IMG/VR virus record: IMGVR_UViG_3300031963_000006
Coordinates: 124,001 to 188,000 of that record
Length of the DNA stretch: 64,000 nt
Reading direction: 5' to 3' (one strand)
Source of the DNA: a virus
Below are positions 1 through 64,000 of the stretch, piece by piece. Each line of letters opens with the position of its first letter. Positions within the stretch are counted from its first letter, which is position 1. The translations under genes and the position numbers were made by a program. The notes under the pieces were generated by a model that had not been told where the DNA came from, ran no database searches, and saw only the letters and a list, made by a program, of their open reading frames with translations.

Positions 1-1
1 T

Positions 2-2236
2 GTTGATAGTACCATGTACCAACAATATACCACTACGGCAACTTCTTATTACATTCGTGGAGATATTGGAGATACCACTGGAATTGGTACAGTTGCGGCA
101 GGTGCGTTTATAAGTGGGTTAAGAGTGAGTGATAATAACTGGTTTACAAGACAATTTTGGGAAAGATGGACAGGAGGATATTTCTACAACCCTGAAGTTG
201 AAGGTTCTTTTTTACTTGGATGTAAGTCAGCATATCCCGACGGTGATAATGACCCAAATGATTTTGATAGTTTTAATCAACCTACTAATACTAGAAACAG
301 AGGTTATTTTAAAGATGAAGTTGTTGAAGGTGCGGGGGTTATGTATTTAGATGCTAGTGAATATCAACCTGCGCATGTTGGAAATAATACCATATGTCTG
401 GCCGGAAATGTTACGTCAGGGTATCTTTCTTATTCTTATCGTTCATACAATTCATCAGTTCCTACGTATTCAATTAACATAAACATGAACAATTCACAAA
501 GAATTGTCATGAGGAGTGATAGGTTACCAACAAGCAGTTCTGAACAAATAAATGGTAGTTTTTCTTACGCATTACACGCCAATCAAAATTTCACATTATT
601 TGAAGTTAATGATGATGGATATGTGCAGTCTTCAGGTATTGGAAGTGGAGAAGGGGGTCCAAGTGAAGTGGATGTTAGTGGTAATCCTACTTTATCAGGT
701 GCTGGAGATACTTTTAGCTGTGATGGTATAATACCATTAGAATGTTATCAGTATGATGAAAATACTGGTATGGTAACAGTCGCTCCGGCTGGAGACGATT
801 GTTATTATAATAATGACCAACCCGGAAAACAAAAAATTGTAGTAAATGGATGTTACGTGTTGGTTACAACACCAATGTTAAGTATTCCATTGGATTCAAA
901 ATTAATTTTTGAATGGGCGGCTAGAGTTAGACTAGGATTTGCCGCTTGTAGAAATATTTTTGGTCTTATTTTTACTAATTATTGGGTTAATGGTACTTTA
1001 TTTATGTTCCCTTTCGGTAATAGAATACAATATACATCACCGCCTTCTAATTCACCATATCCTTGTATTTGTCCTGATGTTGCATTTGTAGACCATATAA
1101 CCAACAATGTTTATTATAGGTCGGCTCCGTATAGGTACAATGTACCACCACTTAGTACCGGGTTTATAGGTAAAGATAGTCCTATTAATAATGGCGAAGG
1201 TGGTCCCGGAAGTGGTACATTTAAAAACAAACCTAATTATAAGAATTTATTATTTCCGACGACAGTAATGGATTTAGGACCAAGAACATTATATACTACA
1301 GAATTAGTTTTAGACGACAGTTATTTAGGATATGTCATGGATAGATTATCAACAACCTCTTACCAAGACACCTCTGACCTTTTGAATCAATTTATAATGT
1401 CTCGATTATTATCGCAGTCTTTGATTGGTGAAATTATATCTTCTTTAGGTGGGCCAGCGACCGATATTGTGAGAAGACTGTTCTCAAGAGGTTATAATAA
1501 GGTAGACGGAGACTACGCTCAAATGGTCGCAATAAATTCACAAATAGGTGTTTTTCCATACGATACTGATGAATATTTAACACCTGAACCTACAGAGGTA
1601 CCAGCGGCACCACAAGGATATGTTTATACAAATCCAAGTAGTTCTAAGTATAATGTTTTTGGAGTTTTTTATAAACAGAATTTTGAACTAAGAGATTGGT
1701 TGTCACCACACAGACTCTTGACAACCCCTGATGGATTAACGGCCAATCCATGTGTTTTTGAGGATTACCCAATTTTTACACAAACAGTACCTTTTTATCA
1801 GTGGTATACTATAGAAAATAGAGGTAGAGACGAAACTCCTAACCCTGACAGTATTTTTGGTGACCAAAGGAATGATTGGTGGACCCCCCAAATTATTGAC
1901 GGTCCCGATACTTTTTTCACATCATATTATCAAGGGATGGATAGATTAAATTCAGGTTTCATGCAACCCGCGGACGGCTCAATTTATTCATTCCACGGAG
2001 GGTTTTTATATAATGTAACTGCGGGACAAATTGACGCAAACCCACCAACGGGGGCGGGACTACCAATTTACCAAGTTGAATTTAAAGTTGATTTTAAACC
2101 AACTAATGAGGTATATACTGGTAGAATTATGACACCATCTGGACCTTATTATTTTTATTTTGGATTAAATAGAGGTAAAAGTGCTTTTGATAGGTTTTTA
2201 ACTAAATGGATAAGAAGTGATGTATTTGAAATTTAA
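2..2236 (+). CDS. Large virion structural protein, 5' end probably cut by window
   Basis: At least 740 residues. The first ATG is at 14, but the frame stays open to the left edge and no ribosome site or promoter precedes that ATG, so the gene probably starts upstream of the window. The protein is rich in Gly, Asn, Ser, Tyr and Thr with many short beta-type stretches and no membrane segment, as is usual for tail or baseplate proteins. A Gly/Pro-rich linker lies near residues 385-405. No family is recognised. Its stop shares one base with the next ATG (TAATG), and it heads a run of nine large plus-strand proteins, which suggests an assembly role in the tail or baseplate. The structural role is inferred from context only. 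Confidence 0.8.
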   Translation, partial: VDSTMYQQYTTTATSYYIRGDIGDTTGIGTVAAGAFISGLRVSDNNWFTRQFWERWTGGYFYNPEVEGSFLLGCKSAYPDGDNDPNDFDSFNQPTNTRNRGYFKDEVVEGAGVMYLDASEYQPAHVGNNTICLAGNVTSGYLSYSYRSYNSSVPTYSININMNNSQRIVMRSDRLPTSSSEQINGSFSYALHANQNFTLFEVNDDGYVQSSGIGSGEGGPSEVDVSGNPTLSGAGDTFSCDGIIPLECYQYDENTGMVTVAPAGDDCYYNNDQPGKQKIVVNGCYVLVTTPMLSIPLDSKLIFEWAARVRLGFAACRNIFGLIFTNYWVNGTLFMFPFGNRIQYTSPPSNSPYPCICPDVAFVDHITNNVYYRSAPYRYNVPPLSTGFIGKDSPINNGEGGPGSGTFKNKPNYKNLLFPTTVMDLGPRTLYTTELVLDDSYLGYVMDRLSTTSYQDTSDLLNQFIMSRLLSQSLIGEIISSLGGPATDIVRRLFSRGYNKVDGDYAQMVAINSQIGVFPYDTDEYLTPEPTEVPAAPQGYVYTNPSSSKYNVFGVFYKQNFELRDWLSPHRLLTTPDGLTANPCVFEDYPIFTQTVPFYQWYTIENRGRDETPNPDSIFGDQRNDWWTPQIIDGPDTFFTSYYQGMDRLNSGFMQPADGSIYSFHGGFLYNVTAGQIDANPPTGAGLPIYQVEFKVDFKPTNEVYTGRIMTPSGPYYFYFGLNRGKSAFDRFLTKWIRSDVFEI

Positions 2237-4029
2237 TGGGAAATAATAACGAAATAAGAATAATTTTAGGTTCACTAAGATACAAATCAGCGTCTAATGT
2301 TGATATGGCAATTAAAGTGCCATTTATTCAGACATCAAAATTAATTACGGAATACGATAAAAATATTGATTTAGATTTACAACAATTATTTGATGACGAA
2401 AGACAGAAATCTACAAAATTTAGACCGAGCTCAAAATTTTTATTTGTTTTCAAAAACTCATATACTGGTACTTCAACATATGAACCATTTAGAAATAACT
2501 TATATTATGTAAATGCCGAAAATGACGCAGCAATAGAGTGTACTATTGGTAACGCGGAATGGGCGGGATTTCCGCAGTACACTGAATTTGATTTCATAAG
2601 GACAGATTACGGAGCAACAGGATATACTCAACCAGACTCATCAAGTCCCCCAAATTACCACTTAAAATTTGAACCTCAAAGTGCTAGTTCTTACAATTGG
2701 AGTTTTTATATGAGTTATGCATTTGAGAATGATTATAATAAACCTTTAAGTGCGGTTTTATTAGATAGAGGAATAAAATACACTTTAAATTGGACCGCTC
2801 AAGATGGGATACCTTTTGTTGTTAGACTTTCAGATGATGGAGGTAAAGATATTGTATCTTTTGTTTCTCCTTTAAAACATGGTATTAGGGTCGGAGAGTT
2901 TGTAAAATTAGATTTTAGTTATGGAACTAGTACTGGACCCACCGATACGTTCCAAGTTTATTCTTTAGGTGACGGAACATTCGAAAGTGATTTATATATT
3001 TTTAATCTTTTGAATCCTGGTTTTTTAGGAACTACTTTTATTGATGGTACTATCGGGACGGCAAAAAGAGTTGTTATCGATACAAATTTAACTGAAACAA
3101 CCTCTAAATATTATGTGAGAAGAAACAAAATTTTGACTAACCCCCAAAATGCTATTATGTCTAAAGCGGCCTTCGAACAAAACATATTTAAGGATAATAG
3201 AAAATTAGAAAGGTCGTCCCTTACTCCAAATGCTATACGAAGGTTTTCAATAAAAGAAGGTTCTCAATCATACACACTTAGTTTTAATGAGGATTTGGAT
3301 TTATTGAATTTAATAGACAATCAAAAAAGACCCGTTACCGAATTATTTTACACAGTTATTTGGAGAGGTTATTTTGGATGGATGAATGATTTGAAACTAG
3401 GTTATGAGTTTAATCTACCCTTAGACCCTATTACAAAATTACCAACAAGTTGGTGGTCCTCACCAAATTCTGACTCAAATTTGAGTAGTAGTCAATATTT
3501 TAATTTGGCGCCATATGGAACAAATCCAGTCGGTATACCCTATCAATTTTTTTATGTAAATGTATTACAATCTGGAGATACTATTGACGGAGATTTATGT
3601 GAATGGAATGACTACGAACAAAGTGAAAGAGTTATCTCTGACATATATCATAAATTAACATTTAATCAAAATAATTTTTCAGTTTCAGTTTTTGTTGACG
3701 ACGAAAATTATTATTACCCTGGGTATTATTATAGACCACTTCATCCAATCACAATACGAGCTTTTTCAGACTATATTGAAGAAAGTGAGTCAACTAATGT
3801 GGAGGGAATTCCTAACTGGGCATATTTTTCCGAAAATAGAAATTTATTCATTTGGAGAGACATATATACATATGGTTATATAGATTCAGATGGAATTGGA
3901 GTAGACCAACCATTTTTAAATGGAAAACACCACCCATTTAAAAATATAATTTTTAGATTGATACCTGAAGGTACTAACTATTTACTATTAAATAACGTAG
4001 CTGACCCAATAACTGACCCCTGTGAATAA
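2236..4029 (+). CDS. Virion structural protein, unknown family (tail/baseplate operon)
   Basis: 597 residues, ATG overlapping the previous stop by one base. The N-terminal 100 residues contain charged and Lys/Asp-rich segments, followed by long Tyr/Asn/Ser-rich beta-type sequence to the end; no signal peptide, membrane segment or catalytic motif is visible. No family is recognised. Its last 8 bases overlap the next gene. Position between other large Gly/Asn/Tyr-rich proteins suggests a tail or baseplate component. That it is a real gene is clear from length and tight coupling; its role is inferred. Confidence 0.82.
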   Translation: MGNNNEIRIILGSLRYKSASNVDMAIKVPFIQTSKLITEYDKNIDLDLQQLFDDERQKSTKFRPSSKFLFVFKNSYTGTSTYEPFRNNLYYVNAENDAAIECTIGNAEWAGFPQYTEFDFIRTDYGATGYTQPDSSSPPNYHLKFEPQSASSYNWSFYMSYAFENDYNKPLSAVLLDRGIKYTLNWTAQDGIPFVVRLSDDGGKDIVSFVSPLKHGIRVGEFVKLDFSYGTSTGPTDTFQVYSLGDGTFESDLYIFNLLNPGFLGTTFIDGTIGTAKRVVIDTNLTETTSKYYVRRNKILTNPQNAIMSKAAFEQNIFKDNRKLERSSLTPNAIRRFSIKEGSQSYTLSFNEDLDLLNLIDNQKRPVTELFYTVIWRGYFGWMNDLKLGYEFNLPLDPITKLPTSWWSSPNSDSNLSSSQYFNLAPYGTNPVGIPYQFFYVNVLQSGDTIDGDLCEWNDYEQSERVISDIYHKLTFNQNNFSVSVFVDDENYYYPGYYYRPLHPITIRAFSDYIEESESTNVEGIPNWAYFSENRNLFIWRDIYTYGYIDSDGIGVDQPFLNGKHHPFKNIIFRLIPEGTNYLLLNNVADPITDPCE

Positions 4030-4837
4030 TAGTTATAGATTCATATTATCCGATAATAACCAATCAATTGATATACCAATTGAAATTAAATGGGATTTTA
4101 ATGGTCATACCGATAGTATTGAAATTTACGAAGATGAGGTTATTGAAGAAATCATCGGACTACCTAAAGATTATGAAATATCAAGATTTGCTCACGATTA
4201 TTATGGTACTGAGAATCAAAGCTCAATAGAGTATCAATTCTATTTTTTTAATGGAACTTCGGTTGACATACCAACCTCGGTGGACACCGATTGGGTAATG
4301 AGTTATCAACAGGCAGGATTCTCAATCGAAGAATTATATTATCAAACTAGACCTGTGGTAAAATCATTTTTTAAGGTTGATTTTTATGACAGTACGGATA
4401 ACTTAACACAAAAAAATTATTTTACTATCATTTTACCTACAAATTCTGTAAAAAGGGAAACAGTTATTTTAAATTCTATTTTAGGAACAACCGCTGACGT
4501 AATCACTCCAAATTTTGTGTTAGATTATGTTTTCGATAAGGAAGGATTTTTTATCTATTGGTTAAGAGATAAAAATATTCTAAACTTGACTGAGTTTTAT
4601 ATGAGTATAAAATTTTTTGATGCTAAAAATGGAGTATTTGTCAGAATGATGACAATACCTCAATCTCAATTAACAGGAATGAAGTTTTTGTTTGACCAAG
4701 AGTTGTATTTTTATAGAAAGGTTGTATTAGATTATACAAATTTTACTTATAAACTTTACGATTTAATAAGTAATTCCAGAATTGCTAATGGAACTCCATT
4801 CATGTGGTATGAATATGTAAATCCCCCAAAAGTATAA
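4022..4837 (+). CDS. Putative structural protein, unknown family
   Basis: 271 residues, beginning inside the end of the previous gene (8-base overlap) and sharing the A of its stop with the next ATG. The first 60 residues are acidic (several Asp/Glu pairs), the rest is aromatic and beta-rich. No motif or known family is recognised and there is no membrane segment. The compact coupling on both sides implies co-translation with the neighbouring tail/baseplate proteins. Probably a smaller subunit of the same assembly; this is inferred. Confidence 0.8.
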   Translation: MNNSYRFILSDNNQSIDIPIEIKWDFNGHTDSIEIYEDEVIEEIIGLPKDYEISRFAHDYYGTENQSSIEYQFYFFNGTSVDIPTSVDTDWVMSYQQAGFSIEELYYQTRPVVKSFFKVDFYDSTDNLTQKNYFTIILPTNSVKRETVILNSILGTTADVITPNFVLDYVFDKEGFFIYWLRDKNILNLTEFYMSIKFFDAKNGVFVRMMTIPQSQLTGMKFLFDQELYFYRKVVLDYTNFTYKLYDLISNSRIANGTPFMWYEYVNPPKV

Positions 4838-6012
4838 TGCAAGATAGAACTTATTACATAAGAATTTCTCCTGAAGTTATTACTAATGATATTTTTGGGA
4901 TACCATATGTTGAGGATGGATATTCTAATATTATACCATTTGACCCTTGTTGTAATATAAATATTGAAACTACCGGTGTCACTACTGGAACTGCATTTGT
5001 TTATTCATCTATGACCGAAATTTTGTCAGGAGGGACAAACGGAGATTCATTATTGACTGATTTAACTATACCTATTTTTTTAAGTGAAAATACCGTTGAT
5101 GTCGGATACTATTCTGTTTTTGATGGTGCTATAACTCAAAAAGATACAATGTTAAATTTTTTATTTACAGGTGATACATCTACCCCTAACACTGTATATT
5201 TTTTTAATACTTCAGATAAAGAATTTAAAAAATACTTAGAATTTTCTAATTATTATGTTGATTGGGGTGACGGAAGTTCTATACTGACTGTGACAACGGT
5301 ATCACCCAATTATTATACGCATAATTACTCTTCAAATGGTACTTACACAATATCTATGTCAGGTTTGAGTCCATGGGGTTATAATGTTATAAAAAAAGAT
5401 ATTACAATACCTATTACTGATATTATTATTAGTGACCCATATGGTACCGCTTATTTTATTCCTGCAGCAGGTAGTTGGTCAGCGACACCAATTCAGTATA
5501 ATTATATTTTTTCAGGAGATGCGATTTGTGAAACAACTGTACCTTGTTGTGAGTTCACATCAATTCCTTTTGTTGTTACAGGATATACTCAATCAACTTT
5601 GAATGATTTAACACAATACGGACCAAAAGGTAACCCTAGTAGATTAGCGGGTAAGTTTAAACCAGATGTTTTTGTTACTGGTTCGTCAGGTGCTCAAGGG
5701 ATAGTTTATTCCCCAACTCCGAATTCATTATTTACGGCATATACGGTAAATGACATTGACTATTATGATTATGCTGACGGTACTACAATATTCGTAGTTC
5801 AATCATCAGGGTGTTCCGATTTGGTTTGTTCTGCCATAACTAAGAATGAAGTTTTATTAAATGTTGTATTTGAACCTGAGGTACAGAGTAACATTTTTAT
5901 TGAAAGAGGTAAAAATTCTGCATTAGAAAGAATCCAAAGATTGGGTGAGATTGACAATATGGGTGACTTAGTTAATTATGGGTATGGATTCTTTAATATC
6001 GTAGAAATATAA
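4837..6012 (+). CDS. Structural protein with PKD-like beta-sandwich domain
   Basis: 391 residues. Around residues 135-190 a PKD-type signature can be read: VDWGDGS, then a Tyr-Thr-His-Asn-Tyr strand, then GTYTISM. PKD domains are Ig-like folds common in surface-exposed proteins and occur in phage tail proteins. Cysteine pairs occur near residues 33-34 and 230-240. The C-terminus is helical and charged. The gene is joined to its upstream neighbour by TAATG; a 48-base gap with a TATTTAT motif follows, so a transcription unit boundary may lie there. Likely a virion surface or baseplate-peripheral protein. Confidence 0.8.
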   Translation: MQDRTYYIRISPEVITNDIFGIPYVEDGYSNIIPFDPCCNINIETTGVTTGTAFVYSSMTEILSGGTNGDSLLTDLTIPIFLSENTVDVGYYSVFDGAITQKDTMLNFLFTGDTSTPNTVYFFNTSDKEFKKYLEFSNYYVDWGDGSSILTVTTVSPNYYTHNYSSNGTYTISMSGLSPWGYNVIKKDITIPITDIIISDPYGTAYFIPAAGSWSATPIQYNYIFSGDAICETTVPCCEFTSIPFVVTGYTQSTLNDLTQYGPKGNPSRLAGKFKPDVFVTGSSGAQGIVYSPTPNSLFTAYTVNDIDYYDYADGTTIFVVQSSGCSDLVCSAITKNEVLLNVVFEPEVQSNIFIERGKNSALERIQRLGEIDNMGDLVNYGYGFFNIVEI

Positions 6013-6025
6013 AACACAAAAAAAG

Positions 6026-6036
6026 GTATTTATAAT
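6026..6036 (+). promoter_or_regulatory. Late-type promoter motif GTATTTATAAT
   Basis: One copy of the oriented RATATTTATNA motif found upstream of many genes here. It lies in the only sizeable gap (48 bases) of the first tail run, 24 bases before the ATG at 6061. Assignment as a promoter rests on recurrence and position. Confidence 0.5.
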
Positions 6037-6060
6037 AAAGTTTAATAATTTTCTAATAAA

Positions 6061-6969
6061 ATGGCTACAGGTACTTATGGAACTATACGACCCGCGGATG
6101 TCTCACCAGAAGACGTTGAAATAATTTTGAATTATACACCGTCAAGAGATGAAACGAGTAACTTTCTTTTAACTAAATTAGATGCTCCGTCCATACTGAG
6201 ACCGTATTTTAATAATGCGAATACTGGTGGAAATCCTGATGTCGAAATTTTGGGTGGTTTATATAATTTAAAACTACCGGCAGATGTGTTTAATCGTATT
6301 GGGATTTATACTTTAATGGTTAGACCTGCTCAAATAAGAACAACAATTTTAGATTGCGGTGTGTTATCCGCTTTACCAAACGTAAGAGGACTTGTTATTG
6401 ATTTGAATTCGGTCCCATCACAATATAGGAACAAATTTATAAATCAGGGTCTTGTTGGATTTAGAGTTGAATATTTAAATTCAGATGGAACTAAAATACC
6501 TAATTTTTTTAGAATTATAACTTCTTCATTCTTTTGTGAACCAGTTGTTCAAAATCTAACTAATACATCGGCAAAGGCGATTAGATATCGATATACCGAT
6601 AATAACACAAATATAATTTTTTGTACATTATCACCTTCTTCATCACCATCTAACAAACCAAACGCGATACCTTACATAGGACAACCAAATCAAGATATAA
6701 TAATCACAAATACATTTTTTAACCCAATAACCCTTGATATTGAGATTGCCGAACATGATTTCTCAACTATAGCAATTGCACTATTTGGAAATCAAACCAA
6801 GTCAATTGATGACGGAATTTATACAATGTACGACACTCAAAATAACATTTACAGACAATATAATTTATACGAAGTTAGAGACCAATTTAATAATTTATTA
6901 TATGAAGTTAGACAAGATAGAGGTAACAATATCGACTTCAGTAAGAACTTTACAAATATAATTTCTTAA
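6061..6969 (+). CDS. Putative baseplate/tail protein, unknown family
   Basis: 302 residues starting MATGTYGTIRPADVSPED. It has mixed alpha/beta character and no membrane segment. The middle is Ser/Pro-rich (around residues 198-210). The C-terminal 60 residues are Tyr/Asn/Asp-rich. No named family can be assigned. It is the first gene behind a TATTTAT motif, and its stop overlaps the ATG of the gpI-like gene by one base, so both are probably made together and may interact in the baseplate. The role is inferred from this pairing. Confidence 0.8.
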   Translation: MATGTYGTIRPADVSPEDVEIILNYTPSRDETSNFLLTKLDAPSILRPYFNNANTGGNPDVEILGGLYNLKLPADVFNRIGIYTLMVRPAQIRTTILDCGVLSALPNVRGLVIDLNSVPSQYRNKFINQGLVGFRVEYLNSDGTKIPNFFRIITSSFFCEPVVQNLTNTSAKAIRYRYTDNNTNIIFCTLSPSSSPSNKPNAIPYIGQPNQDIIITNTFFNPITLDIEIAEHDFSTIAIALFGNQTKSIDDGIYTMYDTQNNIYRQYNLYEVRDQFNNLLYEVRQDRGNNIDFSKNFTNIIS

Positions 6970-9900
6970 TGGCGATAAAAAAATTTATCTGTCCGCCGAC
7001 ACCGGCATCGGGCAGTGGGACATTCTCAGATGATTTAGTTGGATTTCAATTAGTCCAAGGAGGAGGTCTTACGCAAGGTAACTTTCAATTTACAAATGCT
7101 GTTACAGAAAAAGTAGATAGAACATTTTACACAGGTGTTTTTTCAGACCCAATCAATTTAGAAAATTTGGGTATCGTAACCGTAGAACAGTCCAAATTAA
7201 TTTTTGAGAATAATTTTAAAGTATATCCAAATTTTGATTTAACTCAGATAAATAATTTTGTTCAATACGGGTCAATGTCGAAAAGAATTTCTACATCCGT
7301 TACAAAAATTATTAGTTATTTCCCTGCAGCAATTGAATCCCACAAAATGGGTTTAAATTATAAAACAGGGGCGACGGCTACAAATATTGTGTATGATATA
7401 GTTCAGGAAATAACAACATTTAATTTAGATATAGCAAGATTAAGAAATCCATTTGATGTTGATTTTACAGTAAATTCGACAAGAAACCTTTCACTCAAAG
7501 ATATTGAAGTTTCTAGTTTAAGAAATTTAACAGTGGAATTTTCCAAATTTTCATTATATTACGAAGGAGAAGGTTATGAACTATCAAGTATTGTACCTAC
7601 CAACTCTTTAACTAGCGGTATTTTAACTGTAACCGTTAAAGGAAATCCATTCTCAGGAGAAAGTGTTGTTTATAATACTTTGGTTATTAGACCAAATGAT
7701 TATGAAGTTAATAAAGTTTACAATGAGGATTTTGATGAGGTTGAGAATTTCTTATTAAATAGAAATCAAACTCCAAAATATACTTGTTCGTTTAGAAGTC
7801 CAAAAGAGGCGGATGACGGAACTTTCTTCATAACAAATGTAACTGCAACATGGCCCTCAAACGGAGTATGGAATTTAGATATCTATACTGCGAATTTTGA
7901 TAACTATTTGGTTCAATTAGATGAAATAAGTCAAAATTTTGACTCATTTAAATCAAACTTAATATCCCGTTTTTTAACCACAGGTGCCTTCAAAGACTTT
8001 GATACGATAGGTCAAAAAATGGAAAAGGTTTTACAAATTTATGGACGTAGTTTTGATGAAACAAATATGTTCATAAATGCGTTGGCCTTTATGAATTCTG
8101 TAAATTATACAGTTAAGAATGATATACCATCACAACTTTTAAAAAATTTAGCTCAAACTTTAGGTTGGGCAACGAATATATCTCCGATAACAAATGAGGA
8201 CTTTTTATCATCTGTTTTTGGACAAAAAAATAGTGGTCCGTCTGACTTCACGGGAGTTGCGGTAAAATCAACTCCAGATGAATTAAATTATCAATATTAT
8301 AGAAACTTAGTATTAAATTCTGCTTATTTATTTAAATCAAAAGGAACTAGAAAGTCAATTGAGAATTTATTAAGATTAATTGGGGCACCTGATGCTTTGG
8401 TTGAATTTAATGAATATGTGTATGTAGCGGACCAAAAAATAAATATGTCCCAATTTAACACACAATACCTACAAATATCAGGGGGGACATATATTAATGA
8501 AACTGCGGTTTTAGACCCAACAAATGTCTTTTCTATTTTTGGAACAACTTATACGGGTTACACAACATCATTAGTCATTAAGGATGTTAATGTGTTAAGA
8601 GAAGAGTATCCAATGGATGATGAAGGGTATCCAACAACTCCCGAGGACAATGAAAATTTCTATTTTCAAATAGGTTCGGGTTGGTTTGAATCAACACCAC
8701 AACATAGGTCACCTGAGCAAGTTGATTTAACAAATAGTGTTTTTACGGGACAGAATCCAAATTATCAAACATCATTAACTCCATTCACATATGGTCAAAT
8801 TTATTTGAATCGATTCAGAAATTTCCCATTTATGAACTTGGGGTACGAATTAACATCGATTGTTGATAATAATAAAAGTTGGACTAATGATGAAGTTGGA
8901 CAAAGAGTAAACATTGATGGGTCTTTTAACGCTCGATATGTTGTTGAGGATGACAGACTTGTTTTGAATGTGAAAAACATTGATGTATTTTTAAATCCAG
9001 GACAGGCCTTGTTATATGATGTTTGGTATATGTCAAGACAATACAATTATCCTATACCGAATCAAGGATTATTTTATCAAAGACCAACAAGGTGTAATCC
9101 AAATCCAAACATCGAATACCCATATAGAGGTGGAGTCGATTGGACAGAGATAAATCCTCAACCAAAAAGAAAATCGTTTTTTGAATTTGCTCAAACATTT
9201 TGGCACAACACTATAAATGTTAGAAATAGACAATTCCAAACCGACGGTAAAACTGGAGGTTATCCAACTTTACAGTCAATATTTTGGAAATATTTAAATT
9301 CAAATAAAACAACTGACACGTCTAGATATAACGGAGAACCATGTTCTCAAGTTTATTCTGATATTGACAATGGTATTGGGGTTACTAATAACAATTTCAA
9401 TTATCAAAACATGATTGAATATGTTAATGGTTTGGGTGACTATTGGATAAGACTAGTTGAACAAATGGTTCCCGCAACCACCATTTGGAATACTGGTGTT
9501 AAGTATGAAAATTCAATATTTCACAGACAAAAATTTGTTTGGAGAAGACAGGCGGGATGTAATTTGGTTCCTGCTAGATGTAACCCATGCTCAACAACTG
9601 CGTCAATATTTCCATACGATTGCGCTTCGTTTTCAACATCATGTCCAATTTATCCTTGGCAGGGTCAAATCCAAAATTTTAATGGTGTTTTAGGTAATGT
9701 TTTAACAAGTTATTTATCCTCTAATGGTTTGTTTTTAACTGATTGTCAACTTAACACTTTAATTACTACTTGGACAATTGAAATACTGATAGACAACCAA
9801 ATGCAATTTTATCAAGAATTTTTTACTGGTTATGGATATTCTTCTGTTGGTAGTACTCCTTCTGAGCAAGGATGGTTAAATATTTTAATAGATGGTTTAG

Positions 9901-10043
9901 ATAGTTTAGAAAATTTAGGATATAGTTATTATTTAACAAATAACGAGGAAGTGGTAGTATATAACTCTAATTGCTCGTTTAATGGACCTTTATCTAATAT
10001 AAAAATAAACGTTGGAATAAATTTTAATATAGTTTGTAGTTAA
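6969..10043 (+). CDS. Baseplate protein with P2 gpI-like region
   Basis: 1024 residues. Around residues 440-480 a helix-rich stretch reads YYRNLVLNSAYLFKSKGTRK followed by SIENLLRLIGAPD. The pattern 'kGT-x-x-x-(I/V)-x-x-LLRL-x-G' is what is seen in tail protein I (Tail_P2_I) of contractile-tail phages, a baseplate component. A helical section at about residues 320-400 precedes it. The rest is beta-rich, with a Cys-rich patch around residues 865-900. Joined to both neighbours by TAATG. If the match holds, the phage has a contractile (myovirus) or related baseplate. The fused N- and C-terminal parts make it far longer than gpI (about 180 residues). Confidence 0.7.
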   Translation: MAIKKFICPPTPASGSGTFSDDLVGFQLVQGGGLTQGNFQFTNAVTEKVDRTFYTGVFSDPINLENLGIVTVEQSKLIFENNFKVYPNFDLTQINNFVQYGSMSKRISTSVTKIISYFPAAIESHKMGLNYKTGATATNIVYDIVQEITTFNLDIARLRNPFDVDFTVNSTRNLSLKDIEVSSLRNLTVEFSKFSLYYEGEGYELSSIVPTNSLTSGILTVTVKGNPFSGESVVYNTLVIRPNDYEVNKVYNEDFDEVENFLLNRNQTPKYTCSFRSPKEADDGTFFITNVTATWPSNGVWNLDIYTANFDNYLVQLDEISQNFDSFKSNLISRFLTTGAFKDFDTIGQKMEKVLQIYGRSFDETNMFINALAFMNSVNYTVKNDIPSQLLKNLAQTLGWATNISPITNEDFLSSVFGQKNSGPSDFTGVAVKSTPDELNYQYYRNLVLNSAYLFKSKGTRKSIENLLRLIGAPDALVEFNEYVYVADQKINMSQFNTQYLQISGGTYINETAVLDPTNVFSIFGTTYTGYTTSLVIKDVNVLREEYPMDDEGYPTTPEDNENFYFQIGSGWFESTPQHRSPEQVDLTNSVFTGQNPNYQTSLTPFTYGQIYLNRFRNFPFMNLGYELTSIVDNNKSWTNDEVGQRVNIDGSFNARYVVEDDRLVLNVKNIDVFLNPGQALLYDVWYMSRQYNYPIPNQGLFYQRPTRCNPNPNIEYPYRGGVDWTEINPQPKRKSFFEFAQTFWHNTINVRNRQFQTDGKTGGYPTLQSIFWKYLNSNKTTDTSRYNGEPCSQVYSDIDNGIGVTNNNFNYQNMIEYVNGLGDYWIRLVEQMVPATTIWNTGVKYENSIFHRQKFVWRRQAGCNLVPARCNPCSTTASIFPYDCASFSTSCPIYPWQGQIQNFNGVLGNVLTSYLSSNGLFLTDCQLNTLITTWTIEILIDNQMQFYQEFFTGYGYSSVGSTPSEQGWLNILIDGLDSLENLGYSYYLTNNEEVVVYNSNCSFNGPLSNIKINVGINFNIVCS

Positions 10044-12904
10044 TGGCTTCATATTGTGGACTTTCATTTGAAATACAAGTTACTGGAGATTGTTCTAACA
10101 CAAGTTCGGGTTCTTTTAGCGTTGCAATAAACGGAAATGCTCCTGATTATACTATTCAGTTTATATCCCCGACCACTGATGTTTATTATTTAGGTAATAA
10201 TGTTACCGCAACAACCTTCACATCATTATCGGCGGGAACATATGTATTTGAGGTAATTGATTCTTGTTTGACCGCTGGAACTCCAAATATAGGGTCAGCC
10301 TACATTTCAAGCGGAACTACTGTTACCTGTATTGATATATCTAATACTTCATACGATACGAATAATGGCTCGATAACTGCCCAAACATCAAATTTCTATA
10401 ATGTTAGTAGTTTTTATTTATATGATTATTATAATGGATATATAACTTCAGGGAATTCATTTTTTGATTATTTTATATTTGATTCATTATCTGCGTCAAC
10501 ATATTACGTTATTGCTGACGACGGAGGAGGATGTACAGGTCAATCTGAAACTGTAATTATTAAAAGTTCAACTACATTTGATTACGGTTTTTATGTTATT
10601 AATGAATCAGGATGTAACATAAATAATGGTAAAATTTTTATAACAGGACTAACAGGCAACGGTCCATATACTTATCTATGGAATAATGGACAAACAACAT
10701 CATCAATTAGTGGGTTAAGTGCTGGTGGTTATACAGTTTCGGTTACCGATAAAGATTCAGTCGAATTAAAAAAAGGTACTACGGTAAACAAAGTGCCTAG
10801 GTTATCTTATGTTACTAATCTACAAACCGCGCCATCTTGCTATGGTAGTGACGGTCAACTTACATATATTATTAGTGGAGGAACTCCTCCATATAACTAC
10901 CAACTTTCTAATGGTATAACAAATGTAAGTTTTTTAACCAGTATAACAATACCTAATCTTTCCGCCGGAGATTATACTATGACGGTTACCGATGCTGGAA
11001 CATGCGTTGTGACGACTAATTTTTCACTTTTATCCCCTAAAGGGCTTAATGTTGTATCGGTAAACACCACAACCGCAACTTGTGATTTAAACAATGGAAC
11101 AGTTTCGATAAGATTAGTTGGTGGTTCACCACCTTATACGTATGTATTGACTAACCAAAATGGAAAAACTACAAACTACACTACTCAAAATCAATCACAA
11201 ATATTTTCTAATTTATATGAGGGTGAATATACTTTATCAATTAGTGACTTAGGCCCATGTACATTTGAAGAAACGGTTACAATTGGAAGTGTAAATAGTT
11301 TTCAAATTAATACTAATGTTTATGATATTACTTGTAGTAATGAATATGGTAGTGTTGGTATTGAAGTAGTTGGGGATGGTGTATCTCCGTATACTTATCA
11401 AATAACAGGAAAACCGTCAGTCACTAAAAATCAAAAAGAAATGGTTTTTGAGTATTTGGATGAGGGTTCCTATTTAGTACAAGTTATCGATTCATCAGGA
11501 TGTACACAAACTACTAATGTTTATGTCGGTAGCGGTAATAAAGTCAATTTTAATTATTTAACTAAAAAAACTAAAGATGGTGTTGACGGTAAAATTGATT
11601 TGTATATTACTCAAGGGACTCCTCCCTTTGAAATAGTTTGGAGTGATAATGTTGGAGGTCAAACCGGTAAAACTTTAACTAATTTGTCTGCAGGCACATA
11701 TGATGTCACGGTTACCGATGGTAATGGATGTGCCCAAACAAGAAGTCTTGATGTTGGAGGAACTAACTTAATTTCGTCATATCAAATTTACAATGTTTGT
11801 GACAGTGATTTATCCAATAGTGGTGAAGTTCTTAAGAAAGGACTCCAACAAATGTTATTAGAAGGTTTTTATGATTTAACATATGGTGATAATAATTGCG
11901 TACTTAATCAAGCTATTTTTACTGCCATAGTTAACTTAAGTGGGATAACATCAACCGCGCAATTCTATACTACTGAGTCATTAAATGATTTTCCATTTGA
12001 TAATGATTTTTATACAGTTGTCGAACAAATATTATTAACATATGATGGTATTGATAATGTTATTTTTAATTCTAATACAAATCAAGTAGTTATTAATACA
12101 GGATGTGGAGACCAAAATGTATCACTAATTGATTTTCCAATACAAGTTTCAGTACAGATAGATTATGATATAACGTGTGAAAGTTGTGATGGTGCTTCAG
12201 TATTACCATTCTTCCCATATGTTGTCATGGATTATGGAATCTATGGATTTGACCCTCAAAACAGAATTTTCTTAGAATTGCCCGAGAGCGATAAATATAC
12301 GTCTATTTTAGGTGCAACAAGAAGTCCTGATAATAGTAAATTATGGGTTTTAAATGACACTGGAAATAGTATTTTCGAATATGATGTAATATCCTTAATA
12401 CCTTATATAGTTACATTTAACAGAGAAATTAATTTAAGTTCAACAATTAGTCGAGCATTAACTTATGTGAATTCTACCACATTATATGGAGGTAATGATT
12501 CATCACAATACATCTCTTCAATTGACCTAATAAACGGAAATGTTGCCAATGGTATTTTCTTGAGTACGGTTCCATTTACGGTTGTTGATAATACTTTACT
12601 TATTAATTTATCAGGTAATACAATAGTATTGACACATGATATTGATGGATTCCAGTATATTAGACAGTATGATTCGGTAAGTAATCTTTTAGTTGAAATT
12701 AACCTTCCAGCAACTATAGGGTACACAATGTATGAATATGATTCGGTATTTTATTTAGTCGATTTGGGTAATTATCAAGTCTATTCTATTTTAACAACTT
12801 CACCATACACATTAACACCTGAATTTATAATAGAACCACCTGTAACTACTAACACATTTATCATGTCACAAATAAACACTTATGTAACAACTAATTTCAC
12901 ATAA
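10043..12904 (+). CDS. Virion adhesin with SprB repeats and propeller-like C-terminus
   Basis: 953 residues. From about residue 70 to 580 it carries repeated units with the SprB-repeat pattern: GGTPPY, then a short strand, then LSAGDYTMTVTD or close variants (for example GTPPFEIVWSDN with LSAGTYDVTVTDGNGC). SprB repeats are known from the flavobacterial gliding adhesin and other Bacteroidota surface proteins. From about residue 720 to the end a beta-propeller-like region begins (YGFDPQNRIFLELP) that resembles regions in the minus-strand fibre proteins. No catalytic motif is visible. Likely an exposed tail protein that contacts the host surface. It shares one base with the gpI-like gene before it. 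Confidence 0.78.
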   Translation: MASYCGLSFEIQVTGDCSNTSSGSFSVAINGNAPDYTIQFISPTTDVYYLGNNVTATTFTSLSAGTYVFEVIDSCLTAGTPNIGSAYISSGTTVTCIDISNTSYDTNNGSITAQTSNFYNVSSFYLYDYYNGYITSGNSFFDYFIFDSLSASTYYVIADDGGGCTGQSETVIIKSSTTFDYGFYVINESGCNINNGKIFITGLTGNGPYTYLWNNGQTTSSISGLSAGGYTVSVTDKDSVELKKGTTVNKVPRLSYVTNLQTAPSCYGSDGQLTYIISGGTPPYNYQLSNGITNVSFLTSITIPNLSAGDYTMTVTDAGTCVVTTNFSLLSPKGLNVVSVNTTTATCDLNNGTVSIRLVGGSPPYTYVLTNQNGKTTNYTTQNQSQIFSNLYEGEYTLSISDLGPCTFEETVTIGSVNSFQINTNVYDITCSNEYGSVGIEVVGDGVSPYTYQITGKPSVTKNQKEMVFEYLDEGSYLVQVIDSSGCTQTTNVYVGSGNKVNFNYLTKKTKDGVDGKIDLYITQGTPPFEIVWSDNVGGQTGKTLTNLSAGTYDVTVTDGNGCAQTRSLDVGGTNLISSYQIYNVCDSDLSNSGEVLKKGLQQMLLEGFYDLTYGDNNCVLNQAIFTAIVNLSGITSTAQFYTTESLNDFPFDNDFYTVVEQILLTYDGIDNVIFNSNTNQVVINTGCGDQNVSLIDFPIQVSVQIDYDITCESCDGASVLPFFPYVVMDYGIYGFDPQNRIFLELPESDKYTSILGATRSPDNSKLWVLNDTGNSIFEYDVISLIPYIVTFNREINLSSTISRALTYVNSTTLYGGNDSSQYISSIDLINGNVANGIFLSTVPFTVVDNTLLINLSGNTIVLTHDIDGFQYIRQYDSVSNLLVEINLPATIGYTMYEYDSVFYLVDLGNYQVYSILTTSPYTLTPEFIIEPPVTTNTFIMSQINTYVTTNFT

Positions 12905-12905
12905 A

Positions 12906-15527
12906 ATGACGGCTTTTTGTGGTCTATATATAACATCTGAATGTTTTGGTCAAATTCAAGCATCTCAAGACGGGATGTATAATGGTAGACCTCAGTATTT
13001 CTTTTCAATAACTTACAATGGTAATTTAATTAATGGTTGGATTTATTGGAGTCCTGATGATAATAGTTGGTTTGTCCAAGATTTATCTACCAATCAAAAT
13101 ATAAGTTATTTACCATTCGATAGGGTTCATCCAAACGGAACTTATTTGGAATGGGAAAATGTTTCACTATTAAGTTATGGTTGTTTAACTAATTCAACAT
13201 CATTTGAAACTGATTGGTTTTCAGAATGTCCACCAACTTATTTTGAATTTTGTTGCCCCAAAGAAAGTCAACCTGAAAATTTTATTGGATTACAAAGTTT
13301 TGAATACTATGGTTACATTGATAGTGTTTTTTATTTAGAATCACCACAATTTAGTGGATGTGCAACGGTAATTGAAGGGCCAATACCTAGTAGTTCAGTT
13401 ATTTATAACTCAGTTGATTTAACAACCCAATACGATAGATGTAATACTTGTACTGGAAGCACACAACCCTGTTATTCACAACCAATTTATACAACACCAA
13501 CACCGATAAGTCCATTAACCGCTGATACAGGATGTGGAGTTAATTATGTTTTAGTTAACGAATGTCAAGTTATAACTGTAAGTCCATTGTCGGTTTTATG
13601 TTCTGTAACTAATGTGTCAACATATGGTGGGAATGACGGTTCGATAGAATTATTAATAAGTGGAGGAACTCCTCCATATACGATAAGTTGGGATAACGGG
13701 TATTCAACTCCAATTATCAATAATTTAATCTCAGGTTCCTATAGATACACGGTTACAGATTATTATGGTGATTTTACTGTTTCAAATGCATGTTCAGTTG
13801 GACAATTACCAATGCCGACACCGGTCCCAAATCCATCTAATTTCTGTTTAACAGTTAATATTGATGGTCAGATATTTAAGATTCAATTTGAACCTTTTTT
13901 ACCATATACAGGTGGAATACCGGCTTACAAGGGATATGATGCAAATGGAGAATGGGTATATGATTTAGTTTTTTATACCGATTCTTTAAGATGGATGTTA
14001 GACGGTCCTATAACTGCCGGTGACTTAGTTAACTATGACCCTAGTTATCCACCATTAAATGGTTGGGAATGGTTAAATCCTGGTATCGGGATTGCAAATG
14101 GTGTTGTTGGAGATTGTCAAAACAACGGTAATTTTTGTATGACGATTAATGTAGATTCTTTCGCAACACAGCCATATAAAATTTATTTTAATGAATATGG
14201 GGAAGCAAATGGTAAACCAATGTGGATTGACAATTTAGACCAATACCAAATCTCATGGAGTGAGAACTCACAAAATTCATCTTGGATTTTACAGGGATTA
14301 CCTGAGTACGCAACATTTACTTTAATTAATTCTAACCCATCAATTCCCCCCACAAATCAGTGGTTTGTTAATGGTAAAAATGGAGAGGCGATAATTACAT
14401 ATGATAATTGTTTTAGTTCTACTATTTGTGCTACTATTTCTGATTTATGTGAAACTGAAAGTATTGAATTAGTGTCAGGTGAATTAATTAATGGACAACA
14501 AAGTTGGTCAGGACAATTACCTTGTGGTAATGTCGGAACATGGTCTATATATTATGATAATGTGAATAATCAATGGGTTACAGATGGGTTGGATTCAGTT
14601 GCAACTAATGACGCTATAAATTATAATAATGTTTATTTGGGACCATTTGGTTATTACAACACTAATGGATACTATAATCTTTTTGTTACCGATGGAAATT
14701 GTAATTCACAAGGTAATCTAAAAATGGTTGTTACATATAATGACCCAATTTCAGATAGTGACGGGGGTATAGTTTTAGAAGTCGAAGGAGGTAATCCCCC
14801 ATATCAATATTCCATAGATAACGGAACAACGTATCAAAATTTTCCAATTTTTTCAAATTTAAAATTTGGAACTTATGTCGTTACAGTTAAGGATGTTAAT
14901 GGTTTAATAATTAAACAAAGTATAATATTACAAAAACCACCACAGATAGTAACATATGAGGTTTCTTTGAACACTACATCTAGACGAACAGTAAATACCG
15001 TCACTACGACAACTGTGGAATATACAACAACATTAAAAGTCACACCGCCATTACCTAGCGGTGTTACAATAAACTTTAATCTAACTCACAATGATGTTTA
15101 TAAAGTATCTCCTTCAGAATCGGCGTCTTCGTTAACCCTCGGAACAATATTATTGAAAAATAATGAAGAAATTTCAATTGATGATACTATAACAGGTAAT
15201 TATACTTACTCTAACACACTTTTATCTTGTCAGTCAAATTTAGTTTATGTTACTGCAACAACTAATGATTGGTATAATTTATCAGTTACATATGGTGATA
15301 ATATTATTATAACCACAACGGTTACTAATGTTAAGAATGGTAAATACCCTTGTTATCTTGCCGAAAATAACGAATTATATTCTTTATCAAACTTAAGAAT
15401 TAATGGGTGTAGTAACTGTAAAACGTCAAATCAGGATTCTCCACCACCTATAAGTCAAACACCAACTAAAACCCCAACACCAACTCCTACACCATCTAAA
15501 CCAGCGACTACATCACCAGGTATATAA
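12906..15527 (+). CDS. Virion adhesin with SprB-like repeats and Thr-Pro tail
   Basis: 873 residues. SprB-like units occur at about residues 235-290 (GNDGSIELLISGGTPPYTIS) and 610-680 (GGNPPYQYSIDNG, FGTYVVTVKDVNG). Between them are several Trp/Asn-rich repeats that share patterns such as 'W-x-x-D-G-L'. The last 30 residues form a [13 protein letters not shown] linker like those of the minus-strand fibres. Two bases separate it from the preceding SprB gene, of which it is probably a partner or diverged relative. Expected to be surface exposed; receptor binding is an inference. Confidence 0.76.
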   Translation: MTAFCGLYITSECFGQIQASQDGMYNGRPQYFFSITYNGNLINGWIYWSPDDNSWFVQDLSTNQNISYLPFDRVHPNGTYLEWENVSLLSYGCLTNSTSFETDWFSECPPTYFEFCCPKESQPENFIGLQSFEYYGYIDSVFYLESPQFSGCATVIEGPIPSSSVIYNSVDLTTQYDRCNTCTGSTQPCYSQPIYTTPTPISPLTADTGCGVNYVLVNECQVITVSPLSVLCSVTNVSTYGGNDGSIELLISGGTPPYTISWDNGYSTPIINNLISGSYRYTVTDYYGDFTVSNACSVGQLPMPTPVPNPSNFCLTVNIDGQIFKIQFEPFLPYTGGIPAYKGYDANGEWVYDLVFYTDSLRWMLDGPITAGDLVNYDPSYPPLNGWEWLNPGIGIANGVVGDCQNNGNFCMTINVDSFATQPYKIYFNEYGEANGKPMWIDNLDQYQISWSENSQNSSWILQGLPEYATFTLINSNPSIPPTNQWFVNGKNGEAIITYDNCFSSTICATISDLCETESIELVSGELINGQQSWSGQLPCGNVGTWSIYYDNVNNQWVTDGLDSVATNDAINYNNVYLGPFGYYNTNGYYNLFVTDGNCNSQGNLKMVVTYNDPISDSDGGIVLEVEGGNPPYQYSIDNGTTYQNFPIFSNLKFGTYVVTVKDVNGLIIKQSIILQKPPQIVTYEVSLNTTSRRTVNTVTTTTVEYTTTLKVTPPLPSGVTINFNLTHNDVYKVSPSESASSLTLGTILLKNNEEISIDDTITGNYTYSNTLLSCQSNLVYVTATTNDWYNLSVTYGDNIIITTTVTNVKNGKYPCYLAENNELYSLSNLRINGCSNCKTSNQDSPPPISQTPTKTPTPTPTPSKPATTSPGI

Positions 15528-15539
15528 AAAAACAAATGG

Positions 15540-15550
15540 TATATTTATAA
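15540..15550 (+). promoter_or_regulatory. Late-type promoter motif TATATTTATAA
   Basis: Copy of the RATATTTATNA motif only three bases before the ATG at 15554. If it is a -10-type element, the transcript would start at or inside the first codons, giving a leaderless mRNA. Confidence 0.45.
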
Positions 15551-15553
15551 GAA

Positions 15554-17959
15554 ATGGGATACATAATTAAAAATACTTCAGGTTTAATAAATTCAAGACT
15601 TACTGATACAGGTAGGAAAAAATTATCACAGGGTAATTTTAATATATCCTATTTCCAAATTGGTGATAGTGAGGTAACATATAATACCTTACCTGACACA
15701 TATAATCAATTCGATACAATGATTTTAGAACCCGGGTTCAATTCCCAAAATTCGGCTGGGGTTCCTGAATCTAATAAACAATATGTTAAATACCCTTACT
15801 ATGTTAGTGGTTCACAAGGGAATACATATGGAATTCCATTTATGGATTCTAAAATAAGTGATGTTTTTAATACCGCGGCTTTACGAGGATTTTTTTACGC
15901 CGATTTAACTCAAGACCCATTAGTTTGGAGCGCTTTAACTAGTTCTGATATATCTATTAATACAAATTACATTATCGATATGACCACTTTAACAGGTGGA
16001 ACAGGAACAACTTATGGAGTAATCTATGATTCATGTAATGAGAGTATTTGTAGATTACCACAAGCCGGTGATATTGTTACTATATATTTTAATGGAGTTG
16101 GTGAGGGAAATTGTAGTTGTGAAATAGTTCCTACACCAACACCAACACCATCGGCAACACCTGCCGCAGAACCTTGCTATACATGTGACCCATGTGAAAC
16201 CCCAAAACCAACACCCACACCATCGGGTACCCCGTGTTTACCAACACCACCTAGAGTAGTTTGTACTCCACCACAACCAACACAGTGTGTCATGTCTATG
16301 ACAAATTGTTATCCGATTTTAACTTATAGAATAATTTCTTTCTGTAATAACACTATAGAACTTGATAGACCTCTACCAAACTTTGATTACTTCCTAAATG
16401 GTTGTTATGGTAGAATCATGATTTACCCATCAGGTATGACTCAGTTGTATGATAGTACAACACCACGACCTCATTGGAATGACGATGTTATTAATTTTGA
16501 ATCGGTTTGTGATGTTGACCAAAAAGATGTAAGAATTTGGAATATGAATATTCCTTGGTCAGAAAATCCGGCTGGTTTAATCTCAAGTACATATGTTGAT
16601 TATACGGGGTTTGGTTCAAAACAGTACTTAGGGTCGAAAGAATATTATGGGTATGCTTCAGATTCGGGTCAGACAGATAGTAGTTATGTATTTTTCTATA
16701 ATTCATTTGATGAAAGACAAACTGTTTTACCAAAAGACCAAAAGGCAATTGCTATCATACATTATACTAACTATACAATTGATTTCTTCTATGGTGAAAA
16801 ATTTGCAATGAGACCTCATGATGACACTAATCCCGTAGATACAACTGGAGAGGCTCGAAATTTTAGATTACATATACCATGGTTAATGTGGCACAAATCC
16901 CCCGAATGTTGTAGTGGACAAACTTTTTGGGTTGACCCACCTAACTTCGATGGATTAGACCTTTTCCAAGTACAATATTTACAATCTACTAAAAATAGTG
17001 ATATGAACACACCTGGATTAAGATATTTCCATCTTTGGGATGAAAATCCTAATTCTGATGGTTATCCAAGTAGAATTGGTAAAGTGTTTCCTGATGACAA
17101 AATTATAATTATTGATGATGAAGAGATAATAGCTGCAATGTCATACAAATCTAATCGAAATTGGACATTACCGGCTCCTCGAGTAACACTGATAACACCA
17201 AATACTTGTAATACGGAAGGAGAATCAGATGTCGGATTGTTAAGTGCTAATACGGAATATGTTTATGTGACGTATCTATTAACTAATAGTAGTACGTTTA
17301 CTAACTTCCTACATTGTAATTACTATGTGAGAATACAAGGACCAAACTTAGATTGTTCAACTTCAGGTTCTCAGAACATAGCAATTAGATTTGGTAATGA
17401 ATTTAATTGTTTGAATACTCCTGAAGAAAGTCCTGCGGATGTTAATGGATTTATTGCCGACGGATTTTATGTTTTAGTTCAAAAAGTAACAGGAGATACT
17501 AGACCAAATTCATCCGAATGGAGAATTATTGATAAAACGTCCGATTTATCCTCTTATTTGGTAAATAATTATATAACATCAAATGGTATGTCAAGTGTAA
17601 CATTTACAATTACAAATGATGAATACAATGGGGCGGCTTATTACGATTTAAATGATTATATACCATTGGTACCAATTAATCCAACAGGGATTACTTTAAA
17701 TTTTGGAGATGAATATTATTTCTACGGTTCATTAGAAACAGATATACAAGCAACAATATATGAAATGAGATATAAGGTTAACTTGGGGTCTGCGGATTTC
17801 CAAAATACAAGTAACCCGACTTGGACACCAGGTACGTCTTCGTACATAACTGACATTGGCCTTTACGATTTAGATAAAAATCTTATGATTATATCAAAAA
17901 TGCAATCACCTGTTTTAAGAACAGGACTACAGCAGTTTTTGATAAAGTTCGATTTTTAA
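15554..17959 (+). CDS. Tail-collar-like structural protein with Thr-Pro linkers
   Basis: 801 residues. The N-terminal 45 residues read as LTDTGRKKLSQGNFNISYF followed by QIGDSEV. This resembles the start of phage tail-collar or fibre-attachment proteins ('L-T-x-x-G-x-x-x-L/I ... G ... I-x-x-x-x-x-GDG'), so it may attach fibres to the baseplate. Thr-Pro linkers (PTPTPTPSATP and PTPTPSGTP) with several Cys occur at about residues 196-235. A long beta-rich body follows, ending in a segment that resembles the N-terminus in style (YITDIGLYDLD). The next gene follows after three bases. Similarity to the collar family is by motif only. Confidence 0.72.
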   Translation: MGYIIKNTSGLINSRLTDTGRKKLSQGNFNISYFQIGDSEVTYNTLPDTYNQFDTMILEPGFNSQNSAGVPESNKQYVKYPYYVSGSQGNTYGIPFMDSKISDVFNTAALRGFFYADLTQDPLVWSALTSSDISINTNYIIDMTTLTGGTGTTYGVIYDSCNESICRLPQAGDIVTIYFNGVGEGNCSCEIVPTPTPTPSATPAAEPCYTCDPCETPKPTPTPSGTPCLPTPPRVVCTPPQPTQCVMSMTNCYPILTYRIISFCNNTIELDRPLPNFDYFLNGCYGRIMIYPSGMTQLYDSTTPRPHWNDDVINFESVCDVDQKDVRIWNMNIPWSENPAGLISSTYVDYTGFGSKQYLGSKEYYGYASDSGQTDSSYVFFYNSFDERQTVLPKDQKAIAIIHYTNYTIDFFYGEKFAMRPHDDTNPVDTTGEARNFRLHIPWLMWHKSPECCSGQTFWVDPPNFDGLDLFQVQYLQSTKNSDMNTPGLRYFHLWDENPNSDGYPSRIGKVFPDDKIIIIDDEEIIAAMSYKSNRNWTLPAPRVTLITPNTCNTEGESDVGLLSANTEYVYVTYLLTNSSTFTNFLHCNYYVRIQGPNLDCSTSGSQNIAIRFGNEFNCLNTPEESPADVNGFIADGFYVLVQKVTGDTRPNSSEWRIIDKTSDLSSYLVNNYITSNGMSSVTFTITNDEYNGAAYYDLNDYIPLVPINPTGITLNFGDEYYFYGSLETDIQATIYEMRYKVNLGSADFQNTSNPTWTPGTSSYITDIGLYDLDKNLMIISKMQSPVLRTGLQQFLIKFDF

Positions 17960-17962
17960 TTT

Positions 17963-18562
17963 ATGAAAAAATCTTTAAAGGAAAGTCCAAAAATTCTTGG
18001 ACTTGATGTATCTACGAGTACAATAGGATGGGCGTTATTTGATATTATGTCTAAAGAGTTATTAGAGTTAACTCATATATCCCCTAGACCAAAACCTAAA
18101 ACTGAGAATAAGATACATGAACTATTATCTAAGGCTGAAATATTCAGAACAAAGTTATTACAGTACAAAGATTTAGGTATTACTAATGTGGTAATCGAAG
18201 AGCCATTACTTAATTCGAATAATGTTTATACCATAGGTACATTATTGAGATTTAATACTCTGATTACTAAAGAAATATACGATGTTTTAGGAATAGTACC
18301 CGAATTTATTTCAACTTATAATTCAAGAAAAAATGCGTTTCCTGAGTTAGTTCAAAAAAACGACAAAGGTAAACATGTATTGTTTGGAGGATTACCTAAA
18401 GATATTGATAAAAAACAAATTATATGGGATTTGGTTGCTAAACGAGAACCTCAGATTCAATGGCAATATACTAAAAACAATACTCTTAAAAAAGAGAATT
18501 TTGACCAATCGGATGCTTATTGTTGTGTTCTTGGTTATATGAATCAAGAAAAAGTTTGGTAA
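17963..18562 (+). CDS. RuvC-like Holliday junction resolvase
   Basis: 199 residues with the RuvC/RNase H-like fold pattern. The first catalytic Asp is D15 in LGLDVSTSTIGWALFD, the Glu lies in VVIEEPLLNS (about residue 75), and the C-terminal acidic pair falls in FDQSDAYCCVLGY (about residue 185). RuvC enzymes cut four-way DNA junctions. In phages they resolve branched replicated DNA before packaging, the job done by endonuclease VII in T4. It sits at the end of the structural run, three bases after the previous gene and just before a strong hairpin terminator, so it is probably expressed late. All catalytic residues appear present. Confidence 0.85.
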   Translation: MKKSLKESPKILGLDVSTSTIGWALFDIMSKELLELTHISPRPKPKTENKIHELLSKAEIFRTKLLQYKDLGITNVVIEEPLLNSNNVYTIGTLLRFNTLITKEIYDVLGIVPEFISTYNSRKNAFPELVQKNDKGKHVLFGGLPKDIDKKQIIWDLVAKREPQIQWQYTKNNTLKKENFDQSDAYCCVLGYMNQEKVW

Positions 18563-18586
18563 TCAAAATAAAATATTAAATAATTT

Positions 18587-18616
18587 AACCACGTATTAAG
18601 TACGTGGTTTTTTTTT
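18587..18616. terminator. Rho-independent terminator between convergent genes
   Basis: A perfect 9-bp stem, AACCACGTA and TACGTGGTT, with a five-base loop is followed by nine T on the plus strand. On the minus strand A-rich flanking also gives a short U-tract. It lies between the convergent resolvase and fibre genes and probably serves both directions. Confidence 0.85.
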
Positions 18617-21600
18617 ATGGTGTTACGGACCAATTTCTACCGGCACTTGTTAAAGTTGTTTTACATGCTATTCCAGCGGGTGATGGACTTGAGTTTGGAT
18701 TAGCGGTACCAACAGCATTAGATAATGTTAATGTACCATTTGTTAAACTGGTGCTATTTGCCAAGTTACATAAAATAAAATCAACACTACTTTGATTCAA
18801 AGCGCAGTTTCCGGCAATAACTCTCTTTAAAGAAGTTGCACTTGCAAAAGAAATTGACCAATTTACAATAGGATTTATCGACATAGTTAATGCAGTTAAT
18901 GATGTTGGGAAAGTATTTCCTAATGGTAAAATGTTATATTGGTTATTTATTTGATTTGATGAAATATTTAAATCCGCAACTTGTATTGATGAACTAAAAT
19001 TAGTTATCGTTGTTATAAAATTATTACTTAAATTTAATGTGAAGTTAGATGCGGTGGACAAATAGCTCATATTAAACGTGGTTAAATTATTATTAGTTAA
19101 AGAAACTAATTTAACATTAGATGGAAAGTTTTGAGTCCACGATGATAAAGAAACACCGTTTAATAAAAATGTTTGTAGATTAGGGCTAGTCGTTAAAGTT
19201 TGAGTCCAAGTGGGGATAGTGTTTATGCCTCCTCCGACACTTCCAGTAACTGTGTTAGCGTTAAAATAAATTAAACTGGTTGGTAATGTCACAGGTAGAG
19301 AAGTTAAAGCGTTAGCTTCTAAATTTAAAGTTTGTATTGAATTCGGTAGAGGTGGTATAGTAGTTAATACGTTATAAGATAAATTTAAAGTTATTAATGA
19401 AGTACAAGATATTATTGTGTTAGTAAAAGTGTTTATTCTATTATTATTTAAATCAAGTGTTTGGAGTAAAGTATTTGAGGTTAAGTTTATTGTGAATGAT
19501 GATAAACCAAATAGTAATGGGTTACCTGTATCTCTATTTTGAACCATACTAATGGTCTTAACACTAGCGGGGAAGTTATAAGTCCATCCGGTTAATCTGT
19601 TTCTATCAAAATTCACATTCTCTAAGGTTGTACAACTTAATAAACCATTTGGAGCATCAAAAAACTTTAAATTATTTTGACCTGAAGAGTTATAAACCTG
19701 AAAATCTCTAAGACCTGGAGGAGGTATTAATGTGAAATTAACTAATTGAGTGTCCGCAAATAAAACGAAAAGTATATTAACACTAGTCCAAGATGATAAA
19801 TTATGACTAAAGTCTGTAAAATTACTATTCCAAATTTGGAAATTATTAATTCTAATTCTACTAGATAAATTAAATGAATTTAACTCTAAATTTGGATTGT
19901 TGTGGTTAAAAAATCCTATTCTTGTGAATACACTATTTACAACATCAATACCTGATAAATTAGAGAAAGTACAAAATTCAAATCTTAAATTAGATATTGA
20001 TGACCAACTATCAAATGTGCCTGGGTTATCTATTACTTTTGATATTCTTCTAAAAGTTATTGCACCAATTGTTCCTGATGTTTGAAAAATTCCGTTTAAT
20101 TGATAATCGGCAAATGTTGCGGTATATAACGCCGAATTATAAGTTTTACTTGTTGTGTGAGTGGTAGTATTTGGTAAATTAACACCAAAAGTTTGACCAT
20201 CACCCAAATCAACATAAAACTTTTTAGTTCCACTTCCAAAATCTTGTCTAACCTCCATTGGATTTGAACCGACCACATTTTGAACTTGCCAAAATGGGCT
20301 TGAACCTGTGAAACTTCTACCAATACATTGTGGTGATTGTGAGGCTCCTTTAACTCCGGTTACACCTATATTAAAAGTTGTTGTTGCTGTATATGGTGGG
20401 TCTGAATTTACATTGAAAACATCACCAGTACTTTGGTCGATAAAGTAAAATTCATTATTTATTTGATAAATAGCATTTGCGTCTGTAATATTTGGTGTTG
20501 GAGGGTTTGGGCAATTTGTGCATCCTATCTGTATCTCAGGGAAGTCTCTTAAATTAGTTATATAGTCATGTTGAGTAATATAGAAGAATGTAGGAGTACC
20601 TGGATTTGTTTGGGTAAATATAACTTTATTATTTGTGGTCAATAAAATATCACCAGTAACTGTATTTGGGGTGAGTAAACTTCCTGGTAAATTAAACATC
20701 GACACAAAACTTGAAGTATTATTAGGGAATGGGTTTAGAGTGATTTTAATAATTCTATTTGGATTAACCAAAGTTTCACTACCAATTAAAGTATTTGAAT
20801 TAACCGCAACTAAACCTTTGCCTAAGAATGAAATACCAGGAGGGAAACTTATATCCCTGAAAGAACCAACCGTAAATGGCGTTAATGAAGTTATTATCCA
20901 TTCTCTAATAAAAATATTACCAGAACCAGGGCCACCATATAGCCAAAGTTTACCTGTTTGAGAACCTGGGTCCCAGTAATGGGCAATATCCTCGGAATTG
21001 AAAAATCCTGGTATTATTATTTCAGATAGTGTATTACCAATTGGGTTAAAGTAATATATTTTTGTTGAGGTGTTGACCAAAATAAAACAATCATCTAAAA
21101 TAACTGGTGGTTGATATGGGTTAGTTGGAGTTGGGGTTGGAGTCGACGTATTTGTAGGGGTTTGAGTTTTAGTAGGGGTTTGACTTTGAGTTGGTGTTTG
21201 AGTTTGAGTTTTAGTAGGGGTTTGACTCTTAGTTGGAGTTGATGTTTGGGTCGGTGTTTGAGTTGATGTTTTTGTTGATGTTTGGGTTGATGTTTGGGTT
21301 TGGGTCGGTGTTTGTGTTGATGTATTTGTTGGAGTTTTAGTTTGCGTAGGGGTTTGAGTCTGTGTTGGAGTTGGGGTCGGAGTTGGAGTAGATACGGCAA
21401 AAACTTCAGTGACACAAGAATAAACACTTGCGGCGTCTGGTGGATTATACTGTAAAGGATTTGTGTAATATGTATTTACATCTCCTAAATAAGATATATT
21501 TAAAGGATTTGAAGCTTCAACTTGTACGATTCTACCTGTATAAGAAATTACATAATAAAATCCGTTCTCGTAGAATAAACCTTCGGCAGTTTCCATTATA

Positions 21601-23519
21601 GGATTAACACCCGATATTGGGAAAAAAGAAGTTATATCGACTAATGTTTCAATAACTCCTGTATAATAATCATACTGAACTAAAACTCTTTTTTGTTCCT
21701 CAATTGGTTCCATAGTACTGCAACCTAAAACGGCAATGAATTTTCTTGGAGTAGTGTCTGTTACTATAAAGTCATAAACAAAAATTCCTCTATTAGGGTT
21801 ACAAGGATTATCTGAAGTACCATATGGATTATTATTATTTCCAAAACCGGCGGTATAACTAAATCTTAATACCGCGGAAGAAGTGGCGTCCCCTAAATTA
21901 GGAATTGAACTTGGAGTTATCTCAAATACTTGATTTGGGAAAAACGCATTGTTGCCAACAAGAACTAACCTACTTAAACCTCCTTCATCAAAAGATGCGA
22001 ACCCTCTTTGGTGACCTATAGAACCATAATAAAATCTCTTACTAAATGTTGCAACAAATGGACAACGAGTATAATTAATTTCATTTATTATTATTCTAGC
22101 TGGTAAAACATCCAAAACTCTTTGTATTACCCATATTTTATTACTAGACATTGCAATATCAAATGCTGGGTAACCAAATTCATATGAGTTATCAGGTATT
22201 GGTAATTCTATTGTGGTTAACGAAGGTGCGTCAACGGCTATTATCCTAATAAAATAATTAGGGTCAGGTTGGAATGTTGAATTCCAAATACCTGTTCTAT
22301 AGATAGAAATACAATCACCAAGACAAAATGCCGTTGGAGTAGGTGTTTGAGTTTGTGTTGGAGTTTGAGTTCTAGTTTGTGTCCGTGTAGGAGTTTGGGT
22401 GTTAGTAGGGGTTTGACTCTTAGTTGGAGTTGATGTTTGGGTCGGTGTTTGAGTTGGTGTTTTAGTTTGAGTTGATGTTTGTGTTGGTGTTTGTGTTTGG
22501 GTAGGGGTTGGGGTAGGAGTTGGTGTTGAACATACAATAGAGTTACTCAACAGACAGGTAGGACAATCTGTTTGTAGAGTAATTGTATCGGTTATACCGT
22601 AATTATAATTGTTTAATGCTGTACTAATTGATGTTGTAAATGTTGCACAACCAGTATAACTTGAATTGGTTATGTAATAAACGTTGTTATTTACCAAACC
22701 TGTAAATATTATATTTGGTAAATTAAATATTTGAAAAGAATTATTTGGAGGGCAACAATCTAAGAAAAATGCGTTCTCAGGCGGATAACTAGTAGGTGTG
22801 GGTGTTGGTGTTTTAGTTTGAGTTGGTGTTTTAGTTTGAGTCGATGTTTGTGTAGGTGTTTGAGTTGATGTTTGAGTTGATGTTTGTGTAGGTGTTTGTG
22901 TAGGTGTTTGTGTTGATGTATTTGTGGGAGTATTAGTTTTAGTTGGTGTTGATGTTTGGGTTGATGTTTGGGTCGGTGTATTAGTTGGTGTACTGGTTTT
23001 AGTTGGAGTTTGAGTTTGAGTTGGAGTAGGTGAATTATTAGGAGTTGGGGTTGGAGTTGATGTTTGTGTTTGTGTTGGGGTTTTAGTTTGAGTATTAGTT
23101 GGAGTTGATGTTTGTGTTTGGGTTTTAGTTTGGGTGTTAGTAGGTGTCTGTGTTTGTGTTGGGGTTTTAGTTTGAGTTTGTGTTTGAGTATTGGTTGGAG
23201 TTTGTGTTTTAGTTTGAGTATTAGTAGGGGTCTGTGTTTGTGTTTGTGTTGATGTTTTTGTGGGTGTTTGTGTTTTTGTTGGAGTGGGTGTTTGTGTTTT
23301 TGTTGGAGTGGGAGTTGGAGTCGGGGGAAGTAGAGTAAAGTTACAACCTAAACCATAACCTTCAAAATAAACTTCATATGTACCATAGATATAATCCGCA
23401 GTATAGTAATACGGTATTAACTGAGGTCCAATATTTACAGTGCCACCTGTATAAGGATAAAATATAATATCACCTATTTGACCATTAAAATTATTGGAAC
23501 TTATTAAAACTGTTGGCAT
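18615..23519 (-). CDS. Giant fibre/adhesin: Thr-Pro/Gln stalks, two propeller-like domains, LRR tip
   Basis: 1634 residues. The N-terminal 60-residue domain is followed by a Thr-Pro/Thr-Gln stalk at about 63-243, a small Cys-containing domain, a second stalk (about 330-396), a propeller-like domain (398-705), a third stalk (709-800), a second propeller-like domain (803-1060) and a C-terminal leucine-rich-repeat part (about 1170-1600) with units such as LNLSYNVLTTIPPLP. The C-terminus (TLTSAGRNWSVTP) resembles ends of flavobacterial phage fibres. The order suggests an anchor, flexible stalks and receptor-binding modules. It is the last gene of the minus operon but has its own TATTTAT motif upstream. 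The stalk DNA is a 6-base-periodic repeat likely to vary in length. Confidence 0.82.
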   Translation of the reverse strand: MPTVLISSNNFNGQIGDIIFYPYTGGTVNIGPQLIPYYYTADYIYGTYEVYFEGYGLGCNFTLLPPTPTPTPTKTQTPTPTKTQTPTKTSTQTQTQTPTNTQTKTQTPTNTQTQTQTKTPTQTQTPTNTQTKTQTQTSTPTNTQTKTPTQTQTSTPTPTPNNSPTPTQTQTPTKTSTPTNTPTQTSTQTSTPTKTNTPTNTSTQTPTQTPTQTSTQTSTQTPTQTSTQTKTPTQTKTPTPTPTSYPPENAFFLDCCPPNNSFQIFNLPNIIFTGLVNNNVYYITNSSYTGCATFTTSISTALNNYNYGITDTITLQTDCPTCLLSNSIVCSTPTPTPTPTQTQTPTQTSTQTKTPTQTPTQTSTPTKSQTPTNTQTPTRTQTRTQTPTQTQTPTPTAFCLGDCISIYRTGIWNSTFQPDPNYFIRIIAVDAPSLTTIELPIPDNSYEFGYPAFDIAMSSNKIWVIQRVLDVLPARIIINEINYTRCPFVATFSKRFYYGSIGHQRGFASFDEGGLSRLVLVGNNAFFPNQVFEITPSSIPNLGDATSSAVLRFSYTAGFGNNNNPYGTSDNPCNPNRGIFVYDFIVTDTTPRKFIAVLGCSTMEPIEEQKRVLVQYDYYTGVIETLVDITSFFPISGVNPIMETAEGLFYENGFYYVISYTGRIVQVEASNPLNISYLGDVNTYYTNPLQYNPPDAASVYSCVTEVFAVSTPTPTPTPTQTQTPTQTKTPTNTSTQTPTQTQTSTQTSTKTSTQTPTQTSTPTKSQTPTKTQTQTPTQSQTPTKTQTPTNTSTPTPTPTNPYQPPVILDDCFILVNTSTKIYYFNPIGNTLSEIIIPGFFNSEDIAHYWDPGSQTGKLWLYGGPGSGNIFIREWIITSLTPFTVGSFRDISFPPGISFLGKGLVAVNSNTLIGSETLVNPNRIIKITLNPFPNNTSSFVSMFNLPGSLLTPNTVTGDILLTTNNKVIFTQTNPGTPTFFYITQHDYITNLRDFPEIQIGCTNCPNPPTPNITDANAIYQINNEFYFIDQSTGDVFNVNSDPPYTATTTFNIGVTGVKGASQSPQCIGRSFTGSSPFWQVQNVVGSNPMEVRQDFGSGTKKFYVDLGDGQTFGVNLPNTTTHTTSKTYNSALYTATFADYQLNGIFQTSGTIGAITFRRISKVIDNPGTFDSWSSISNLRFEFCTFSNLSGIDVVNSVFTRIGFFNHNNPNLELNSFNLSSRIRINNFQIWNSNFTDFSHNLSSWTSVNILFVLFADTQLVNFTLIPPPGLRDFQVYNSSGQNNLKFFDAPNGLLSCTTLENVNFDRNRLTGWTYNFPASVKTISMVQNRDTGNPLLFGLSSFTINLTSNTLLQTLDLNNNRINTFTNTIISCTSLITLNLSYNVLTTIPPLPNSIQTLNLEANALTSLPVTLPTSLIYFNANTVTGSVGGGINTIPTWTQTLTTSPNLQTFLLNGVSLSSWTQNFPSNVKLVSLTNNNLTTFNMSYLSTASNFTLNLSNNFITTITNFSSSIQVADLNISSNQINNQYNILPLGNTFPTSLTALTMSINPIVNWSISFASATSLKRVIAGNCALNQSSVDFILCNLANSTSLTNGTLTLSNAVGTANPNSSPSPAGIACKTTLTSAGRNWSVTP
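21117..21392 (-). repeat. Thr-Pro/Thr-Gln coding repeat, block 3
   Basis: DNA made of near-repeats of six bases encoding TP, TQ, TK, TN and SP dipeptides. It separates the two propeller-like domains of the giant fibre gene. Imperfect units with shared longer blocks (seen also at 22330-22530) point to duplication and recombination. Confidence 0.8.
22330..22530 (-). repeat. Thr-Pro/Thr-Gln coding repeat, block 2
   Basis: Second stalk tract of the giant fibre gene, same dipeptide code as the other blocks. It shares with block 3 a common segment encoding [11 protein letters not shown], which suggests copying between blocks. Confidence 0.8.
22790..23340 (-). repeat. Thr-Pro/Thr-Gln coding repeat, block 1
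   Basis: Longest stalk tract of the giant fibre gene, about 180 residues of alternating Thr with Pro, Gln, Lys, Asn or Ser. Six-base periodicity (GTTTGN and GTTGGN-like units on the plus strand) is obvious. Confidence 0.82.
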
Positions 23520-23530
23520 CTATACGTTTT

Positions 23531-23545
23531 GTATTATAAATACTT
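23531..23545 (-). promoter_or_regulatory. Late-type promoter motif AAGTATTTATAATAC
   Basis: Minus-strand copy of the RATATTTATNA motif, 11 bases before the ATG of the giant fibre gene and in the only gap between it and the protease gene. It suggests the fibre can be transcribed apart from the operon. Confidence 0.5.
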
Positions 23546-23552
23546 TATTTTT

Positions 23553-24821
23553 CTAATTACACTGATTTGATGTTATTGTAAGTCCCATTTGATAATAAGT
23601 TTGACCACTGCAATTCACCATATATGAATTAGTTGTACCTGTAACCGTTACAAATTGTATTGTTGTTGGGTCAACTAAATTTTTTAATGAACCGTCCCAA
23701 GCTTGAATACCTAATTCACTAGCCACATGGTCAATTCTACAGGCAAAACCAAAATTTCCTCCACCCGCAAAATTTAAACCAACAATTTTCCAAATTCCAC
23801 TAAAGTCGGCGATAAGAGCTGAACCTGAATCACCTCCAGCTATTGGGTTTAGACATAAAGATGATAAACTTGGGTCGTTTTCGGGTCTAACAAATGCTAT
23901 TAAATCTGAAAAATAAGCCGTGACAATATTACCTTGCATTTTATACCCACTAATTGGTTGAGTGGTGCCCAAAGAATAAACTCTTAAAGGACACGTTGGA
24001 GCTTGTTTTACGCCGGTTGTTCTTCCACTACTATATAGTATTGGATTTGTACTTAATAATAAATCAATTTCTGCGGTACTGGCAAATGGGATTGGAGTTG
24101 TGTTTCCTGTTAGTCCGTATTGTTTATAAGATTCGGTTAAACTTAAAATTGGAGTCCCACTTAATGATATTAGAGCACCATCTACTTTATTATTTGTTGT
24201 GAACCCCAAGTAAATTGGTACGTATCTTACTACTTGACCTATAATGTTTTGAGGAGGGCCCAAAGGACTTTCACCGGGTTGGTACGCTAAATCTACTTCT
24301 AATGAGCCGTTATCGTTTAAATTATATTCATTAAAAATAACTCCACCCAAATTTCTTTGTGTTGTGTAAAAAGCATCTTTTATTACCACATGATTATTTG
24401 TAACCCCCACTAAACTCTGTGTTGCAATATCTACGGCAACAAATCCCAAAGTACCAACAAACCCTAATTTACTTTTAGACGTTAAAGAAATGCCACCCTG
24501 AACTGGCCTGATATATAATCTATTAGGAGGAGGATTAGTTATCCAAAGATTACATTGAGGATTACAAGCTAATACCTCAATTTCACCAACTTCAACAACA
24601 TCCATAAAGTAAGTTTTATTATCGATAGTAATTGGTTCATTTGGTAAAATTTCCTCAGGAAATAAATTAGATAATTTTTTTTTCTCAGGTACAAAAAATA
24701 TTATGGATTCTTTTCTAGTATCAATACCATTTGATATTTTGAATCCATAACCAACACCTACATTATTTGGGGTTTTTAGGTTAAACTCCTCTATAATTTT
24801 TTTTAAATTTTCTGTTAACAT
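23553..24821 (-). CDS. Nal1-like trypsin-fold serine protease
   Basis: 422 residues. The N-terminal 85 residues follow the pattern of Nal1-type bacterial proteases: NNVGVGYGFKISNG, then SIIFFVPEKK, then a DVVEVGE strand. A catalytic His is seen in GVTNNHVV (about 143), a candidate Asp in KVDGALISL (about 217) and the nucleophile Ser in GGDSGSAL (about 334). No signal peptide is present. It sits inside the fibre operon, five bases after one adhesin gene and 33 before another. It may process or release fibres, or act on host surface protein; both are inferences. The role as a prohead protease is less likely because of the context. Confidence 0.8.
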   Translation of the reverse strand: MLTENLKKIIEEFNLKTPNNVGVGYGFKISNGIDTRKESIIFFVPEKKKLSNLFPEEILPNEPITIDNKTYFMDVVEVGEIEVLACNPQCNLWITNPPPNRLYIRPVQGGISLTSKSKLGFVGTLGFVAVDIATQSLVGVTNNHVVIKDAFYTTQRNLGGVIFNEYNLNDNGSLEVDLAYQPGESPLGPPQNIIGQVVRYVPIYLGFTTNNKVDGALISLSGTPILSLTESYKQYGLTGNTTPIPFASTAEIDLLLSTNPILYSSGRTTGVKQAPTCPLRVYSLGTTQPISGYKMQGNIVTAYFSDLIAFVRPENDPSLSSLCLNPIAGGDSGSALIADFSGIWKIVGLNFAGGGNFGFACRIDHVASELGIQAWDGSLKNLVDPTTIQFVTVTGTTNSYMVNCSGQTYYQMGLTITSNQCN

Positions 24822-24826
24822 TTTTT

Positions 24827-27800
24827 CTAAAAAGGTTTTGAATTAAATTTAGTAAATATTGTGTTTATATTAGTTGGTATATTAGTAGGTGTTAAAGTTG
24901 GGGTAATTGTTGGAGTTGGTGAAGGAGGGTTTATGTTTACACAGTATAACCTAAAATTGTAATCTGCGGTTGATGTGTAACCGGACCCCAAAATTGTTGA
25001 TATTACTTTTACATATACTTCGGATGGGGAAGAAATGTTCTTCATAAAAGTTGAAAATCCTGTAGAACCTCCGGCAATTGGAGAACCATTTAAGTATTCT
25101 ACCCATGGACCATATAATAGAGCGTTATCAGACCTAAAACCAGTATCTATAACTATTTGGTTATTCCAATATACTATAAACCTATCAGGGTATGTATTAG
25201 CGCTAAATTCAAAGTAAACTTGACCTATTTGAGAGCCTAAATTGTATTTAAATAGGTTACTTCCCATGTTATTTGTAGGTGAAATTAGATTTCCGCAGTT
25301 AACCAAATAATCTTGATAACAATTTATTTTGGTCACGGCGTTTAACAATGGAACATTTACACCATTATTATAGTAGTATAAGTTTGACCACGAACTAATA
25401 GAAACCCCTATAGAATTCGGGGAGTTTGTATATGTTCCGGCCGATGAGAAGGCTGAAGTATATATATTACCATCACAACCTAAATATTGTAAATAAACCC
25501 TACCATTCCAAACAGGTACTGAATTTCCAACTGCATTGTCTAACATTTGTTGTGTTATGGTTACTTGCCAATTAAAACAACCATTATTACAATTATTTGG
25601 TGTTAAAGTTGGAGTTGGTGTAACAGGTATCGGGTTAAAACTAGAACAAACAATTTCCATCGTAGAACCCCCAAGAGGGCTACCGTCTGAATAATTAAAT
25701 GTTAAACTAGTATAAGGGTTTGGTGAGGAAATTTTATATTCACCACCACCAGTACCAGGTTCTGGTAATGTTGCAATAGTGTTACCTGAAATTTCTTGAT
25801 AACACCATGGACCAACTAAAGTTATTGTAACCGGACCTGAATCACTCGTCACTACAAAAGTTTCTCTACTTGACCAACCAATAAAGTCAGACATAGTTAT
25901 TCTGAAAACTAAATTATTCATTGGTTCACTAAAATTCAGTGTGTATAATGTTGGAGTACATTCAATTGGACCACCTGGAGGGTTCTCTCTACAACCTATC
26001 CATACAGTATCTGAGTTTTCGTATACACAACTAGTGTGAGTCCATAATTGTTCCGCATAACCACTACCAGTGGCTGTTATTAATATCCCGTAATAATTTA
26101 CATAACCACCAATAACAGGTAATTTACCTACACAACCAACTGGGGTTTGTGTTGGTGTTGGAGTTGGGGCGATATTATAACAATAGTTTTGACGTGTAAA
26201 GGCAGAATTTACATAAATTGTAAAATTATTTTGAGTATAATAAACTTGCGGAGTTCCACCTAAAGGGACACCTGATAAATTAGGATAATTATTATAAACT
26301 CCTGAACTAGTATAATTTTGAATTTTTTGTAATCCATCACATCCTACCCATCTTACATAAATAAGTCCATTAATAATTGGATTAGTATTACCAGATGCAC
26401 TTAAAATATATTCCTCTAATATATTTACCGTCCAAGCAAAACAATTTTGACAATTATCTCCATTAGTAGGCGTTATTGTTGGTGTTAATGTTGGTGTTGG
26501 TGTTAGAGTTGTATCTATAATCTCAACAACTAAAATATCACATTCAGGGTCCGGAGTCGGAGTCGGGGTTGGCGTAGGAGTTTCGGTTGGGGGAGGGCTC
26601 TTTTCTGGTGTTAATGAAGGTGTTTGTGTTTGTGTTGGTGTTTGTGTTTGTGTTGGTGTTTGGGTTGATGTAGGAGTTTGACTTTTTGTAGGAGTTTGAC
26701 TGTTTGTTGGAGTTTGAGTCTGGGTATTTGTAGGTGTGTTAGTTGATGTTTTTGTTGGTGTTTGTGTTTTAGTTTGAGTTGGAGTGTTGGTTGGAGTCTG
26801 ACTCTGAGTTGGGGTATTTGTCGGAGTTTGAGTTTGTGTGTTGGTTGGTGTCGGAGTTGGAGTTTCTGATACTTCAGGTGTTCGTGTAGGAGTTTTAGTT
26901 TGGGTTTGAGTTTGGGTTTGAGTTGGAGTATTGGTTGGTGTTTGTGTTGATGTTGGTGTTTGTGTTTGGGTATTAGTTGGTGTTTGAGTTGATGTTTTTG
27001 TTGGTGTCTTAGTTGGTGTTTGAGTCTTAGTTGGAGTTTGTGTTTGAGTAGATGTTTTTGTTTGAGTTGGGGTGGATGTTTTAGTCGGAGTATTACTCAG
27101 AGTTGGATTTGGAGTTGGTGTTTGCGTAGGTGTTTCAGTCGGTGTTTGAGTTGACGTAGGAGTTTGAGTTTTTGTTGGTGTAGGGGTTTTTGTTGATGTT
27201 TTTGTTGGGGTTGGAGTTGGTGTTTCTGTGGATGTATTAGTTGGCGTATTTGTTGGAGTTTTAGTTGATGTTCTTGTTGGTGTTGGGCTATCAGTTGGTT
27301 GTGGTGTTGGGGTTGGAGTACTTGTTGATGTTGGAGTTTCAGTTTTAGTTGGAGTTGGAGTTTTAGTATTAGTTGGAGTTTTTGTTGAAGTTTTTGTAGG
27401 GGTTACTGTTGGCGTCGAAGTTTTAGTTGGAGTTTTAGTTTGAGTTGGACTTATTGTGTTTGTTGGGGTATTAGTTTGAGTCGGAGTCTGAGTTTTAGTT
27501 GGAGTTTTAGTTTGAGTTCTGGTTTGAGTTTGTGTTTTAGTTTGTGTTGGGGTTTGAGTTACGTCAGGAGTCGGAGTTTGTGTTTGAGTCGATGTTTTAG
27601 TTGGAGTTTTGGTGGGTGTTTGTGTTCTAGTTTCAGTTCGTGTTTGTGTTTGTGTTATTGTATTTGTGGGAGTATTTGTTGGGGTTTGAGTTGTTGTTGG
27701 GGTTTGAGTATTAGTTCTTGTTGGAGTTCTTGTTGGAGTTTTTGTAACACAAAATGTTTGAGTTGGAGTTGGTGTTGGTAAATCGTTATTGGTAGGTGTT

Positions 27801-28498
27801 TGAGTTTTAGTTGTGGTAACAGTTGGAGTTACGGTATTTTGAGGAGTTTTTGTTTGAGTTCTAGTCTTTGTAGGTGTTTGAGTCCTTGTTGTTGTATTTG
27901 TAGGAGTTTTCGTTGGAGTTGGAGTTTTTGTAGGAGTTTTTGTTTGAGTCTGAGTTTTTGTTGGAGTTTTTGTTTGAGTTTGAGTTATGGTCGGAGTTTG
28001 TGTTACGGCTCCTGGAGCTCCTCCTGGACAACAATAAGATGTTGTTGAACATTCTGCATTAGGCAATAAAAATTCCGTAAAATTTGTAGGGTAATCCTCG
28101 GTACTAAAAGAAATATCCTGAACTAAACCACAAAAAGTGTATTCAACTAAATTAATAGGGTCCAAACAATTTGATAAACATATTGTAATACGCCATAAAT
28201 CAAAAGGTTGTGTGTTGGTACCTAAGGTGACATATCTATTAATACCAGCACAACAATCGTATACCTCGAAAACGTCTTGAGGGATAAATGATTTAAAATT
28301 TTGACAATCGGAAGCAACTAATTTTACCCCTACTTCAGGAGAATTTTCATAAGGGTAGGGTACTGTGATATCTATTGGTTTTGATGTGTAAGTAATAACT
28401 CTTGAAACAAATACACAATTTTCACCATTTGGTTCACAAACATAAATGTCATAAGGTGCCGTTAAACCTGATATGTCTGTTATTTTAACTGTTGCCAT
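24827..28498 (-). CDS. Giant fibre/adhesin with about 485-residue Thr-Pro/Gln stalk
   Basis: 1223 residues. The N-terminal part ([11 protein letters not shown], then [15 protein letters not shown]) matches the stand-alone 71-residue protein at 31049, so it is probably an anchoring or assembly domain. A Thr-Pro/Thr-Gln/Thr-Lys stalk covers about residues 169-653. The C-terminal part contains two copies of a Cys-containing domain ([11 protein letters not shown] at about 680 and [11 protein letters not shown] at about 966) with matching [12 protein letters not shown] and [12 protein letters not shown] strands. Between and after them are beta-sandwich-like regions. It overlaps the upstream gene by one base. 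Likely a long flexible fibre or decoration carrying duplicated binding domains. No enzyme motif is visible. Confidence 0.82.
26540..27990 (-). repeat. 1.45-kb Thr-Pro/Thr-Gln coding repeat
   Basis: Almost pure alternation of Thr with Pro, Gln, Lys, Asn or Ser codons on the minus strand, visible on the plus strand as endless GTTTGN/GTTGGN units. It is the largest low-complexity tract in the window and a likely site of length variation. Confidence 0.85.
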
Positions 28499-31047
28499 TA
28501 GTTACATAAAATTGTTGAATTACAAATATTATTTATAGTACCTTGACTGAATGATGACTGACAAGCCTCAATTACTACCGCACCTGTGACAGGGGTATTA
28601 GATTGTCGACAGAAGCAAGCGGCTCCAGCAATCCCTGCTCCACCTGGTACGGTAATTTGTGCGGGATTTCCATCACAATCAGTATAAAACGCAGTTCCTT
28701 GAAAACCTGATATAGTCCTAACTGCAGTACATTGACATGTTATGGATGATGGGTTTGGGCCTCCATCTGGAGTATTGCCATTATTACCACCTGACCCGCC
28801 AGAACCACCGGTTCCATTAGGGTTTGATGGTGAAGTACCATTTTCAGGATTACACGGCCAAAGATTGACAATGACACAATTTGAAAGCTCGACTATAGTG
28901 TATATATTAAGGATAAATGACCTAATATAATAAAAACCATCTCCATAACAATTACAATTTGCTTGGTTAAGATACGCGTAACTTCCGACCTCTAATGATT
29001 CTAAATAAATCGGTTGACTAGAAACACCCCAACTATCAATAACATTATTACTTAAATCCTCAACTAAAGAATATATAATATCACAAATTTCAGTTTCAGA
29101 TTGAGGCCAATTAATATTGGGTCCATTATTAAATTTATATGCGAATGAGAAAGGATAACTTGTTAAGTTTGATGGAGGGTTACATTCGGTTTCTGAAATA
29201 CATTGAGCACAATTTGTGTATATTGTTGAAGAAACTTCAGTAAAGTAATTTCCTTGGTAAACTATGATGTCGTCTGTAGTATTTTGTGGTATTGTTGTTG
29301 AAGAACCGTTGTATTGCCAACAAGTATTAGTAGTTAAGTTAAATATTGTTTGAGTACCTATAGTTGTTAACGAAGGTTCGGTTTGATAAACTATTGTTTG
29401 AGGTCCATTAGTATCATTACAAAGTCTGTATTTGTAATACGTTGTTGGGGTAAATTCAAATGATACGTTATTACAACTTATACTATTAGAAGCCCCGTAA
29501 ATATTAATACTTGGTGATGTAATTACCGTTACTGTATACGGAGGAGATGTTTCAATATTATAAACTATAGCGTTATTGTCTGTAACATATATTAAACCAT
29601 TTTCTACAAAAATAGAAGTTGGCGTTAATATTGTTGGAGATATTAAAATTTCAACCTCAGGGTCTCCATCTGGATAAGAATATTGTGATAAGTAAGTATT
29701 ATCACCTTCTCTTGAAAGTATTAAAATTTTGTTATTAGTGGTTGCCAATAAATCCCCCGCAAACAGCCTTCCTGGTGGTAAACTAAATAATTCATTATAA
29801 TTTAAATTACTTAATGAAGTTTGACCCGCTGAAGGTAAATATATTTCAAATACTGTTTGAGGTGATAAACCAACTTGAACATTACATGTTAACAACTTGT
29901 TATTATTAATTGCAAAAAGTCCGGCACCAAATGTAACGTTAGATTCTGTGTCATTTAACTCCCTAACAAATGTTGCAGAGAATGGGTTTAAAACAATATC
30001 CCATTCTTTAATTTTATCTGTTGTTGATATGAATAATTTTGTTTGAGTATTTCCAATATCATTCCAATTTGATAAATTTGGAATAGTTAGTGATGTTGTG
30101 GTATTAGTATCTACAACATATGTATACACCCCTCCTTCTCCGATTATAAATGTAGGACATAAATTCAATATTGACGGAGATGAAGGTGTCATTGTCATTG
30201 TAGGTGTTGGAGTTGGGGTAAGTTGAACTGCGCACAATGAACATTGACCTAAATTAGAATAACCAATTGGCCCACTCGATAATGTAATGTTATTAGTACC
30301 AATATAAGTTGAATTATTACCTATGTATGTTATACATCTTTCGTTCCCATCCACAACTCCTAAGAAAATCATAAATTGGGATAAATCACCACCTGAAGGG
30401 TTATTTACCACATTTGTGGTATAATACATAAATCCGTTATTACAATCTTGGAATTGTTTACTAACAGGACAATTTATAACAGAATCTATGGTGACAAAAG
30501 TAACGTCACCTGAAAAATTACACTGAATTTGATTACTCCTATTTCTATAAATCATTATTGTTGGAGTCATTGTTGGTGTCGGAGTCATAGTAGGGGTTAT
30601 TCCTGTTATATAAGCATCGACATAAATATTGGGACAGAAATTTGATGACGTAGGGGTGTTTGTCATTGTTGGAGTGTAAGAAGGGGTATAAGACGGTGTT
30701 GGAGTTGGTGGAATATCAATTAGTGTTGCCTCAAAATTGAAGACATCACAATTAACAGTTGGTGTAGGAGTAGGGGTCAAACAAACTGACGAGTTTACAT
30801 ACTCAAAAGTTAAATCAGGGCATACTCCGTTATATGGGTATTTTCCCTGTAAAAAACAAGGACTACCACCTAAAGTCGTTGCTAAACACCAAAAACCACC
30901 AGAGTCGTAAAATATATAATATCCGTTAGTTGAACCAACATAATAATCTCTTAAATTGTATACACCTGATTGGGTATATACATCATCATAGGCCGGAAAT
31001 CCAGTACCACTTACACAATAATCATCATTTGCACAATATACGGCCAT
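28498..31047 (-). CDS. Fibre/adhesin with propeller-like domain and short Thr-Pro linkers
   Basis: 849 residues. The N-terminal 95 residues form a small Tyr/Cys-rich domain; short linkers such as [16 protein letters not shown] follow. A propeller-like domain covers about residues 295-530; its strands [15 protein letters not shown] and [20 protein letters not shown] closely match strands in the giant fibre at 18615-23519. The C-terminal third is Cys-rich with a Gly/Asn-rich hinge (around 755-775: [16 protein letters not shown]). There is no signal peptide or membrane segment. It is second in the minus operon, one base from each neighbour. Likely a receptor-binding or side fibre; domain sharing suggests recombination between paralogues. 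Confidence 0.8.
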
Positions 31048-31048
31048 A

Positions 31049-31264
31049 TTATAACGTTAAATTTGTTGTAACTTCACAACCTATTGAGTCTACAATTTTT
31101 AGAGTAAATTCAGAAAAGTTTAACATTATTGTGGGAATCTCAAATGTATATGGTGCCGAGTCAGTTCTGTCTATATAAATGCATTGTGTTTGAGGGTTGT
31201 CACATATATAAATGTCATATGGTGTTGTTCCTGAAAGGTCGTTAATTGTAACTACAGTTGGCAT
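31049..31264 (-). CDS. Small fibre-associated protein, stand-alone N-terminal domain
   Basis: 71 residues. The sequence MPTVVTINDLSGTTPYDIYI matches the beginning of the 1223-residue adhesin ([11 protein letters not shown] with PYDIYVC), and both continue with a Cys, a short acidic stretch and an I-D-R/V-S-R strand. It thus looks like a free copy of the fibre's N-terminal module. First gene of the minus-strand operon, with a TATTTAT motif 16 bases upstream. It could cap or trimerise fibres or be the remnant of a fibre that lost its distal part. Confidence 0.72.
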   Translation of the reverse strand: MPTVVTINDLSGTTPYDIYICDNPQTQCIYIDRTDSAPYTFEIPTIMLNFSEFTLKIVDSIGCEVTTNLTL

Positions 31265-31279
31265 TAGTAAATTTTATTT

Positions 31280-31290
31280 CAATAAATATA
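31280..31290 (-). promoter_or_regulatory. Late-type promoter motif for fibre operon (TATATTTATTG)
   Basis: Minus-strand TATTTAT copy in the divergent gap, 15 bases before the ATG of the first fibre-operon gene. It is the natural start of the 12.6-kb minus transcript. Confidence 0.5.
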
Positions 31291-31324
31291 ATACTGACCC
31301 AAAACTTGTGAAGTTGACATGAAC

Positions 31325-31331
31325 TAATTTG
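31325..31331 (+). promoter_or_regulatory. Weak -7-like box before primase operon
   Basis: TAATTTG followed by TAC resembles the ATTTGTA(C/A) end of the TAnnTTTG boxes elsewhere in the window but is one base short of the consensus. It lies 17 bases before the primase ATG, where an early promoter is expected. Confidence 0.35.
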
Positions 31332-31348
31332 TACCTTATTTTTACCTG

Positions 31349-32251
31349 ATGTCCGATGAAAAAGAAATATTGGTTGAGTTACTACGTGAAATTCTTGGTG
31401 ATGAAAAGATGCACTACGAACACAGAGGACAAATCTCATTCAACTGTCCCCTCTGCGACGAGGACCGAAACAAGGGTAATTTAGAGGTCAACTACCTACA
31501 ACACGTATACAAATGTTGGAGTTGTTCGGAAACAAACGGTATGCACGGACCTCTTGGTAAACTAATTGATAACTACGGAAACAAAAAACATAAAAAGGTT
31601 TATAAACTTTTTCAACCTGAGGACATAAAACCAAAGGAAAAACCAAAACAAAAGTTAAGGCTACCTGAAAGTTTTGTTTTATTCAAAGATTCAAACCCAA
31701 TCTATCCGGTATATAAACAAGCATACAACTACCTGAAAAACAGAGGGATAACCGATGAGATTATCGAAAGGTATTCAATAGGATTTTGTGACAACGGAAG
31801 TCACGCTGGTAGAATTATTGTACCATCATATAATATTGAGGGGGAATTGAATTATTATATTGCAAGGAGTTGGGACCCCAAGTCACGAGCCAAATATAAA
31901 AACCCTCAAGCCGAAAAGGATAAGATAATCTTTAACCAACACTTAATTGACTGGAAAAAGGATGTGTATCTTGTTGAGGGGGTATTTGACGGATTCTTTT
32001 TATCAAATAGTATTCCGATGCTTGGTAAACATATGTCAGAGTTGTTGTTTAATACCCTATACGATAAGGTTAAAAAGAATATCATTATTGCCCTCGATGG
32101 TGATGCTTGGGACAACGCTGTTAAATTATATCGTGAGTTAAATGGGGGTAAATTATACGGAAAAATAAAAATTATTCATCTACCCAAAGATAAGGACGTA
32201 TGTGATTTGAGGGGTCAGATAGATGAATACTATGTACAAATAAAGGATTAA
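31349..32251 (+). CDS. DnaG-type DNA primase (zinc finger plus TOPRIM)
   Basis: 300 residues. A CHC2-like zinc-binding element is formed by C33, C36, C56 and C59 (CPLC and CWSC). The TOPRIM part starts near residue 205 with YLVEGVFDG (catalytic Glu) and continues with IIIALDGDAWDNA (Asp-x-Asp near 250). DnaG-type primases make RNA primers for lagging-strand synthesis; phage forms act with the replicative helicase. At 300 residues it is near T4 gp61 length and shorter than bacterial DnaG, lacking the C-terminal helicase-binding domain. It heads the plus-strand replication operon, with one base to the nuclease gene downstream. Confidence 0.88.
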   Translation: MSDEKEILVELLREILGDEKMHYEHRGQISFNCPLCDEDRNKGNLEVNYLQHVYKCWSCSETNGMHGPLGKLIDNYGNKKHKKVYKLFQPEDIKPKEKPKQKLRLPESFVLFKDSNPIYPVYKQAYNYLKNRGITDEIIERYSIGFCDNGSHAGRIIVPSYNIEGELNYYIARSWDPKSRAKYKNPQAEKDKIIFNQHLIDWKKDVYLVEGVFDGFFLSNSIPMLGKHMSELLFNTLYDKVKKNIIIALDGDAWDNAVKLYRELNGGKLYGKIKIIHLPKDKDVCDLRGQIDEYYVQIKD

Positions 32252-32252
32252 T

Positions 32253-33107
32253 ATGGATTTAAACAAAATTAGAGACGAAATTAACGGTATAATAAAAAAA
32301 AGACAGGAAGAAATTCAATTAACATTTGAGGAGGAGACCCACACTTACACTATGATGAATAATCAAGGGGTTCTTGTATCGAATTGGATATCAGTAAGTA
32401 AAGTCCTGAAAAAATTTTATGAAGAATTTCCGGCTGAAGAAATATCATTAAAAAAAGCGAAAGGAGATGTTGTAGAACAACAAAGATTACTTGCGGAGTG
32501 GAAAGCCGCGGGTGATTACTCGACAAATATGGGAAGTAGGGTTCACTATTTTTTGGAAAAAAAATCGCATGAAATTTTTAACATTGTTAAGGAAGTGAGA
32601 AAACCTGAATTTGATTGTGACTTTACTCAAATTTTAAAGGGTGATAGTATGATAAACGCTGGAACAAACTTTCTTAAACTGATGAAAGATAGAGGGGCTA
32701 TTTTACTTGACACTGAAATTGTTTTAGGTGACCCTGATTTATCATATGTTGGCCAACCCGATAAAGTTTGGGTTATTGAGAGTAAAGACAAAAAAAGTGT
32801 TGGGTTAATAGTGACCGACTACAAAACCAATAAACCGAAGAACTTTGAGGAGAATCAATTTACTAAAAGAATGAAACCTCCATTTCAAAAACACCCTGAC
32901 AATGCGTTAGGTCACTACTTTTTACAACTACCATTTTATGGGAAATTACTTAAGGAAATGTTAAAAGGGTCAAAATATGAGGATATTAATTTTTTTGGTT
33001 GTATCATTGTGCTACTGAAAGAAAATTCCGATTTCGAGGAGTTTAGAGTACCAAAAGATGTTATTGATACGGTATTTTCTATGAATATGAAACAATATTT
33101 ATCTTAA
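32253..33107 (+). CDS. PD-(D/E)XK nuclease, RecB/Cas4-like
   Basis: 284 residues. The RecB-family nuclease signature is visible: GSRVHYFLE (motif with His, about 96), a SYVGQPDKVWVIES strand (the catalytic Asp, about 168), VTDYKTNKP (D-x-K, about 193) and a later Gln/Tyr motif, FLQLPFYGKLL (about 230). Members are DNA exonucleases or repair nucleases. Position between primase and the SbcCD-like pair suggests processing of DNA ends in replication or recombination. The start at 32253 is one base after the primase stop. Confidence 0.82.
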   Translation: MDLNKIRDEINGIIKKRQEEIQLTFEEETHTYTMMNNQGVLVSNWISVSKVLKKFYEEFPAEEISLKKAKGDVVEQQRLLAEWKAAGDYSTNMGSRVHYFLEKKSHEIFNIVKEVRKPEFDCDFTQILKGDSMINAGTNFLKLMKDRGAILLDTEIVLGDPDLSYVGQPDKVWVIESKDKKSVGLIVTDYKTNKPKNFEENQFTKRMKPPFQKHPDNALGHYFLQLPFYGKLLKEMLKGSKYEDINFFGCIIVLLKENSDFEEFRVPKDVIDTVFSMNMKQYLS

Positions 33108-33125
33108 CACTAAAAAATAAATGCT

Positions 33126-33662
33126 ATGAAAAACTTATTAATTTTATTTTCACTCATTACAACAATTTTTATTTATGCTCAAGTAACACATAAAAATCCT
33201 GATTGCCAACCTAAAACAAATGCGGAAAAAATGTATGAATCAATTTTAATTCATGCGGATTCGTTTAACATACCGCTTCATATTGCTTTTAATGTTGCCC
33301 GAATGGAAACAGGGTATTTAGGCCCAAACCATGAAAATTATAATCACAAACAAGTATCAAAAGCGGGTGCGGTTGGACCAATGCAAATTATGCCACAGTA
33401 CGCCTCATTTTTTGCGGGATTTCCCGTAAATAAAAAAGAGCTAAAAGAGAATATCGATTTAAATGTTTATATATCGATGAAATTGTTAGCCCAACATTTT
33501 AAAAAGTATGGTGATTGGAAAAAAGTATTAGGTGCTTATAACACAGGTAGACCAATTATTAATAAGTATGCTCAACAAGGTGTCAAAAAGGATTATTTGA
33601 AATATTGGATACCGAATCCTATTGAAAGAGATACCATTGAGTTTTTAACAATCAAAGGATAG
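33126..33662 (+). CDS. Secreted lytic transglycosylase (SLT fold)
   Basis: 178 residues. The first 19 residues (LLILFSLITTIFIYAQ) form a signal peptide. The SLT-type domain follows, with the catalytic Glu in ARMETGY (about residue 60), the AVGPMQIMP motif (about 83) and AYNTG (about 138). Such enzymes cleave the glycan strands of peptidoglycan. Being exported on its own rather than fused to a tail protein, it may act at lysis with the amidase at 40611 or in superinfection or host wall changes. It stands among replication genes, which is unusual for a lysis enzyme. Confidence 0.87.
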   Translation: MKNLLILFSLITTIFIYAQVTHKNPDCQPKTNAEKMYESILIHADSFNIPLHIAFNVARMETGYLGPNHENYNHKQVSKAGAVGPMQIMPQYASFFAGFPVNKKELKENIDLNVYISMKLLAQHFKKYGDWKKVLGAYNTGRPIINKYAQQGVKKDYLKYWIPNPIERDTIEFLTIKG

Positions 33663-33708
33663 GTACTTGATTGTTTGGTTTTTGTTTAGTATGTTTTCAT
33701 AAAAAAAT

Positions 33709-33933
33709 ATGGAAGACTTATTACCAAAAATTGATTTAAAAGAACAACCTAGTGAGGTTTGTGAAAGCTGTGGAAGTGAATATTTTAAGGAAGTCGTTTT
33801 AATTAAAAGGGTGTCTAAACTCTACACAGGTAGTTCTGAAGACACCCTTGTTCCTTTTCCTACATACATGTGTGAAAAGTGTGGACACGTTAACAAAGAT
33901 TTTGCTTTATTTGATAAAGGAACTCAACTATGA
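33709..33933 (+). CDS. Small zinc-ribbon protein
   Basis: 74 residues with two Cys pairs, CESCG (about 18-22) and CEKCGH (about 58-63), that form a probable zinc ribbon. The remaining sequence is short and charged. No named family is assigned. Its last four bases (ATGA) overlap the metallophosphoesterase gene, so the two are translationally coupled. Possibly a nucleic-acid or protein-binding helper of recombination; this is inferred. Confidence 0.75.
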   Translation: MEDLLPKIDLKEQPSEVCESCGSEYFKEVVLIKRVSKLYTGSSEDTLVPFPTYMCEKCGHVNKDFALFDKGTQL

Positions 33934-34709
33934 TAAAAAAACTAGTACACTTTAGTGACCTACATGTTAGGTTGTTTAAGGACCATAACCTATACCGAAG
34001 TATATTGGAAGAAGCTTTTAGTCAATGGAGAAAAATTAATCCTGACCGAATAGTTTTTACAGGTGATTTAGTTCATAGTAAAAACCAAATGACTCCTGAA
34101 CTTGTTGAGTTCATAGCGTGGACATTAAACGAGTGTTCTAAAATTGCAAAGACTATTTTGATACCCGGAAACCACGACTTCTTGGAAAATAATATGGAAA
34201 GACTAGACGCTCTTACTCCTGTAGTAGACTCACTTCAAAATGAAATGGTGGTTTATTATAAAAACAGAGGAGTTTATCAAGATGCAAATATTGACTGGTG
34301 TGTTTATTCACTTATGGACCACAATATCCCACCCGATATTACAAAAAATAATAGAAAGAAAATCGGATTGTTTCATGGACCAGTTCAAGGGTTGACAACT
34401 GATGTTGGATACAAGTTTGATAGTGGATTTGAGTCAGATAAGTTTGATGGGTGTGACCTTGTTTTGTGTGGTGATATTCATAAAAGACAAGTTTTTAACA
34501 TACCTGGAGGCAAGAAGGCTTATATGATTGGCTCAACAATTCAACAAAACTTTGGTGAAACAATTGAAAAACATGGATATGGTATATATGATGTGGAAAA
34601 TGACAAATATGAGTTTGTTAATTTGGTAAACCCAAAACCTTTCCTATCATTCAAATTAAATTCTTATGACCAAATAATTGATGGAACAGAAAAACTCCTT
34701 AACTATTGA
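33930..34709 (+). CDS. SbcD/Mre11-like exonuclease subunit (T4 gp47-like)
   Basis: 259 residues with the full metallophosphoesterase signature: HFSDLHVR (D-x-H, about 8-11), FTGDLVHS (about 45), IPGNHDFL (about 82), LFHGP (about 148) and CGDIHKRQ (about 183). Mre11-type nucleases pair with an SMC-like ATPase to process double-strand ends; in T4 gp46/gp47 are essential for recombination-dependent replication. The partner ATPase is at 35739, separated by three small genes. The start overlaps the zinc-ribbon gene by four bases. Confidence 0.87.
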   Translation: MIKKLVHFSDLHVRLFKDHNLYRSILEEAFSQWRKINPDRIVFTGDLVHSKNQMTPELVEFIAWTLNECSKIAKTILIPGNHDFLENNMERLDALTPVVDSLQNEMVVYYKNRGVYQDANIDWCVYSLMDHNIPPDITKNNRKKIGLFHGPVQGLTTDVGYKFDSGFESDKFDGCDLVLCGDIHKRQVFNIPGGKKAYMIGSTIQQNFGETIEKHGYGIYDVENDKYEFVNLVNPKPFLSFKLNSYDQIIDGTEKLLNY

Positions 34710-35175
34710 TTTAAGTATTCAAGACTATAAAGACTTAATGACTTTTTGTAACCTTAATGAAATTAAGTTAGTTGACGATTTTGTAAGACTTTGTTTTAGA
34801 AAAGGGTATTACATAGAGAAATATGGTTTATTAAACCAAGGTCAATTACCTGAAGTTATTGACCGTGAATTAGAGAAAGAAGTTATTAAAGAAGTTATAG
34901 TTGAGAAAGAAATTTTCATCGAAAAACCTGTAGTTGATAATACAAAGATTGAAGAGTTACAAAACGAGATTTATATTTTAAAAGGTAAACTTGAAAATCA
35001 AAAAGAAGTTGAATGTGGTAAATTACAGGAAACTCTGATGAACTTAAACAGACAACTAGGTGAAAAGAATGAGGTTATAAAAGAATTAAGAAATAAGGTT
35101 GATGACCTTGAAAATCTCACAAAAACTTCTTATGCTTTCTACATGAAAAGTTCAAATTTAAAAGATAGATTATAA
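34681..35175 (+). CDS. Coiled-coil protein of unknown function
   Basis: 164 residues from the ATG at 34681; a TTG three bases earlier is less likely. Residues 5-50 form a small folded region (LTIDLSIQDYKDLMTFC), and from about 60 to 150 the sequence is a Glu/Lys/Leu-rich coiled coil with repeated EKEVIKEVIVEKE-type units. It starts 29 bases inside the end of the SbcD-like gene. Similar EVxVEKIVE repeats occur in the membrane protein at 39850. The function is unknown; a structural or dimerising role with the recombination complex is possible. Confidence 0.7.
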   Translation: MEQKNSLTIDLSIQDYKDLMTFCNLNEIKLVDDFVRLCFRKGYYIEKYGLLNQGQLPEVIDRELEKEVIKEVIVEKEIFIEKPVVDNTKIEELQNEIYILKGKLENQKEVECGKLQETLMNLNRQLGEKNEVIKELRNKVDDLENLTKTSYAFYMKSSNLKDRL

Positions 35176-35185
35176 AACAAATAAA

Positions 35186-35530
35186 ATGATGACAACTTTA
35201 ATTGCGTGGTTCGTGTTGGCCTACGGGTTTTCCAACATTATGGTTTATGGTAGTATTTTCGAAGGATTTAGAAATACCATAAGTTTATTGGGAATTAGAT
35301 TCTCACTATTTAAATTCTTTTCTGACCTATTGTCATGTATGATGTGTACGTCTACATGGGTTGGATTTTTCTTGGGACTTGTCCTTATTTCCCCCTCTCA
35401 CCATCTTTTCCTAACACCAAAATGGATATCTTGGTTCTTTGATGGACTTATGGCTTCAGGAGCGGTATGGGCGATTAACTCCATCGTTGAATGGTTTGAA
35501 GAAAATAGACCAAAAACTAATCATTTATAA
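35186..35530 (+). CDS. Small membrane protein, DUF1360-like
   Basis: 114 residues with about three membrane segments (residues 4-22, about 52-70 and 85-103). The central SCMMCTSTWVGFFLGL is the Cys-x-x-Cys plus Trp-Val-Gly pattern of the small integral membrane proteins in many phages and bacteria placed in DUF1360-type families. The function is unknown. It is transcribed with the recombination genes. Confidence 0.7.
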   Translation: MMTTLIAWFVLAYGFSNIMVYGSIFEGFRNTISLLGIRFSLFKFFSDLLSCMMCTSTWVGFFLGLVLISPSHHLFLTPKWISWFFDGLMASGAVWAINSIVEWFEENRPKTNHL

Positions 35531-35540
35531 ATTTAATATT

Positions 35541-35735
35541 ATGCCAAAGTCAAGACAACGTAAAAATCACAAACAAAAGGTTGAAAATCGTAACAACCTA
35601 CTCAAGGGTGTTCGTCGTAAGATGGAAAAAGAATATACTGAAATGTTGGAAAAACAACTTCAGCAATATCAAGAACAAATGTCAGCCATGACAGAAGAGA
35701 ACAACTCAGAAGTAGTTGACGTTACCCCAATTTAA
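35541..35735 (+). CDS. Small basic coiled-coil protein
   Basis: 64 residues from the ATG at 35541. The frame opens further upstream inside the membrane-protein gene, but this ATG gives a compact protein starting MPKSRQRKNHKQK. The N-terminus is strongly basic, the middle is a Glu/Gln/Met-rich helix, and the C-terminus is acidic. It could bind nucleic acid; no family is recognised. Three bases separate it from the SbcC-like gene. Confidence 0.68.
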   Translation: MPKSRQRKNHKQKVENRNNLLKGVRRKMEKEYTEMLEKQLQQYQEQMSAMTEENNSEVVDVTPI

Positions 35736-35738
35736 TAT

Positions 35739-38111
35739 ATGGATTTGTTTAATCCACCGCCCAATTTTAATTATAAAAATATGACTCACGATTTAGAAGT
35801 AGAAAATTTAGAAAACCCTTATATACAAGTCGTTTGGGAGGATTATGCGGAGAACTTCACTCAGGAAAAGATTAAAAGTGTTAGACAGTATTTCCAAAAA
35901 AAATACTTCTCAACTAATGTGAATGTTATAACCAAAACAATCATAACTGAAGAGACGACACATACTGTTGACATATCTTTTAATATTCTTGATAAGAACT
36001 ATCAACATGAACTAATAAAGTCATATTTGAAATCCAAATCAAATGAGGAATTATTTGAAGAAGTTTATAAATTGGATTCAGTGGTGGATAACAAATTGGT
36101 GTTAGACCAGTCAGAAGCGTCCCCATTCAAAAGATGGTACATTAAAAACATTGAGTTCTCAAATTTTCTATCTTATGGTGAAAACCAAAAGTTGGATTTT
36201 GAAAAGTGTAATGGTATTAGTGTAGTTGAGTCTAATCCGCCAAATTTTGGTGGTAAGACGGTTCTGACGGTTGATTTACTTTTATTTCTTTTCTTTAATG
36301 AAACAACCAAAACAACAAAGGCTGAGGAAATCTTTAATAGATTTACCGATAAGAATAAAGTATCGGTTAAAGGTGAAATTGTTATTGATGGAGATGAATA
36401 CATTATTGTTCGTAACATTGAAAGAAAGAAAGCGAAATCGGGGGAATGGAATGTTAAGACTGAATTAGATTTTTTTAAAAAGTTATCCGATGGTAGTTTA
36501 CAGAACTTCACTGGTGAACAACGTAGAGAGACTGAGTCCTTTATCAAAACTTCTATAGGTTCTAAGGATGACTTTTTGATGACAATACTAACAACGGCAA
36601 CAAACCTTGAGGAATTGATTGACTCTAAACCAACAGCAAGGGGTCAAGTATTGTCTCGTTTTATGGGATTAGACTTTCTAAAGAGAAAGGAAGAAGCGGG
36701 TAAGGAGATTTATTCTGAGTTTTCTAAGTCAATGATATCAAATGTTTACAATAGTGAACAACTTAAGAATGACATCGAGACTTATGAGGAGACTATTAAA
36801 ACCAATGAGAAACTTATCACAACTGAACAAGGTAACTTGATTGATGTTCAAGGACGTATTATAAAAGGACAAGAGTATCGTGATGGATTGTTGAAGAACA
36901 AACACATGGATATTGATAAGGAGATTGGTTTATTACAACCTGATAAAGTTAAAGTTGAAATTTCAGGTTTTGAAACTCAAAAATCCCAAGTTGAGAAACA
37001 ATTATCCGAAGTTAAAGTTGTTGAACCTAGCGAATACTATCATGAAGACAAACATGATGAGGTCAAGGACGAATACAACACAGCGTTTAAGAAAAAGGTT
37101 GAAGTTGAAACCAATATTTCATCAATCGAAAAGTTAAAAAGTTCTGTTAGTGGTGGTATTAAATGTGAACACTGTGGTATTGAATTAATGAACGCGGCCA
37201 TAACACAGTCAAGAATCTCAGAACTTGACGGATATCTCACGAATAAAAAGGAAATTGAGGACTTAATGAATGATTTATCAAACAAAGAGAAGGGATTTGT
37301 TAACCTAAAGAAAGAGTTTGATGAGTATGAAAAAAATAAGTTAATCAAAGAGAAGTTGGAACTTAACATAGAAAGTTTCAATATGAAAATTGAAAAACTT
37401 AATGAAAAGCTTACAAAATACGAACAGGCTCAAGAAAAAATACAAGCAAACAATAAGATTGACGAATTGTTAATAAAGGCCGACATTAGACTTGGTGAGT
37501 TGGAGAGAGAAAAGGACGATATCAACAAAAAGATAACAGGTTATCAATTTGAAATTGACAGTCTTAATGAAAAAATTGACAAAAACAAAAAGTTAATTGA
37601 AAAAATTAAGGAAGAATCGTCAAAGGAACGGGTTTATAAGGTATATTTGGAAACATTTGGAAAAAATGGTATTTCCAAACTAATTATGAAAACAATGATG
37701 CCTTTAATTAATTCAGAATTACAAAGGTTGCTTGAAGATAGTTGTCATTTTAGATTGGAAATTAGAATCAATGACAAAAACGAGGTTGAGTTTTTGATGA
37801 TTGATAACAATACTCAAATTGAAAAGTTAATGTCATCGGGTTCGGGATATGAAAGAACTATCGCTTCCTTAGCTTTGAGAGCGGTATTGAGTAAAATATG
37901 TTCTTTACCAAAACCAAACATCATAGTTTTTGATGAAGTATTCGGAAAGATTTCAAATGAAAACTTAGATATGGTTTCAGAGTTCTTTAAGAAAATTAAA
38001 GAATATTTTGAAAAAATATTTGTAATAACACACAACCCTTTGGTTACAAATTGGTCAGATAATGTTGTTAGAATAGAAAAAGTTGATAACATTAGTTTTG
38101 TGAATCAATAA
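35739..38111 (+). CDS. SbcC/Rad50-like ATPase (T4 gp46-like)
   Basis: 790 residues. An extra N-terminal stretch of about 130 residues precedes the ATPase head (FSNFLSYGENQKLDFEKC). The Walker A is the variant PPNFGGKTV (about residue 168). Long coiled-coil arms flank a zinc hook, KCEHCGIEL (about 475). The ABC signature is SSGSGYERTIASLALR (about 700) and the Walker B is IIVFDEVFG (about 729). These proteins tether and open DNA ends with the gp47-like nuclease at 33930. The N-terminal extension is not usual for T4 gp46 and has no recognised domain. Confidence 0.87.
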   Translation: MDLFNPPPNFNYKNMTHDLEVENLENPYIQVVWEDYAENFTQEKIKSVRQYFQKKYFSTNVNVITKTIITEETTHTVDISFNILDKNYQHELIKSYLKSKSNEELFEEVYKLDSVVDNKLVLDQSEASPFKRWYIKNIEFSNFLSYGENQKLDFEKCNGISVVESNPPNFGGKTVLTVDLLLFLFFNETTKTTKAEEIFNRFTDKNKVSVKGEIVIDGDEYIIVRNIERKKAKSGEWNVKTELDFFKKLSDGSLQNFTGEQRRETESFIKTSIGSKDDFLMTILTTATNLEELIDSKPTARGQVLSRFMGLDFLKRKEEAGKEIYSEFSKSMISNVYNSEQLKNDIETYEETIKTNEKLITTEQGNLIDVQGRIIKGQEYRDGLLKNKHMDIDKEIGLLQPDKVKVEISGFETQKSQVEKQLSEVKVVEPSEYYHEDKHDEVKDEYNTAFKKKVEVETNISSIEKLKSSVSGGIKCEHCGIELMNAAITQSRISELDGYLTNKKEIEDLMNDLSNKEKGFVNLKKEFDEYEKNKLIKEKLELNIESFNMKIEKLNEKLTKYEQAQEKIQANNKIDELLIKADIRLGELEREKDDINKKITGYQFEIDSLNEKIDKNKKLIEKIKEESSKERVYKVYLETFGKNGISKLIMKTMMPLINSELQRLLEDSCHFRLEIRINDKNEVEFLMIDNNTQIEKLMSSGSGYERTIASLALRAVLSKICSLPKPNIIVFDEVFGKISNENLDMVSEFFKKIKEYFEKIFVITHNPLVTNWSDNVVRIEKVDNISFVNQ

Positions 38112-38118
38112 TTTTGGT

Positions 38119-38126
38119 TATTTTTG
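38119..38126 (+). promoter_or_regulatory. Host-type promoter, TTTG-N18-TATTTTTG
   Basis: The -7 box TATTTTTG fits TAnnTTTG, and a TTTG at 38097-38100 lies 18 bases upstream, as in Bacteroidota sigma-A promoters. It is 11 bases before the ATG at 38138 and probably drives the acidic protein and sigma factor genes. Confidence 0.6.
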
Positions 38127-38137
38127 TAAAAAATTAT

Positions 38138-38692
38138 ATGAAGTACATTATTTTTATATTCGGAGAGACAGATAATCAAGACAAATTTGTTAATTTGTTA
38201 TGTGACAATATTATTTTGAACATCAATGTTGATTATATAAAGTTTTTTTATGGAGATACCTCTTGTGTGTTTACATTTAAAAGTGAAACACAGTTCGAAG
38301 AGGTATCTAAAAAAGTTACTAAAATATTAGAAAAGATTGATATTTCTTATTTCTTGTTACCTTATAGTGATTTTGAAATTAACGCGAGAATTGATGATGC
38401 GACTCTTGAACATTTGTTTGGTAAAGAGTTAGACGAAGAAACACCCGATTCGGATGAGATGGATTTGGTTGAACCACAAACTTTTTTCTCAAGACTTGAT
38501 GAGGCACTGGCAAATATGAAAGATAATATAGAAGATTATGATGATGAGATTGATATTGACATATTACCAAGATTGAAGAAGAAGAAACCAATAAAAACTC
38601 TTGATGAAATTTTGGACCAGATTAACGAAAATGGATTAAATTCGCTCACAGAAGAAGACAAACAACTTTTAGAAAAATACTCAAACATATAA
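38138..38692 (+). CDS. Acidic protein of unknown function upstream of sigma factor
   Basis: 184 residues from the ATG at 38138. A TTG at 38114 would put the promoter box inside the gene, so the ATG is preferred. Residues 1-80 look like a small alpha/beta domain (KYIIFIFGETD); the rest is rich in Asp and Glu (EELDEETPDSDEMD-like) with a basic KKKKP patch near 155. The next gene, for sigma factor, follows after one base. An acidic protein coupled to a sigma factor could be an anti-sigma or co-activator; this is only an inference. Confidence 0.72.
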   Translation: MKYIIFIFGETDNQDKFVNLLCDNIILNINVDYIKFFYGDTSCVFTFKSETQFEEVSKKVTKILEKIDISYFLLPYSDFEINARIDDATLEHLFGKELDEETPDSDEMDLVEPQTFFSRLDEALANMKDNIEDYDDEIDIDILPRLKKKKPIKTLDEILDQINENGLNSLTEEDKQLLEKYSNI

Positions 38693-38693
38693 T

Positions 38694-39494
38694 ATGAAAG
38701 AAAAAAACACCGGTATTCCAATTAATCAAGAAGAAATTCAACATTACCTAAAAGATATTCGTAAAATTAAGGTTATGACCCCCGAGAGGGAACGTGAGTT
38801 GGCTAAGATGATTCAATCTGAAAATCTAACCAAACAACAACGAGATGAAATCAACCAAGAAATTTTGGAAGGTAATCTCAGGTTTGTTATCACGGTGGCA
38901 AAACAATATCAAAATCAAGGTTTGGATTTTCCTGACTTGATTGCCGAGGGTAACTTAGGACTATTGAAAGCCATTCAAAACTTTGATTGGAGTAAAAACT
39001 TGAGGTTTATATCATATGCGGTTTGGTGGGTTAAACAATCTATCTTACAGTCCCTCAACGACAACGCTCGTACTATTCGACTTCCAGTAAATGTGGTTCA
39101 GGACCTACAACGAGCAAAGAAAGAGGTGGAATCTAAGGGTGGTAAATTGGATGAGAGATTTGAAATGTTACCGTCTATTATTGATTTGGATATGAACATC
39201 AATGAAGAAGGTGATACTTTGGTTGATGTTATTAAGAACGAAGACGCGGATATGCCTGATGCGGTGTTTAATAACAAAGACGTTCTTAAGATGGAACTAG
39301 TTGGATTGTTAAACGTTTTGGATGAGAGAGAACGAATAATCATATTGGATTATTTCGGACTATCAGGTACACCAAGAACACTCGAAGACATAGGGTCTGA
39401 CTTTAATTTGACGAAAGAGAGAGTACGACAAATTAAAGAAAAGGCTCTAAGAAAACTGAGGAACGAAAGTTCGGTTTTGTTCGACTACATGTAA
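38694..39494 (+). CDS. Phage RNA polymerase sigma factor, primary (sigma-70) type
   Basis: 266 residues. Region 1.2 is seen at IQHYLKDIRK (about 16). Region 2 covers about residues 60-125, with NLRFVITVAKQYQNQGLDF, DLIAEGNLGLLKAI and the 2.4 helix SYAVWWVKQSILQSL. Region 4 spans about 205-260, with TLEDIGSDFNLTKERVRQIK. The size and sequence are close to Bacteroidota RpoD (about 285 residues), although region 3 is diverged and acidic (NEEGDTLVDVIKNEDADM). It probably redirects host polymerase to phage promoters, with the recurring TATTTAT motif as the natural candidate target. A terminator follows directly. Confidence 0.9.
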   Translation: MKEKNTGIPINQEEIQHYLKDIRKIKVMTPERERELAKMIQSENLTKQQRDEINQEILEGNLRFVITVAKQYQNQGLDFPDLIAEGNLGLLKAIQNFDWSKNLRFISYAVWWVKQSILQSLNDNARTIRLPVNVVQDLQRAKKEVESKGGKLDERFEMLPSIIDLDMNINEEGDTLVDVIKNEDADMPDAVFNNKDVLKMELVGLLNVLDERERIIILDYFGLSGTPRTLEDIGSDFNLTKERVRQIKEKALRKLRNESSVLFDYM

Positions 39495-39501
39495 AAAACA
39501 G

Positions 39502-39536
39502 AAAACCTTCTATTTATTATGATAGAAGGTTTTTTA
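39502..39536 (+). terminator. Rho-independent terminator after sigma gene
   Basis: The stem AAAACCTTCTAT / ATAGAAGGTTTT (about 12 bp) has an eight-base loop and is followed by T-rich sequence. It begins eight bases after the sigma-factor stop. Confidence 0.85.
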
Positions 39537-39559
39537 TTTTATTTAAAAACTAATTTGAT

Positions 39560-39853
39560 ATGAAAAATTTTTTAAACATTTTGGATGTGTGGGGAGTTAG
39601 ATTAATGACCCTATTAATTCTTATTATTTTTATGAAAACTTGTTCTACAAACTCTCGAGTAGATAAGGTTAAAACACAAGTACAATTAAACAATGCAAAA
39701 ATAGATTCTTTGACCATTGAGTTGAGAAAAGAAATCAGAATCGAAGGTCTCGAAACTGAAAGAAGAATGATTCAATCAACTGACAGAGACATCATGGATG
39801 TAAATAGACAGGGTAAAATTGGAGAGATAATCGACAGTTTAAGAGCCCAATGA
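39560..39853 (+). CDS. Membrane-anchored coiled-coil protein
   Basis: 97 residues. One membrane segment lies at about residues 12-29 (VRLMTLLILIIFMKTC); a charged coiled coil continues to the end. Its stop overlaps the next ATG by four bases (ATGA). Together with the next gene and the amidase it begins a plausible lysis or envelope cassette. No family is recognised; a holin or i-spanin role cannot be decided from sequence. Confidence 0.7.
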   Translation: MKNFLNILDVWGVRLMTLLILIIFMKTCSTNSRVDKVKTQVQLNNAKIDSLTIELRKEIRIEGLETERRMIQSTDRDIMDVNRQGKIGEIIDSLRAQ

Positions 39854-40590
39854 TAAAGAAATCTTTACAGTGGATTAAGGATAATCCAAACAGAACAATG
39901 TTCTTGGTCCCAATTATATTGGTAGCCGGAATATCAATCTCTCACGTAGTTGCATGGTACGATATCGCCAATCCAATTAATTGGGCAATTTATCTTTCAA
40001 TCGCAATCGAGGTAGGTGCGATGACAGCTCTTGTTGCGGCAACAAATAAAATAAAGGGTGGAGTTTGGTTTATGTTTGGATTGGTCACCTTAATACAAAT
40101 GATAGGTAATATTTTTTATTCGTATAAAGAAATCGATGCTAATAGTGAATTGTTCAAAGCATGGGTGGAGTTAACCTCACCACTTTGGGAGGCTTTAGGG
40201 TCCGATACGAATGATGTTATCTCACTAAAAAGATGGTTGGCGTTTTTAGAAGGGGGGTTACTTCCGATAATTTCATTAACATCATTACACTTCTTTACAA
40301 AATATGATAGTGGTAAAAAGTCTGAAGTAGTTGTTGAAGAAAAGTTTGTTGAGATAGAAAAAATAGTTGAAGTCGAAAAGATTGTAGAAGTACCGGTTGA
40401 GGTAGAAAAAATTGTTGAAAAAGTAATTGAAGTACCGGTTGAGGTTGAGAAAATTGTAGAGGTTCCTGTCGAAGTTGAAAAAATAGTTGAAAGAATAGTG
40501 GAAGTTCCGGTTGAAAATAAGTTAGATGAAGTGATTGAAGAACCAACAGAAACTGATTCACAGGTAAAAAGACTAACCTACAGAAAATAA
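39850..40590 (+). CDS. Multi-pass membrane protein with Val-Glu-Lys-Ile repeat tail
   Basis: 246 residues. About four membrane segments lie within residues 15-155 (MFLVPIILVAGISISHVV, then INWAIYLSIAIEVGAMTAL, then two more). From about 165 to 230 the tail repeats EVEKIVEVPVEVEKIVE-type units, a highly charged rod or coiled coil. The repeat is also visible in the DNA. It is four-base coupled to the previous gene and 20 bases before the amidase gene. A holin-type function is possible by context but the length and tail are unusual, so it is left unnamed. Confidence 0.75.
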   Translation: MIKKSLQWIKDNPNRTMFLVPIILVAGISISHVVAWYDIANPINWAIYLSIAIEVGAMTALVAATNKIKGGVWFMFGLVTLIQMIGNIFYSYKEIDANSELFKAWVELTSPLWEALGSDTNDVISLKRWLAFLEGGLLPIISLTSLHFFTKYDSGKKSEVVVEEKFVEIEKIVEVEKIVEVPVEVEKIVEKVIEVPVEVEKIVEVPVEVEKIVERIVEVPVENKLDEVIEEPTETDSQVKRLTYRK

Positions 40591-40605
40591 ATCACAAATT
40601 GTGAT
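40591..40605. promoter_or_regulatory. Perfect 15-base palindrome before amidase gene
   Basis: ATCACAA-A-TTGTGAT ends five bases before the amidase ATG at 40611. It could be an operator or an RNA hairpin near the start codon. The loop of one base makes an RNA hairpin strained, so a dimeric protein site is the better guess. Confidence 0.4.
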
Positions 40606-40610
40606 ATATT

Positions 40611-41216
40611 ATGATAGAAGTTATCAAATACGGTGATTTCAAGCCGACAGGTAAACAGAAGAAAAAACAACAAATTATATTACAACACACCTCAAGAAAT
40701 ATTGAGGAATATCTCCTTAGTTTGAAATATAGATTTAACGGTGGGTATAAAAAAATACCTAACTACGTTGTCAGTCGAGATGGAAAGATATTACAACTTT
40801 TAGAAAACGAATCTCACTCTAAAATATTTTCTGAAGAAAACATAAACAGAAATTCCATAATTATTTCATTGGAAAATTTGGGATGGTTAGAAAAAGAACC
40901 ATTAAATAATCAATATGTTAACTGGATTGGAGATATTTATAAGGGTGACGCTTATGAAAAAAAATGGAGAGACTATTTTTTTTGGCAACCTTATACCGAA
41001 ACTCAAATAGAATACACTGCTAAATTGTGTAGAAAAATTTTAGATGAGACAGGAATACCAAGAGAGGTTGTGGAACATAACACACGTATAAATGGAGTTG
41101 AGAAATTTAGAGGGGTAACCTCAAAAAGTAATTTCGATAGTGTTTTTACTGATTTGAGTCCGGCCTTTAATTTTGAAACATTTTTAAAATATTTGAATGA
41201 TGAACAATTCACATGA
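40611..41216 (+). CDS. Endolysin: N-acetylmuramoyl-L-alanine amidase (Amidase_2-like)
   Basis: 201 residues. The pattern of type-2 amidases can be followed: ILQHTSR with a zinc-binding His (about 26), NYVVSRDGKILQL (about 57), SIIISLENLGWL (about 84) and a late VVEHNTRING with a second zinc His (about 155). These enzymes cut the bond between MurNAc and L-Ala in peptidoglycan. No signal peptide is visible, so release would need a holin or host export. It is preceded by membrane proteins and followed by a candidate spanin pair, which supports a lysis role. Its end overlaps the next gene by 20 bases. Confidence 0.8.
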   Translation: MIEVIKYGDFKPTGKQKKKQQIILQHTSRNIEEYLLSLKYRFNGGYKKIPNYVVSRDGKILQLLENESHSKIFSEENINRNSIIISLENLGWLEKEPLNNQYVNWIGDIYKGDAYEKKWRDYFFWQPYTETQIEYTAKLCRKILDETGIPREVVEHNTRINGVEKFRGVTSKSNFDSVFTDLSPAFNFETFLKYLNDEQFT

Positions 41217-41805
41217 TGAAATTAAAAAATTATTAAAAGCTTCGAGGAGTATGCTCTCGAATAATACCATCAACGAACAGATAAGTGAGATTAAGAATAG
41301 ATATGGTATTATTACAGAACAGGGTTCGGACTTAGCGTCAGATAACATCACTAAAAAAATGAATATTGCTAAGTCTGTTGAGGATAAAATCGAAGACGAT
41401 ACTGAACCCGACAGAGATAAAAGTCAGGGTTATAGAATATCAGGGGGAATAATGGTTTTACACGGAAAAGATTCCTCAGATTTAGAATTGACAACCGACG
41501 ATAAAATCGCGTTCCAAGAAACAATGGATGAGTTTGTTAATGAGGTATCAGACTTGGTAGATTTTAATAAATTAAACGTATATCCAAACAATGTTGAATG
41601 GTCAGGAAAAATTATCGATTTTGATATTGAATTTTTCTTTTCAATAGGTGAAGACGGAGGAATGTACATTAATGGAGATATGATTAAGGCTGATGAAAAT
41701 TTTGTGGAGATGATTAATAAGTTAAAAACTTATTATGATAAGTTCAAGTCAAAATGGGCTAAAGTTTTGGCTTCACGTAAAAAAACAAATAAGGTAGAAA
41801 AATGA
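41197..41805 (+). CDS. Unknown protein between amidase and spanin genes
   Basis: 202 residues. Starts at tandem ATG codons inside the end of the amidase gene. The N-terminal 40 residues are an amphipathic helix (DEIKKLLKASRSML, NNTINEQI) reminiscent of the N-termini described for candidate internal virion proteins. The rest is acidic with an alpha/beta look (KIIDFDIEFFFSIGEDGG) and a basic C-terminus. Its last four bases overlap the next gene. The function is unknown. Confidence 0.72.
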   Translation: MMNNSHDEIKKLLKASRSMLSNNTINEQISEIKNRYGIITEQGSDLASDNITKKMNIAKSVEDKIEDDTEPDRDKSQGYRISGGIMVLHGKDSSDLELTTDDKIAFQETMDEFVNEVSDLVDFNKLNVYPNNVEWSGKIIDFDIEFFFSIGEDGGMYINGDMIKADENFVEMINKLKTYYDKFKSKWAKVLASRKKTNKVEK

Positions 41806-42149
41806 ACGAAATTTTAAAAACAGTATTGTTATTTGTTATAGTAGCTTTGGTGGGATATTCAGTTTTCTTGACTAATGGTATAAAAACTGATGTTCAATCG
41901 CACTATGATAAGATTGATAGTTTACAAATATCTATAGATTCCGCAACGGCTGTAAACTCAATGATAGACGAAAAATTACTAAAATTAGATGCCGACATAA
42001 ACAATGTGACTAACGAAATTTTGGCGGTAGACCAAACAATAAACGATATTAAAATTCAAACAAATGGTAAGGTTATTAATGTTGATAAGTATACTCATAC
42101 TGAGCTTAAAAAGTTTTTCTCAAAAAGATACAACTCAGCTGGAAATTAG
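41802..42149 (+). CDS. Candidate inner-membrane spanin (Rz-like)
   Basis: 115 residues: a single N-terminal membrane segment (residues 6-24, VLLFVIVALVGYSVFLTNG) and a periplasmic coiled coil, the usual design of i-spanins. The 3' end overlaps the next gene, which starts with a signal peptide in another frame, an Rz/Rz1-like layout. Spanins join or fuse inner and outer membranes in the last step of lysis. Sequence similarity to known spanins cannot be seen, which is normal for this fast-changing group. Confidence 0.55.
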   Translation: MNEILKTVLLFVIVALVGYSVFLTNGIKTDVQSHYDKIDSLQISIDSATAVNSMIDEKLLKLDADINNVTNEILAVDQTINDIKIQTNGKVINVDKYTHTELKKFFSKRYNSAGN

Positions 42150-42468
42150 TACTCAGACTGCACGACTGATTATAAAAGATTTAATTAAGTATGATGGATG
42201 TAAAGACGAGTTGACTCAAGCTTATATAAAAATTGGAAAGCTTGAAGAAAGAGAATCTCTTAAAGACACCATGATAACTTATTTGGAAAAGAAAGATTCA
42301 ACATACCAATTTATTATTCAACAAAAAGATGGTCAAATAGTTGAGTACGGTAAAGTAAATACAAAACTCCAAAGTGAATTGGACTCTAAGAATAAACAAT
42401 TCAAATGGTATAAACGAGGTACTATCGCAGGAGGAGTATTTCTTATACTATTACTATTAGCAATTTAA
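42064..42468 (+). CDS. Exported coiled-coil protein, candidate second spanin component
   Basis: 134 residues. The first 86 bases, which encode a signal peptide (LLMLISILILSLKSFSQ), lie inside the previous gene in another frame. A coiled coil follows, and a C-terminal membrane segment (GVFLILLLLAI) ends the protein. No lipobox Cys is present, so it is not a classic Rz1 lipoprotein; a protein with both an export signal and a C-terminal anchor is closer to a unimolecular spanin or another envelope-spanning design. The ATG at 42064 is needed to give the signal peptide. Confidence 0.58.
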   Translation: MVRLLMLISILILSLKSFSQKDTTQLEISTQTARLIIKDLIKYDGCKDELTQAYIKIGKLEERESLKDTMITYLEKKDSTYQFIIQQKDGQIVEYGKVNTKLQSELDSKNKQFKWYKRGTIAGGVFLILLLLAI

Positions 42469-42470
42469 CT

Positions 42471-42716
42471 ATGGCACTTTCAGATTCAGATAAAAAACAA
42501 ATAGAAGTTATGATTCGAAAGGAAATTAAGGATTTCATCGGAAGTAACACTATGAGACAGTATGAGGATAAGATTTTAGAATTAGTGTCTAAAGAAATCC
42601 GTAGAGGTAAACTTGAAAGTGACACTAAAGAAATAGTAATAAAAGTCTTCAGAGAGTTCTACAATTTTATGTGGTCTCAACGAGGATATTGGGAACCAAG
42701 ATTAAAAAATGCGTAA
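42471..42716 (+). CDS. Small conserved-looking phage protein, unknown function
   Basis: 81 residues, starting MALSDSDKKQIEVMIRKEIK, mostly helical and charged, with an aromatic end (FREFYNFMWSQRGYWEPRL). It begins two bases after the previous stop, and its end overlaps the next gene by eight bases. No membrane segment. Family not recognised. Confidence 0.7.
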   Translation: MALSDSDKKQIEVMIRKEIKDFIGSNTMRQYEDKILELVSKEIRRGKLESDTKEIVIKVFREFYNFMWSQRGYWEPRLKNA

Positions 42717-43644
42717 AATTAAATTAACCGAGAATATTCTCAAGCAACTTTCTTCAAAAATTTCAGACAATATTTTGTCTAATTCTAATATTATGTCAAC
42801 AAATCCTATCGAAGGAATGAAAGACATTAATGTTTTACAAAAAAAGATAGAGAGTAATGAGGAAATTGAAGAAAAATGGTCTGAAAAATACAAAAAAAGT
42901 ATAGATTGTAACAATCCCAAAGGATTTAGCCAAAAAGCCCATTGCCAAGGAAGAAAAAAGAAAGTAAAGGAAGAGATTGAAGAATCTGAAGTTAAAGACA
43001 TAAAACTGTATGACTTGGCAAAACAACATTCTAAAAGTGATTCTACTGAAAAAATTTCCAAAATATATAATATTCTCAAGAGACAACTTAAAAAAGGGAT
43101 GAAAGTTGAAATGGAACATGAGATGGGTCTTAAAAAGGCTAAGAAAATTGCAATGGACCACCTTAAGGAAGACCCAAAATATTATGATAAACTAGAGAAG
43201 ATAGAGAATAAGGAAGCGACTGGTGCAGGGGTGGCCGGAGGTTTTGTTGGACCTGTAGGATTTAATCCTGATAGTGATTTTGTTAAGAAAAGCTTTAAAG
43301 AGACTCCTAAAAAAATTGAATCAAATGAAGCCACGGGCGCTTCCTCAGCTGGCGCATATGACGCTCCTGGATTTGAAGATGTTAATATGAAAGGTAATCA
43401 TGAACGTGGTTCAGGTAAGTCGTTCAAAAAAACACAGATACCCCAAGGAAAGTTCGTTCAAGTAAAAAAGAAATGTAAAAAGTTTCCTTATTGTAATCAA
43501 GGAGATATTAAAGCTTTAAACATATTTGAAAATAACACTCTCAACAAGGTTATTAAAGATGTTAGTAAAAAGTATAACATCAGTGAACAGGTCGTTAAAA
43601 ATATTATAGAGTACGAATATAATTTGATAAAAGATAAACTATAA
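42709..43644 (+). CDS. Candidate internal virion/prohead protein, DUF5661-like region
   Basis: 311 residues, Lys- and Glu-rich. The N-terminus MRKIKLTENILKQLSSKISD is a short amphipathic helix like those of five other proteins here. Residues 66-80 carry the Cys-containing motif DCNNPKGFSQKAHC before a basic run. Around 145-170 the sequence VEMEHEMGLKKAKKIAMDHL with EDPKYYDKL matches the pattern of DUF5661. A Gly/Ala segment and two near-repeats around EATGAGVAGG and EATGASSAGAY follow. The C-terminus holds a second Cys pair and an amphipathic helix. A head-core or packaged-protein role is inferred from these features and the neighbours. Confidence 0.7.
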   Translation: MRKIKLTENILKQLSSKISDNILSNSNIMSTNPIEGMKDINVLQKKIESNEEIEEKWSEKYKKSIDCNNPKGFSQKAHCQGRKKKVKEEIEESEVKDIKLYDLAKQHSKSDSTEKISKIYNILKRQLKKGMKVEMEHEMGLKKAKKIAMDHLKEDPKYYDKLEKIENKEATGAGVAGGFVGPVGFNPDSDFVKKSFKETPKKIESNEATGASSAGAYDAPGFEDVNMKGNHERGSGKSFKKTQIPQGKFVQVKKKCKKFPYCNQGDIKALNIFENNTLNKVIKDVSKKYNISEQVVKNIIEYEYNLIKDKL

Positions 43645-43655
43645 CGTAAAAATTA

Positions 43656-43667
43656 GATATTTATAAA
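43656..43667 (+). promoter_or_regulatory. Late-type promoter motif GATATTTATAAA
   Basis: Good match to RATATTTATNA, in the 35-base gap before the next gene and 12 bases upstream of its ATG at 43680. Confidence 0.55.
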
Positions 43668-43679
43668 TAAAAAAATCGC

Positions 43680-44897
43680 ATGAAAAAGTCTTTAAACAAC
43701 TATATTAATTCGTTAGTAAATAAAATTATTAACGAAACTATTGAAGAAAGAGCTGACGAATTAGTTACAAAATTAACCGAAGGTGATAAAATGGTTTGTG
43801 AACAATGTGGTGGAGAAACGAGAGAGGGAATTTGTGAACAGTGTTCATCTGGTTCTATGAATGAAACTGATAATTTTGACTATGTTGCTGAAGAAGAGGA
43901 ATTTGGTTCAGACCCGGCAGGTATGATTGATAAATTCTGTGATACAAGTAGTGATGAATATAATAAAGCTGCTTGTAAATATCATGAAGAAAGATTTATG
44001 GGTGGTGAAGTAAGTGAAAAATTACACGGTGGGCAGAAAAAAATTGATGTTGCAGAACCTAAAGGTAAAATTACAGGTGCTGACTTCAAAAAATTAAGAA
44101 GCATGAAAAAAGAAACTGATGAAGAAGTTGAAGAAGGTAATGCTTTTACAGGCGCTTTGGCTAATGCTAAAGAAGAAGGATATGAAACTTTTGAAGTTGA
44201 TGGTAAAAAGTATAATGTTAAAGAATCTATTAGAATGACAGAAAGTGAAATGATTGATTTCATTGAAAAAATTGTTTTGCAGGAGGAGGAAAAATTAAAG
44301 TCTATGGGTAAAACTAAAGGTCTTAATGTTTATCAAAAGGCCCACACCGCTTCAGGAAAGGAAAATAAAGAATACTTACAATCTGTCGTTAAAAAAATGA
44401 AGGATTATTTGAAAGATGGTTCTAAAGGAGAATATGATATGAATCCTGAAATATTTCCAAAGGGAAACGGAGAGTTAGCTAAGATGGATAAAAAGGCTTA
44501 CACACCTTCAGATGCGGTTAAAGATTATACAGATAATTTTATAGCTGCGGGATTAGAAAATCTTGATTATGATGAAATTCATCCTAATGAGGATTGGGTT
44601 GATGACAATGTTGAGGGTTCTTCAAGAACTGGAAACAATCCTGAATGGGTAAATACAGGTAAATCTGATGTTAACAAAAAAAGAAATAAAATTAGAAAAG
44701 ACAACATGTTAGCGAAGGTTAAAAGAAAAGCTTACAATAAGTCACCACAACCAGTCGTTCAAGACACTCAAGATGGAGAAAAGGCTAATAAGATTTTGAT
44801 GAAATTGGAGTCAGTTGATGAAAAAACCACAAAACAAATAAATGAAGAGTTTGAAAGAATGAAAAATTTAATTGGTTATAATCAAAAGACTCAATAA
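43680..44897 (+). CDS. Candidate internal virion protein with zinc-ribbon-like motif
   Basis: 405 residues, strongly charged. The N-terminus MKKSLNNYINSLVNKIINE is an amphipathic helix ending at an I-N-E site; a similar unit recurs inside (MTESEMIDFIEKIVLQE, about 190). A Cys4 element, CEQCGG and CEQCSSG, lies at about 41-60, and further Cys at 85 and 95. A middle strand reads GYETFEVDGKKYNVKES. The C-terminal half resembles flexible Lys/Asp/Asn-rich phage head-core proteins and ends INEEFERMKNLIGYN. The late-type motif just upstream supports a virion role. No named family is assigned. Confidence 0.7.
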   Translation: MKKSLNNYINSLVNKIINETIEERADELVTKLTEGDKMVCEQCGGETREGICEQCSSGSMNETDNFDYVAEEEEFGSDPAGMIDKFCDTSSDEYNKAACKYHEERFMGGEVSEKLHGGQKKIDVAEPKGKITGADFKKLRSMKKETDEEVEEGNAFTGALANAKEEGYETFEVDGKKYNVKESIRMTESEMIDFIEKIVLQEEEKLKSMGKTKGLNVYQKAHTASGKENKEYLQSVVKKMKDYLKDGSKGEYDMNPEIFPKGNGELAKMDKKAYTPSDAVKDYTDNFIAAGLENLDYDEIHPNEDWVDDNVEGSSRTGNNPEWVNTGKSDVNKKRNKIRKDNMLAKVKRKAYNKSPQPVVQDTQDGEKANKILMKLESVDEKTTKQINEEFERMKNLIGYNQKTQ

Positions 44898-44929
44898 TAT
44901 ACATTAAAAATATCTTAACTATATTTTAT

Positions 44930-44948
44930 CCATAAGAGTTTCTTATGG
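44930..44948 (+). promoter_or_regulatory. Hairpin enclosing a start codon
   Basis: CCATAAGA and TCTTATGG form a perfect 8-bp inverted repeat with a three-base loop. The ATG at 44945 is part of the right arm, so in mRNA the start codon would be paired. This could damp or regulate translation of the following gene. Confidence 0.45.
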
Positions 44949-45412
44949 ATAATTTTTTTAATTACGTTACAAAACAGGTTAGCCCTGAAGAAGTTGATTT
45001 ATGGTTCAAAAGTAACAACATAATTCCTGAAAAATTGGAATTGTTCTCTGATTTTTGTAGGTCATTAAATGAGTTAATAATCGAGACTTATTTAGGAGAA
45101 ACGGATTCACCGAATGAAACAAAAGTTAATATGTCTGAAGAGGATAAGATTAATCACTTTATTTGGTGCTGGAATAAAGTCATAGATAACTTTTTAAAAG
45201 AAAACATCAAGTTCAGCAAAAAAGGAGAACACTTCGATTACATGGTTTCATTTTTCGAAGAAATATTCTACAAACAAGAAAATAAAAAAGTAAGAGATTC
45301 AGTTACTGATTTTTTTGAAGACCTTTTTGATTTGAAAACACCGTTCACCAAATCTGATTTGGACATGATAAGTACTGTCTATAAAAGTCTCGATAAAAAT
45401 ATGAATAAATAA
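44945..45412 (+). CDS. Acidic helical protein of unknown function
   Basis: 155 residues, rich in Asp, Glu, Phe and Lys and mostly helical; the pattern VTKQVSPEEVDLWFKSNNI opens a probable helical domain. No membrane segment or known motif. Its start codon lies within a predicted hairpin (44930-44948). Followed by 78 bases without a gene that end in a host-type promoter. The function is unknown. Confidence 0.72.
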   Translation: MDNFFNYVTKQVSPEEVDLWFKSNNIIPEKLELFSDFCRSLNELIIETYLGETDSPNETKVNMSEEDKINHFIWCWNKVIDNFLKENIKFSKKGEHFDYMVSFFEEIFYKQENKKVRDSVTDFFEDLFDLKTPFTKSDLDMISTVYKSLDKNMNK

Positions 45413-45468
45413 AAAAATTGTTTTTCTCTTTACTACTATCAAGGAAAAATTAATATTAATTATTATAA

Positions 45469-45476
45469 TAAATTTG
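45469..45476 (+). promoter_or_regulatory. Host-type -7 box TAAATTTG
   Basis: Matches TAnnTTTG and lies 14 bases before the ATG of the histone-like gene. No clear TTTG is found at the expected -33 distance. Confidence 0.5.
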
Positions 45477-45490
45477 TAAAAATAATTACG

Positions 45491-45673
45491 ATGGAAACTT
45501 TAGAAAAAATCAAATCACTGACAGAAGAACTGTCAATGGATGCGACCAAATTCTTCAAAGGTAATAAAAGTGCTGGGACAAGAGCTAGAAAATCTGCTCA
45601 AGAACTTAAGGCTTTGTTACAAACCTTGAGAGGTGAAATTTTGGAAGAAAGAAAAAAAACTGATAATGCTTAA
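45491..45673 (+). CDS. Hc1-type histone H1-like protein
   Basis: 60 residues with the Bacteroidota Hc1 pattern: an N-terminal helix (ETLEKIKSLTEELSMDATKF), then FKGNKSAGTRARKSAQELK and a second charged helix. Host members of this family (about 58-60 residues) are small DNA-associated proteins. Here it may bind phage DNA or alter the host nucleoid; which of these is unknown. Full length and without damage. Eight bases overlap the next gene. Confidence 0.82.
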   Translation: METLEKIKSLTEELSMDATKFFKGNKSAGTRARKSAQELKALLQTLRGEILEERKKTDNA

Positions 45674-45851
45674 TATAGATAATTTATTTTTTTTCATTTT
45701 CATTTTTTCAGTTTTAGTTGTTTTAAGAACAACAGTTAGGTTAATAGGCGCCCTGTCACAAAACTCTGAAACAAGAGTTATTAAAAGTGATAGGGAGCTT
45801 GTTATCCTCGGATTAACAATATCATACATCATAACTTACTTATTTCGATAA
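45666..45851 (+). CDS. Small membrane protein
   Basis: 61 residues from the ATG at 45666, which overlaps the histone gene's end by eight bases; the frame is open further upstream but that would bury it in the histone gene. The N-terminal segment NLFFFIFIFSVLVVL and the C-terminal ILGLTISYIITYLF are membrane spans. The function is unknown. Confidence 0.6.
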   Translation: MLNIDNLFFFIFIFSVLVVLRTTVRLIGALSQNSETRVIKSDRELVILGLTISYIITYLFR

Positions 45852-45855
45852 TCAT

Positions 45856-46287
45856 ATGAGTCTATATAAAGAATTTTCAAGTTTATTTCCTTATTTACAA
45901 TCGGTTAGGAAGTTAAAAAACTATTTAAGTTTTGATGTAAGTTTTCCTGAATCATGGAAGTTACCCAAAAAGTATGTTGAAGAGGATAAAATCCTACAAC
46001 AAGAATCACAAACACCGGGTGAAAAACTATTCTCATTTGTTTCTGAGTTTAATGAAGAAGAAGTAGAGAGAGTATCCGGAAATGTTAAAAATATTATCAA
46101 TTATAATTTGGAAAGAGAAGAAAAAGAAAGATTATTCCAATCCAAAGTTGACGAGTTAAAAAATGTATTTGAAAAACAAAGTCTAACAAATTTAAAAAAT
46201 CTCAAATTTGATATTAAGTCAACACAAACTTTAGAATTAGAAGACAATGAAGACGAGCTCAAAACAACTGCAGTGGCTACAAAGTGA
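45856..46287 (+). CDS. Unknown charged protein
   Basis: 143 residues beginning MSLYKEFSSLFPYLQSVRKL, with a folded-looking N-terminal third (FDVSFPESWKLPKKYVEED) and a long charged helix from about 80 on. No family is recognised. It is the first of three plus-strand genes that overlap end-to-start, which implies coupled translation of a set. Confidence 0.7.
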   Translation: MSLYKEFSSLFPYLQSVRKLKNYLSFDVSFPESWKLPKKYVEEDKILQQESQTPGEKLFSFVSEFNEEEVERVSGNVKNIINYNLEREEKERLFQSKVDELKNVFEKQSLTNLKNLKFDIKSTQTLELEDNEDELKTTAVATK

Positions 46288-46423
46288 AATTGAGAAGGAT
46301 AAACGAGACATTGAAAATGAAAAACTTAAGTTTATCCAACAAATTAAAAAAATAAAAAAAGAGGATGTAGTTCCTAAAAAACTGAGTCTATGGAAAAGAA
46401 TCCTGAGATTATTTATGGGATGA
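46247..46423 (+). CDS. Short coiled-coil protein overlapping both neighbours
   Basis: 58 residues. It reads MKTSSKQLQWLQSEIEKDK, a charged helix with Ile/Lys repeats, then PKKLSLWKRILRLFMG, a basic aromatic end that could touch membrane or protein. It overlaps the previous gene by 41 bases and the next by 34, both in other frames. Support comes from its filling the gap between two genes with a full reading frame and a regular heptad-like pattern. Confidence 0.6.
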   Translation: MKTSSKQLQWLQSEIEKDKRDIENEKLKFIQQIKKIKKEDVVPKKLSLWKRILRLFMG

Positions 46424-46656
46424 TAGAAAGAATGGCGTTAATTTCTGACGCTATTGATAACTTATTTATTAACGGTAGAAAAGTTATTGTTATTGAGCTT
46501 AATAAGATTGATTTTGAGGAAACCAAAAAACAATTTAAGAATGTAAGTCCTGATTTAAACCAGTTCAAAATTGATATATCAGGAGTTGAATTTATCTTTA
46601 TTTTGGATGAGTTGTTGAATGTCTCTGAAGATAAGTCCGAGGAAACCCTTGGGTAA
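46390..46656 (+). CDS. Unknown small protein
   Basis: 88 residues, starting MEKNPEIIYGMIERMALISD, with an alpha/beta pattern (VIVIELNKIDF and VEFIFILDELL strands). No motif is recognised. It overlaps the previous small gene, and its 3' end overlaps that of the convergent minus-strand gene by 59 bases. Confidence 0.66.
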   Translation: MEKNPEIIYGMIERMALISDAIDNLFINGRKVIVIELNKIDFEETKKQFKNVSPDLNQFKIDISGVEFIFILDELLNVSEDKSEETLG

Positions 46657-47239
46657 CCAAAATATCATATAAGTATTTCCTATGGATTGTTGAGTAATCT
46701 TTTACTAATATACAATCGTTTTTGTTTGTTTTTCTTAAGTATTGACCTAAATCGTCCAAAAACCTATCAGCATCTGAGTTATTCTTAAAAGTGAATAAAT
46801 TGTAACTCTCATCTATTTGAACCACAATCTTATTATTTAATTTAGATATCATCTTGATACCGACCACCGAAAGATATTTTCTAACAAAATCTTTAGAGTT
46901 TATTTTCTTTTTAGTTTGATAGTCTAAAAATTCTTCCTCAATTTCAAATGAAATTATTTTACTGATAGTAAATTCATCATCATCTAAATCAACTTTGATT
47001 TGCCTGCCGAGCTCATCTTTGATGAATATTTTATCATTCTTTGAACTTTTTCTTTCTAATATTGCAAGTTCATAAAATGAGGGATTACCGTTTTCATATT
47101 TAACTGGGAAAATAACATTATTAGATTCATCAATAAGACTTTTGAACTTAGTATTTGTTTTTTTATAAGTTTTAAACTTATTGATTATTTTCTTTTTTAC
47201 TTTATTTTTGAATAAAACAATTTGGAAATTATAGTCCAT
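46598..47239 (-). CDS. Unknown protein on minus strand
   Basis: 213 residues, Lys/Asp/Ile-rich, mixed alpha/beta; starts MDYNFQIVLFKNKVKKKIIN. No known domain, signal peptide or membrane segment is visible. It stands alone on the minus strand between plus-strand runs and is convergent with the small gene at 46390, with a 59-base 3' overlap. No terminator is visible between them. Its function is unknown. Confidence 0.72.
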   Translation of the reverse strand: MDYNFQIVLFKNKVKKKIINKFKTYKKTNTKFKSLIDESNNVIFPVKYENGNPSFYELAILERKSSKNDKIFIKDELGRQIKVDLDDDEFTISKIISFEIEEEFLDYQTKKKINSKDFVRKYLSVVGIKMISKLNNKIVVQIDESYNLFTFKNNSDADRFLDDLGQYLRKTNKNDCILVKDYSTIHRKYLYDILVTQGFPRTYLQRHSTTHPK

Positions 47240-47280
47240 ACTAAATAATAAGAATCATTAAATAATATTAAATATTGATT

Positions 47281-48207
47281 ATGAGTACTGAAAGTTATTA
47301 TGACATTTTAGGTGTTTCAGAAACCGCAACACAAGATGAAATTAAAAAGGCGTATAGAAAGAAGGCGGTAGAACATCACCCTGACAAAGGTGGGGATGAA
47401 CAAGTATTTAAAAAAATATCAGAGGCGTATGATACGGTAGGTGATGAGAATAAACGCAGACAGTATGACGCTCAGAAAAATAATCCGTTTGGAGGAGGGT
47501 TCAATCCTTTTGAAGACTTTTTCTCTCAATTTGGAGGAAGACAACAACGTCAACAAAGACCTCAAGTACCTGATAAGGTTGTAAATCTTGATGTTACGGT
47601 TATTGAATCTTATTTGGGTGTTGATAAAACTATTAATTATAGTCGTAAACACGCTTGTAATACTTGTAGCGGTAGTGGGGGTGATAGGAATACCTGTAGT
47701 AAATGTAATGGACAAGGTTTCGTTACAGTTAGAATGGGTAATGGAATGTTCATTCAAATGATGCAACAGATGTGTGATTTATGTGGAGGACAAGGTTCTG
47801 TATTGACAAGGAGATGCGGTACTTGTAACGGACAAGGTACAAGGTCTGAAATGGAAAGTGTGACATTCAAATTACCGCACGGCTCAGACAACGGTCAATT
47901 CTATAGAATGAATGACTTAGGTGATTATCACAATGGTTTTTACGGAAACTTAGTTATTAAAGTCAACTTGGTTAATTCCGATAACTTTGAAAAAATGGGT
48001 AATGATTTAATTTATAACTCTTACCTCAATTTAGATGATTTAAATAAAAATTCTGTTGGTGTTCCTCATCCTGACGGTGAAATGAGAGTTAACTTTCCTT
48101 TAGAGTTTGATACATCAAAACCCCTTAGAGTAAAATCTAAAGGGTTCAAAAATGGAGGTCAAGGAGACCTTTATGTAAAATTGTTCGTTAAGTTTAAAAG
48201 AGGTTGA
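47281..48207 (+). CDS. dnaJ: DnaJ/Hsp40 co-chaperone
   Basis: 308 residues from the ATG at 47281; a TTG two codons earlier is less likely. Domain order is classic type I: J-domain (residues 1-70) with HHPDKGG; a short Gly/Phe-rich linker (FGGGFNPFEDFF); a zinc domain at about 123-190 with four C-x-x-C-x-G-x-G-type units; and a substrate-binding C-terminal domain. DnaJ stimulates DnaK ATPase. The protein is shorter than bacterial DnaJ (about 375), mainly in the C-terminal part. In the phage it probably recruits host DnaK for folding or assembly of virion proteins. Confidence 0.92.
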   Translation: MSTESYYDILGVSETATQDEIKKAYRKKAVEHHPDKGGDEQVFKKISEAYDTVGDENKRRQYDAQKNNPFGGGFNPFEDFFSQFGGRQQRQQRPQVPDKVVNLDVTVIESYLGVDKTINYSRKHACNTCSGSGGDRNTCSKCNGQGFVTVRMGNGMFIQMMQQMCDLCGGQGSVLTRRCGTCNGQGTRSEMESVTFKLPHGSDNGQFYRMNDLGDYHNGFYGNLVIKVNLVNSDNFEKMGNDLIYNSYLNLDDLNKNSVGVPHPDGEMRVNFPLEFDTSKPLRVKSKGFKNGGQGDLYVKLFVKFKRG

Positions 48208-48367
48208 TTATATTCTCGATAATTTTAACGGTCCCATAAACTGCGGATATTAAAAAATAAACTGTAAAAACAATCAAAGAAGTTGGAAGAGTCTCCAACT
48301 TTTTTTGTGCGCTACACTTACTACATGATTTTTTTTCAGGGGTGACATCTATTATATTGTTTGACAT
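48194..48367 (-). CDS. Small zinc-pair membrane protein
   Basis: 57 residues read on the minus strand: MSNNIIDVTPEKKSCSKCSA, then KKLETLP and a membrane segment, SLIVFTVYFLISAVYGTVKI. A Cys-x-x-Cys pair precedes the single span. Its 3' end overlaps dnaJ by 14 bases. Support: a full frame in an otherwise empty 250-base gap, hydrophobic character, and a minus-strand TATTTAT motif about 40 bases upstream. The function is unknown. Confidence 0.6.
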   Translation of the reverse strand: MSNNIIDVTPEKKSCSKCSAQKKLETLPTSLIVFTVYFLISAVYGTVKIIENIINLF

Positions 48368-48405
48368 ATTATTAATTTTAAATAAAATATAAGGGTTATT
48401 TTCAA

Positions 48406-48419
48406 ATCTATAAATATTT
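48406..48419 (-). promoter_or_regulatory. Late-type promoter motif AAATATTTATAGAT
   Basis: Minus-strand copy of RATATTTATNA, about 40 bases before the ATG (48367) of the small membrane-protein gene. Confidence 0.42.
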
Positions 48420-48457
48420 TATTTGCCTTTTTAAAATTTATTGTTTATTATTAACTC

Positions 48458-49300
48458 ATGTTAAGCTATATAGGAGGAAAATCAAAAATAGGTAAGTGGA
48501 TAGTTCCATATTACCCAACTGACATGGAAACATACGTGGAAACATTCGGAGGAATGTTTTGGTGTTTCTTTAATATGGATTTGAAACAATATCCCAACCT
48601 AAAAAGGGTTGTTTATAATGACTTCAATCCGCTAAATTACAATCTGTTTATGTGTTTACAGAACCCAACAGTCTTGTTAAACGCAATAAATAATATACCT
48701 TGCCAACAACAAGGAGTTGAGGAGACACCGTCAATCTATCGAGAACAGTTTAACACATTCCAAAAAGAAATATTTGGAGATGGATTTACAATAAACTATC
48801 CAGATTATGATGTCGCCGCTAAGTATGCGTATGTTCTTACACAAGTGTTCAGTGGGTCAAAACCTGAAACAAGTTCGTTTATTGATTTGAAGGGTAAGTA
48901 TAAATCAAAGTATCTTACGTTCAGAGACAAGTTATCAAAGCCTGATTGGGTGGAACACTTTAACAGGATAAGTCATTTTAGATTGGGGGATTTTGAGAAT
49001 GTCATTAAGGAGTTCGATAGCCCAACAACTTATTTCTATTTGGACCCCCCGTATTGGAAGACCGAGAATTATTATTCAAATCACGACTTTGACCGTGACG
49101 ACCACGAGAGACTGGCAAATGTGTTGAAAACTATTGAAGGAAAGTTTTCGTTATCTTACTATGATTTCGTACTTTTGCACGAGTGGTTTCCTGAAGACCA
49201 ATATAGATGGGAAAAGAAAGAATTTGCTAAGGCCGCGGCCGCCAAAAAAGGACAGACCCAAAATATGGGAGAGGAACTACTTATTATGAATTATTTTTAA
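48458..49300 (+). CDS. D12-class DNA adenine methyltransferase (Dam-like)
   Basis: 280 residues. An N-terminal SAM-binding motif is seen in SYIGGKSKIGKWIV (residues 3-16) and the catalytic motif in YFYLDPPYWKTE (about 192-203), the order and spacing of D12-class adenine-N6 methyltransferases. The target-recognition part lies between them. It lacks an adjacent restriction gene, so it is more likely to protect phage DNA or mark it than to belong to a restriction system. The C-terminus holds a short Ala/Lys run (AKAAAAKK), which is unusual. Confidence 0.83.
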   Translation: MLSYIGGKSKIGKWIVPYYPTDMETYVETFGGMFWCFFNMDLKQYPNLKRVVYNDFNPLNYNLFMCLQNPTVLLNAINNIPCQQQGVEETPSIYREQFNTFQKEIFGDGFTINYPDYDVAAKYAYVLTQVFSGSKPETSSFIDLKGKYKSKYLTFRDKLSKPDWVEHFNRISHFRLGDFENVIKEFDSPTTYFYLDPPYWKTENYYSNHDFDRDDHERLANVLKTIEGKFSLSYYDFVLLHEWFPEDQYRWEKKEFAKAAAAKKGQTQNMGEELLIMNYF

Positions 49301-49307
49301 TTTATTT

Positions 49308-49320
49308 GATATTTATTAAG
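49308..49320 (+). promoter_or_regulatory. Late-type promoter motif GATATTTATTAAG
   Basis: Copy of the motif in the 33-base gap between genes, 13 bases before the ATG at 49334. Confidence 0.52.
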
Positions 49321-49333
49321 TAAAAACATTCAA

Positions 49334-50725
49334 ATGAGATTTACACAACTTCTAACAAATTTGATTTTGGAACAATCACGTTTCCAAGTTCTGTATGACA
49401 AAATGGTTAAACCCGCAAAAGGTTCTGACGAGGAGGGTAAAAAGGCAAAAGGATTGATGCCCTTTGAAGTATTAAAACATATTATTTTTGCTGACCCAAC
49501 CACAGTAGGCCCAAGATTTACAGATAATGAAAGTCGCTTGGAGTTTATATTAACTGCCACAGAGGAAGAAATGGAGAAAGTTAAAGTTGGTAAGTATACT
49601 CAATGGTTGTTGAAGAATTTTGTGGCTCCTACGTTTGATGACATAGATGAGAGAGCTAATATAGAAAAAGGTACTACCGAGTATAAAAGAATGATGAAAG
49701 ATTATCAAAGTTTGTTCTTGGAAGACTTACACAAAATTACCGAAGACCTTAAAAAGTACGAGAGATTTAAGAATCAGTTACCTCAAGATAAAAGAGATAT
49801 CAATAAAATCTCCGCTAGTGAACTTTATGATTTGGTTAAAGATTTTAAATTAGAAAAGACCAAAGCATCCAAAGAGGAAAAAGAACAAGCTAAAACATCA
49901 TACCAATATCCTGGTAGTGAAATCATGTACAGAGGTTCTGATTGGACTTTGATTAAGATTGAAGATAAAGGTGAGATTGGAAAAAATGCCGCAATATTTT
50001 TCGGAGGTTACCAAGATGGAGATAATGGTGAATCAAGATGGTGTACATCCGCACCTGGATTAAGTTACTTTAATACATACATTAAAGATGGACCTTTGTA
50101 TGTTGTTTTACCAAACGATGATAAAGGACAAGTTGGTAAAAGAACAGGACTTCCAGTTGAAAGATATCAGTTTCACTTCCCATCTAATCAATTTATGGAT
50201 AGACACGATAGAACTGTAAGTTTAGTTGAATTGTTAAATGGAAAAATGTCTGAACTTAAAGAGTTCTTTAAACCTGAATTTGCAAAAGGTTTGGTAAGTA
50301 AAGGTGGAAATAAAGTTGAAGTTAATTATCCTGATAGTTCGGCGGGTAAGTTTATTGCTCTATACGGATTTGAAGAATTATTTGAAAGTTTACCTGATAC
50401 AATTGAACATCTTATTGTTACAAACAAATCAAAAGAAAATATTGCTTTGGATGTTCCAGAAAGTATCACAAGATTTAAGAACCTTGATGCGTTACTAATG
50501 TCAAATATTGTTAGAACATTACCTGAAAATTTGGGTGACCTGAAAAATTTGAAGTTTTTGAATTTGGCAAATAACAAAGATTTAGTATCTTTGCCAGAAT
50601 CAATCAAGGACATACCTAATTTGGCCCTACTCAACCTTAAAGGAGCAAATCCAAATGTTGAGATACCACCGGCACTTAAAGAGGTATTGTCTGACGAAGG
50701 AGAAGGATTTTACTATCTTACTTAA
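49334..50725 (+). CDS. Candidate internal virion protein with WCT-type domain and leucine-rich repeats
   Basis: 463 residues. The N-terminus MRFTQLLTNLILEQ is a short amphipathic tag with an I-L-E site. A helical region follows to about 190, then a domain of unknown function marked by ESRWCTSAPGLSYF, then GPLYVVLPND and YQFHFPSNQFMDRHD (about 235-295), a set of motifs that recurs in large phages. The end (about 340-455) carries leucine-rich repeats such as LKNLKFLNLANNKDLVSLP. No membrane segment. The late-type motif just upstream and the tag point to a packaged protein that may act in the host at entry; this is inferred. Confidence 0.72.
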   Translation: MRFTQLLTNLILEQSRFQVLYDKMVKPAKGSDEEGKKAKGLMPFEVLKHIIFADPTTVGPRFTDNESRLEFILTATEEEMEKVKVGKYTQWLLKNFVAPTFDDIDERANIEKGTTEYKRMMKDYQSLFLEDLHKITEDLKKYERFKNQLPQDKRDINKISASELYDLVKDFKLEKTKASKEEKEQAKTSYQYPGSEIMYRGSDWTLIKIEDKGEIGKNAAIFFGGYQDGDNGESRWCTSAPGLSYFNTYIKDGPLYVVLPNDDKGQVGKRTGLPVERYQFHFPSNQFMDRHDRTVSLVELLNGKMSELKEFFKPEFAKGLVSKGGNKVEVNYPDSSAGKFIALYGFEELFESLPDTIEHLIVTNKSKENIALDVPESITRFKNLDALLMSNIVRTLPENLGDLKNLKFLNLANNKDLVSLPESIKDIPNLALLNLKGANPNVEIPPALKEVLSDEGEGFYYLT

Positions 50726-50737
50726 AAAATATTTTGT

Positions 50738-51028
50738 ATGAAGAACATTGATGTTGAAATTTACCTAAACCAACTTATCTCATTTTTTGAGAAAAACCCA
50801 AACGATTTGACCGAACTTATTGGAACTTCAATGAAAGAGACCTTTTTTGATAAAGTAAGGGAAGCCTGTACTGAAAATGTTGAAAATGGAGACGAAGTAA
50901 CTCTAACAAATCAACAATTAATTAATATTGTATTGGATATCAAAGGTGTTAAAGGTACCAAAGAAGAATTGGAAGTTATTAACAAAATATTTGTTAAAAA
51001 CAAGTTCGGAACTTTTTGTTTAAATTAA
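50738..51028 (+). CDS. Unknown small acidic protein
   Basis: 96 residues, starting MKNIDVEIYLNQLISFFEKN, helical and acidic, without recognised motifs. It follows the LRR protein after 12 bases and probably shares its transcript. The gap after it carries a host-type promoter for the DUF932 gene. Confidence 0.7.
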   Translation: MKNIDVEIYLNQLISFFEKNPNDLTELIGTSMKETFFDKVREACTENVENGDEVTLTNQQLINIVLDIKGVKGTKEELEVINKIFVKNKFGTFCLN

Positions 51029-51060
51029 TTTGGTGGGATAGAGTTTCCGCCATATATTTG
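51029..51060 (+). promoter_or_regulatory. Host-type promoter, TTTG-N20-TATATTTG
   Basis: The -33 TTTG at 51029-51032 and the -7 box TATATTTG at 51053-51060 are 20 bases apart, a good fit to the Bacteroidota sigma-A consensus. It lies 24 bases before the DUF932 ATG. Confidence 0.7.
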
Positions 51061-51084
51061 TACCACAATTAAAAACAATAACCC

Positions 51085-51834
51085 ATGATGACAATCCAAG
51101 AACTTCAATCAGTAGCACCATCAGTATTCACCACAGAAAAATCCCCAAAACTATCTGACCGTTATATGATGGTCCCAACCATTGATGTCGTAAATAAATT
51201 TATTGACGCAGGTTGGGAAATATCAAAAGCTAATCAAGTAGGTTCGGGTCCGTTTGGACGACACTCAGTTCGTATGAGGAACTCAGTCCTACCAAAAGTC
51301 GGTGATTCTTTGGTTGAGGCTATTATTACCAACTCACACAATGGTACATCTAAACTCGAAATCGGAGCAGGACTATTCCGACTCGTATGTTCCAACGGGC
51401 TTGTTATTTCACAACAAGAATTGATTTCACTCAATCAACGTCACATGAAAATCTCAATGGACGAGGTTGAGATGATTACTGAGACATTCATCAAGTCAAC
51501 TCCTGTGATAGAACGTTCTGTTAACCGTATGACTGAGGTTAAGATGGATACAGACAAACAGGTTGACTTTGCAACCAAGGCGATGGGAATCCGATGGAAG
51601 AATACCGAGGATATCTCAACAATGACCATCGATAGTATTCTTAATCCAATCCGTCGTGATGACATGGACCCGACACTTTGGAACACATTCAATGTAGTTC
51701 AAGAGAAACTAATTCGTGGTGGTTTTGTTAAACAACAGAGTAACAAAACACGTCAGGTGAAACCAATCACATCCCTGACTATGGACACCATGATTAACCA
51801 AAAATTGTGGGAACTCGCTGAGTCCTACATCTAA
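51085..51834 (+). CDS. DUF932 family protein (phage/plasmid-like TIGR03299 type)
   Basis: 249 residues. The family pattern is seen in FGRHSVRMRNS (about 54), SHNGTSKLEIGAGLFRLVCS (about 93) and NGLVISQQELISLNQRHM with a helical C-terminal half. DUF932 proteins are widespread in plasmids and phages; their function is not established, though some are linked to DNA maintenance or host take-over. Codon use here appears slightly richer in C and G than in neighbours, suggesting high expression. It has its own promoter and a G/C hairpin just after the stop. Confidence 0.8.
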   Translation: MMTIQELQSVAPSVFTTEKSPKLSDRYMMVPTIDVVNKFIDAGWEISKANQVGSGPFGRHSVRMRNSVLPKVGDSLVEAIITNSHNGTSKLEIGAGLFRLVCSNGLVISQQELISLNQRHMKISMDEVEMITETFIKSTPVIERSVNRMTEVKMDTDKQVDFATKAMGIRWKNTEDISTMTIDSILNPIRRDDMDPTLWNTFNVVQEKLIRGGFVKQQSNKTRQVKPITSLTMDTMINQKLWELAESYI

Positions 51835-51841
51835 TTAAACA

Positions 51842-51867
51842 TGGGGGAGGAAACTCCCCCACTTTTA
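51842..51867 (+). terminator. GC-rich hairpin after DUF932 gene
   Basis: Stem TGGGGGAG / CTCCCCCA (8 bp, four- to five-base loop) followed by CTTTTAACTTT. The U-tract is imperfect, so it may act as a partial terminator or transcript stabiliser before the PcfJ-like gene. Confidence 0.7.
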
Positions 51868-51877
51868 ACTTTATTTT

Positions 51878-53602
51878 ATGGAAGAAGTATTTGGTAAAAA
51901 ATTTGAAACTCATAAGGTCATAGAATATTATGACTTCAATCCCCTTAAGGAACCAGTCCCTGAGGGAGAAATCGATGTTTTCGGTTTGTATCCTTTTCTT
52001 TATAACCCACCTGTAACGGTATGGAATGAAAAAAGGAGGTCTGAAAGTAATGAAGATTTTGAGGTAAATAAAACCAATACTTTATGTAGGTTGGAACACA
52101 AGAGACTTAGCGTGTTTGTGGTTAAAAATGAGAACAAAATCACCCTCAAATGGTTTTTGTATGCAAGAATAAAAGCAGTTGGTAAAAAGTATTACAAAAT
52201 TACAACTAATTGTTCTTATATTTCTTATAACATTAAAAAGAACTGTTTGTACGTAGGTTCAATTAATAACTTCCATAAGAAAAGAAAAACCTCAAAGTCA
52301 GTAAGGATTTTTACTTTCACAACTGACATAGTTAGAGATAAAATTAGTAGTATTAATTTACTGTTTAATCACATATTTGAGGACCATCCCGGTAAAAAAG
52401 TAAACGTAACAATTGGTCACGATGCATTCAGAGAGTTTTTATCCCACATACCAAAAATAAGATATGAGGAAAACAAAATCTCTACACAGACTTTGTATGG
52501 CACCATTCTAAATAACAAAGGTATAAAACTTTGTAACAATTGGGGAGTCTTTGGTAACATGTGGCCTCAACCAAAAACTATAGATTACAAAAAGAATGGA
52601 CCAAAGTATTTGGACTCTATTATGAAACTTAACGGTTTAAGTGGGGATAAAATTAAACGGGTACTACACAGAGTTAGACATTTTAATGCGGACTTTTTTA
52701 AAACCGCCGTAAATTTATTCGGGAATGATTTTATTTTGGGTCAAAGTGATGACGTGGTTCAAATTTTATTTGAATGTACAGTTAATTCTGAACCACGTAT
52801 GGATTTCTCAGTTATAACATCTAAAAAGGAACGTAATAATATTTTTGAGATATTCAAATTGGTTGCCAAAAATGAGGTGGACCTCCACACATTTTCCGAC
52901 CACATAACCTTCATTAAAAACATTCGACGATTTGAGGATGTTAGATGGAACTCAACAACTTATGATGAGTTTAGGGAAGAACATTTGAATTTAACTGAAC
53001 TTAATCAATATTATACCAAAGGAACCTTCCGTAGAATTTACGGAGATAGATTTGAGGATTATCTAACTCAACCGATTAAGGATGGGGATAACACATATTA
53101 CCCTGTAATACTTAAAACCTCCAAAGAGTATAACACAGAGTCCTTCATTCAATCTAATTGTGTGAAAGGTTATATTCAAAGAGCTGAGGCCTTAATTATT
53201 TCCTTCAGAAAGAATGACCCTGAATCAAAGGAAAGAGCCACGGTTGAATACAAAATCCTCAAAGAAAAAGAAATTGAAATCCAAAGGGTACAAACCAGAG
53301 GAAGGTTTAATAAAGATTTAGAGGAGAGTTGGGAAATACCACTTCAAATATTAGATAAGAGAATGTTTGAATCCACCGAATACAATTTATTTGAGTTACC
53401 TAAGATTGTTTGTAAAGTTGGAAACAAAGAATTTATTTCTGGCTCAATATTCGAAAAACCACAAAGTTATAGTGGTTTAAGATATCAAATGTATGTATTA
53501 AATGCGACTGACATCTTAGTTTGGGAGGATAAAAAGGTTTTAAATATTGATTATAGTGGTAATGATTTAGTTACTATTTTAGATGATGATTTAAATTTCT
53601 AA
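51878..53602 (+). CDS. PcfJ-like protein
   Basis: 574 residues. In the C-terminal third the pattern SFIQSNCVKGYIQRAEALII with SFRK and later TVEYKI, QTRGRFNK matches the PcfJ-like family (a Cys-Val ... Tyr core followed by Arg-containing strands). PcfJ-like proteins occur in conjugative plasmids and phages, with unknown biochemical role. The N-terminal 380 residues are alpha/beta and unrecognised. It is placed directly after DUF932, and the two families often belong to the same kind of accessory replicon genes. The next gene starts one base after its stop. Confidence 0.68.
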   Translation: MEEVFGKKFETHKVIEYYDFNPLKEPVPEGEIDVFGLYPFLYNPPVTVWNEKRRSESNEDFEVNKTNTLCRLEHKRLSVFVVKNENKITLKWFLYARIKAVGKKYYKITTNCSYISYNIKKNCLYVGSINNFHKKRKTSKSVRIFTFTTDIVRDKISSINLLFNHIFEDHPGKKVNVTIGHDAFREFLSHIPKIRYEENKISTQTLYGTILNNKGIKLCNNWGVFGNMWPQPKTIDYKKNGPKYLDSIMKLNGLSGDKIKRVLHRVRHFNADFFKTAVNLFGNDFILGQSDDVVQILFECTVNSEPRMDFSVITSKKERNNIFEIFKLVAKNEVDLHTFSDHITFIKNIRRFEDVRWNSTTYDEFREEHLNLTELNQYYTKGTFRRIYGDRFEDYLTQPIKDGDNTYYPVILKTSKEYNTESFIQSNCVKGYIQRAEALIISFRKNDPESKERATVEYKILKEKEIEIQRVQTRGRFNKDLEESWEIPLQILDKRMFESTEYNLFELPKIVCKVGNKEFISGSIFEKPQSYSGLRYQMYVLNATDILVWEDKKVLNIDYSGNDLVTILDDDLNF

Positions 53603-53603
53603 T

Positions 53604-53921
53604 ATGATTGAAATACCTAAATTTTGTGTTGACAAATTTAAAACCACATTTGGTTATGAACCGTCATTTATTCAAATAAAGATGGATAACGATGAACGTA
53701 TTGAAAAACTAACTTCTAAATCAAGAACAATATGGTTTTCATCCGTTTTTAGATATAACGGTGTGTTTATAAAAGAGAAATTAGTTGAATATGATGCGAT
53801 GGGTATCTATATTTATATTTTAAGAGATGACGAATCTCCTATAACCGATGTGACATTCATGACCACTATTGATAGACAAAGTGTTTCAGAATTCACAATA
53901 CACAATCTAAATAAAAAATAA
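53604..53921 (+). CDS. Unknown small protein
   Basis: 105 residues with alternating strands and helices (IYIYILRDDESPITDVTFMT near the end). No motif or membrane segment is recognised. It starts one base after the PcfJ-like gene and is probably co-transcribed with it. A late-type motif follows after the stop. Confidence 0.68.
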   Translation: MIEIPKFCVDKFKTTFGYEPSFIQIKMDNDERIEKLTSKSRTIWFSSVFRYNGVFIKEKLVEYDAMGIYIYILRDDESPITDVTFMTTIDRQSVSEFTIHNLNKK

Positions 53922-53938
53922 AATTTAGGCACAATGGT

Positions 53939-53950
53939 GATATTTATACA
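53939..53950 (+). promoter_or_regulatory. Late-type promoter motif GATATTTATACA
   Basis: Good copy of RATATTTATNA, 10 bases before the ATG at 53961. It overlaps an upstream ATG (53934) in the same frame and thus argues for 53961 as the true start. Confidence 0.52.
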
Positions 53951-53960
53951 AAAGACACCA

Positions 53961-54620
53961 ATGAGCACAGAAAAAGGAAAAATATACAAAATAACAAACT
54001 TAGTTAATGGTTTGATTTATATTGGGTGTACTGTGAATCCAATCAAACACAGATTCGAAGAACATTTGTATAGATGTCTCAAAACTGATTATAAGTCAAA
54101 GTTATACAATTCAATAAAAAAATACGGTAAAGAAAATTTTACTATAGAATTGATTGAAGAATGTGACTTGAATATTATTTACGAAACCGAAAAAAAATAT
54201 ATTGAAAAATATGATACTTTTAAAAATGGTTTAAATTCAACATTAGGAGGAGAAGGTTGTTTAGGATATGTTCATTCTGATGATATAAGAAAAAAAATAT
54301 CGGAAAATACTAAAAAAGGAAATTCTCATAAAGGAAAGACTTATGAACAATTATATGGTGATAGAGCCGAAGAGGAAAAATTAAAAAGGAGAGAAAATTC
54401 GGAATGGAAAGAAATGACCGAAGAAGAAAGAAAAAAAAGAGTAGAAAATATTAAAATTGGAAATAGAAAAAAATCAAAGTACAGTTTTGAATTAGTAAAA
54501 GAAATTAAACAAAAAATAAATGAAGGGTTCAAAATAAAAGAACTTAAAAAATTATATCCCCAAGTCTACGAAAATTTTTTCTATGATTTGAAAAATAATA
54601 GAAGATGGTCGGATATATAA
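53961..54620 (+). CDS. GIY-YIG homing-type endonuclease
   Basis: 219 residues. The GIY-YIG core is KIYKITNLVNGLIYIG at residues 7-22; the conserved Arg lies in HRFEEHL and the Glu/Asn in KYIEKYDTFKNGLN. A basic C-terminal region carries DNA-binding units of the NUMOD type (DDIRKKISENTKKG, SHKGKTYEQLYGD) and ends in a helix-turn-helix-like segment. T4 Seg proteins are close in plan: free-standing homing endonucleases that spread in phage populations. It has a late-type promoter of its own and sits between unrelated genes, with a lower G+C look than its neighbours (long A-runs), in line with recent arrival. Confidence 0.85.
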   Translation: MSTEKGKIYKITNLVNGLIYIGCTVNPIKHRFEEHLYRCLKTDYKSKLYNSIKKYGKENFTIELIEECDLNIIYETEKKYIEKYDTFKNGLNSTLGGEGCLGYVHSDDIRKKISENTKKGNSHKGKTYEQLYGDRAEEEKLKRRENSEWKEMTEEERKKRVENIKIGNRKKSKYSFELVKEIKQKINEGFKIKELKKLYPQVYENFFYDLKNNRRWSDI

Positions 54621-54633
54621 AAAAACAAAAAAT

Positions 54634-54957
54634 ATGGAAATAGGAACGCAAGAACTAAAGGAAAAAATTCAAAAAGGGGAAAAATTAATTGTCGACTTTT
54701 ATGGAAGTTGGTGTGGTCCCTGTAAAATCTTAAAACCAATTTATGAAAAAGTTGCTAAAGATTTGGAAAATCAAAAATCTGAAGTAAAACTTTACACTAT
54801 GGATGTCGATAAAAATAGAGAAATGGCGGCGTCATTAGGTATTAGAAGTGTGCCAACCGTAAAAAGTTTTGCGAATGGTAAAGAAATGAACACTAAAGTG
54901 GGATTGTTACAGGAAAATATGATATTAGATTTAGCAAAAAATTTATTAAATGGATAA
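54634..54957 (+). CDS. Thioredoxin
   Basis: 107 residues with the thioredoxin fold and the active site WCGPC at residues 26-30 (DFYGSWCGPCKIL), followed by a VDKN strand and the cis-Pro motif SVPTVKSF (about 75). It can reduce disulfides and supply electrons to ribonucleotide reductase; phage copies often serve nucleotide metabolism. No signal peptide, hence cytoplasmic. The stop overlaps the next gene's start by eight bases, which links it to the glutaredoxin-like protein. Confidence 0.9.
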   Translation: MEIGTQELKEKIQKGEKLIVDFYGSWCGPCKILKPIYEKVAKDLENQKSEVKLYTMDVDKNREMAASLGIRSVPTVKSFANGKEMNTKVGLLQENMILDLAKNLLNG

Positions 54958-55231
54958 GATTGTAGTTGTGTTCACAATGAAAACATGTGGATTCTGTGAA
55001 CAATTTAAAACAAAATTGACTGAGAATAACATTGGGTTCGTAAATAGAGATATTAACGAAAACAAAGAGGAATATGACGCTTTCGTGAAAGCCACGGGAA
55101 ATGATTTTGTTCCTTCTTTTATGGTTATAGAATCTCCGAATGAAAATCCAAAGTCGTATTTGTACGCACCTGGAAAAGATTTCGAAGATTTGGACAAAGC
55201 TTTAGGTATTATCAAAGAACACTTAGGTTAG
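54950..55231 (+). CDS. Glutaredoxin-like protein
   Basis: 93 residues. A redox pair CGFC is found at 13-16 (FTMKTCGFCEQFK), a cis-Pro in FVPSFMV (about 59), and the alternating strand-helix order fits the glutaredoxin/thioredoxin fold. The usual glutaredoxin CPYC is changed to CGFC. Its ATG is inside the end of the thioredoxin gene, so the two are made together as a redox pair. Confidence 0.85.
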   Translation: MDKIVVVFTMKTCGFCEQFKTKLTENNIGFVNRDINENKEEYDAFVKATGNDFVPSFMVIESPNENPKSYLYAPGKDFEDLDKALGIIKEHLG

Positions 55232-55233
55232 TT

Positions 55234-55758
55234 ATGAACCTTTCTTTTAGAAAAAAAGGAGTATTACACGTACCTGTCAACTCATGGGAGTTGGATGATG
55301 GTAATACCGTTGTTATATATCAGGGTTCGCGTGGTGCGAATCCTGATTTAGATTTTATTGTCAAATATAAAGCTCCGAATAAAAGATTGAGAGCACCATC
55401 CCATACTCATTGGATTGTTGATTTAATTATCAAATCTAAGTTTGCTCCCGATGAACTATGTTTATTTGTAAATGAATGGATTGAACTCTATGATGTTATT
55501 GAACCGTTCAAAACGGTTGAAGAGAGGGGTAACTACCAATTGATATATAAAGACTACTTCAATGAAAAACATTTTACGTTAGATAATTTGGGAGAATTTT
55601 CACTCGAGTTTGTTTCTACACTTATTGAGTTATTTATACGTTGTGAAAAACAAACGCCAAACGCGTTCATGTTCAAAAATCTACTCCAACTCATGAGTGA
55701 TTATTGTCAAAATAAAAAAGATTTCTATCAAGTCGTATCTTACTCAAAAAGAGTTTAG
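55234..55758 (+). CDS. Unknown protein following redoxin pair
   Basis: 174 residues, starting MNLSFRKKGVLHVPVNSWEL. An N-terminal alpha/beta region (GNTVVIYQGSRGANPDLDFI) precedes a helical half containing SHTHWIVDLIIKSK. No family is recognised and there is no membrane segment. It follows the glutaredoxin gene after two bases and ends convergently, four bases overlapping the minus-strand gene at 55755. Confidence 0.7.
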   Translation: MNLSFRKKGVLHVPVNSWELDDGNTVVIYQGSRGANPDLDFIVKYKAPNKRLRAPSHTHWIVDLIIKSKFAPDELCLFVNEWIELYDVIEPFKTVEERGNYQLIYKDYFNEKHFTLDNLGEFSLEFVSTLIELFIRCEKQTPNAFMFKNLLQLMSDYCQNKKDFYQVVSYSKRV

Positions 55759-56579
55759 ATAATATACAACTCTGAAATTCTATCTTTAATCAGCCAAGGT
55801 TTGGTTTCTAATTGACTATCAATTTCTTTGGACAAGTCGTACTTCTTAAGTGTTGTATTTCTGAATCTTTGTATATTGAAGTCAAATACATCTAAAACCA
55901 TTGAACGAACTTGTTCAGTTAAGTATGGAGATGAGGAGATAATCTGAATATCTAAATCACTGTTATCGTCTTTAATATCACTGATTTTAAATGTAATCTT
56001 ATCTGTCTTGATTGATGAGAATAATTGGTTACAAATATATTCAGAATAATACATATGGGCTCTCCCAGTATCTAAACCATAACCATATGGGAATTCTGAT
56101 GTAACACATATGAAATTTTCAGTGAAAAAAGAATTGGGTTCAGGTAAATCGTTGTATTCCAAATCAAACGTTAATTCTTTTTTAAAGTCTAAACTGTTGA
56201 AGGTTAATTCTTTGTGATTATATACATAATTCAGTACTCTATCATGAAACATCGGACGAGGAGTACTGTGAAATTCAAAATAGTATTCGTAAGTTTCTTT
56301 CCAATAACTCTCATCATATTTTATCAAATCAATGGTATTGAGTCTTTCATAATTTAAATCCACCATAGTTTGTTTATTCTCCTCGTAAAATCTTTCTTTG
56401 AGTTCAGTTAAATCGATTACGTTTTTTGATTCAGTTTTACCCGCAACAATCAAAAAATTTTTGAAATCAGAAACTTCAATTATCGTTTTATATTTTTTTT
56501 CTTTCTGAATCTCACAAAGAATAAAATCCGCAAACTTATTCACAATACCTCTTCTCGATTTTGGATTAATGTACCTCAT
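55755..56579 (-). CDS. Unknown minus-strand protein
   Basis: 274 residues, starting MRYINPKSRRGIVNKFADFI. The N-terminal part resembles a small alpha/beta fold (TIIEVSDFKNFLIVAGKTES); the centre is rich in Tyr, Phe and Glu. There is a Tyr-Gly-Tyr-Gly segment near residue 165. No known motif. About 40 bases upstream lies AAGTATTTAG, a weaker form of the late-type motif, and the preceding minus gene ends at a bidirectional terminator. The function is unknown. Confidence 0.74.
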   Translation of the reverse strand: MRYINPKSRRGIVNKFADFILCEIQKEKKYKTIIEVSDFKNFLIVAGKTESKNVIDLTELKERFYEENKQTMVDLNYERLNTIDLIKYDESYWKETYEYYFEFHSTPRPMFHDRVLNYVYNHKELTFNSLDFKKELTFDLEYNDLPEPNSFFTENFICVTSEFPYGYGLDTGRAHMYYSEYICNQLFSSIKTDKITFKISDIKDDNSDLDIQIISSSPYLTEQVRSMVLDVFDFNIQRFRNTTLKKYDLSKEIDSQLETKPWLIKDRISELYII

Positions 56580-56636
56580 ATAAAATGTTTTTGAAATAGA
56601 TAAACAAAAAAATTCAAATCCTAAATACTTTAAATT

Positions 56637-56662
56637 AAAAAAGGGGTCAAAACCCCTTTTTT
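56637..56662. terminator. Bidirectional rho-independent terminator
   Basis: AAAAAAGGGGT and ACCCCTTTTTT form an 11-bp stem with a four-base loop, giving U-tracts in both directions. It directly follows, on the minus strand, the small gene at 56677 and shields the gene at 55755. Confidence 0.85.
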
Positions 56663-56676
56663 AATTTTTCGAAAAA

Positions 56677-56838
56677 TTACTTTTTGTAGTATTTCTCCAC
56701 TGTCTTCCTAATAGACTCCTGAATATTTTGATTGTTACTCGGTGGTGGAGCCTGTTGAGGTTGAGGTTGTGGAGGAACCTGTTGACCCAACGGTTGAGGT
56801 TGAGCCTGATTACCTTTGTTTTTACATCCGCATCCCAT
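56677..56838 (-). CDS. Small Cys-rich N-terminus, Pro/Gln-rich protein
   Basis: 53 residues on the minus strand: MGCGCKNKGNQAQPQPLGQQ, then a Pro/Gln-rich stretch and a C-terminal basic helix (NIQESIRKTVEKYYKK). The Gly-Cys-Gly-Cys start could bind metal or form disulfides; the rest is a flexible linker to a helix. It has its own late-type motif upstream and terminator downstream, hence a one-gene transcript. The gene fills an otherwise empty 340-base stretch. Its role is unknown; such proteins are plausible virion decorations or adaptors. Confidence 0.65.
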   Translation of the reverse strand: MGCGCKNKGNQAQPQPLGQQVPPQPQPQQAPPPSNNQNIQESIRKTVEKYYKK

Positions 56839-56863
56839 ATCTTTTTATTTTTAAACGTTTATA

Positions 56864-56877
56864 TATCATAAATATCT
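56864..56877 (-). promoter_or_regulatory. Late-type promoter motif AGATATTTATGATA
   Basis: One of the best copies of RATATTTATNA, on the minus strand, 25 bases before the ATG of the 53-residue gene. Confidence 0.55.
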
Positions 56878-56917
56878 AAATTTGGTATATATTGTAAATA
56901 TTTTATTTGAATTAACA

Positions 56918-56930
56918 AATATTTATGATT
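56918..56930 (+). promoter_or_regulatory. Late-type promoter motif AATATTTATGATT at a start codon
   Basis: Plus-strand copy that ends at the ATG at 56931 and overlaps an earlier in-frame ATG (56925). If active, the message would lack a leader or start inside the gene. Confidence 0.42.
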
Positions 56931-58325
56931 ATGACAAAAAGTCTTAGTTTTAAAAATACCGTAAAAAATATATTGATAGAACAGAATGAAGAAGAGTTCT
57001 ACAAAATTTCACCTGAAGAGTTTACAGAACTAATGAAGTTTGGAAGTTATAATGGTAAAGGTGTGAGTAAACTTAAAATGTTCGGAGGTAAACCAATATG
57101 GATTACTGGTAATTTAGATTTGTCAAATACACCAACAGACTCGTTGGGTAATGTTAAATATGTTGAGGGTAGATTAGATATCAGTAGAACAAATATTAGT
57201 GATTTGTCAGGTGTTAAGGTTAAAGGGTATATTTGGGATGGAGGTTCACCTATTGAAAAAAAGAGACTTGCGGCCATTTTAAAGGAAAAGATGAGAGAGG
57301 CCGATGAAAGAAGACAAAGAGATGAATGGAGTATAGATGGAGGAGACGAAATAGGTTTAAGAGCCCAAGCGTTATATAAAAATTTGATAAATGATGAAAA
57401 AATTTTCGCCCCAACAGGAGAATACGTAGGAGAAATAGAAGGTTTAAAGGCCGACTTGGAGGAATTAACTATTAGGTATAATGAAACTGAAGGGGAAGAC
57501 GATGAATTATATAATAAGATAAGTGATATAGAAGAGAGAATTAACGAACTCCAACAAGGAGTGGTGGATGTATATAACATAGTACCAATGAATTATAACT
57601 ATTATGGTTTACCTCAGTTTGAAGTTATTGGTGTTGATGATTTAGTAGGGGAAGAATATGCGGTTGGTGATGAAAGTGAAATGGATGCCGCGGCACTTCA
57701 ATACGCTAAAAATTATCTTGATGAAGCCGGTGTTGAAGGTTTAAGAGATTATTTTATTGAGGACAATTTAGATACCGATGCGATTGAACAATATTTCAGA
57801 GATTTTTATGATGATGATGTTAGGAATAATCTTGAGGTTTATTTTGACGAAAGTGAACTACCTAACACAGAAGAACAAGAAGAAAGGAAACAGGAATTAG
57901 AGGAATACATTGACAAAGCAGAAGGAGTAGTTAAAAAATTTGAACAAAAACAAGAAGACCTTAAAAATAAAATTGAAGACCCCGATGAATATACTAAACA
58001 GTATAACGAGATTCAATCAAAAATAGATATCATTCAAAATCATATTGATAACTCACAAGAGGAAATTGATAATATAGAATCCACAGGACAGATAACTGAG
58101 GAGATGATTGAAGAAAAGATTGAGGATATGGTATCAGATAAAATGAGTGACCCGAGGGGTTCTTTATCTGAATTTGGTATGGATATTAGTGAATATGTTG
58201 ATATGGATTCACTGGCTGAAGCGCTTGCTGAAAGTGATGGATATGAAGTATTAGCATCTTATGATGGAAGTTATGATGGTGAATACATTGACAACAAGTT
58301 TTACTACGTAATCAGAGTTAACTAA
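56931..58325 (+). CDS. Candidate internal virion protein, acidic, LRR-like N-terminus
   Basis: 464 residues from 56931; 56925 would add two. The N-terminus TKSLSFKNTVKNILIEQ is an amphipathic tag with an L-I-E site. Residues 55-95 hold LRR-like strands (GNLDLSNTPTDSLGNVKYVE, GRLDISRTNISDLSG) of a kind common in large-phage proteins. The rest is very acidic, with long coiled-coil helices around 195-225 and 320-395 and a C-terminal beta hairpin (ASYDGSYDGEYI). No enzyme motif. The late-type motif and tag support packaging in the head; the acidity would suit a head-core or DNA-mimic role. Function unproven. Confidence 0.7.
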   Translation: MTKSLSFKNTVKNILIEQNEEEFYKISPEEFTELMKFGSYNGKGVSKLKMFGGKPIWITGNLDLSNTPTDSLGNVKYVEGRLDISRTNISDLSGVKVKGYIWDGGSPIEKKRLAAILKEKMREADERRQRDEWSIDGGDEIGLRAQALYKNLINDEKIFAPTGEYVGEIEGLKADLEELTIRYNETEGEDDELYNKISDIEERINELQQGVVDVYNIVPMNYNYYGLPQFEVIGVDDLVGEEYAVGDESEMDAAALQYAKNYLDEAGVEGLRDYFIEDNLDTDAIEQYFRDFYDDDVRNNLEVYFDESELPNTEEQEERKQELEEYIDKAEGVVKKFEQKQEDLKNKIEDPDEYTKQYNEIQSKIDIIQNHIDNSQEEIDNIESTGQITEEMIEEKIEDMVSDKMSDPRGSLSEFGMDISEYVDMDSLAEALAESDGYEVLASYDGSYDGEYIDNKFYYVIRVN

Positions 58326-58351
58326 ATCTTTTTTTTATCACTAATATCAAC

Positions 58352-58359
58352 TATATTTG
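58352..58359 (+). promoter_or_regulatory. Host-type -7 box TATATTTG close to ATG
   Basis: Exact TAnnTTTG box only seven bases before the ATG at 58367, so the mRNA would be leaderless or nearly so. No TTTG at the -33 distance. Confidence 0.55.
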
Positions 58360-58366
58360 TGATAAC

Positions 58367-59158
58367 ATGTCTAAAAAAACCAAAAATAATAATTCGTTTG
58401 TAATGGATACCGATTGGCTCTTCAATGGGACAATCGACGCCGAACAAAAAGAATATGTACTTTTAGGTTATTTCCAAAAAATGAATAAAAATTTGGAGGA
58501 GATGAGAATTTACCCTATGTTTACCGAACTTTCAATACATTTGGGTAATATTCAAACATTGTTAACTCAAAACAAAATATTATATACTGACAAAAAGTTA
58601 ACTACAGATAATGATGAAATCTTCATTAAAGATTTGAAGGTTAAAGATATACCTGATTTAACTGATGAGGAATTTGCCGAGTATCAAAAAATAATCAAAG
58701 TAAGTCAACCAATGTTATTTGATTATTTTAATATTGCCAAATCATTGTGGTCTTTAGCTTATGACTCAGTAACTGTAAATGCTAAAAGAAATAAAAAGAA
58801 TTTAACAAGTAAGACAGGATTTTATTACACAATTTATAAAGATAATCTTTATGTTTGGAGATATACGATGAAAAAAATAAGGGGTTTTAACAACCAAATT
58901 AGAACCGATGCTAAGTTGATGTTTAGTGGAAGTCCTGATTCAACTGTTATTAAGATTATTTCACAAACATCACCAACATATCGAAAAAACAACGAAAGTA
59001 AGTTACCTGTGATGGAAGTTGTTTGTCATGAAATGTTTCCATTAAATGAAACATTGGTACCAATAATGAAAAGAAAAGTAGTATCTTTGATACACCAAAG
59101 TATGAAAGTTGAAAAGTTATTAGAAGAAAATAAAACTGTTGAAAATGGGGTTCAATAA
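58367..59158 (+). CDS. Unknown protein of accessory operon
   Basis: 263 residues, starting MSKKTKNNNSFVMDTDWLF. The central part is alpha/beta with several Lys/Arg-rich strands (YTIYKDNLYVWRYTMKKIRG) that could contact nucleic acid; the C-terminus is a charged helix. No known family is recognised. It is the first gene behind a host-type promoter and leads a chain of small genes up to the methyltransferase, so it is probably expressed early. Confidence 0.74.
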   Translation: MSKKTKNNNSFVMDTDWLFNGTIDAEQKEYVLLGYFQKMNKNLEEMRIYPMFTELSIHLGNIQTLLTQNKILYTDKKLTTDNDEIFIKDLKVKDIPDLTDEEFAEYQKIIKVSQPMLFDYFNIAKSLWSLAYDSVTVNAKRNKKNLTSKTGFYYTIYKDNLYVWRYTMKKIRGFNNQIRTDAKLMFSGSPDSTVIKIISQTSPTYRKNNESKLPVMEVVCHEMFPLNETLVPIMKRKVVSLIHQSMKVEKLLEENKTVENGVQ

Positions 59159-59318
59159 AATAGTAGTCGGAAAAAATAAAATAAACGAAATTGAGTCGGA
59201 TTTAAATTTGATTGAAATTTATAAAAAGTACGACGCCATGATATTTGAATCTAATGAAATAAGAAATAAATTTAAATTTTTTGAAAATGAATACAATCAA
59301 AAAAAAGTTATTGGATAA
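59145..59318 (+). CDS. Small charged helical protein
   Basis: 57 residues: MGFNKIVVGKNKINEIESDL followed by further Ile/Lys/Glu-rich helix. It overlaps the previous gene by 14 bases and the next by 32. It fills what would otherwise be a 130-base gap in a compact operon. No motif is recognised; existence is supported by frame and spacing only. Confidence 0.55.
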   Translation: MGFNKIVVGKNKINEIESDLNLIEIYKKYDAMIFESNEIRNKFKFFENEYNQKKVIG

Positions 59319-59472
59319 GTTAAGAAGACCCGTCCACATTACGTTTATTTCTAAACACATTTTAAAACTTTCTATGGAAGAAACTGAAAAAGTTATAAAT
59401 GAAATGGTGGATGAAGGGTTGGTAGAAGAAAGTAAGTATGGTAAAGGTTATTATGTTGTAAAAAGTATATAA
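59287..59472 (+). CDS. Small winged-helix-like DNA-binding protein
   Basis: 61 residues from the ATG at 59287; a TTG at 59281 is unlikely. Helix-turn-helix-wing character is seen in HITFISKHILKLSMEETEKV, INEMVDEGLVEESK and a closing YGKGYYVVKSI hairpin. This is the layout of small winged-helix regulators or of the helical part of nucleases. It may regulate the local operon; DNA binding is inferred from the pattern. Confidence 0.62.
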   Translation: MNTIKKKLLDKLRRPVHITFISKHILKLSMEETEKVINEMVDEGLVEESKYGKGYYVVKSI

Positions 59473-59476
59473 AATT

Positions 59477-59701
59477 ATGAAAGAAATGGTGAATCATCCT
59501 GACCATTACGGTGGTGAGGAAAACACATATGAAGTAGTAAAAGTATGTGAGGCTTGGGGACTTGACATGGATGCTTATCTATTCAATGTGGTTAAATACG
59601 TGGCAAGAGCGGGCAAGAAAGATTCAGATAAGGAACTCCAAGACCTAAAGAAGGCCCTTTGGTATTTAGATAGAAAAATTCAAAATCTTGAAAAAAAATG
59701 A
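59477..59701 (+). CDS. DUF3310 protein (nucleotide kinase-like small phage protein)
   Basis: 74 residues with the DUF3310 signature: VNHPDHYGG near the start, YEVVKVCEAWGLD and YLFNVVKYVARAGKKD, ending in a DLKKALWYLDRKI helix. Members are widespread in phages and are often annotated as nucleotide kinase-like, but the activity is not proven. The last four bases (ATGA) overlap the next small gene. Confidence 0.85.
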   Translation: MKEMVNHPDHYGGEENTYEVVKVCEAWGLDMDAYLFNVVKYVARAGKKDSDKELQDLKKALWYLDRKIQNLEKK

Positions 59702-59847
59702 ATTTGATTTGGTGGGTGTTTGTTTTTTCAATATTTTTTTATCCATTGTTTATATTTGTGGTAATTTATACTAACAAATATCCAAACAATAGATTTTCGA
59801 AGTGGTGGAAAAAACACATTATAGATAAAAATGAAAATTATGATTGA
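59698..59847 (+). CDS. Small membrane protein overlapping methyltransferase start
   Basis: 49 residues: MNLIWWVFVFSIFFYPLFIF, a strong membrane segment, then a basic, Trp-Trp-containing tail (SKWWKKHIIDKN). It begins with ATGA at the DUF3310 stop and overlaps the methyltransferase start by 17 bases. The regular spacing and hydrophobic pattern support a real gene. The topology would place the basic tail in the cytoplasm. Confidence 0.6.
   Translation: MNLIWWVFVFSIFFYPLFIFVVIYTNKYPNNRFSKWWKKHIIDKNENYD
59751..59758 (+). promoter_or_regulatory. Possible host-type -7 box TATATTTG before methyltransferase
   Basis: Exact -7 sequence but located within the coding part of the small membrane-protein gene and without a TTTG at the right distance. 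It could serve the methyltransferase 73 bases downstream. Confidence 0.3.
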
Positions 59848-60697
59848 AAACTATATAAATAAAGTAATTAACGGAGATTGCATCAAAGTTATGGGTGAAA
59901 TGCCCGAAGGTTCTATTGACTTGATTGTTACTAGTCCACCCTATGGAGTGAACATTGCATATGACACCCATGATGATGATATGGAAATTAATGAGTATCT
60001 TGAGTTCAGTAAGAACTGGCTAACCGAGGCTTATAAAGTTTTGAAAGACGATGGAAGAATTGCCTTGAATATCCCCTACGAGATTAACCGTCAAGAAAAG
60101 GGTGGTCGTATATTTTTTGTATCCGAGGTTTATCAGATTATGAAACAAATTGGATTTAAATTCTTTGGAATTGTTGACCTTGAAGAGGATAGTCCCCACA
60201 GAAGTAAGACAACGGCTTGGGGTAGTTGGATGAGTCCGTCAAGTCCATATATCTATAACCCAAAAGAGTGTGTAATACTTGCATATAAGAAAAACCACAT
60301 TAAGAAAGTTAAGGGTCAACCACAATGGAAGGGCGAACCAATAACAACCGAGGAAGGTAAGACAAAGATGTTGTACACCGAACAGGACAAAAAGGAATTT
60401 ATGGAATTGGTGTTCGGGCAATGGAAGTATCTTAATGACTCAAGACCACTAACCAAGGCAACTTTCTCAATGGACATCCCAACCAAGGCAATTAAGATAT
60501 TGTCATATAAGAATGACATAATATTAGACCCCTTCAATGGTAGTGGAACAAGTTGTGTGGCTGCAGAAATTTTAGATAGAAGGTGGATTGGTATTGAACT
60601 TTCTGAAAATTATACTAAAATTGCTACAGAAAGGATACAATCTTTCGTTGACCAAAAAAGGCAACAAGTTTTAGAGTTTGAAAATGGGGGTGAATAA
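59831..60697 (+). CDS. DNA methyltransferase, N4-cytosine/N6-adenine type
   Basis: 288 residues; an ATG at 59840 is an alternative start. The catalytic motif TSPPYG (about 36) comes first and the SAM-binding DPFNGSGTSCVAAE (about 235) near the end, with RWIGIELSENYTKIA after it. This beta-class order with Ser-Pro-Pro-Tyr is typical of m4C enzymes, though m6A cannot be excluded. No restriction endonuclease is next to it, so protection of phage DNA is the likely purpose. It differs in class from the Dam-like enzyme at 48458. The end forms part of a terminator hairpin. Confidence 0.87.
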   Translation: MKIMIENYINKVINGDCIKVMGEMPEGSIDLIVTSPPYGVNIAYDTHDDDMEINEYLEFSKNWLTEAYKVLKDDGRIALNIPYEINRQEKGGRIFFVSEVYQIMKQIGFKFFGIVDLEEDSPHRSKTTAWGSWMSPSSPYIYNPKECVILAYKKNHIKKVKGQPQWKGEPITTEEGKTKMLYTEQDKKEFMELVFGQWKYLNDSRPLTKATFSMDIPTKAIKILSYKNDIILDPFNGSGTSCVAAEILDRRWIGIELSENYTKIATERIQSFVDQKRQQVLEFENGGE

Positions 60698-60719
60698 CCT
60701 CCATTTTTGTTTTTGTGAA
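60681..60719 (+). terminator. Terminator overlapping end of methyltransferase gene
   Basis: AAAATGGGGG and CCTCCATTTT can form a 10-bp stem (one G-U pair) with a seven-base loop that contains the stop codon; the T-rich TTTGTTTTTG follows. Confidence 0.7.
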
Positions 60720-60729
60720 TATTTATATA
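60718..60729 (+). promoter_or_regulatory. Late-type promoter motif AATATTTATATA
   Basis: Copy of RATATTTATNA directly after the methyltransferase terminator and 10 bases before the ATG at 60740. A terminator followed by a late motif marks a change of expression class. Confidence 0.55.
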
Positions 60730-60739
60730 AAAAAAATCT

Positions 60740-60925
60740 ATGAGAGGTAAAATTCTATCTGAAGAACAATTTAAAGATAAGTTAATCCAAATTTATAATG
60801 AGGAGAAACATTCTTTGGTCAAAGAAAAAATTCAAATGTATGTTGAAAAAAGAAAGTCTTCCGTTAACGAAGAGGTTCAAGATTCATTAATAACATTGAA
60901 GAATATTTTTGGAGGTAAAAAGTAA
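60740..60925 (+). CDS. Small late protein with tag-like N-terminus
   Basis: 61 residues: MRGKILSEEQFKDKLIQIYN then a charged helix with an EKRKSSVNEE segment, ending FGGKK. The N-terminus resembles those of the candidate internal virion proteins. Its stop shares a base with the ATG of the DHH gene (TAATG), so both come from one late-type message. The function is unknown; it could be a packaging or scaffolding partner for the DHH protein. Confidence 0.65.
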   Translation: MRGKILSEEQFKDKLIQIYNEEKHSLVKEKIQMYVEKRKSSVNEEVQDSLITLKNIFGGKK

Positions 60926-62325
60926 TGAAAAAAATACTCTCAGAAAGTGGTATAAGAGATATCAAAGCTTTATCTCAAAGATATCCAAAGGCTGAAATAT
61001 ATTTTCACCAAGACCTTGATGGGGTCACTACGGCCATAGCCATGAAATCATATCTTGAACAACATGGTATTGAGGTAATTGACGCTCACGTAATTCAATA
61101 TGGTGACAAAGAGTTTTCAATAAAGAAAAACGACGCAACAGGTGATGTGATGCCGGTTCTTGTTGATTTTGCCCACGGTAAACCAATGTTCGTTATTCAT
61201 ACTGACCACCACGATAGACAAGCTGGCGCCGAAGATACCAAATCAACATCTTTCAGACAATCTCGTTCAAATGTAGAGACAATATCACAGATTGTTTCAC
61301 CTAAAGAAATATTTCCAGAAAAAGATATTTTATTAATTTCAACAGTTGATTCTGCCAACTTCGCAAAATATGATATTACTCCTGAACAAGTAATGAATTA
61401 TTTGTTTAAGTTTGATAAAGACTCGTCATTATTAAAGAATAAAATGGCGATGGGTATGGTTGCTAATAAATTATTATTGGCGTTTAAGAACAAACCTGGA
61501 TTCTTAGAAAGATTAGTTATGGAATCAACTCCATCTTTAACTAATATTCTTGTTAATATAAGACAAATTATGAAGGAAAAGGGATATGCTGATATTCCCG
61601 AACTTGAAAAACATAAGGAGGATTATGTTCAAAAAATGAAGAGTTATCCTGAAGTATCTAATAATATAATAGTTCAATACGGTGGTGGTAGTATGATGAA
61701 ACCAGGTTCATATGATAGATATACACCATTTAGAAATAACCCTGAGGCGGACTTTTTAGTTATTGCCTGGCCAATGGGACTGTTACAGGCTTCTTGTAAT
61801 CCATTTAAAAAAGATAGAGAATTGAAAGGTGTTAACTTAGGTGATATTGCCCAAGAGGTATTATCTAAATGGGAAGGACAATTAAAGGACAGACAAATAC
61901 CACTATCAACTATCAAATGGATATCTGAAGACGTTAAAGGTTTTGGACCTGAGTCAGTTGGATTTACCTTCAAAGATTTTGTGGCTTTATATGGTAAGAA
62001 CTATAAGTCAATGCAAAATGGAAAAGAAGAGTTGATTAACATAGGTAATTTGATGGAAAAACCATTTGAACAGTTGACCGATGAAGAGAGACAAATATTA
62101 GATGATGTTACGGTTAGTGCTTGGGATGTCATTCAATCCAATTCAGGGGGGCACAAATGTATTACAAACATTTCAGGTTTAATGTATATGGGAAGGTCCA
62201 ATAGACCACCACAAGGAAAATACAAGTATGACCCCGAGAGAGAGGATTCCCCATACGTTAAATTTCTTAAGATGTTACAAAGAGAATTTGTTAGAGTATT
62301 ACAGGAAAAGATTGGTCAGTCTTAA
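60925..62325 (+). CDS. DHH-family phosphoesterase (RecJ/NrnA-like)
   Basis: 466 residues. Motif I is FHQDLDGVTTAIA (about 28-40), the DHH motif proper is HTDHHDRQAG (about 92), the third Asp is in LISTVDSANF (about 138) and a DHHA1-type SGGHKCITN is at about 410. These Mn-dependent enzymes degrade single-stranded DNA or short oligonucleotides and nucleotide signals. The N-terminus MKKILSESGIRDIKALSQ is tag-like. It is expressed behind a late-type motif, which is unusual for a RecJ-type repair enzyme and hints at a virion or late-stage role, such as degrading host nucleotides or processing DNA ends. The exact substrate cannot be judged. Confidence 0.82.
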   Translation: MKKILSESGIRDIKALSQRYPKAEIYFHQDLDGVTTAIAMKSYLEQHGIEVIDAHVIQYGDKEFSIKKNDATGDVMPVLVDFAHGKPMFVIHTDHHDRQAGAEDTKSTSFRQSRSNVETISQIVSPKEIFPEKDILLISTVDSANFAKYDITPEQVMNYLFKFDKDSSLLKNKMAMGMVANKLLLAFKNKPGFLERLVMESTPSLTNILVNIRQIMKEKGYADIPELEKHKEDYVQKMKSYPEVSNNIIVQYGGGSMMKPGSYDRYTPFRNNPEADFLVIAWPMGLLQASCNPFKKDRELKGVNLGDIAQEVLSKWEGQLKDRQIPLSTIKWISEDVKGFGPESVGFTFKDFVALYGKNYKSMQNGKEELINIGNLMEKPFEQLTDEERQILDDVTVSAWDVIQSNSGGHKCITNISGLMYMGRSNRPPQGKYKYDPEREDSPYVKFLKMLQREFVRVLQEKIGQS

Positions 62326-62663
62326 TAGACTAATTCATCACCCTCTAATATACCTTTTTGTTTACAGGTTCCACCCTTTACTTCTAAAACCATATCACCT
62401 TCACCACAATAATTCCTACATTCATCGTCTTTACATGGAAGACAATTGTGATGTATTTTTGTTATGATGTCATCTTTAATAAAAATGATATCCAAATTTA
62501 TAATACAGTTATTCATCCAAAAACAATGTTCATCACTACCCATCATGAATAACATACCGTTAAAGTCTTTGTCGAATTTTTTACCCATCATACCTTTTTG
62601 GGTTTCTTTTTCCGACACTAAAACTTTAACTTTGAATTTAGTGTTATTTATACTTAACATCAT
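62322..62663 (-). CDS. DUF192 family protein with extra cysteines
   Basis: 113 residues; ATG at 62663 (a second ATG follows directly). The DUF192 pattern is clear: VKVLVSEKETQKGMMGKKF, GMLFMM, FWMNNCIINLDIIFI, then VLEVKGGTC and GILEGDEL. Between the two halves is a Cys-rich insert with CLPCKDDECRNYC not usual for the family. DUF192 proteins are small beta-barrel proteins of unknown function, many exported, but no signal peptide is present here. It is convergent with the DHH gene (four-base overlap) and has a late-type motif immediately upstream. Confidence 0.83.
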   Translation of the reverse strand: MMLSINNTKFKVKVLVSEKETQKGMMGKKFDKDFNGMLFMMGSDEHCFWMNNCIINLDIIFIKDDIITKIHHNCLPCKDDECRNYCGEGDMVLEVKGGTCKQKGILEGDELVY

Positions 62664-62677
62664 AATGATAAATACTT
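62664..62677 (-). promoter_or_regulatory. Late-type promoter motif AAGTATTTATCATT
   Basis: Minus-strand copy abutting the ATG at 62663, so the transcript would be leaderless or would start at the second ATG. Confidence 0.42.
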
Positions 62678-62752
62678 TATGATATGAAAATGATTTATTT
62701 TATAAAATAATTAAGTTTTTTTGTTTAAAATTTAACTTTTTAATAATTTATA

Positions 62753-62763
62753 CATATTTATAC
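62753..62763 (+). promoter_or_regulatory. Orphan late-type motif CATATTTATAC
   Basis: Copy of the motif with no gene start behind it; the next features are two hairpins ending in a T-tract. It could drive the candidate small RNA at 62765-62850. Confidence 0.4.
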
Positions 62764-62764
62764 G

Positions 62765-62850
62765 AAAAATAAGCCCAACACCCCTTTCTAAATAGTTGGT
62801 TAAAACTAAACCCTAAAATTCCCCCAAAGATTTTTAGGGTTTTTGTTTTT
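62765..62850 (+). ncRNA. Candidate small RNA upstream of smpB
   Basis: A stretch of about 85 bases between an orphan TATTTAT motif and a terminator has no reading frame. It folds into a CCAAC/GTTGG hairpin (62775-62779 with 62795-62799) and the terminator hairpin AACCCTAAAA/TTTTAGGGTT. It may be a short non-coding transcript or simply a terminator with leader. No tmRNA features (tRNA-like ends, tag frame) are visible. Confidence 0.3.
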
Positions 62851-62852
62851 TT
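62809..62852 (+). terminator. Rho-independent terminator
   Basis: AACCCTAAAA / TTTTAGGGTT, 10-bp stem with a 13-base loop rich in C and A, followed by T4-G-T7. It isolates smpB from upstream transcription. Confidence 0.75.
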
Positions 62853-62854
62853 CG

Positions 62855-62862
62855 TATATTTG
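62855..62862 (+). promoter_or_regulatory. Host-type -7 box TATATTTG for smpB
   Basis: Exact TAnnTTTG eight bases before the smpB ATG at 62871, giving a nearly leaderless message; no good -33 TTTG is seen at standard spacing because the terminator T-tract occupies that region. Confidence 0.55.
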
Positions 62863-62870
62863 TACCCATT

Positions 62871-63302
62871 ATGAAAAATAAACTATCCATAGTTAATAAG
62901 AAAGCTCGTTATGAATATGAGTTTATTTCTACGTTCACTGCAGGTATCCAATTGATTGGAAGTGAGGTAAAGACAATAAAAAAGGGTAAACTTTCAATAA
63001 ATGACGCCTTCTGTATTTTTAAAGAAAATGAACTTTTTATTAAAAATATGGTTTTGACTGAGAAAGTTAATGAGTTTTCACCTGATGTTAAACGAGATAA
63101 AAAATTGTTGTTAAAAAAGTCCGAACTAAATGGATTGAAAAGAGATATGATTAAAGGACTAACAATAATTGTTAATAAAGTGTTTGAAAATGATAAAGGG
63201 TTGATAAAAGTTGAAATTTCTCTTGCAAAAGGTAAAAAACTGTACGATAAACGTAATACAATTAAGGAAAGAGAACTAAATAGGGACAAAAAATTTGTAT
63301 GA
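62871..63302 (+). CDS. smpB: SmpB (SsrA/tmRNA-binding protein)
   Basis: 143 residues, near the normal SmpB length of about 150. The family pattern is clear: NKKARYEYEFISTFTAGIQL, then GSEVKTIKKGKLSINDAFC, then later LAKGKKLYDKRNTIKERE with a shortened basic tail. SmpB carries tmRNA to stalled ribosomes. No tmRNA gene is visible in the window, so the protein would act with the host's tmRNA, or a phage one elsewhere. The C-terminal tail, which normally lies in the mRNA channel, is shorter than usual. It has its own promoter. Phage-encoded SmpB is uncommon and may control ribosome rescue during infection. Confidence 0.9.
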   Translation: MKNKLSIVNKKARYEYEFISTFTAGIQLIGSEVKTIKKGKLSINDAFCIFKENELFIKNMVLTEKVNEFSPDVKRDKKLLLKKSELNGLKRDMIKGLTIIVNKVFENDKGLIKVEISLAKGKKLYDKRNTIKERELNRDKKFV

Positions 63303-63324
63303 TTGTAAATTATTCGTATATTTG
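63294..63324 (+). promoter_or_regulatory. Host-type promoter, TTTG-N19-TATATTTG
   Basis: TTTG at 63294-63297 and TATATTTG at 63317-63324 have the 19-base spacing of Bacteroidota promoters. The -7 box is 15 bases before the ATG at 63340; the -33 overlaps the end of smpB. Confidence 0.7.
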
Positions 63325-63339
63325 TAAAAATTATAACTC

Positions 63340-63615
63340 ATGACCACAATTACCCACACAATCAAAATAGAAAACGAAAAGTTCGGAGTTATCCTTAATG
63401 AGACTTTTATTGACCCTATCCAGTTTAAGTTGTTTCTTAAAATGATACAAGCTTGTATTGAACTTAAGAATGACCTATCATTCTTCAACGGGGTTGAATT
63501 TTTAGTTCACGTACCGCATCGGTTCCTCTCTGATTCTATTATTACTACATCTCTTAGTTCAATCGAGATGTCAGAAATTGTAAAAAGTAAAATCGAAGCA
63601 CTAGTAACAAAATGA
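63340..63615 (+). CDS. Unknown small protein
   Basis: 91 residues, starting MTTITHTIKIENEKFGVILN, with a beta-alpha pattern and a C-terminal helix. No motif is recognised. It starts behind a well-formed host-type promoter, and its last four bases (ATGA) overlap the membrane-protein gene downstream. Confidence 0.72.
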   Translation: MTTITHTIKIENEKFGVILNETFIDPIQFKLFLKMIQACIELKNDLSFFNGVEFLVHVPHRFLSDSIITTSLSSIEMSEIVKSKIEALVTK

Positions 63616-63968
63616 TTATAGATTCAAATACATTCGGTTGGTTATTGTCAGCGGCTATTGCCGTGTTGATATTAGTAAAGTTTTGGAAACGAACCATCAA
63701 ATTTATTTTGATTGCGGTTGCTGCTTTATTTGTATTAATGGTTGTTCAAATTAAGTCATTTTACGATTCTGTCATTCTTCCCGATAAAGTAAATAAAACT
63801 GAAAAGGTTGATATTAAAATTGAGGATGACACCAAAGTTAAGATTCCAAAAAAAGATACTGTAAAAACAAAATCATCAGAAAAACAATCAAAGGTTATGG
63901 TTCATGCCAAGTATGATACCTTAACCAAAAAGATTGAAATTGAGGATATTGAGGTTCTGAATGAGTGA
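63612..63968 (+). CDS. Membrane-anchored protein
   Basis: 118 residues. Two adjacent hydrophobic segments are seen (FGWLLSAAIAVLILVKFW and FILIAVAALFVLMVVQI), followed by a charged tail rich in Lys and Asp (residues 50-118, DKVNKTEKVDIKIEDDTKVK). Four-base overlap with the previous gene. The function is unknown; a membrane anchor with a soluble tail. Confidence 0.7.
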   Translation: MIIDSNTFGWLLSAAIAVLILVKFWKRTIKFILIAVAALFVLMVVQIKSFYDSVILPDKVNKTEKVDIKIEDDTKVKIPKKDTVKTKSSEKQSKVMVHAKYDTLTKKIEIEDIEVLNE

Positions 63969-64000
63969 TTTTCTTGGTATATTAAAACCAAGTGGTGGAC
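63961..64000 (+). CDS. Start of a further gene, cut by window end
   Basis: ATG at 63961, eight bases inside the end of the previous gene, reading MSDFLGILKPSGG before the window ends. The overlap style matches other gene junctions here. Too short for any assignment. Confidence 0.5.
   Translation, partial: MSDFLGILKPSGG

Follow-up and report, generated by a model that had tools for sequence, protein, structure and literature searches.

Predicted capsid-targeting N-terminal tags on unrelated proteins of a virus related to T4-like jumbo phages

The internal head proteins IPI, IPII, IPIII and Alt of phage T4 carry an N-terminal capsid-targeting sequence, which is cut by gp21 after (L/I)-x-E. The T4 proteins taken from AF158101 show this design. 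According to PMC9026906, residues 4 and 7 of the T4 sequence, Tyr and Phe in IPIII, serve targeting and residues 8 and 10 processing, and a foreign protein is packaged into heads when it bears just the tag. Cleavage of Alt takes place near both ends, at ITE-6 and LTE-619 (PMC5694885). The same paper describes, for phiKZ and SPN3US, head-internal proteins whose N-terminal propeptides are removed by a gp21-related protease, and the giant-phage paralogues gp53 and gp54 have an identical N-terminus; the sites cleaved in these phages read S/A/G-x-E or A-x-E, unlike the (I/L)-x-E considered here. Another point of comparison is the group of bS21-encoding jumbo phages, which have a similar size range and predicted Bacteroidetes hosts; the relevant sections of PMC9723584 raise the idea that bS21 itself might be packaged and do not mention tags.

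The window is a stretch of 64,000 nucleotides from an IMG/VR virus record, that of a large aquatic phage. A sequence-only reading of it had proposed that six proteins with different bodies share a short N-terminal segment, by which they are packaged into the head and then matured by a phage protease. The six open reading frames are present with the starts it quoted, and their bodies are indeed mutually unrelated, with few and different Pfam matches. It had seen (I/L)-x-E in three of the six, an undercount: a short N-terminal peptide ending in this site is found in all six, always within the first 19 residues and with the Glu at residue 7–19. Named by their start positions and numbered by the Glu, the sites are LTE-8 (42709), INE-19 (43680), ILE-13 (49334), LIE-17 (56931), LSE-8 (60740) and LSE-7 (60925). 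These N-termini are most probably capsid-targeting propeptides resembling those of the T4 internal proteins, though they belong to different sequence classes and are attached to a larger number of cargos. The prediction draws on tags that are shared and swapped, a fixed I/L and Glu around a variable residue, gp21 and gp23 in relatives, and an association with a promoter-like element.

The proposed route is as follows. Tagged proteins would be made late in infection alongside the structural proteins, and through the short tag they would dock to the scaffold core while the head is being assembled. The docked proteins would become enclosed in the head, where a gp21-type protease would cut the tags after (I/L)-x-E, as it presumably does in the major capsid protein. 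The freed bodies would then be delivered with the DNA, and tag classes would be exchangeable among orthologous cargos. The likeness to T4 lies in short (I/L)xE-terminated N-terminal peptides that precede unrelated bodies, and in the gp21 and gp23 of relatives. Unlike in T4, the window lineage's tags have no Tyr/Phe targeting residues and fall into several other sequence classes; the pattern [YF]xx[FY][IL]xE occurs in the first 18 residues of 0 of the record's 189 own genes. Tags also occur in tandem, internally and perhaps C-terminally, and cargos are apparently many more (44 families under a simple criterion that also lets in chance matches, against four T4 internal proteins).

The window genes and elements described here all lie on the + strand. 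The zinc-ribbon-like protein (43680..44897) opens with the tag MKKSLNNYINSLVNKIINE. A tag-like segment, MTESEMIDFIEKIVLQEE (44235..44288), precedes its second conserved domain, and a class-B tag profile matches the corresponding internal site in many orthologues. The protein ends in EEFERMKNLIGYNQKTQ (44844..44894), which resembles the end of the presumed scaffold of relatives; against named phages the protein gave no match. The WCT/LRR protein (49334..50725) has the tag MRFTQLLTNLILE and an LRR match under the Pfam cut-off, and the acidic protein (56931..58325, with an alternative ATG at 56925) has the tag MTKSLSFKNTVKNILIE. Domain searches of the 43680, 56931 and 60740 proteins returned nothing convincing.

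The 61-aa protein (60740..60925; N-terminus MRGKILSE-EQ..) is probably a shortened copy of a tagged protein of about 376 aa that relatives encode directly upstream of DHH, since it matches only the 44 N-terminal residues of that family (residues 1–44 on both sides; score 84, whereas 40 shuffles gave 71 at best) and, in 37/40 members of the family, the gene end lies no more than 60 nt from a DHH start. The DHH phosphoesterase (60925..62325) starts on the last base of the 60740 gene and has the 7-residue tag MKKILSE-S. Its motifs HQDLDG, DHHD and SGGHK are invariant among 26 aligned orthologues, its match to PF01368 is under the cut-off (20.7 bits against 28.1), and its best Foldseek hits are mostly RecJ and other DHH proteins, with low TM-scores. 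The predicted structure has a mean pLDDT of 67, and residues 1–10 are below 50.

The list of six is incomplete. The gene directly upstream of 42709 (41197..41805, start at 41197 or 41251) was missing from it and has two tandem tags (..TINE-QISEIKNRYGIITEQ-GS..). Its family has 79 members among the loci listed; (I/L)-x-E with variable x is present in 24/24 distinct N-termini listed, Q comes next in 22/24, and a single tag is found in 2/24. Further tagged genes occur in the 20 kb adjoining the window, including a cassette of MKYLITESQ paralogues.

Relatives were compared as the best 80 of at least 599 loci and the best 80 of 142, per query. Genes were called with a simple caller, so some starts may be wrong. 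Genes starting at least 40 bases from a locus end were used, with proteins of at least 60 aa in clustering and at least 70 aa in density tests; low-coding-score clusters were removed for the family-wide column test and some clustering. Own-gene totals (175, 177, 180, 189) vary because these filters differ.

Conservation in orthologues is concentrated on the two outer positions of the site. Among 62 distinct DHH orthologues in the matches listed, the Glu at residue 7 is present in all 62 and I/L at residue 5 in 61, and residue 6 lies at the 92nd percentile of variability. For 49334 (50 orthologues among the matches listed), E13 is kept in 47/49, residue 11 is invariably I/V/L, and residue 12 is at the 85th percentile. 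For 43680 (52 among the matches listed), E19 is kept in 49/52 and I/L at residue 17 in 49/51, with residue 18 variable (74th percentile). In the 56931 family (31 members among the loci listed), a tag ending in (I/L)xE precedes the common body start, ..YYKISPEE or near, in 19/26 distinct N-termini listed; that body start is absent in the remaining seven. The site is also conserved in full-length relatives of 60740.

One and the same body can carry differing tags, every one ending in (I/L)xE, and a second swap is seen between positions 2082-2543 of this record (L002) and L203:2405. Conversely, the same tag is found on proteins with unrelated bodies. The classes in the window lineage are MK[YI]LITESQ.., RLTESDLxxIVKRVIxE, FIISEEExxxIRxxYGLINEQ and MKK[LI]IxE-S; a Flavobacterium relative has FDLKKFLVENKLTxNSxLLKE, ILSEQFxRMQxLAGIITE and MKKSQLRxIIKEAL. 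When class-B and class-C tag peptides were searched against named phage records with tblastn, they gave no match and two marginal matches (E = 7), respectively, because the peptides are too short. A class-B-like segment also lies deep inside L200:13671-14969, at residue 297 of 432.

The promoter-like motif TATTTAT, first read as late-type, stands directly before four of the genes, at most 24 bases upstream: at 43658..43664 (43680), 49310..49316 (49334), 56920..56926 (56931, overlapping the alternative ATG) and 60720..60726 (60740). The fifth gene, 60925, is coupled to 60740 through its overlap. TATTTAT is absent within 24 bases upstream of 42709 and of 60925. Across families, it is found upstream of 24/44 tagged families versus 43/278 others. 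It also precedes virion genes, and many genes with TATTTAT have no tag.

A profile search of this record for the prohead protease gp21, and for gp23, found neither; the models are negative in 14 control genomes as well, so that this result is no proof of absence by itself, yet they match 7/13 relatives. PF03420 matches T4, immuto and RM378. Of the 13 related records, seven have T4-type gp21 as well as gp23, and the other six, 173–215 kb long, have neither. The record probably lacks them because it was cut off beside the capsid module, where it apparently ends. In all seven gp21-carrying relatives, bS21 lies near gp21 on the opposite strand, another likeness to the bS21-encoding jumbo phages.

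The major capsid protein appears to be cut at (I/L)xE-AT(S/G), the hyphen marking the cut. In four relatives and this record, a tagged gene near the capsid gene reads (I/L)xE-AT(S/G).., compared with LINE-ATSDGSSGSF in the capsid protein; the six window proteins share only (I/L)xE with the capsid site and not the residues after it. This record's copy of that gene is at its left end (L003:619-1338). The capsid operon of one relative (G003) contains a tagged gene, MKITISEGQYKILSEYF.

The presumed scaffold is identified by the place of its gene, which as in T4 lies between gp21 and gp23, and is annotated otherwise in immuto. Two immuto tags align with its C-terminus there at scores of 49 and 42; of 300 shuffled queries, none attains 49 and seven attain 42, and no comparison of other C-termini with N-termini scores as high as 42 (0/200). 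That the 43680 protein ends much like the presumed scaffold of relatives is suggestive: end to end the latter is the best multi-member family, and an unrestricted comparison does not recover the likeness. A helix of the window lineage's presumed scaffold, MKEEIKELVKESLNEQ, was considered as the origin of the class-B tag and rejected, its best profile score ranking 248 of 430,254 internal positions, which is not significant.

It is conceivable, though unlikely, that the tags attach proteins to the neck, baseplate, tail or an uncleaved head, with (I/L)xE as part of a docking helix. This would fit the occurrence of TATTTAT before tagged and untagged structural genes alike, the class-B-like segments inside the 43680 family and L200:13671-14969, and an immuto protein with a tag-like start that sits just upstream of baseplate genes. 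A docking helix, however, would not call for a Glu that hardly ever changes, placed behind a freely variable residue and right ahead of the body, and one tagged family matches the major capsid protein in the residues around its cut site. In T4, moreover, Alt is itself cut near both ends (PMC5694885).

Whether the site exceeds chance bears on a second alternative, that these are ordinary N-terminal helices, in which a basic start and a Ser/Thr-Glu cap are common, and that the look-alikes were picked by the reader. A lone (I/L)xE with the Glu at residues 6–20 occurs in 7/53 other window genes, 42/177 other record genes and 45/210 genes of three control phages without gp21. Being about equally common in the controls and this record, it is weak evidence and not diagnostic. 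With a preceding hydrophobic residue, the site is found in the first 26 residues of 30/175 own genes (p = 0.002), 38/119 genes of relatives' capsid stretches (p = 1e-8) and 32/183 immuto genes (p = 0.0016), versus 14/202 in controls; in an internal stretch the counts are 14, 10, 10 and 17. The N-terminal form is thus raised in gp21-carrying lineages and not in the three PF03420-negative phages. In a family-wide test, conserved [ILV]-variable-E columns make up 12/1765 at residues 5–35 versus 15/9927 in bodies (p = 2.6e-4), and D, K, R, Q, N, S and T show nothing similar near the N-terminus; 4 of the 11 families resemble ordinary domains (DnaJ, epimerase and two others). By density, (I/L)xK near N-termini is also raised (2.16 in this record versus 1.70 for (I/L)xE). 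In T4 (31 kb, 38 genes) the (I/L)xE density is 1.57 (0.93–2.52), not significant, and in the T4-like RM378 it is 1.61 (1.01–2.38), with the hydrophobic form in 6/49 genes.

The lone-site counts and the plain domains in the column test speak for ordinary helices. Against them stand the specificity for Glu, the orthologue pattern, the tag swaps, the promoter association and the T4-like tags of DHH orthologues, which together make this reading very improbable. The DHH orthologues concerned, in phages of 634 and 642 kb, keep the exact YxxFIxE spacing of the T4 targeting pattern; [YF]xx[FY][IL]xE occurs in the first 18 residues of 4/24 genes of these huge-phage stretches, two of them being the DHH orthologues. 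S77 matches in the huge phages are under the Pfam cut-off.

The cultured, T4-like Flavobacterium phage vB_FspM_immuto (NC_055915) encodes gp21 as well as gp23, and its tagged genes are densely clustered, upstream of the terminase gene and within the head module; it differs in its 160-kb genome and in tag classes that are mostly its own. Here the expectation that plainly cytosolic enzymes carry the site less often held: 14/25 non-enzyme genes around the head module have it versus 6/43 annotated enzymes, in a block picked after seeing the data, with two of the six enzymes inside it. A literature search found no virion proteome for immuto, none for related Flavobacterium phages in the pertinent part of PMC7077304, and no virion or cleavage data for the phages studied here.

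Two further readings have very little probability. A 5' unit made up of promoter, leader and first codons could have been passed between genes by recombination to serve expression, the peptide being incidental; TATTTAT lies close to many tagged starts, and the paralogue cassette just outside the window would agree. However, the codons of the shared tag motif differ among eight families while the residues stay the same, so selection acts on the protein, and particular residues of the peptide are under constraint. Equally remote is an address within the infected cell (membrane, host target or phage compartment) instead of the virion. Several tags look amphipathic by eye, and a sigma factor and nucleases would act in the cell too, but the ties of the tags to the capsid module, to the presumed scaffold and to the site at which the capsid protein appears to be cut argue against it. 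Signal peptides were dropped because the tags, judged by eye, have no long hydrophobic run.

Tagged cargos in relatives include nucleases, a sigma factor (one relative) and an Acb1-like anti-CBASS protein whose match is under the Pfam cut-off. The last is known here from locus L078 alone, as 0/8 large records have Acb1, and a full-text literature search found no paper joining Acb1 with virion packaging. Beyond the capsid-targeting prediction, it can be proposed tentatively, at somewhat less than even chances, that T4-like jumbo phages of aquatic habitats have a loading code, in which freely swapped, scaffold-imitating tags place dozens of unrelated enzymes in the head, to be cut free there and delivered before phage gene expression; the payload of a virion would then include the DHH phosphoesterase and, in relatives, the cargos just named. 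If the prediction is true, the N-terminus alone would predict virion cargo among many jumbo-phage proteins without known function, and the T4 targeting sequence, so far a matter of few internal proteins, would become a lineage-wide system with several tag classes. The scaffold C-terminus would be suggested as docking partner for at least one class, and ready-made injection of transcription factors and counter-defence enzymes would become testable.

Comparative checks favour the packaging interpretation for five of the six proteins first listed. The weakest case is the protein at 42709..43644, with the N-terminus MRKIKLTE-N, because the N-termini of its family are heterogeneous and have no tag in common. 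Its DUF5661 match is above the Pfam cut-off. The protein also contains internal EATGxxSAGxF motifs, similar to the start of the mature capsid protein.

The six proteins singled out in the sequence-only reading, which start at 42709 (DUF5661), 43680 (zinc-ribbon-like), 49334 (WCT/LRR), 56931 (acidic), 60740 (61 aa) and 60925 (DHH phosphoesterase) in a record of 215,250 bases (window, 124001-188000; G+C 32%), are all present with the N-termini quoted there, and Pfam and PHROGs bear out that their bodies are unrelated. As that reading stated, the promoter-like element TATTTAT lies directly upstream of 43680, 49334, 56931 and 60740; none lies just upstream of 42709 or 60925. The (I/L)-x-E site is present as well, although the count of three was too low: 6/6 hold one within the first 19 residues. 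The six were chosen by eye for this pattern, and a lone (I/L)xE with E at residues 6-20 is equally common in other genes of the record (42/177) and in control genes (45/210) from three Bacteroidota phages, crAss001, phi38:1 and phi14:2, in none of which the gp21 model has a match. Therefore, the idea was tested on material outside the data of that reading.

We consider it quite probable that the tags, short N-terminal segments ending in (I/L)-x-E, serve as capsid-targeting propeptides and are removed by a protease of the gp21 type. In this best reading, the system works in the same way as that of T4. A related-loci search gave at least 80 loci each for the DHH and 43680 proteins. Among the matches listed for DHH (62 distinct sequences), residue 7 is E in 62/62, residue 5 is I or L in 61/62, and residue 6 (K, N, T, S or V) lies at the 92nd percentile of variability, the rest of the protein being very conserved. 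In the 49334 family (50 sequences), E13 is found in 47/49, residue 11 is I, V or L throughout, and the variability of residue 12 lies at the 85th percentile; in the 43680 family (52 sequences among the matches listed), E19 is found in 49, residue 17 is I or L in 49/51, and residue 18 is at the 74th percentile. A fixed I/L and a fixed E around a variable middle residue is the trace that would be expected of an (I/L)-x-E protease site. Across 60 families, columns of conserved [ILV], variable residue and conserved E number 12/1765 at residues 5-35 vs 15/9927 further in (p = 2.6e-4), the true figure being smaller because four of the eleven families that supply the twelve matches resemble plain domains. 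In the same 60 families, no comparable excess appeared when E was replaced by D, K, R, Q, N, S or T.

In the 56931 family, a tag precedes the common body start in 19/26 distinct N-termini listed (in the other seven this start is not seen); 19/19 tags end in (I/L)xE and they differ widely (MTKSLSFKNTVKNILIEQ, MGRKLRLTESELYKVIKRIIKET, MNKKMILTNKELLQVVKQIVEQ, MNRRIFLSENKMDRLLTLIKEQ and the short MRKLERLLEQ). Eight body families share an RLTES-like motif, with codons that differ between families. The neighbour upstream of 42709 (41197-41805) carries two tags in tandem with a variable residue before E, and Q follows E in 22/24 listed forms of its family. Just downstream of the window (L173 12332-16076, record bases ~200332-204076), small genes follow one another on a single strand. 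Most of them open with MKYLITESQxD..IFKYLDNQDF or a sequence close to it, and together they form a duplicated cassette of a single tag class.

Hydrophobic-(I/L)-x-E is found in the first 26 residues of 30/175 proteins of the record, 38/119 of relatives' capsid stretches, 32/183 of Flavobacterium phage vB_FspM_immuto (NC_055915) and 14/202 of controls, vs 14, 10, 10 and 17, respectively, for an internal stretch of these proteins. The density of (I/L)xE at residues 6-26 relative to residues from 45 on is 1.70 (1.26-2.21) in the record, 2.93 (2.35-3.57) in relatives' capsid stretches, 1.78 (1.34-2.29) in immuto, 1.61 (1.01-2.38) in RM378 (49 genes) and 1.16 (0.87-1.49) in controls; in T4 (38 genes) it is not significant at 1.57 (0.93-2.52). 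The density of (I/L)xK is also raised: 2.16 in the record, 1.45 in controls, 1.42 in immuto and 1.32 in relatives, where the interval spans 1. Some of the excess at N-termini is therefore general. A family was counted as having TATTTAT if at least half of its members carry it no more than 32 bases upstream; by this rule, the element precedes 24/44 tagged vs 43/278 untagged families (p = 8e-8); untagged TATTTAT genes of the record include long tail-fibre-like and baseplate-like genes, as judged by sequence. In stretches of the record, the distance from the start of the element to the start codon clusters at ~11-12 or 22-24 bases, which suggests two promoter spacings. A gene that by eye is sigma-70-like (38808-39494) is a candidate reader of these promoters.

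The prohead protease looked for elsewhere in the genome was not found in this record, nor were the major capsid protein gp23 or bS21; among 13 large related records, seven have both gp23 (PF07068) and gp21 (PF03420) and six have neither. In the same seven, bS21 is a close neighbour of gp21 on the other strand, an arrangement shared with Bacteroidetes jumbo phages from lakes, as described in PMC9723584. The record seems cut off at its left end, beside the capsid module, because genes which in relatives flank the capsid gene are found there. The relatives' capsid protein starts ..LINE|ATSDGSSGSF or in a close form, and by homology LINE|AT would be a gp21 site. A tagged gene with (I/L)xE|ATSDSSGxRGSF or a variant lies a few kb from the capsid gene in four relatives and occurs in the window's record (L003:619-1338); in the relative G003, a gene within the capsid operon opens MKITISEGQYKILSEYF. 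The single bS21 N-terminus inspected (L203 11448-11639, relative G008) is without a tag. The protein at 42709-43644 has EATGxxSAGxF motifs like the mature capsid protein start (ATSDGSSGSF), with 103 such matches in its family, and 43680-44897 looks like a polyprotein with an N-terminal tag, a zinc-ribbon-like part, an internal tag-like segment, a second domain and a scaffold-like C-terminus.

DHH orthologues of two huge phages open MISKYNQFINE (LR745206, 634 kb) and MLRKYGQFINE (LR756502, 642 kb), with the same spacing as T4 MKTYQEFIAE (from AF158101). In the T4 capsid-targeting sequence (CTS), residues 4 and 7 serve targeting and residues 8 and 10 processing, according to PMC9026906. The pattern [YF]xx[FY][IL]xE within the first 18 residues is found in 4/24 genes of three huge-phage stretches, 2/39 of T4 and 1/204 of immuto, and in 0/189 genes of the record and 0/217 control genes. 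The three huge phages have gp23, with S77 matches below the Pfam cut-off 2-4 kb away. The window tags are not assigned to the T4 IPIII-type CTS because they lack its Tyr/Phe targeting residues.

Many tags are also found in immuto, a T4-like phage in culture, and they are densest around its head module. The objection that such N-termini could be equally frequent in cytosolic enzymes gains no support there: tags occur on 14/25 non-enzyme genes around the head module vs 6/43 annotated enzymes; the block around the module was picked after the fact and includes two of the six tagged enzymes. Two immuto tags (ILSEQFxRMQxLAGIITE) are similar to the C-terminal end (EQVSRWQKLAGIIK) of the presumed scaffold, encoded between gp21 and gp23 (scores 49 and 42). 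When shuffled queries were compared with the whole immuto proteome, 0/300 had a top score as high as 49 and 7/300 one as high as 42; a score of 42 was reached in 0/200 comparisons that paired other C-termini with N-termini.

Tagged proteins elsewhere include a sigma-70-like one (L080:8481-9104; Sigma70_r2 28.9 bits, cut-off 24) and, below cut-off, a peptidoglycan-binding-like protein and, at one locus near DHH, an Acb1-like/2'-5' ligase (L078:1173-1694); NT5C and PD-(D/E)XK proteins of immuto are just below cut-off. The 60925 protein keeps its DHH motifs; its predicted model has moderate confidence overall (67) and values below 50 at the tag residues. RecJ and other DHH proteins make up most of its best structural matches, at low TM-scores. 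The Acb1-like (anti-CBASS) gene is one gene from the DHH gene (L078 1173-3916), which could hint that DHH might also act on cyclic nucleotides. The principle is known, since PMC9026906 already suggests the CTS as a means for T4-like phages to package varied proteins; no account of how wide a range of tag classes, swaps and cargos the window's lineage has was found in a search mainly by listings and accessible parts of PMC9026906, PMC5694885, PMC9958956 and PMC9723584.

Several other genes were recognized by eye. A superoxide-dismutase-like protein (L169 19017-19796, minus strand) holds the stretch LKEEIILQE..FLITE at its N-terminus, and TATTTAT lies upstream of its gene. In the window, a protein on the minus strand (23553-24821) opens MLTENLKKIIEEF and is trypsin-type serine protease-like with NNHV and GGDSGS motifs, and a DUF192-like gene (62322-62663) lies near a phage-encoded SmpB-like gene (62871-63302).
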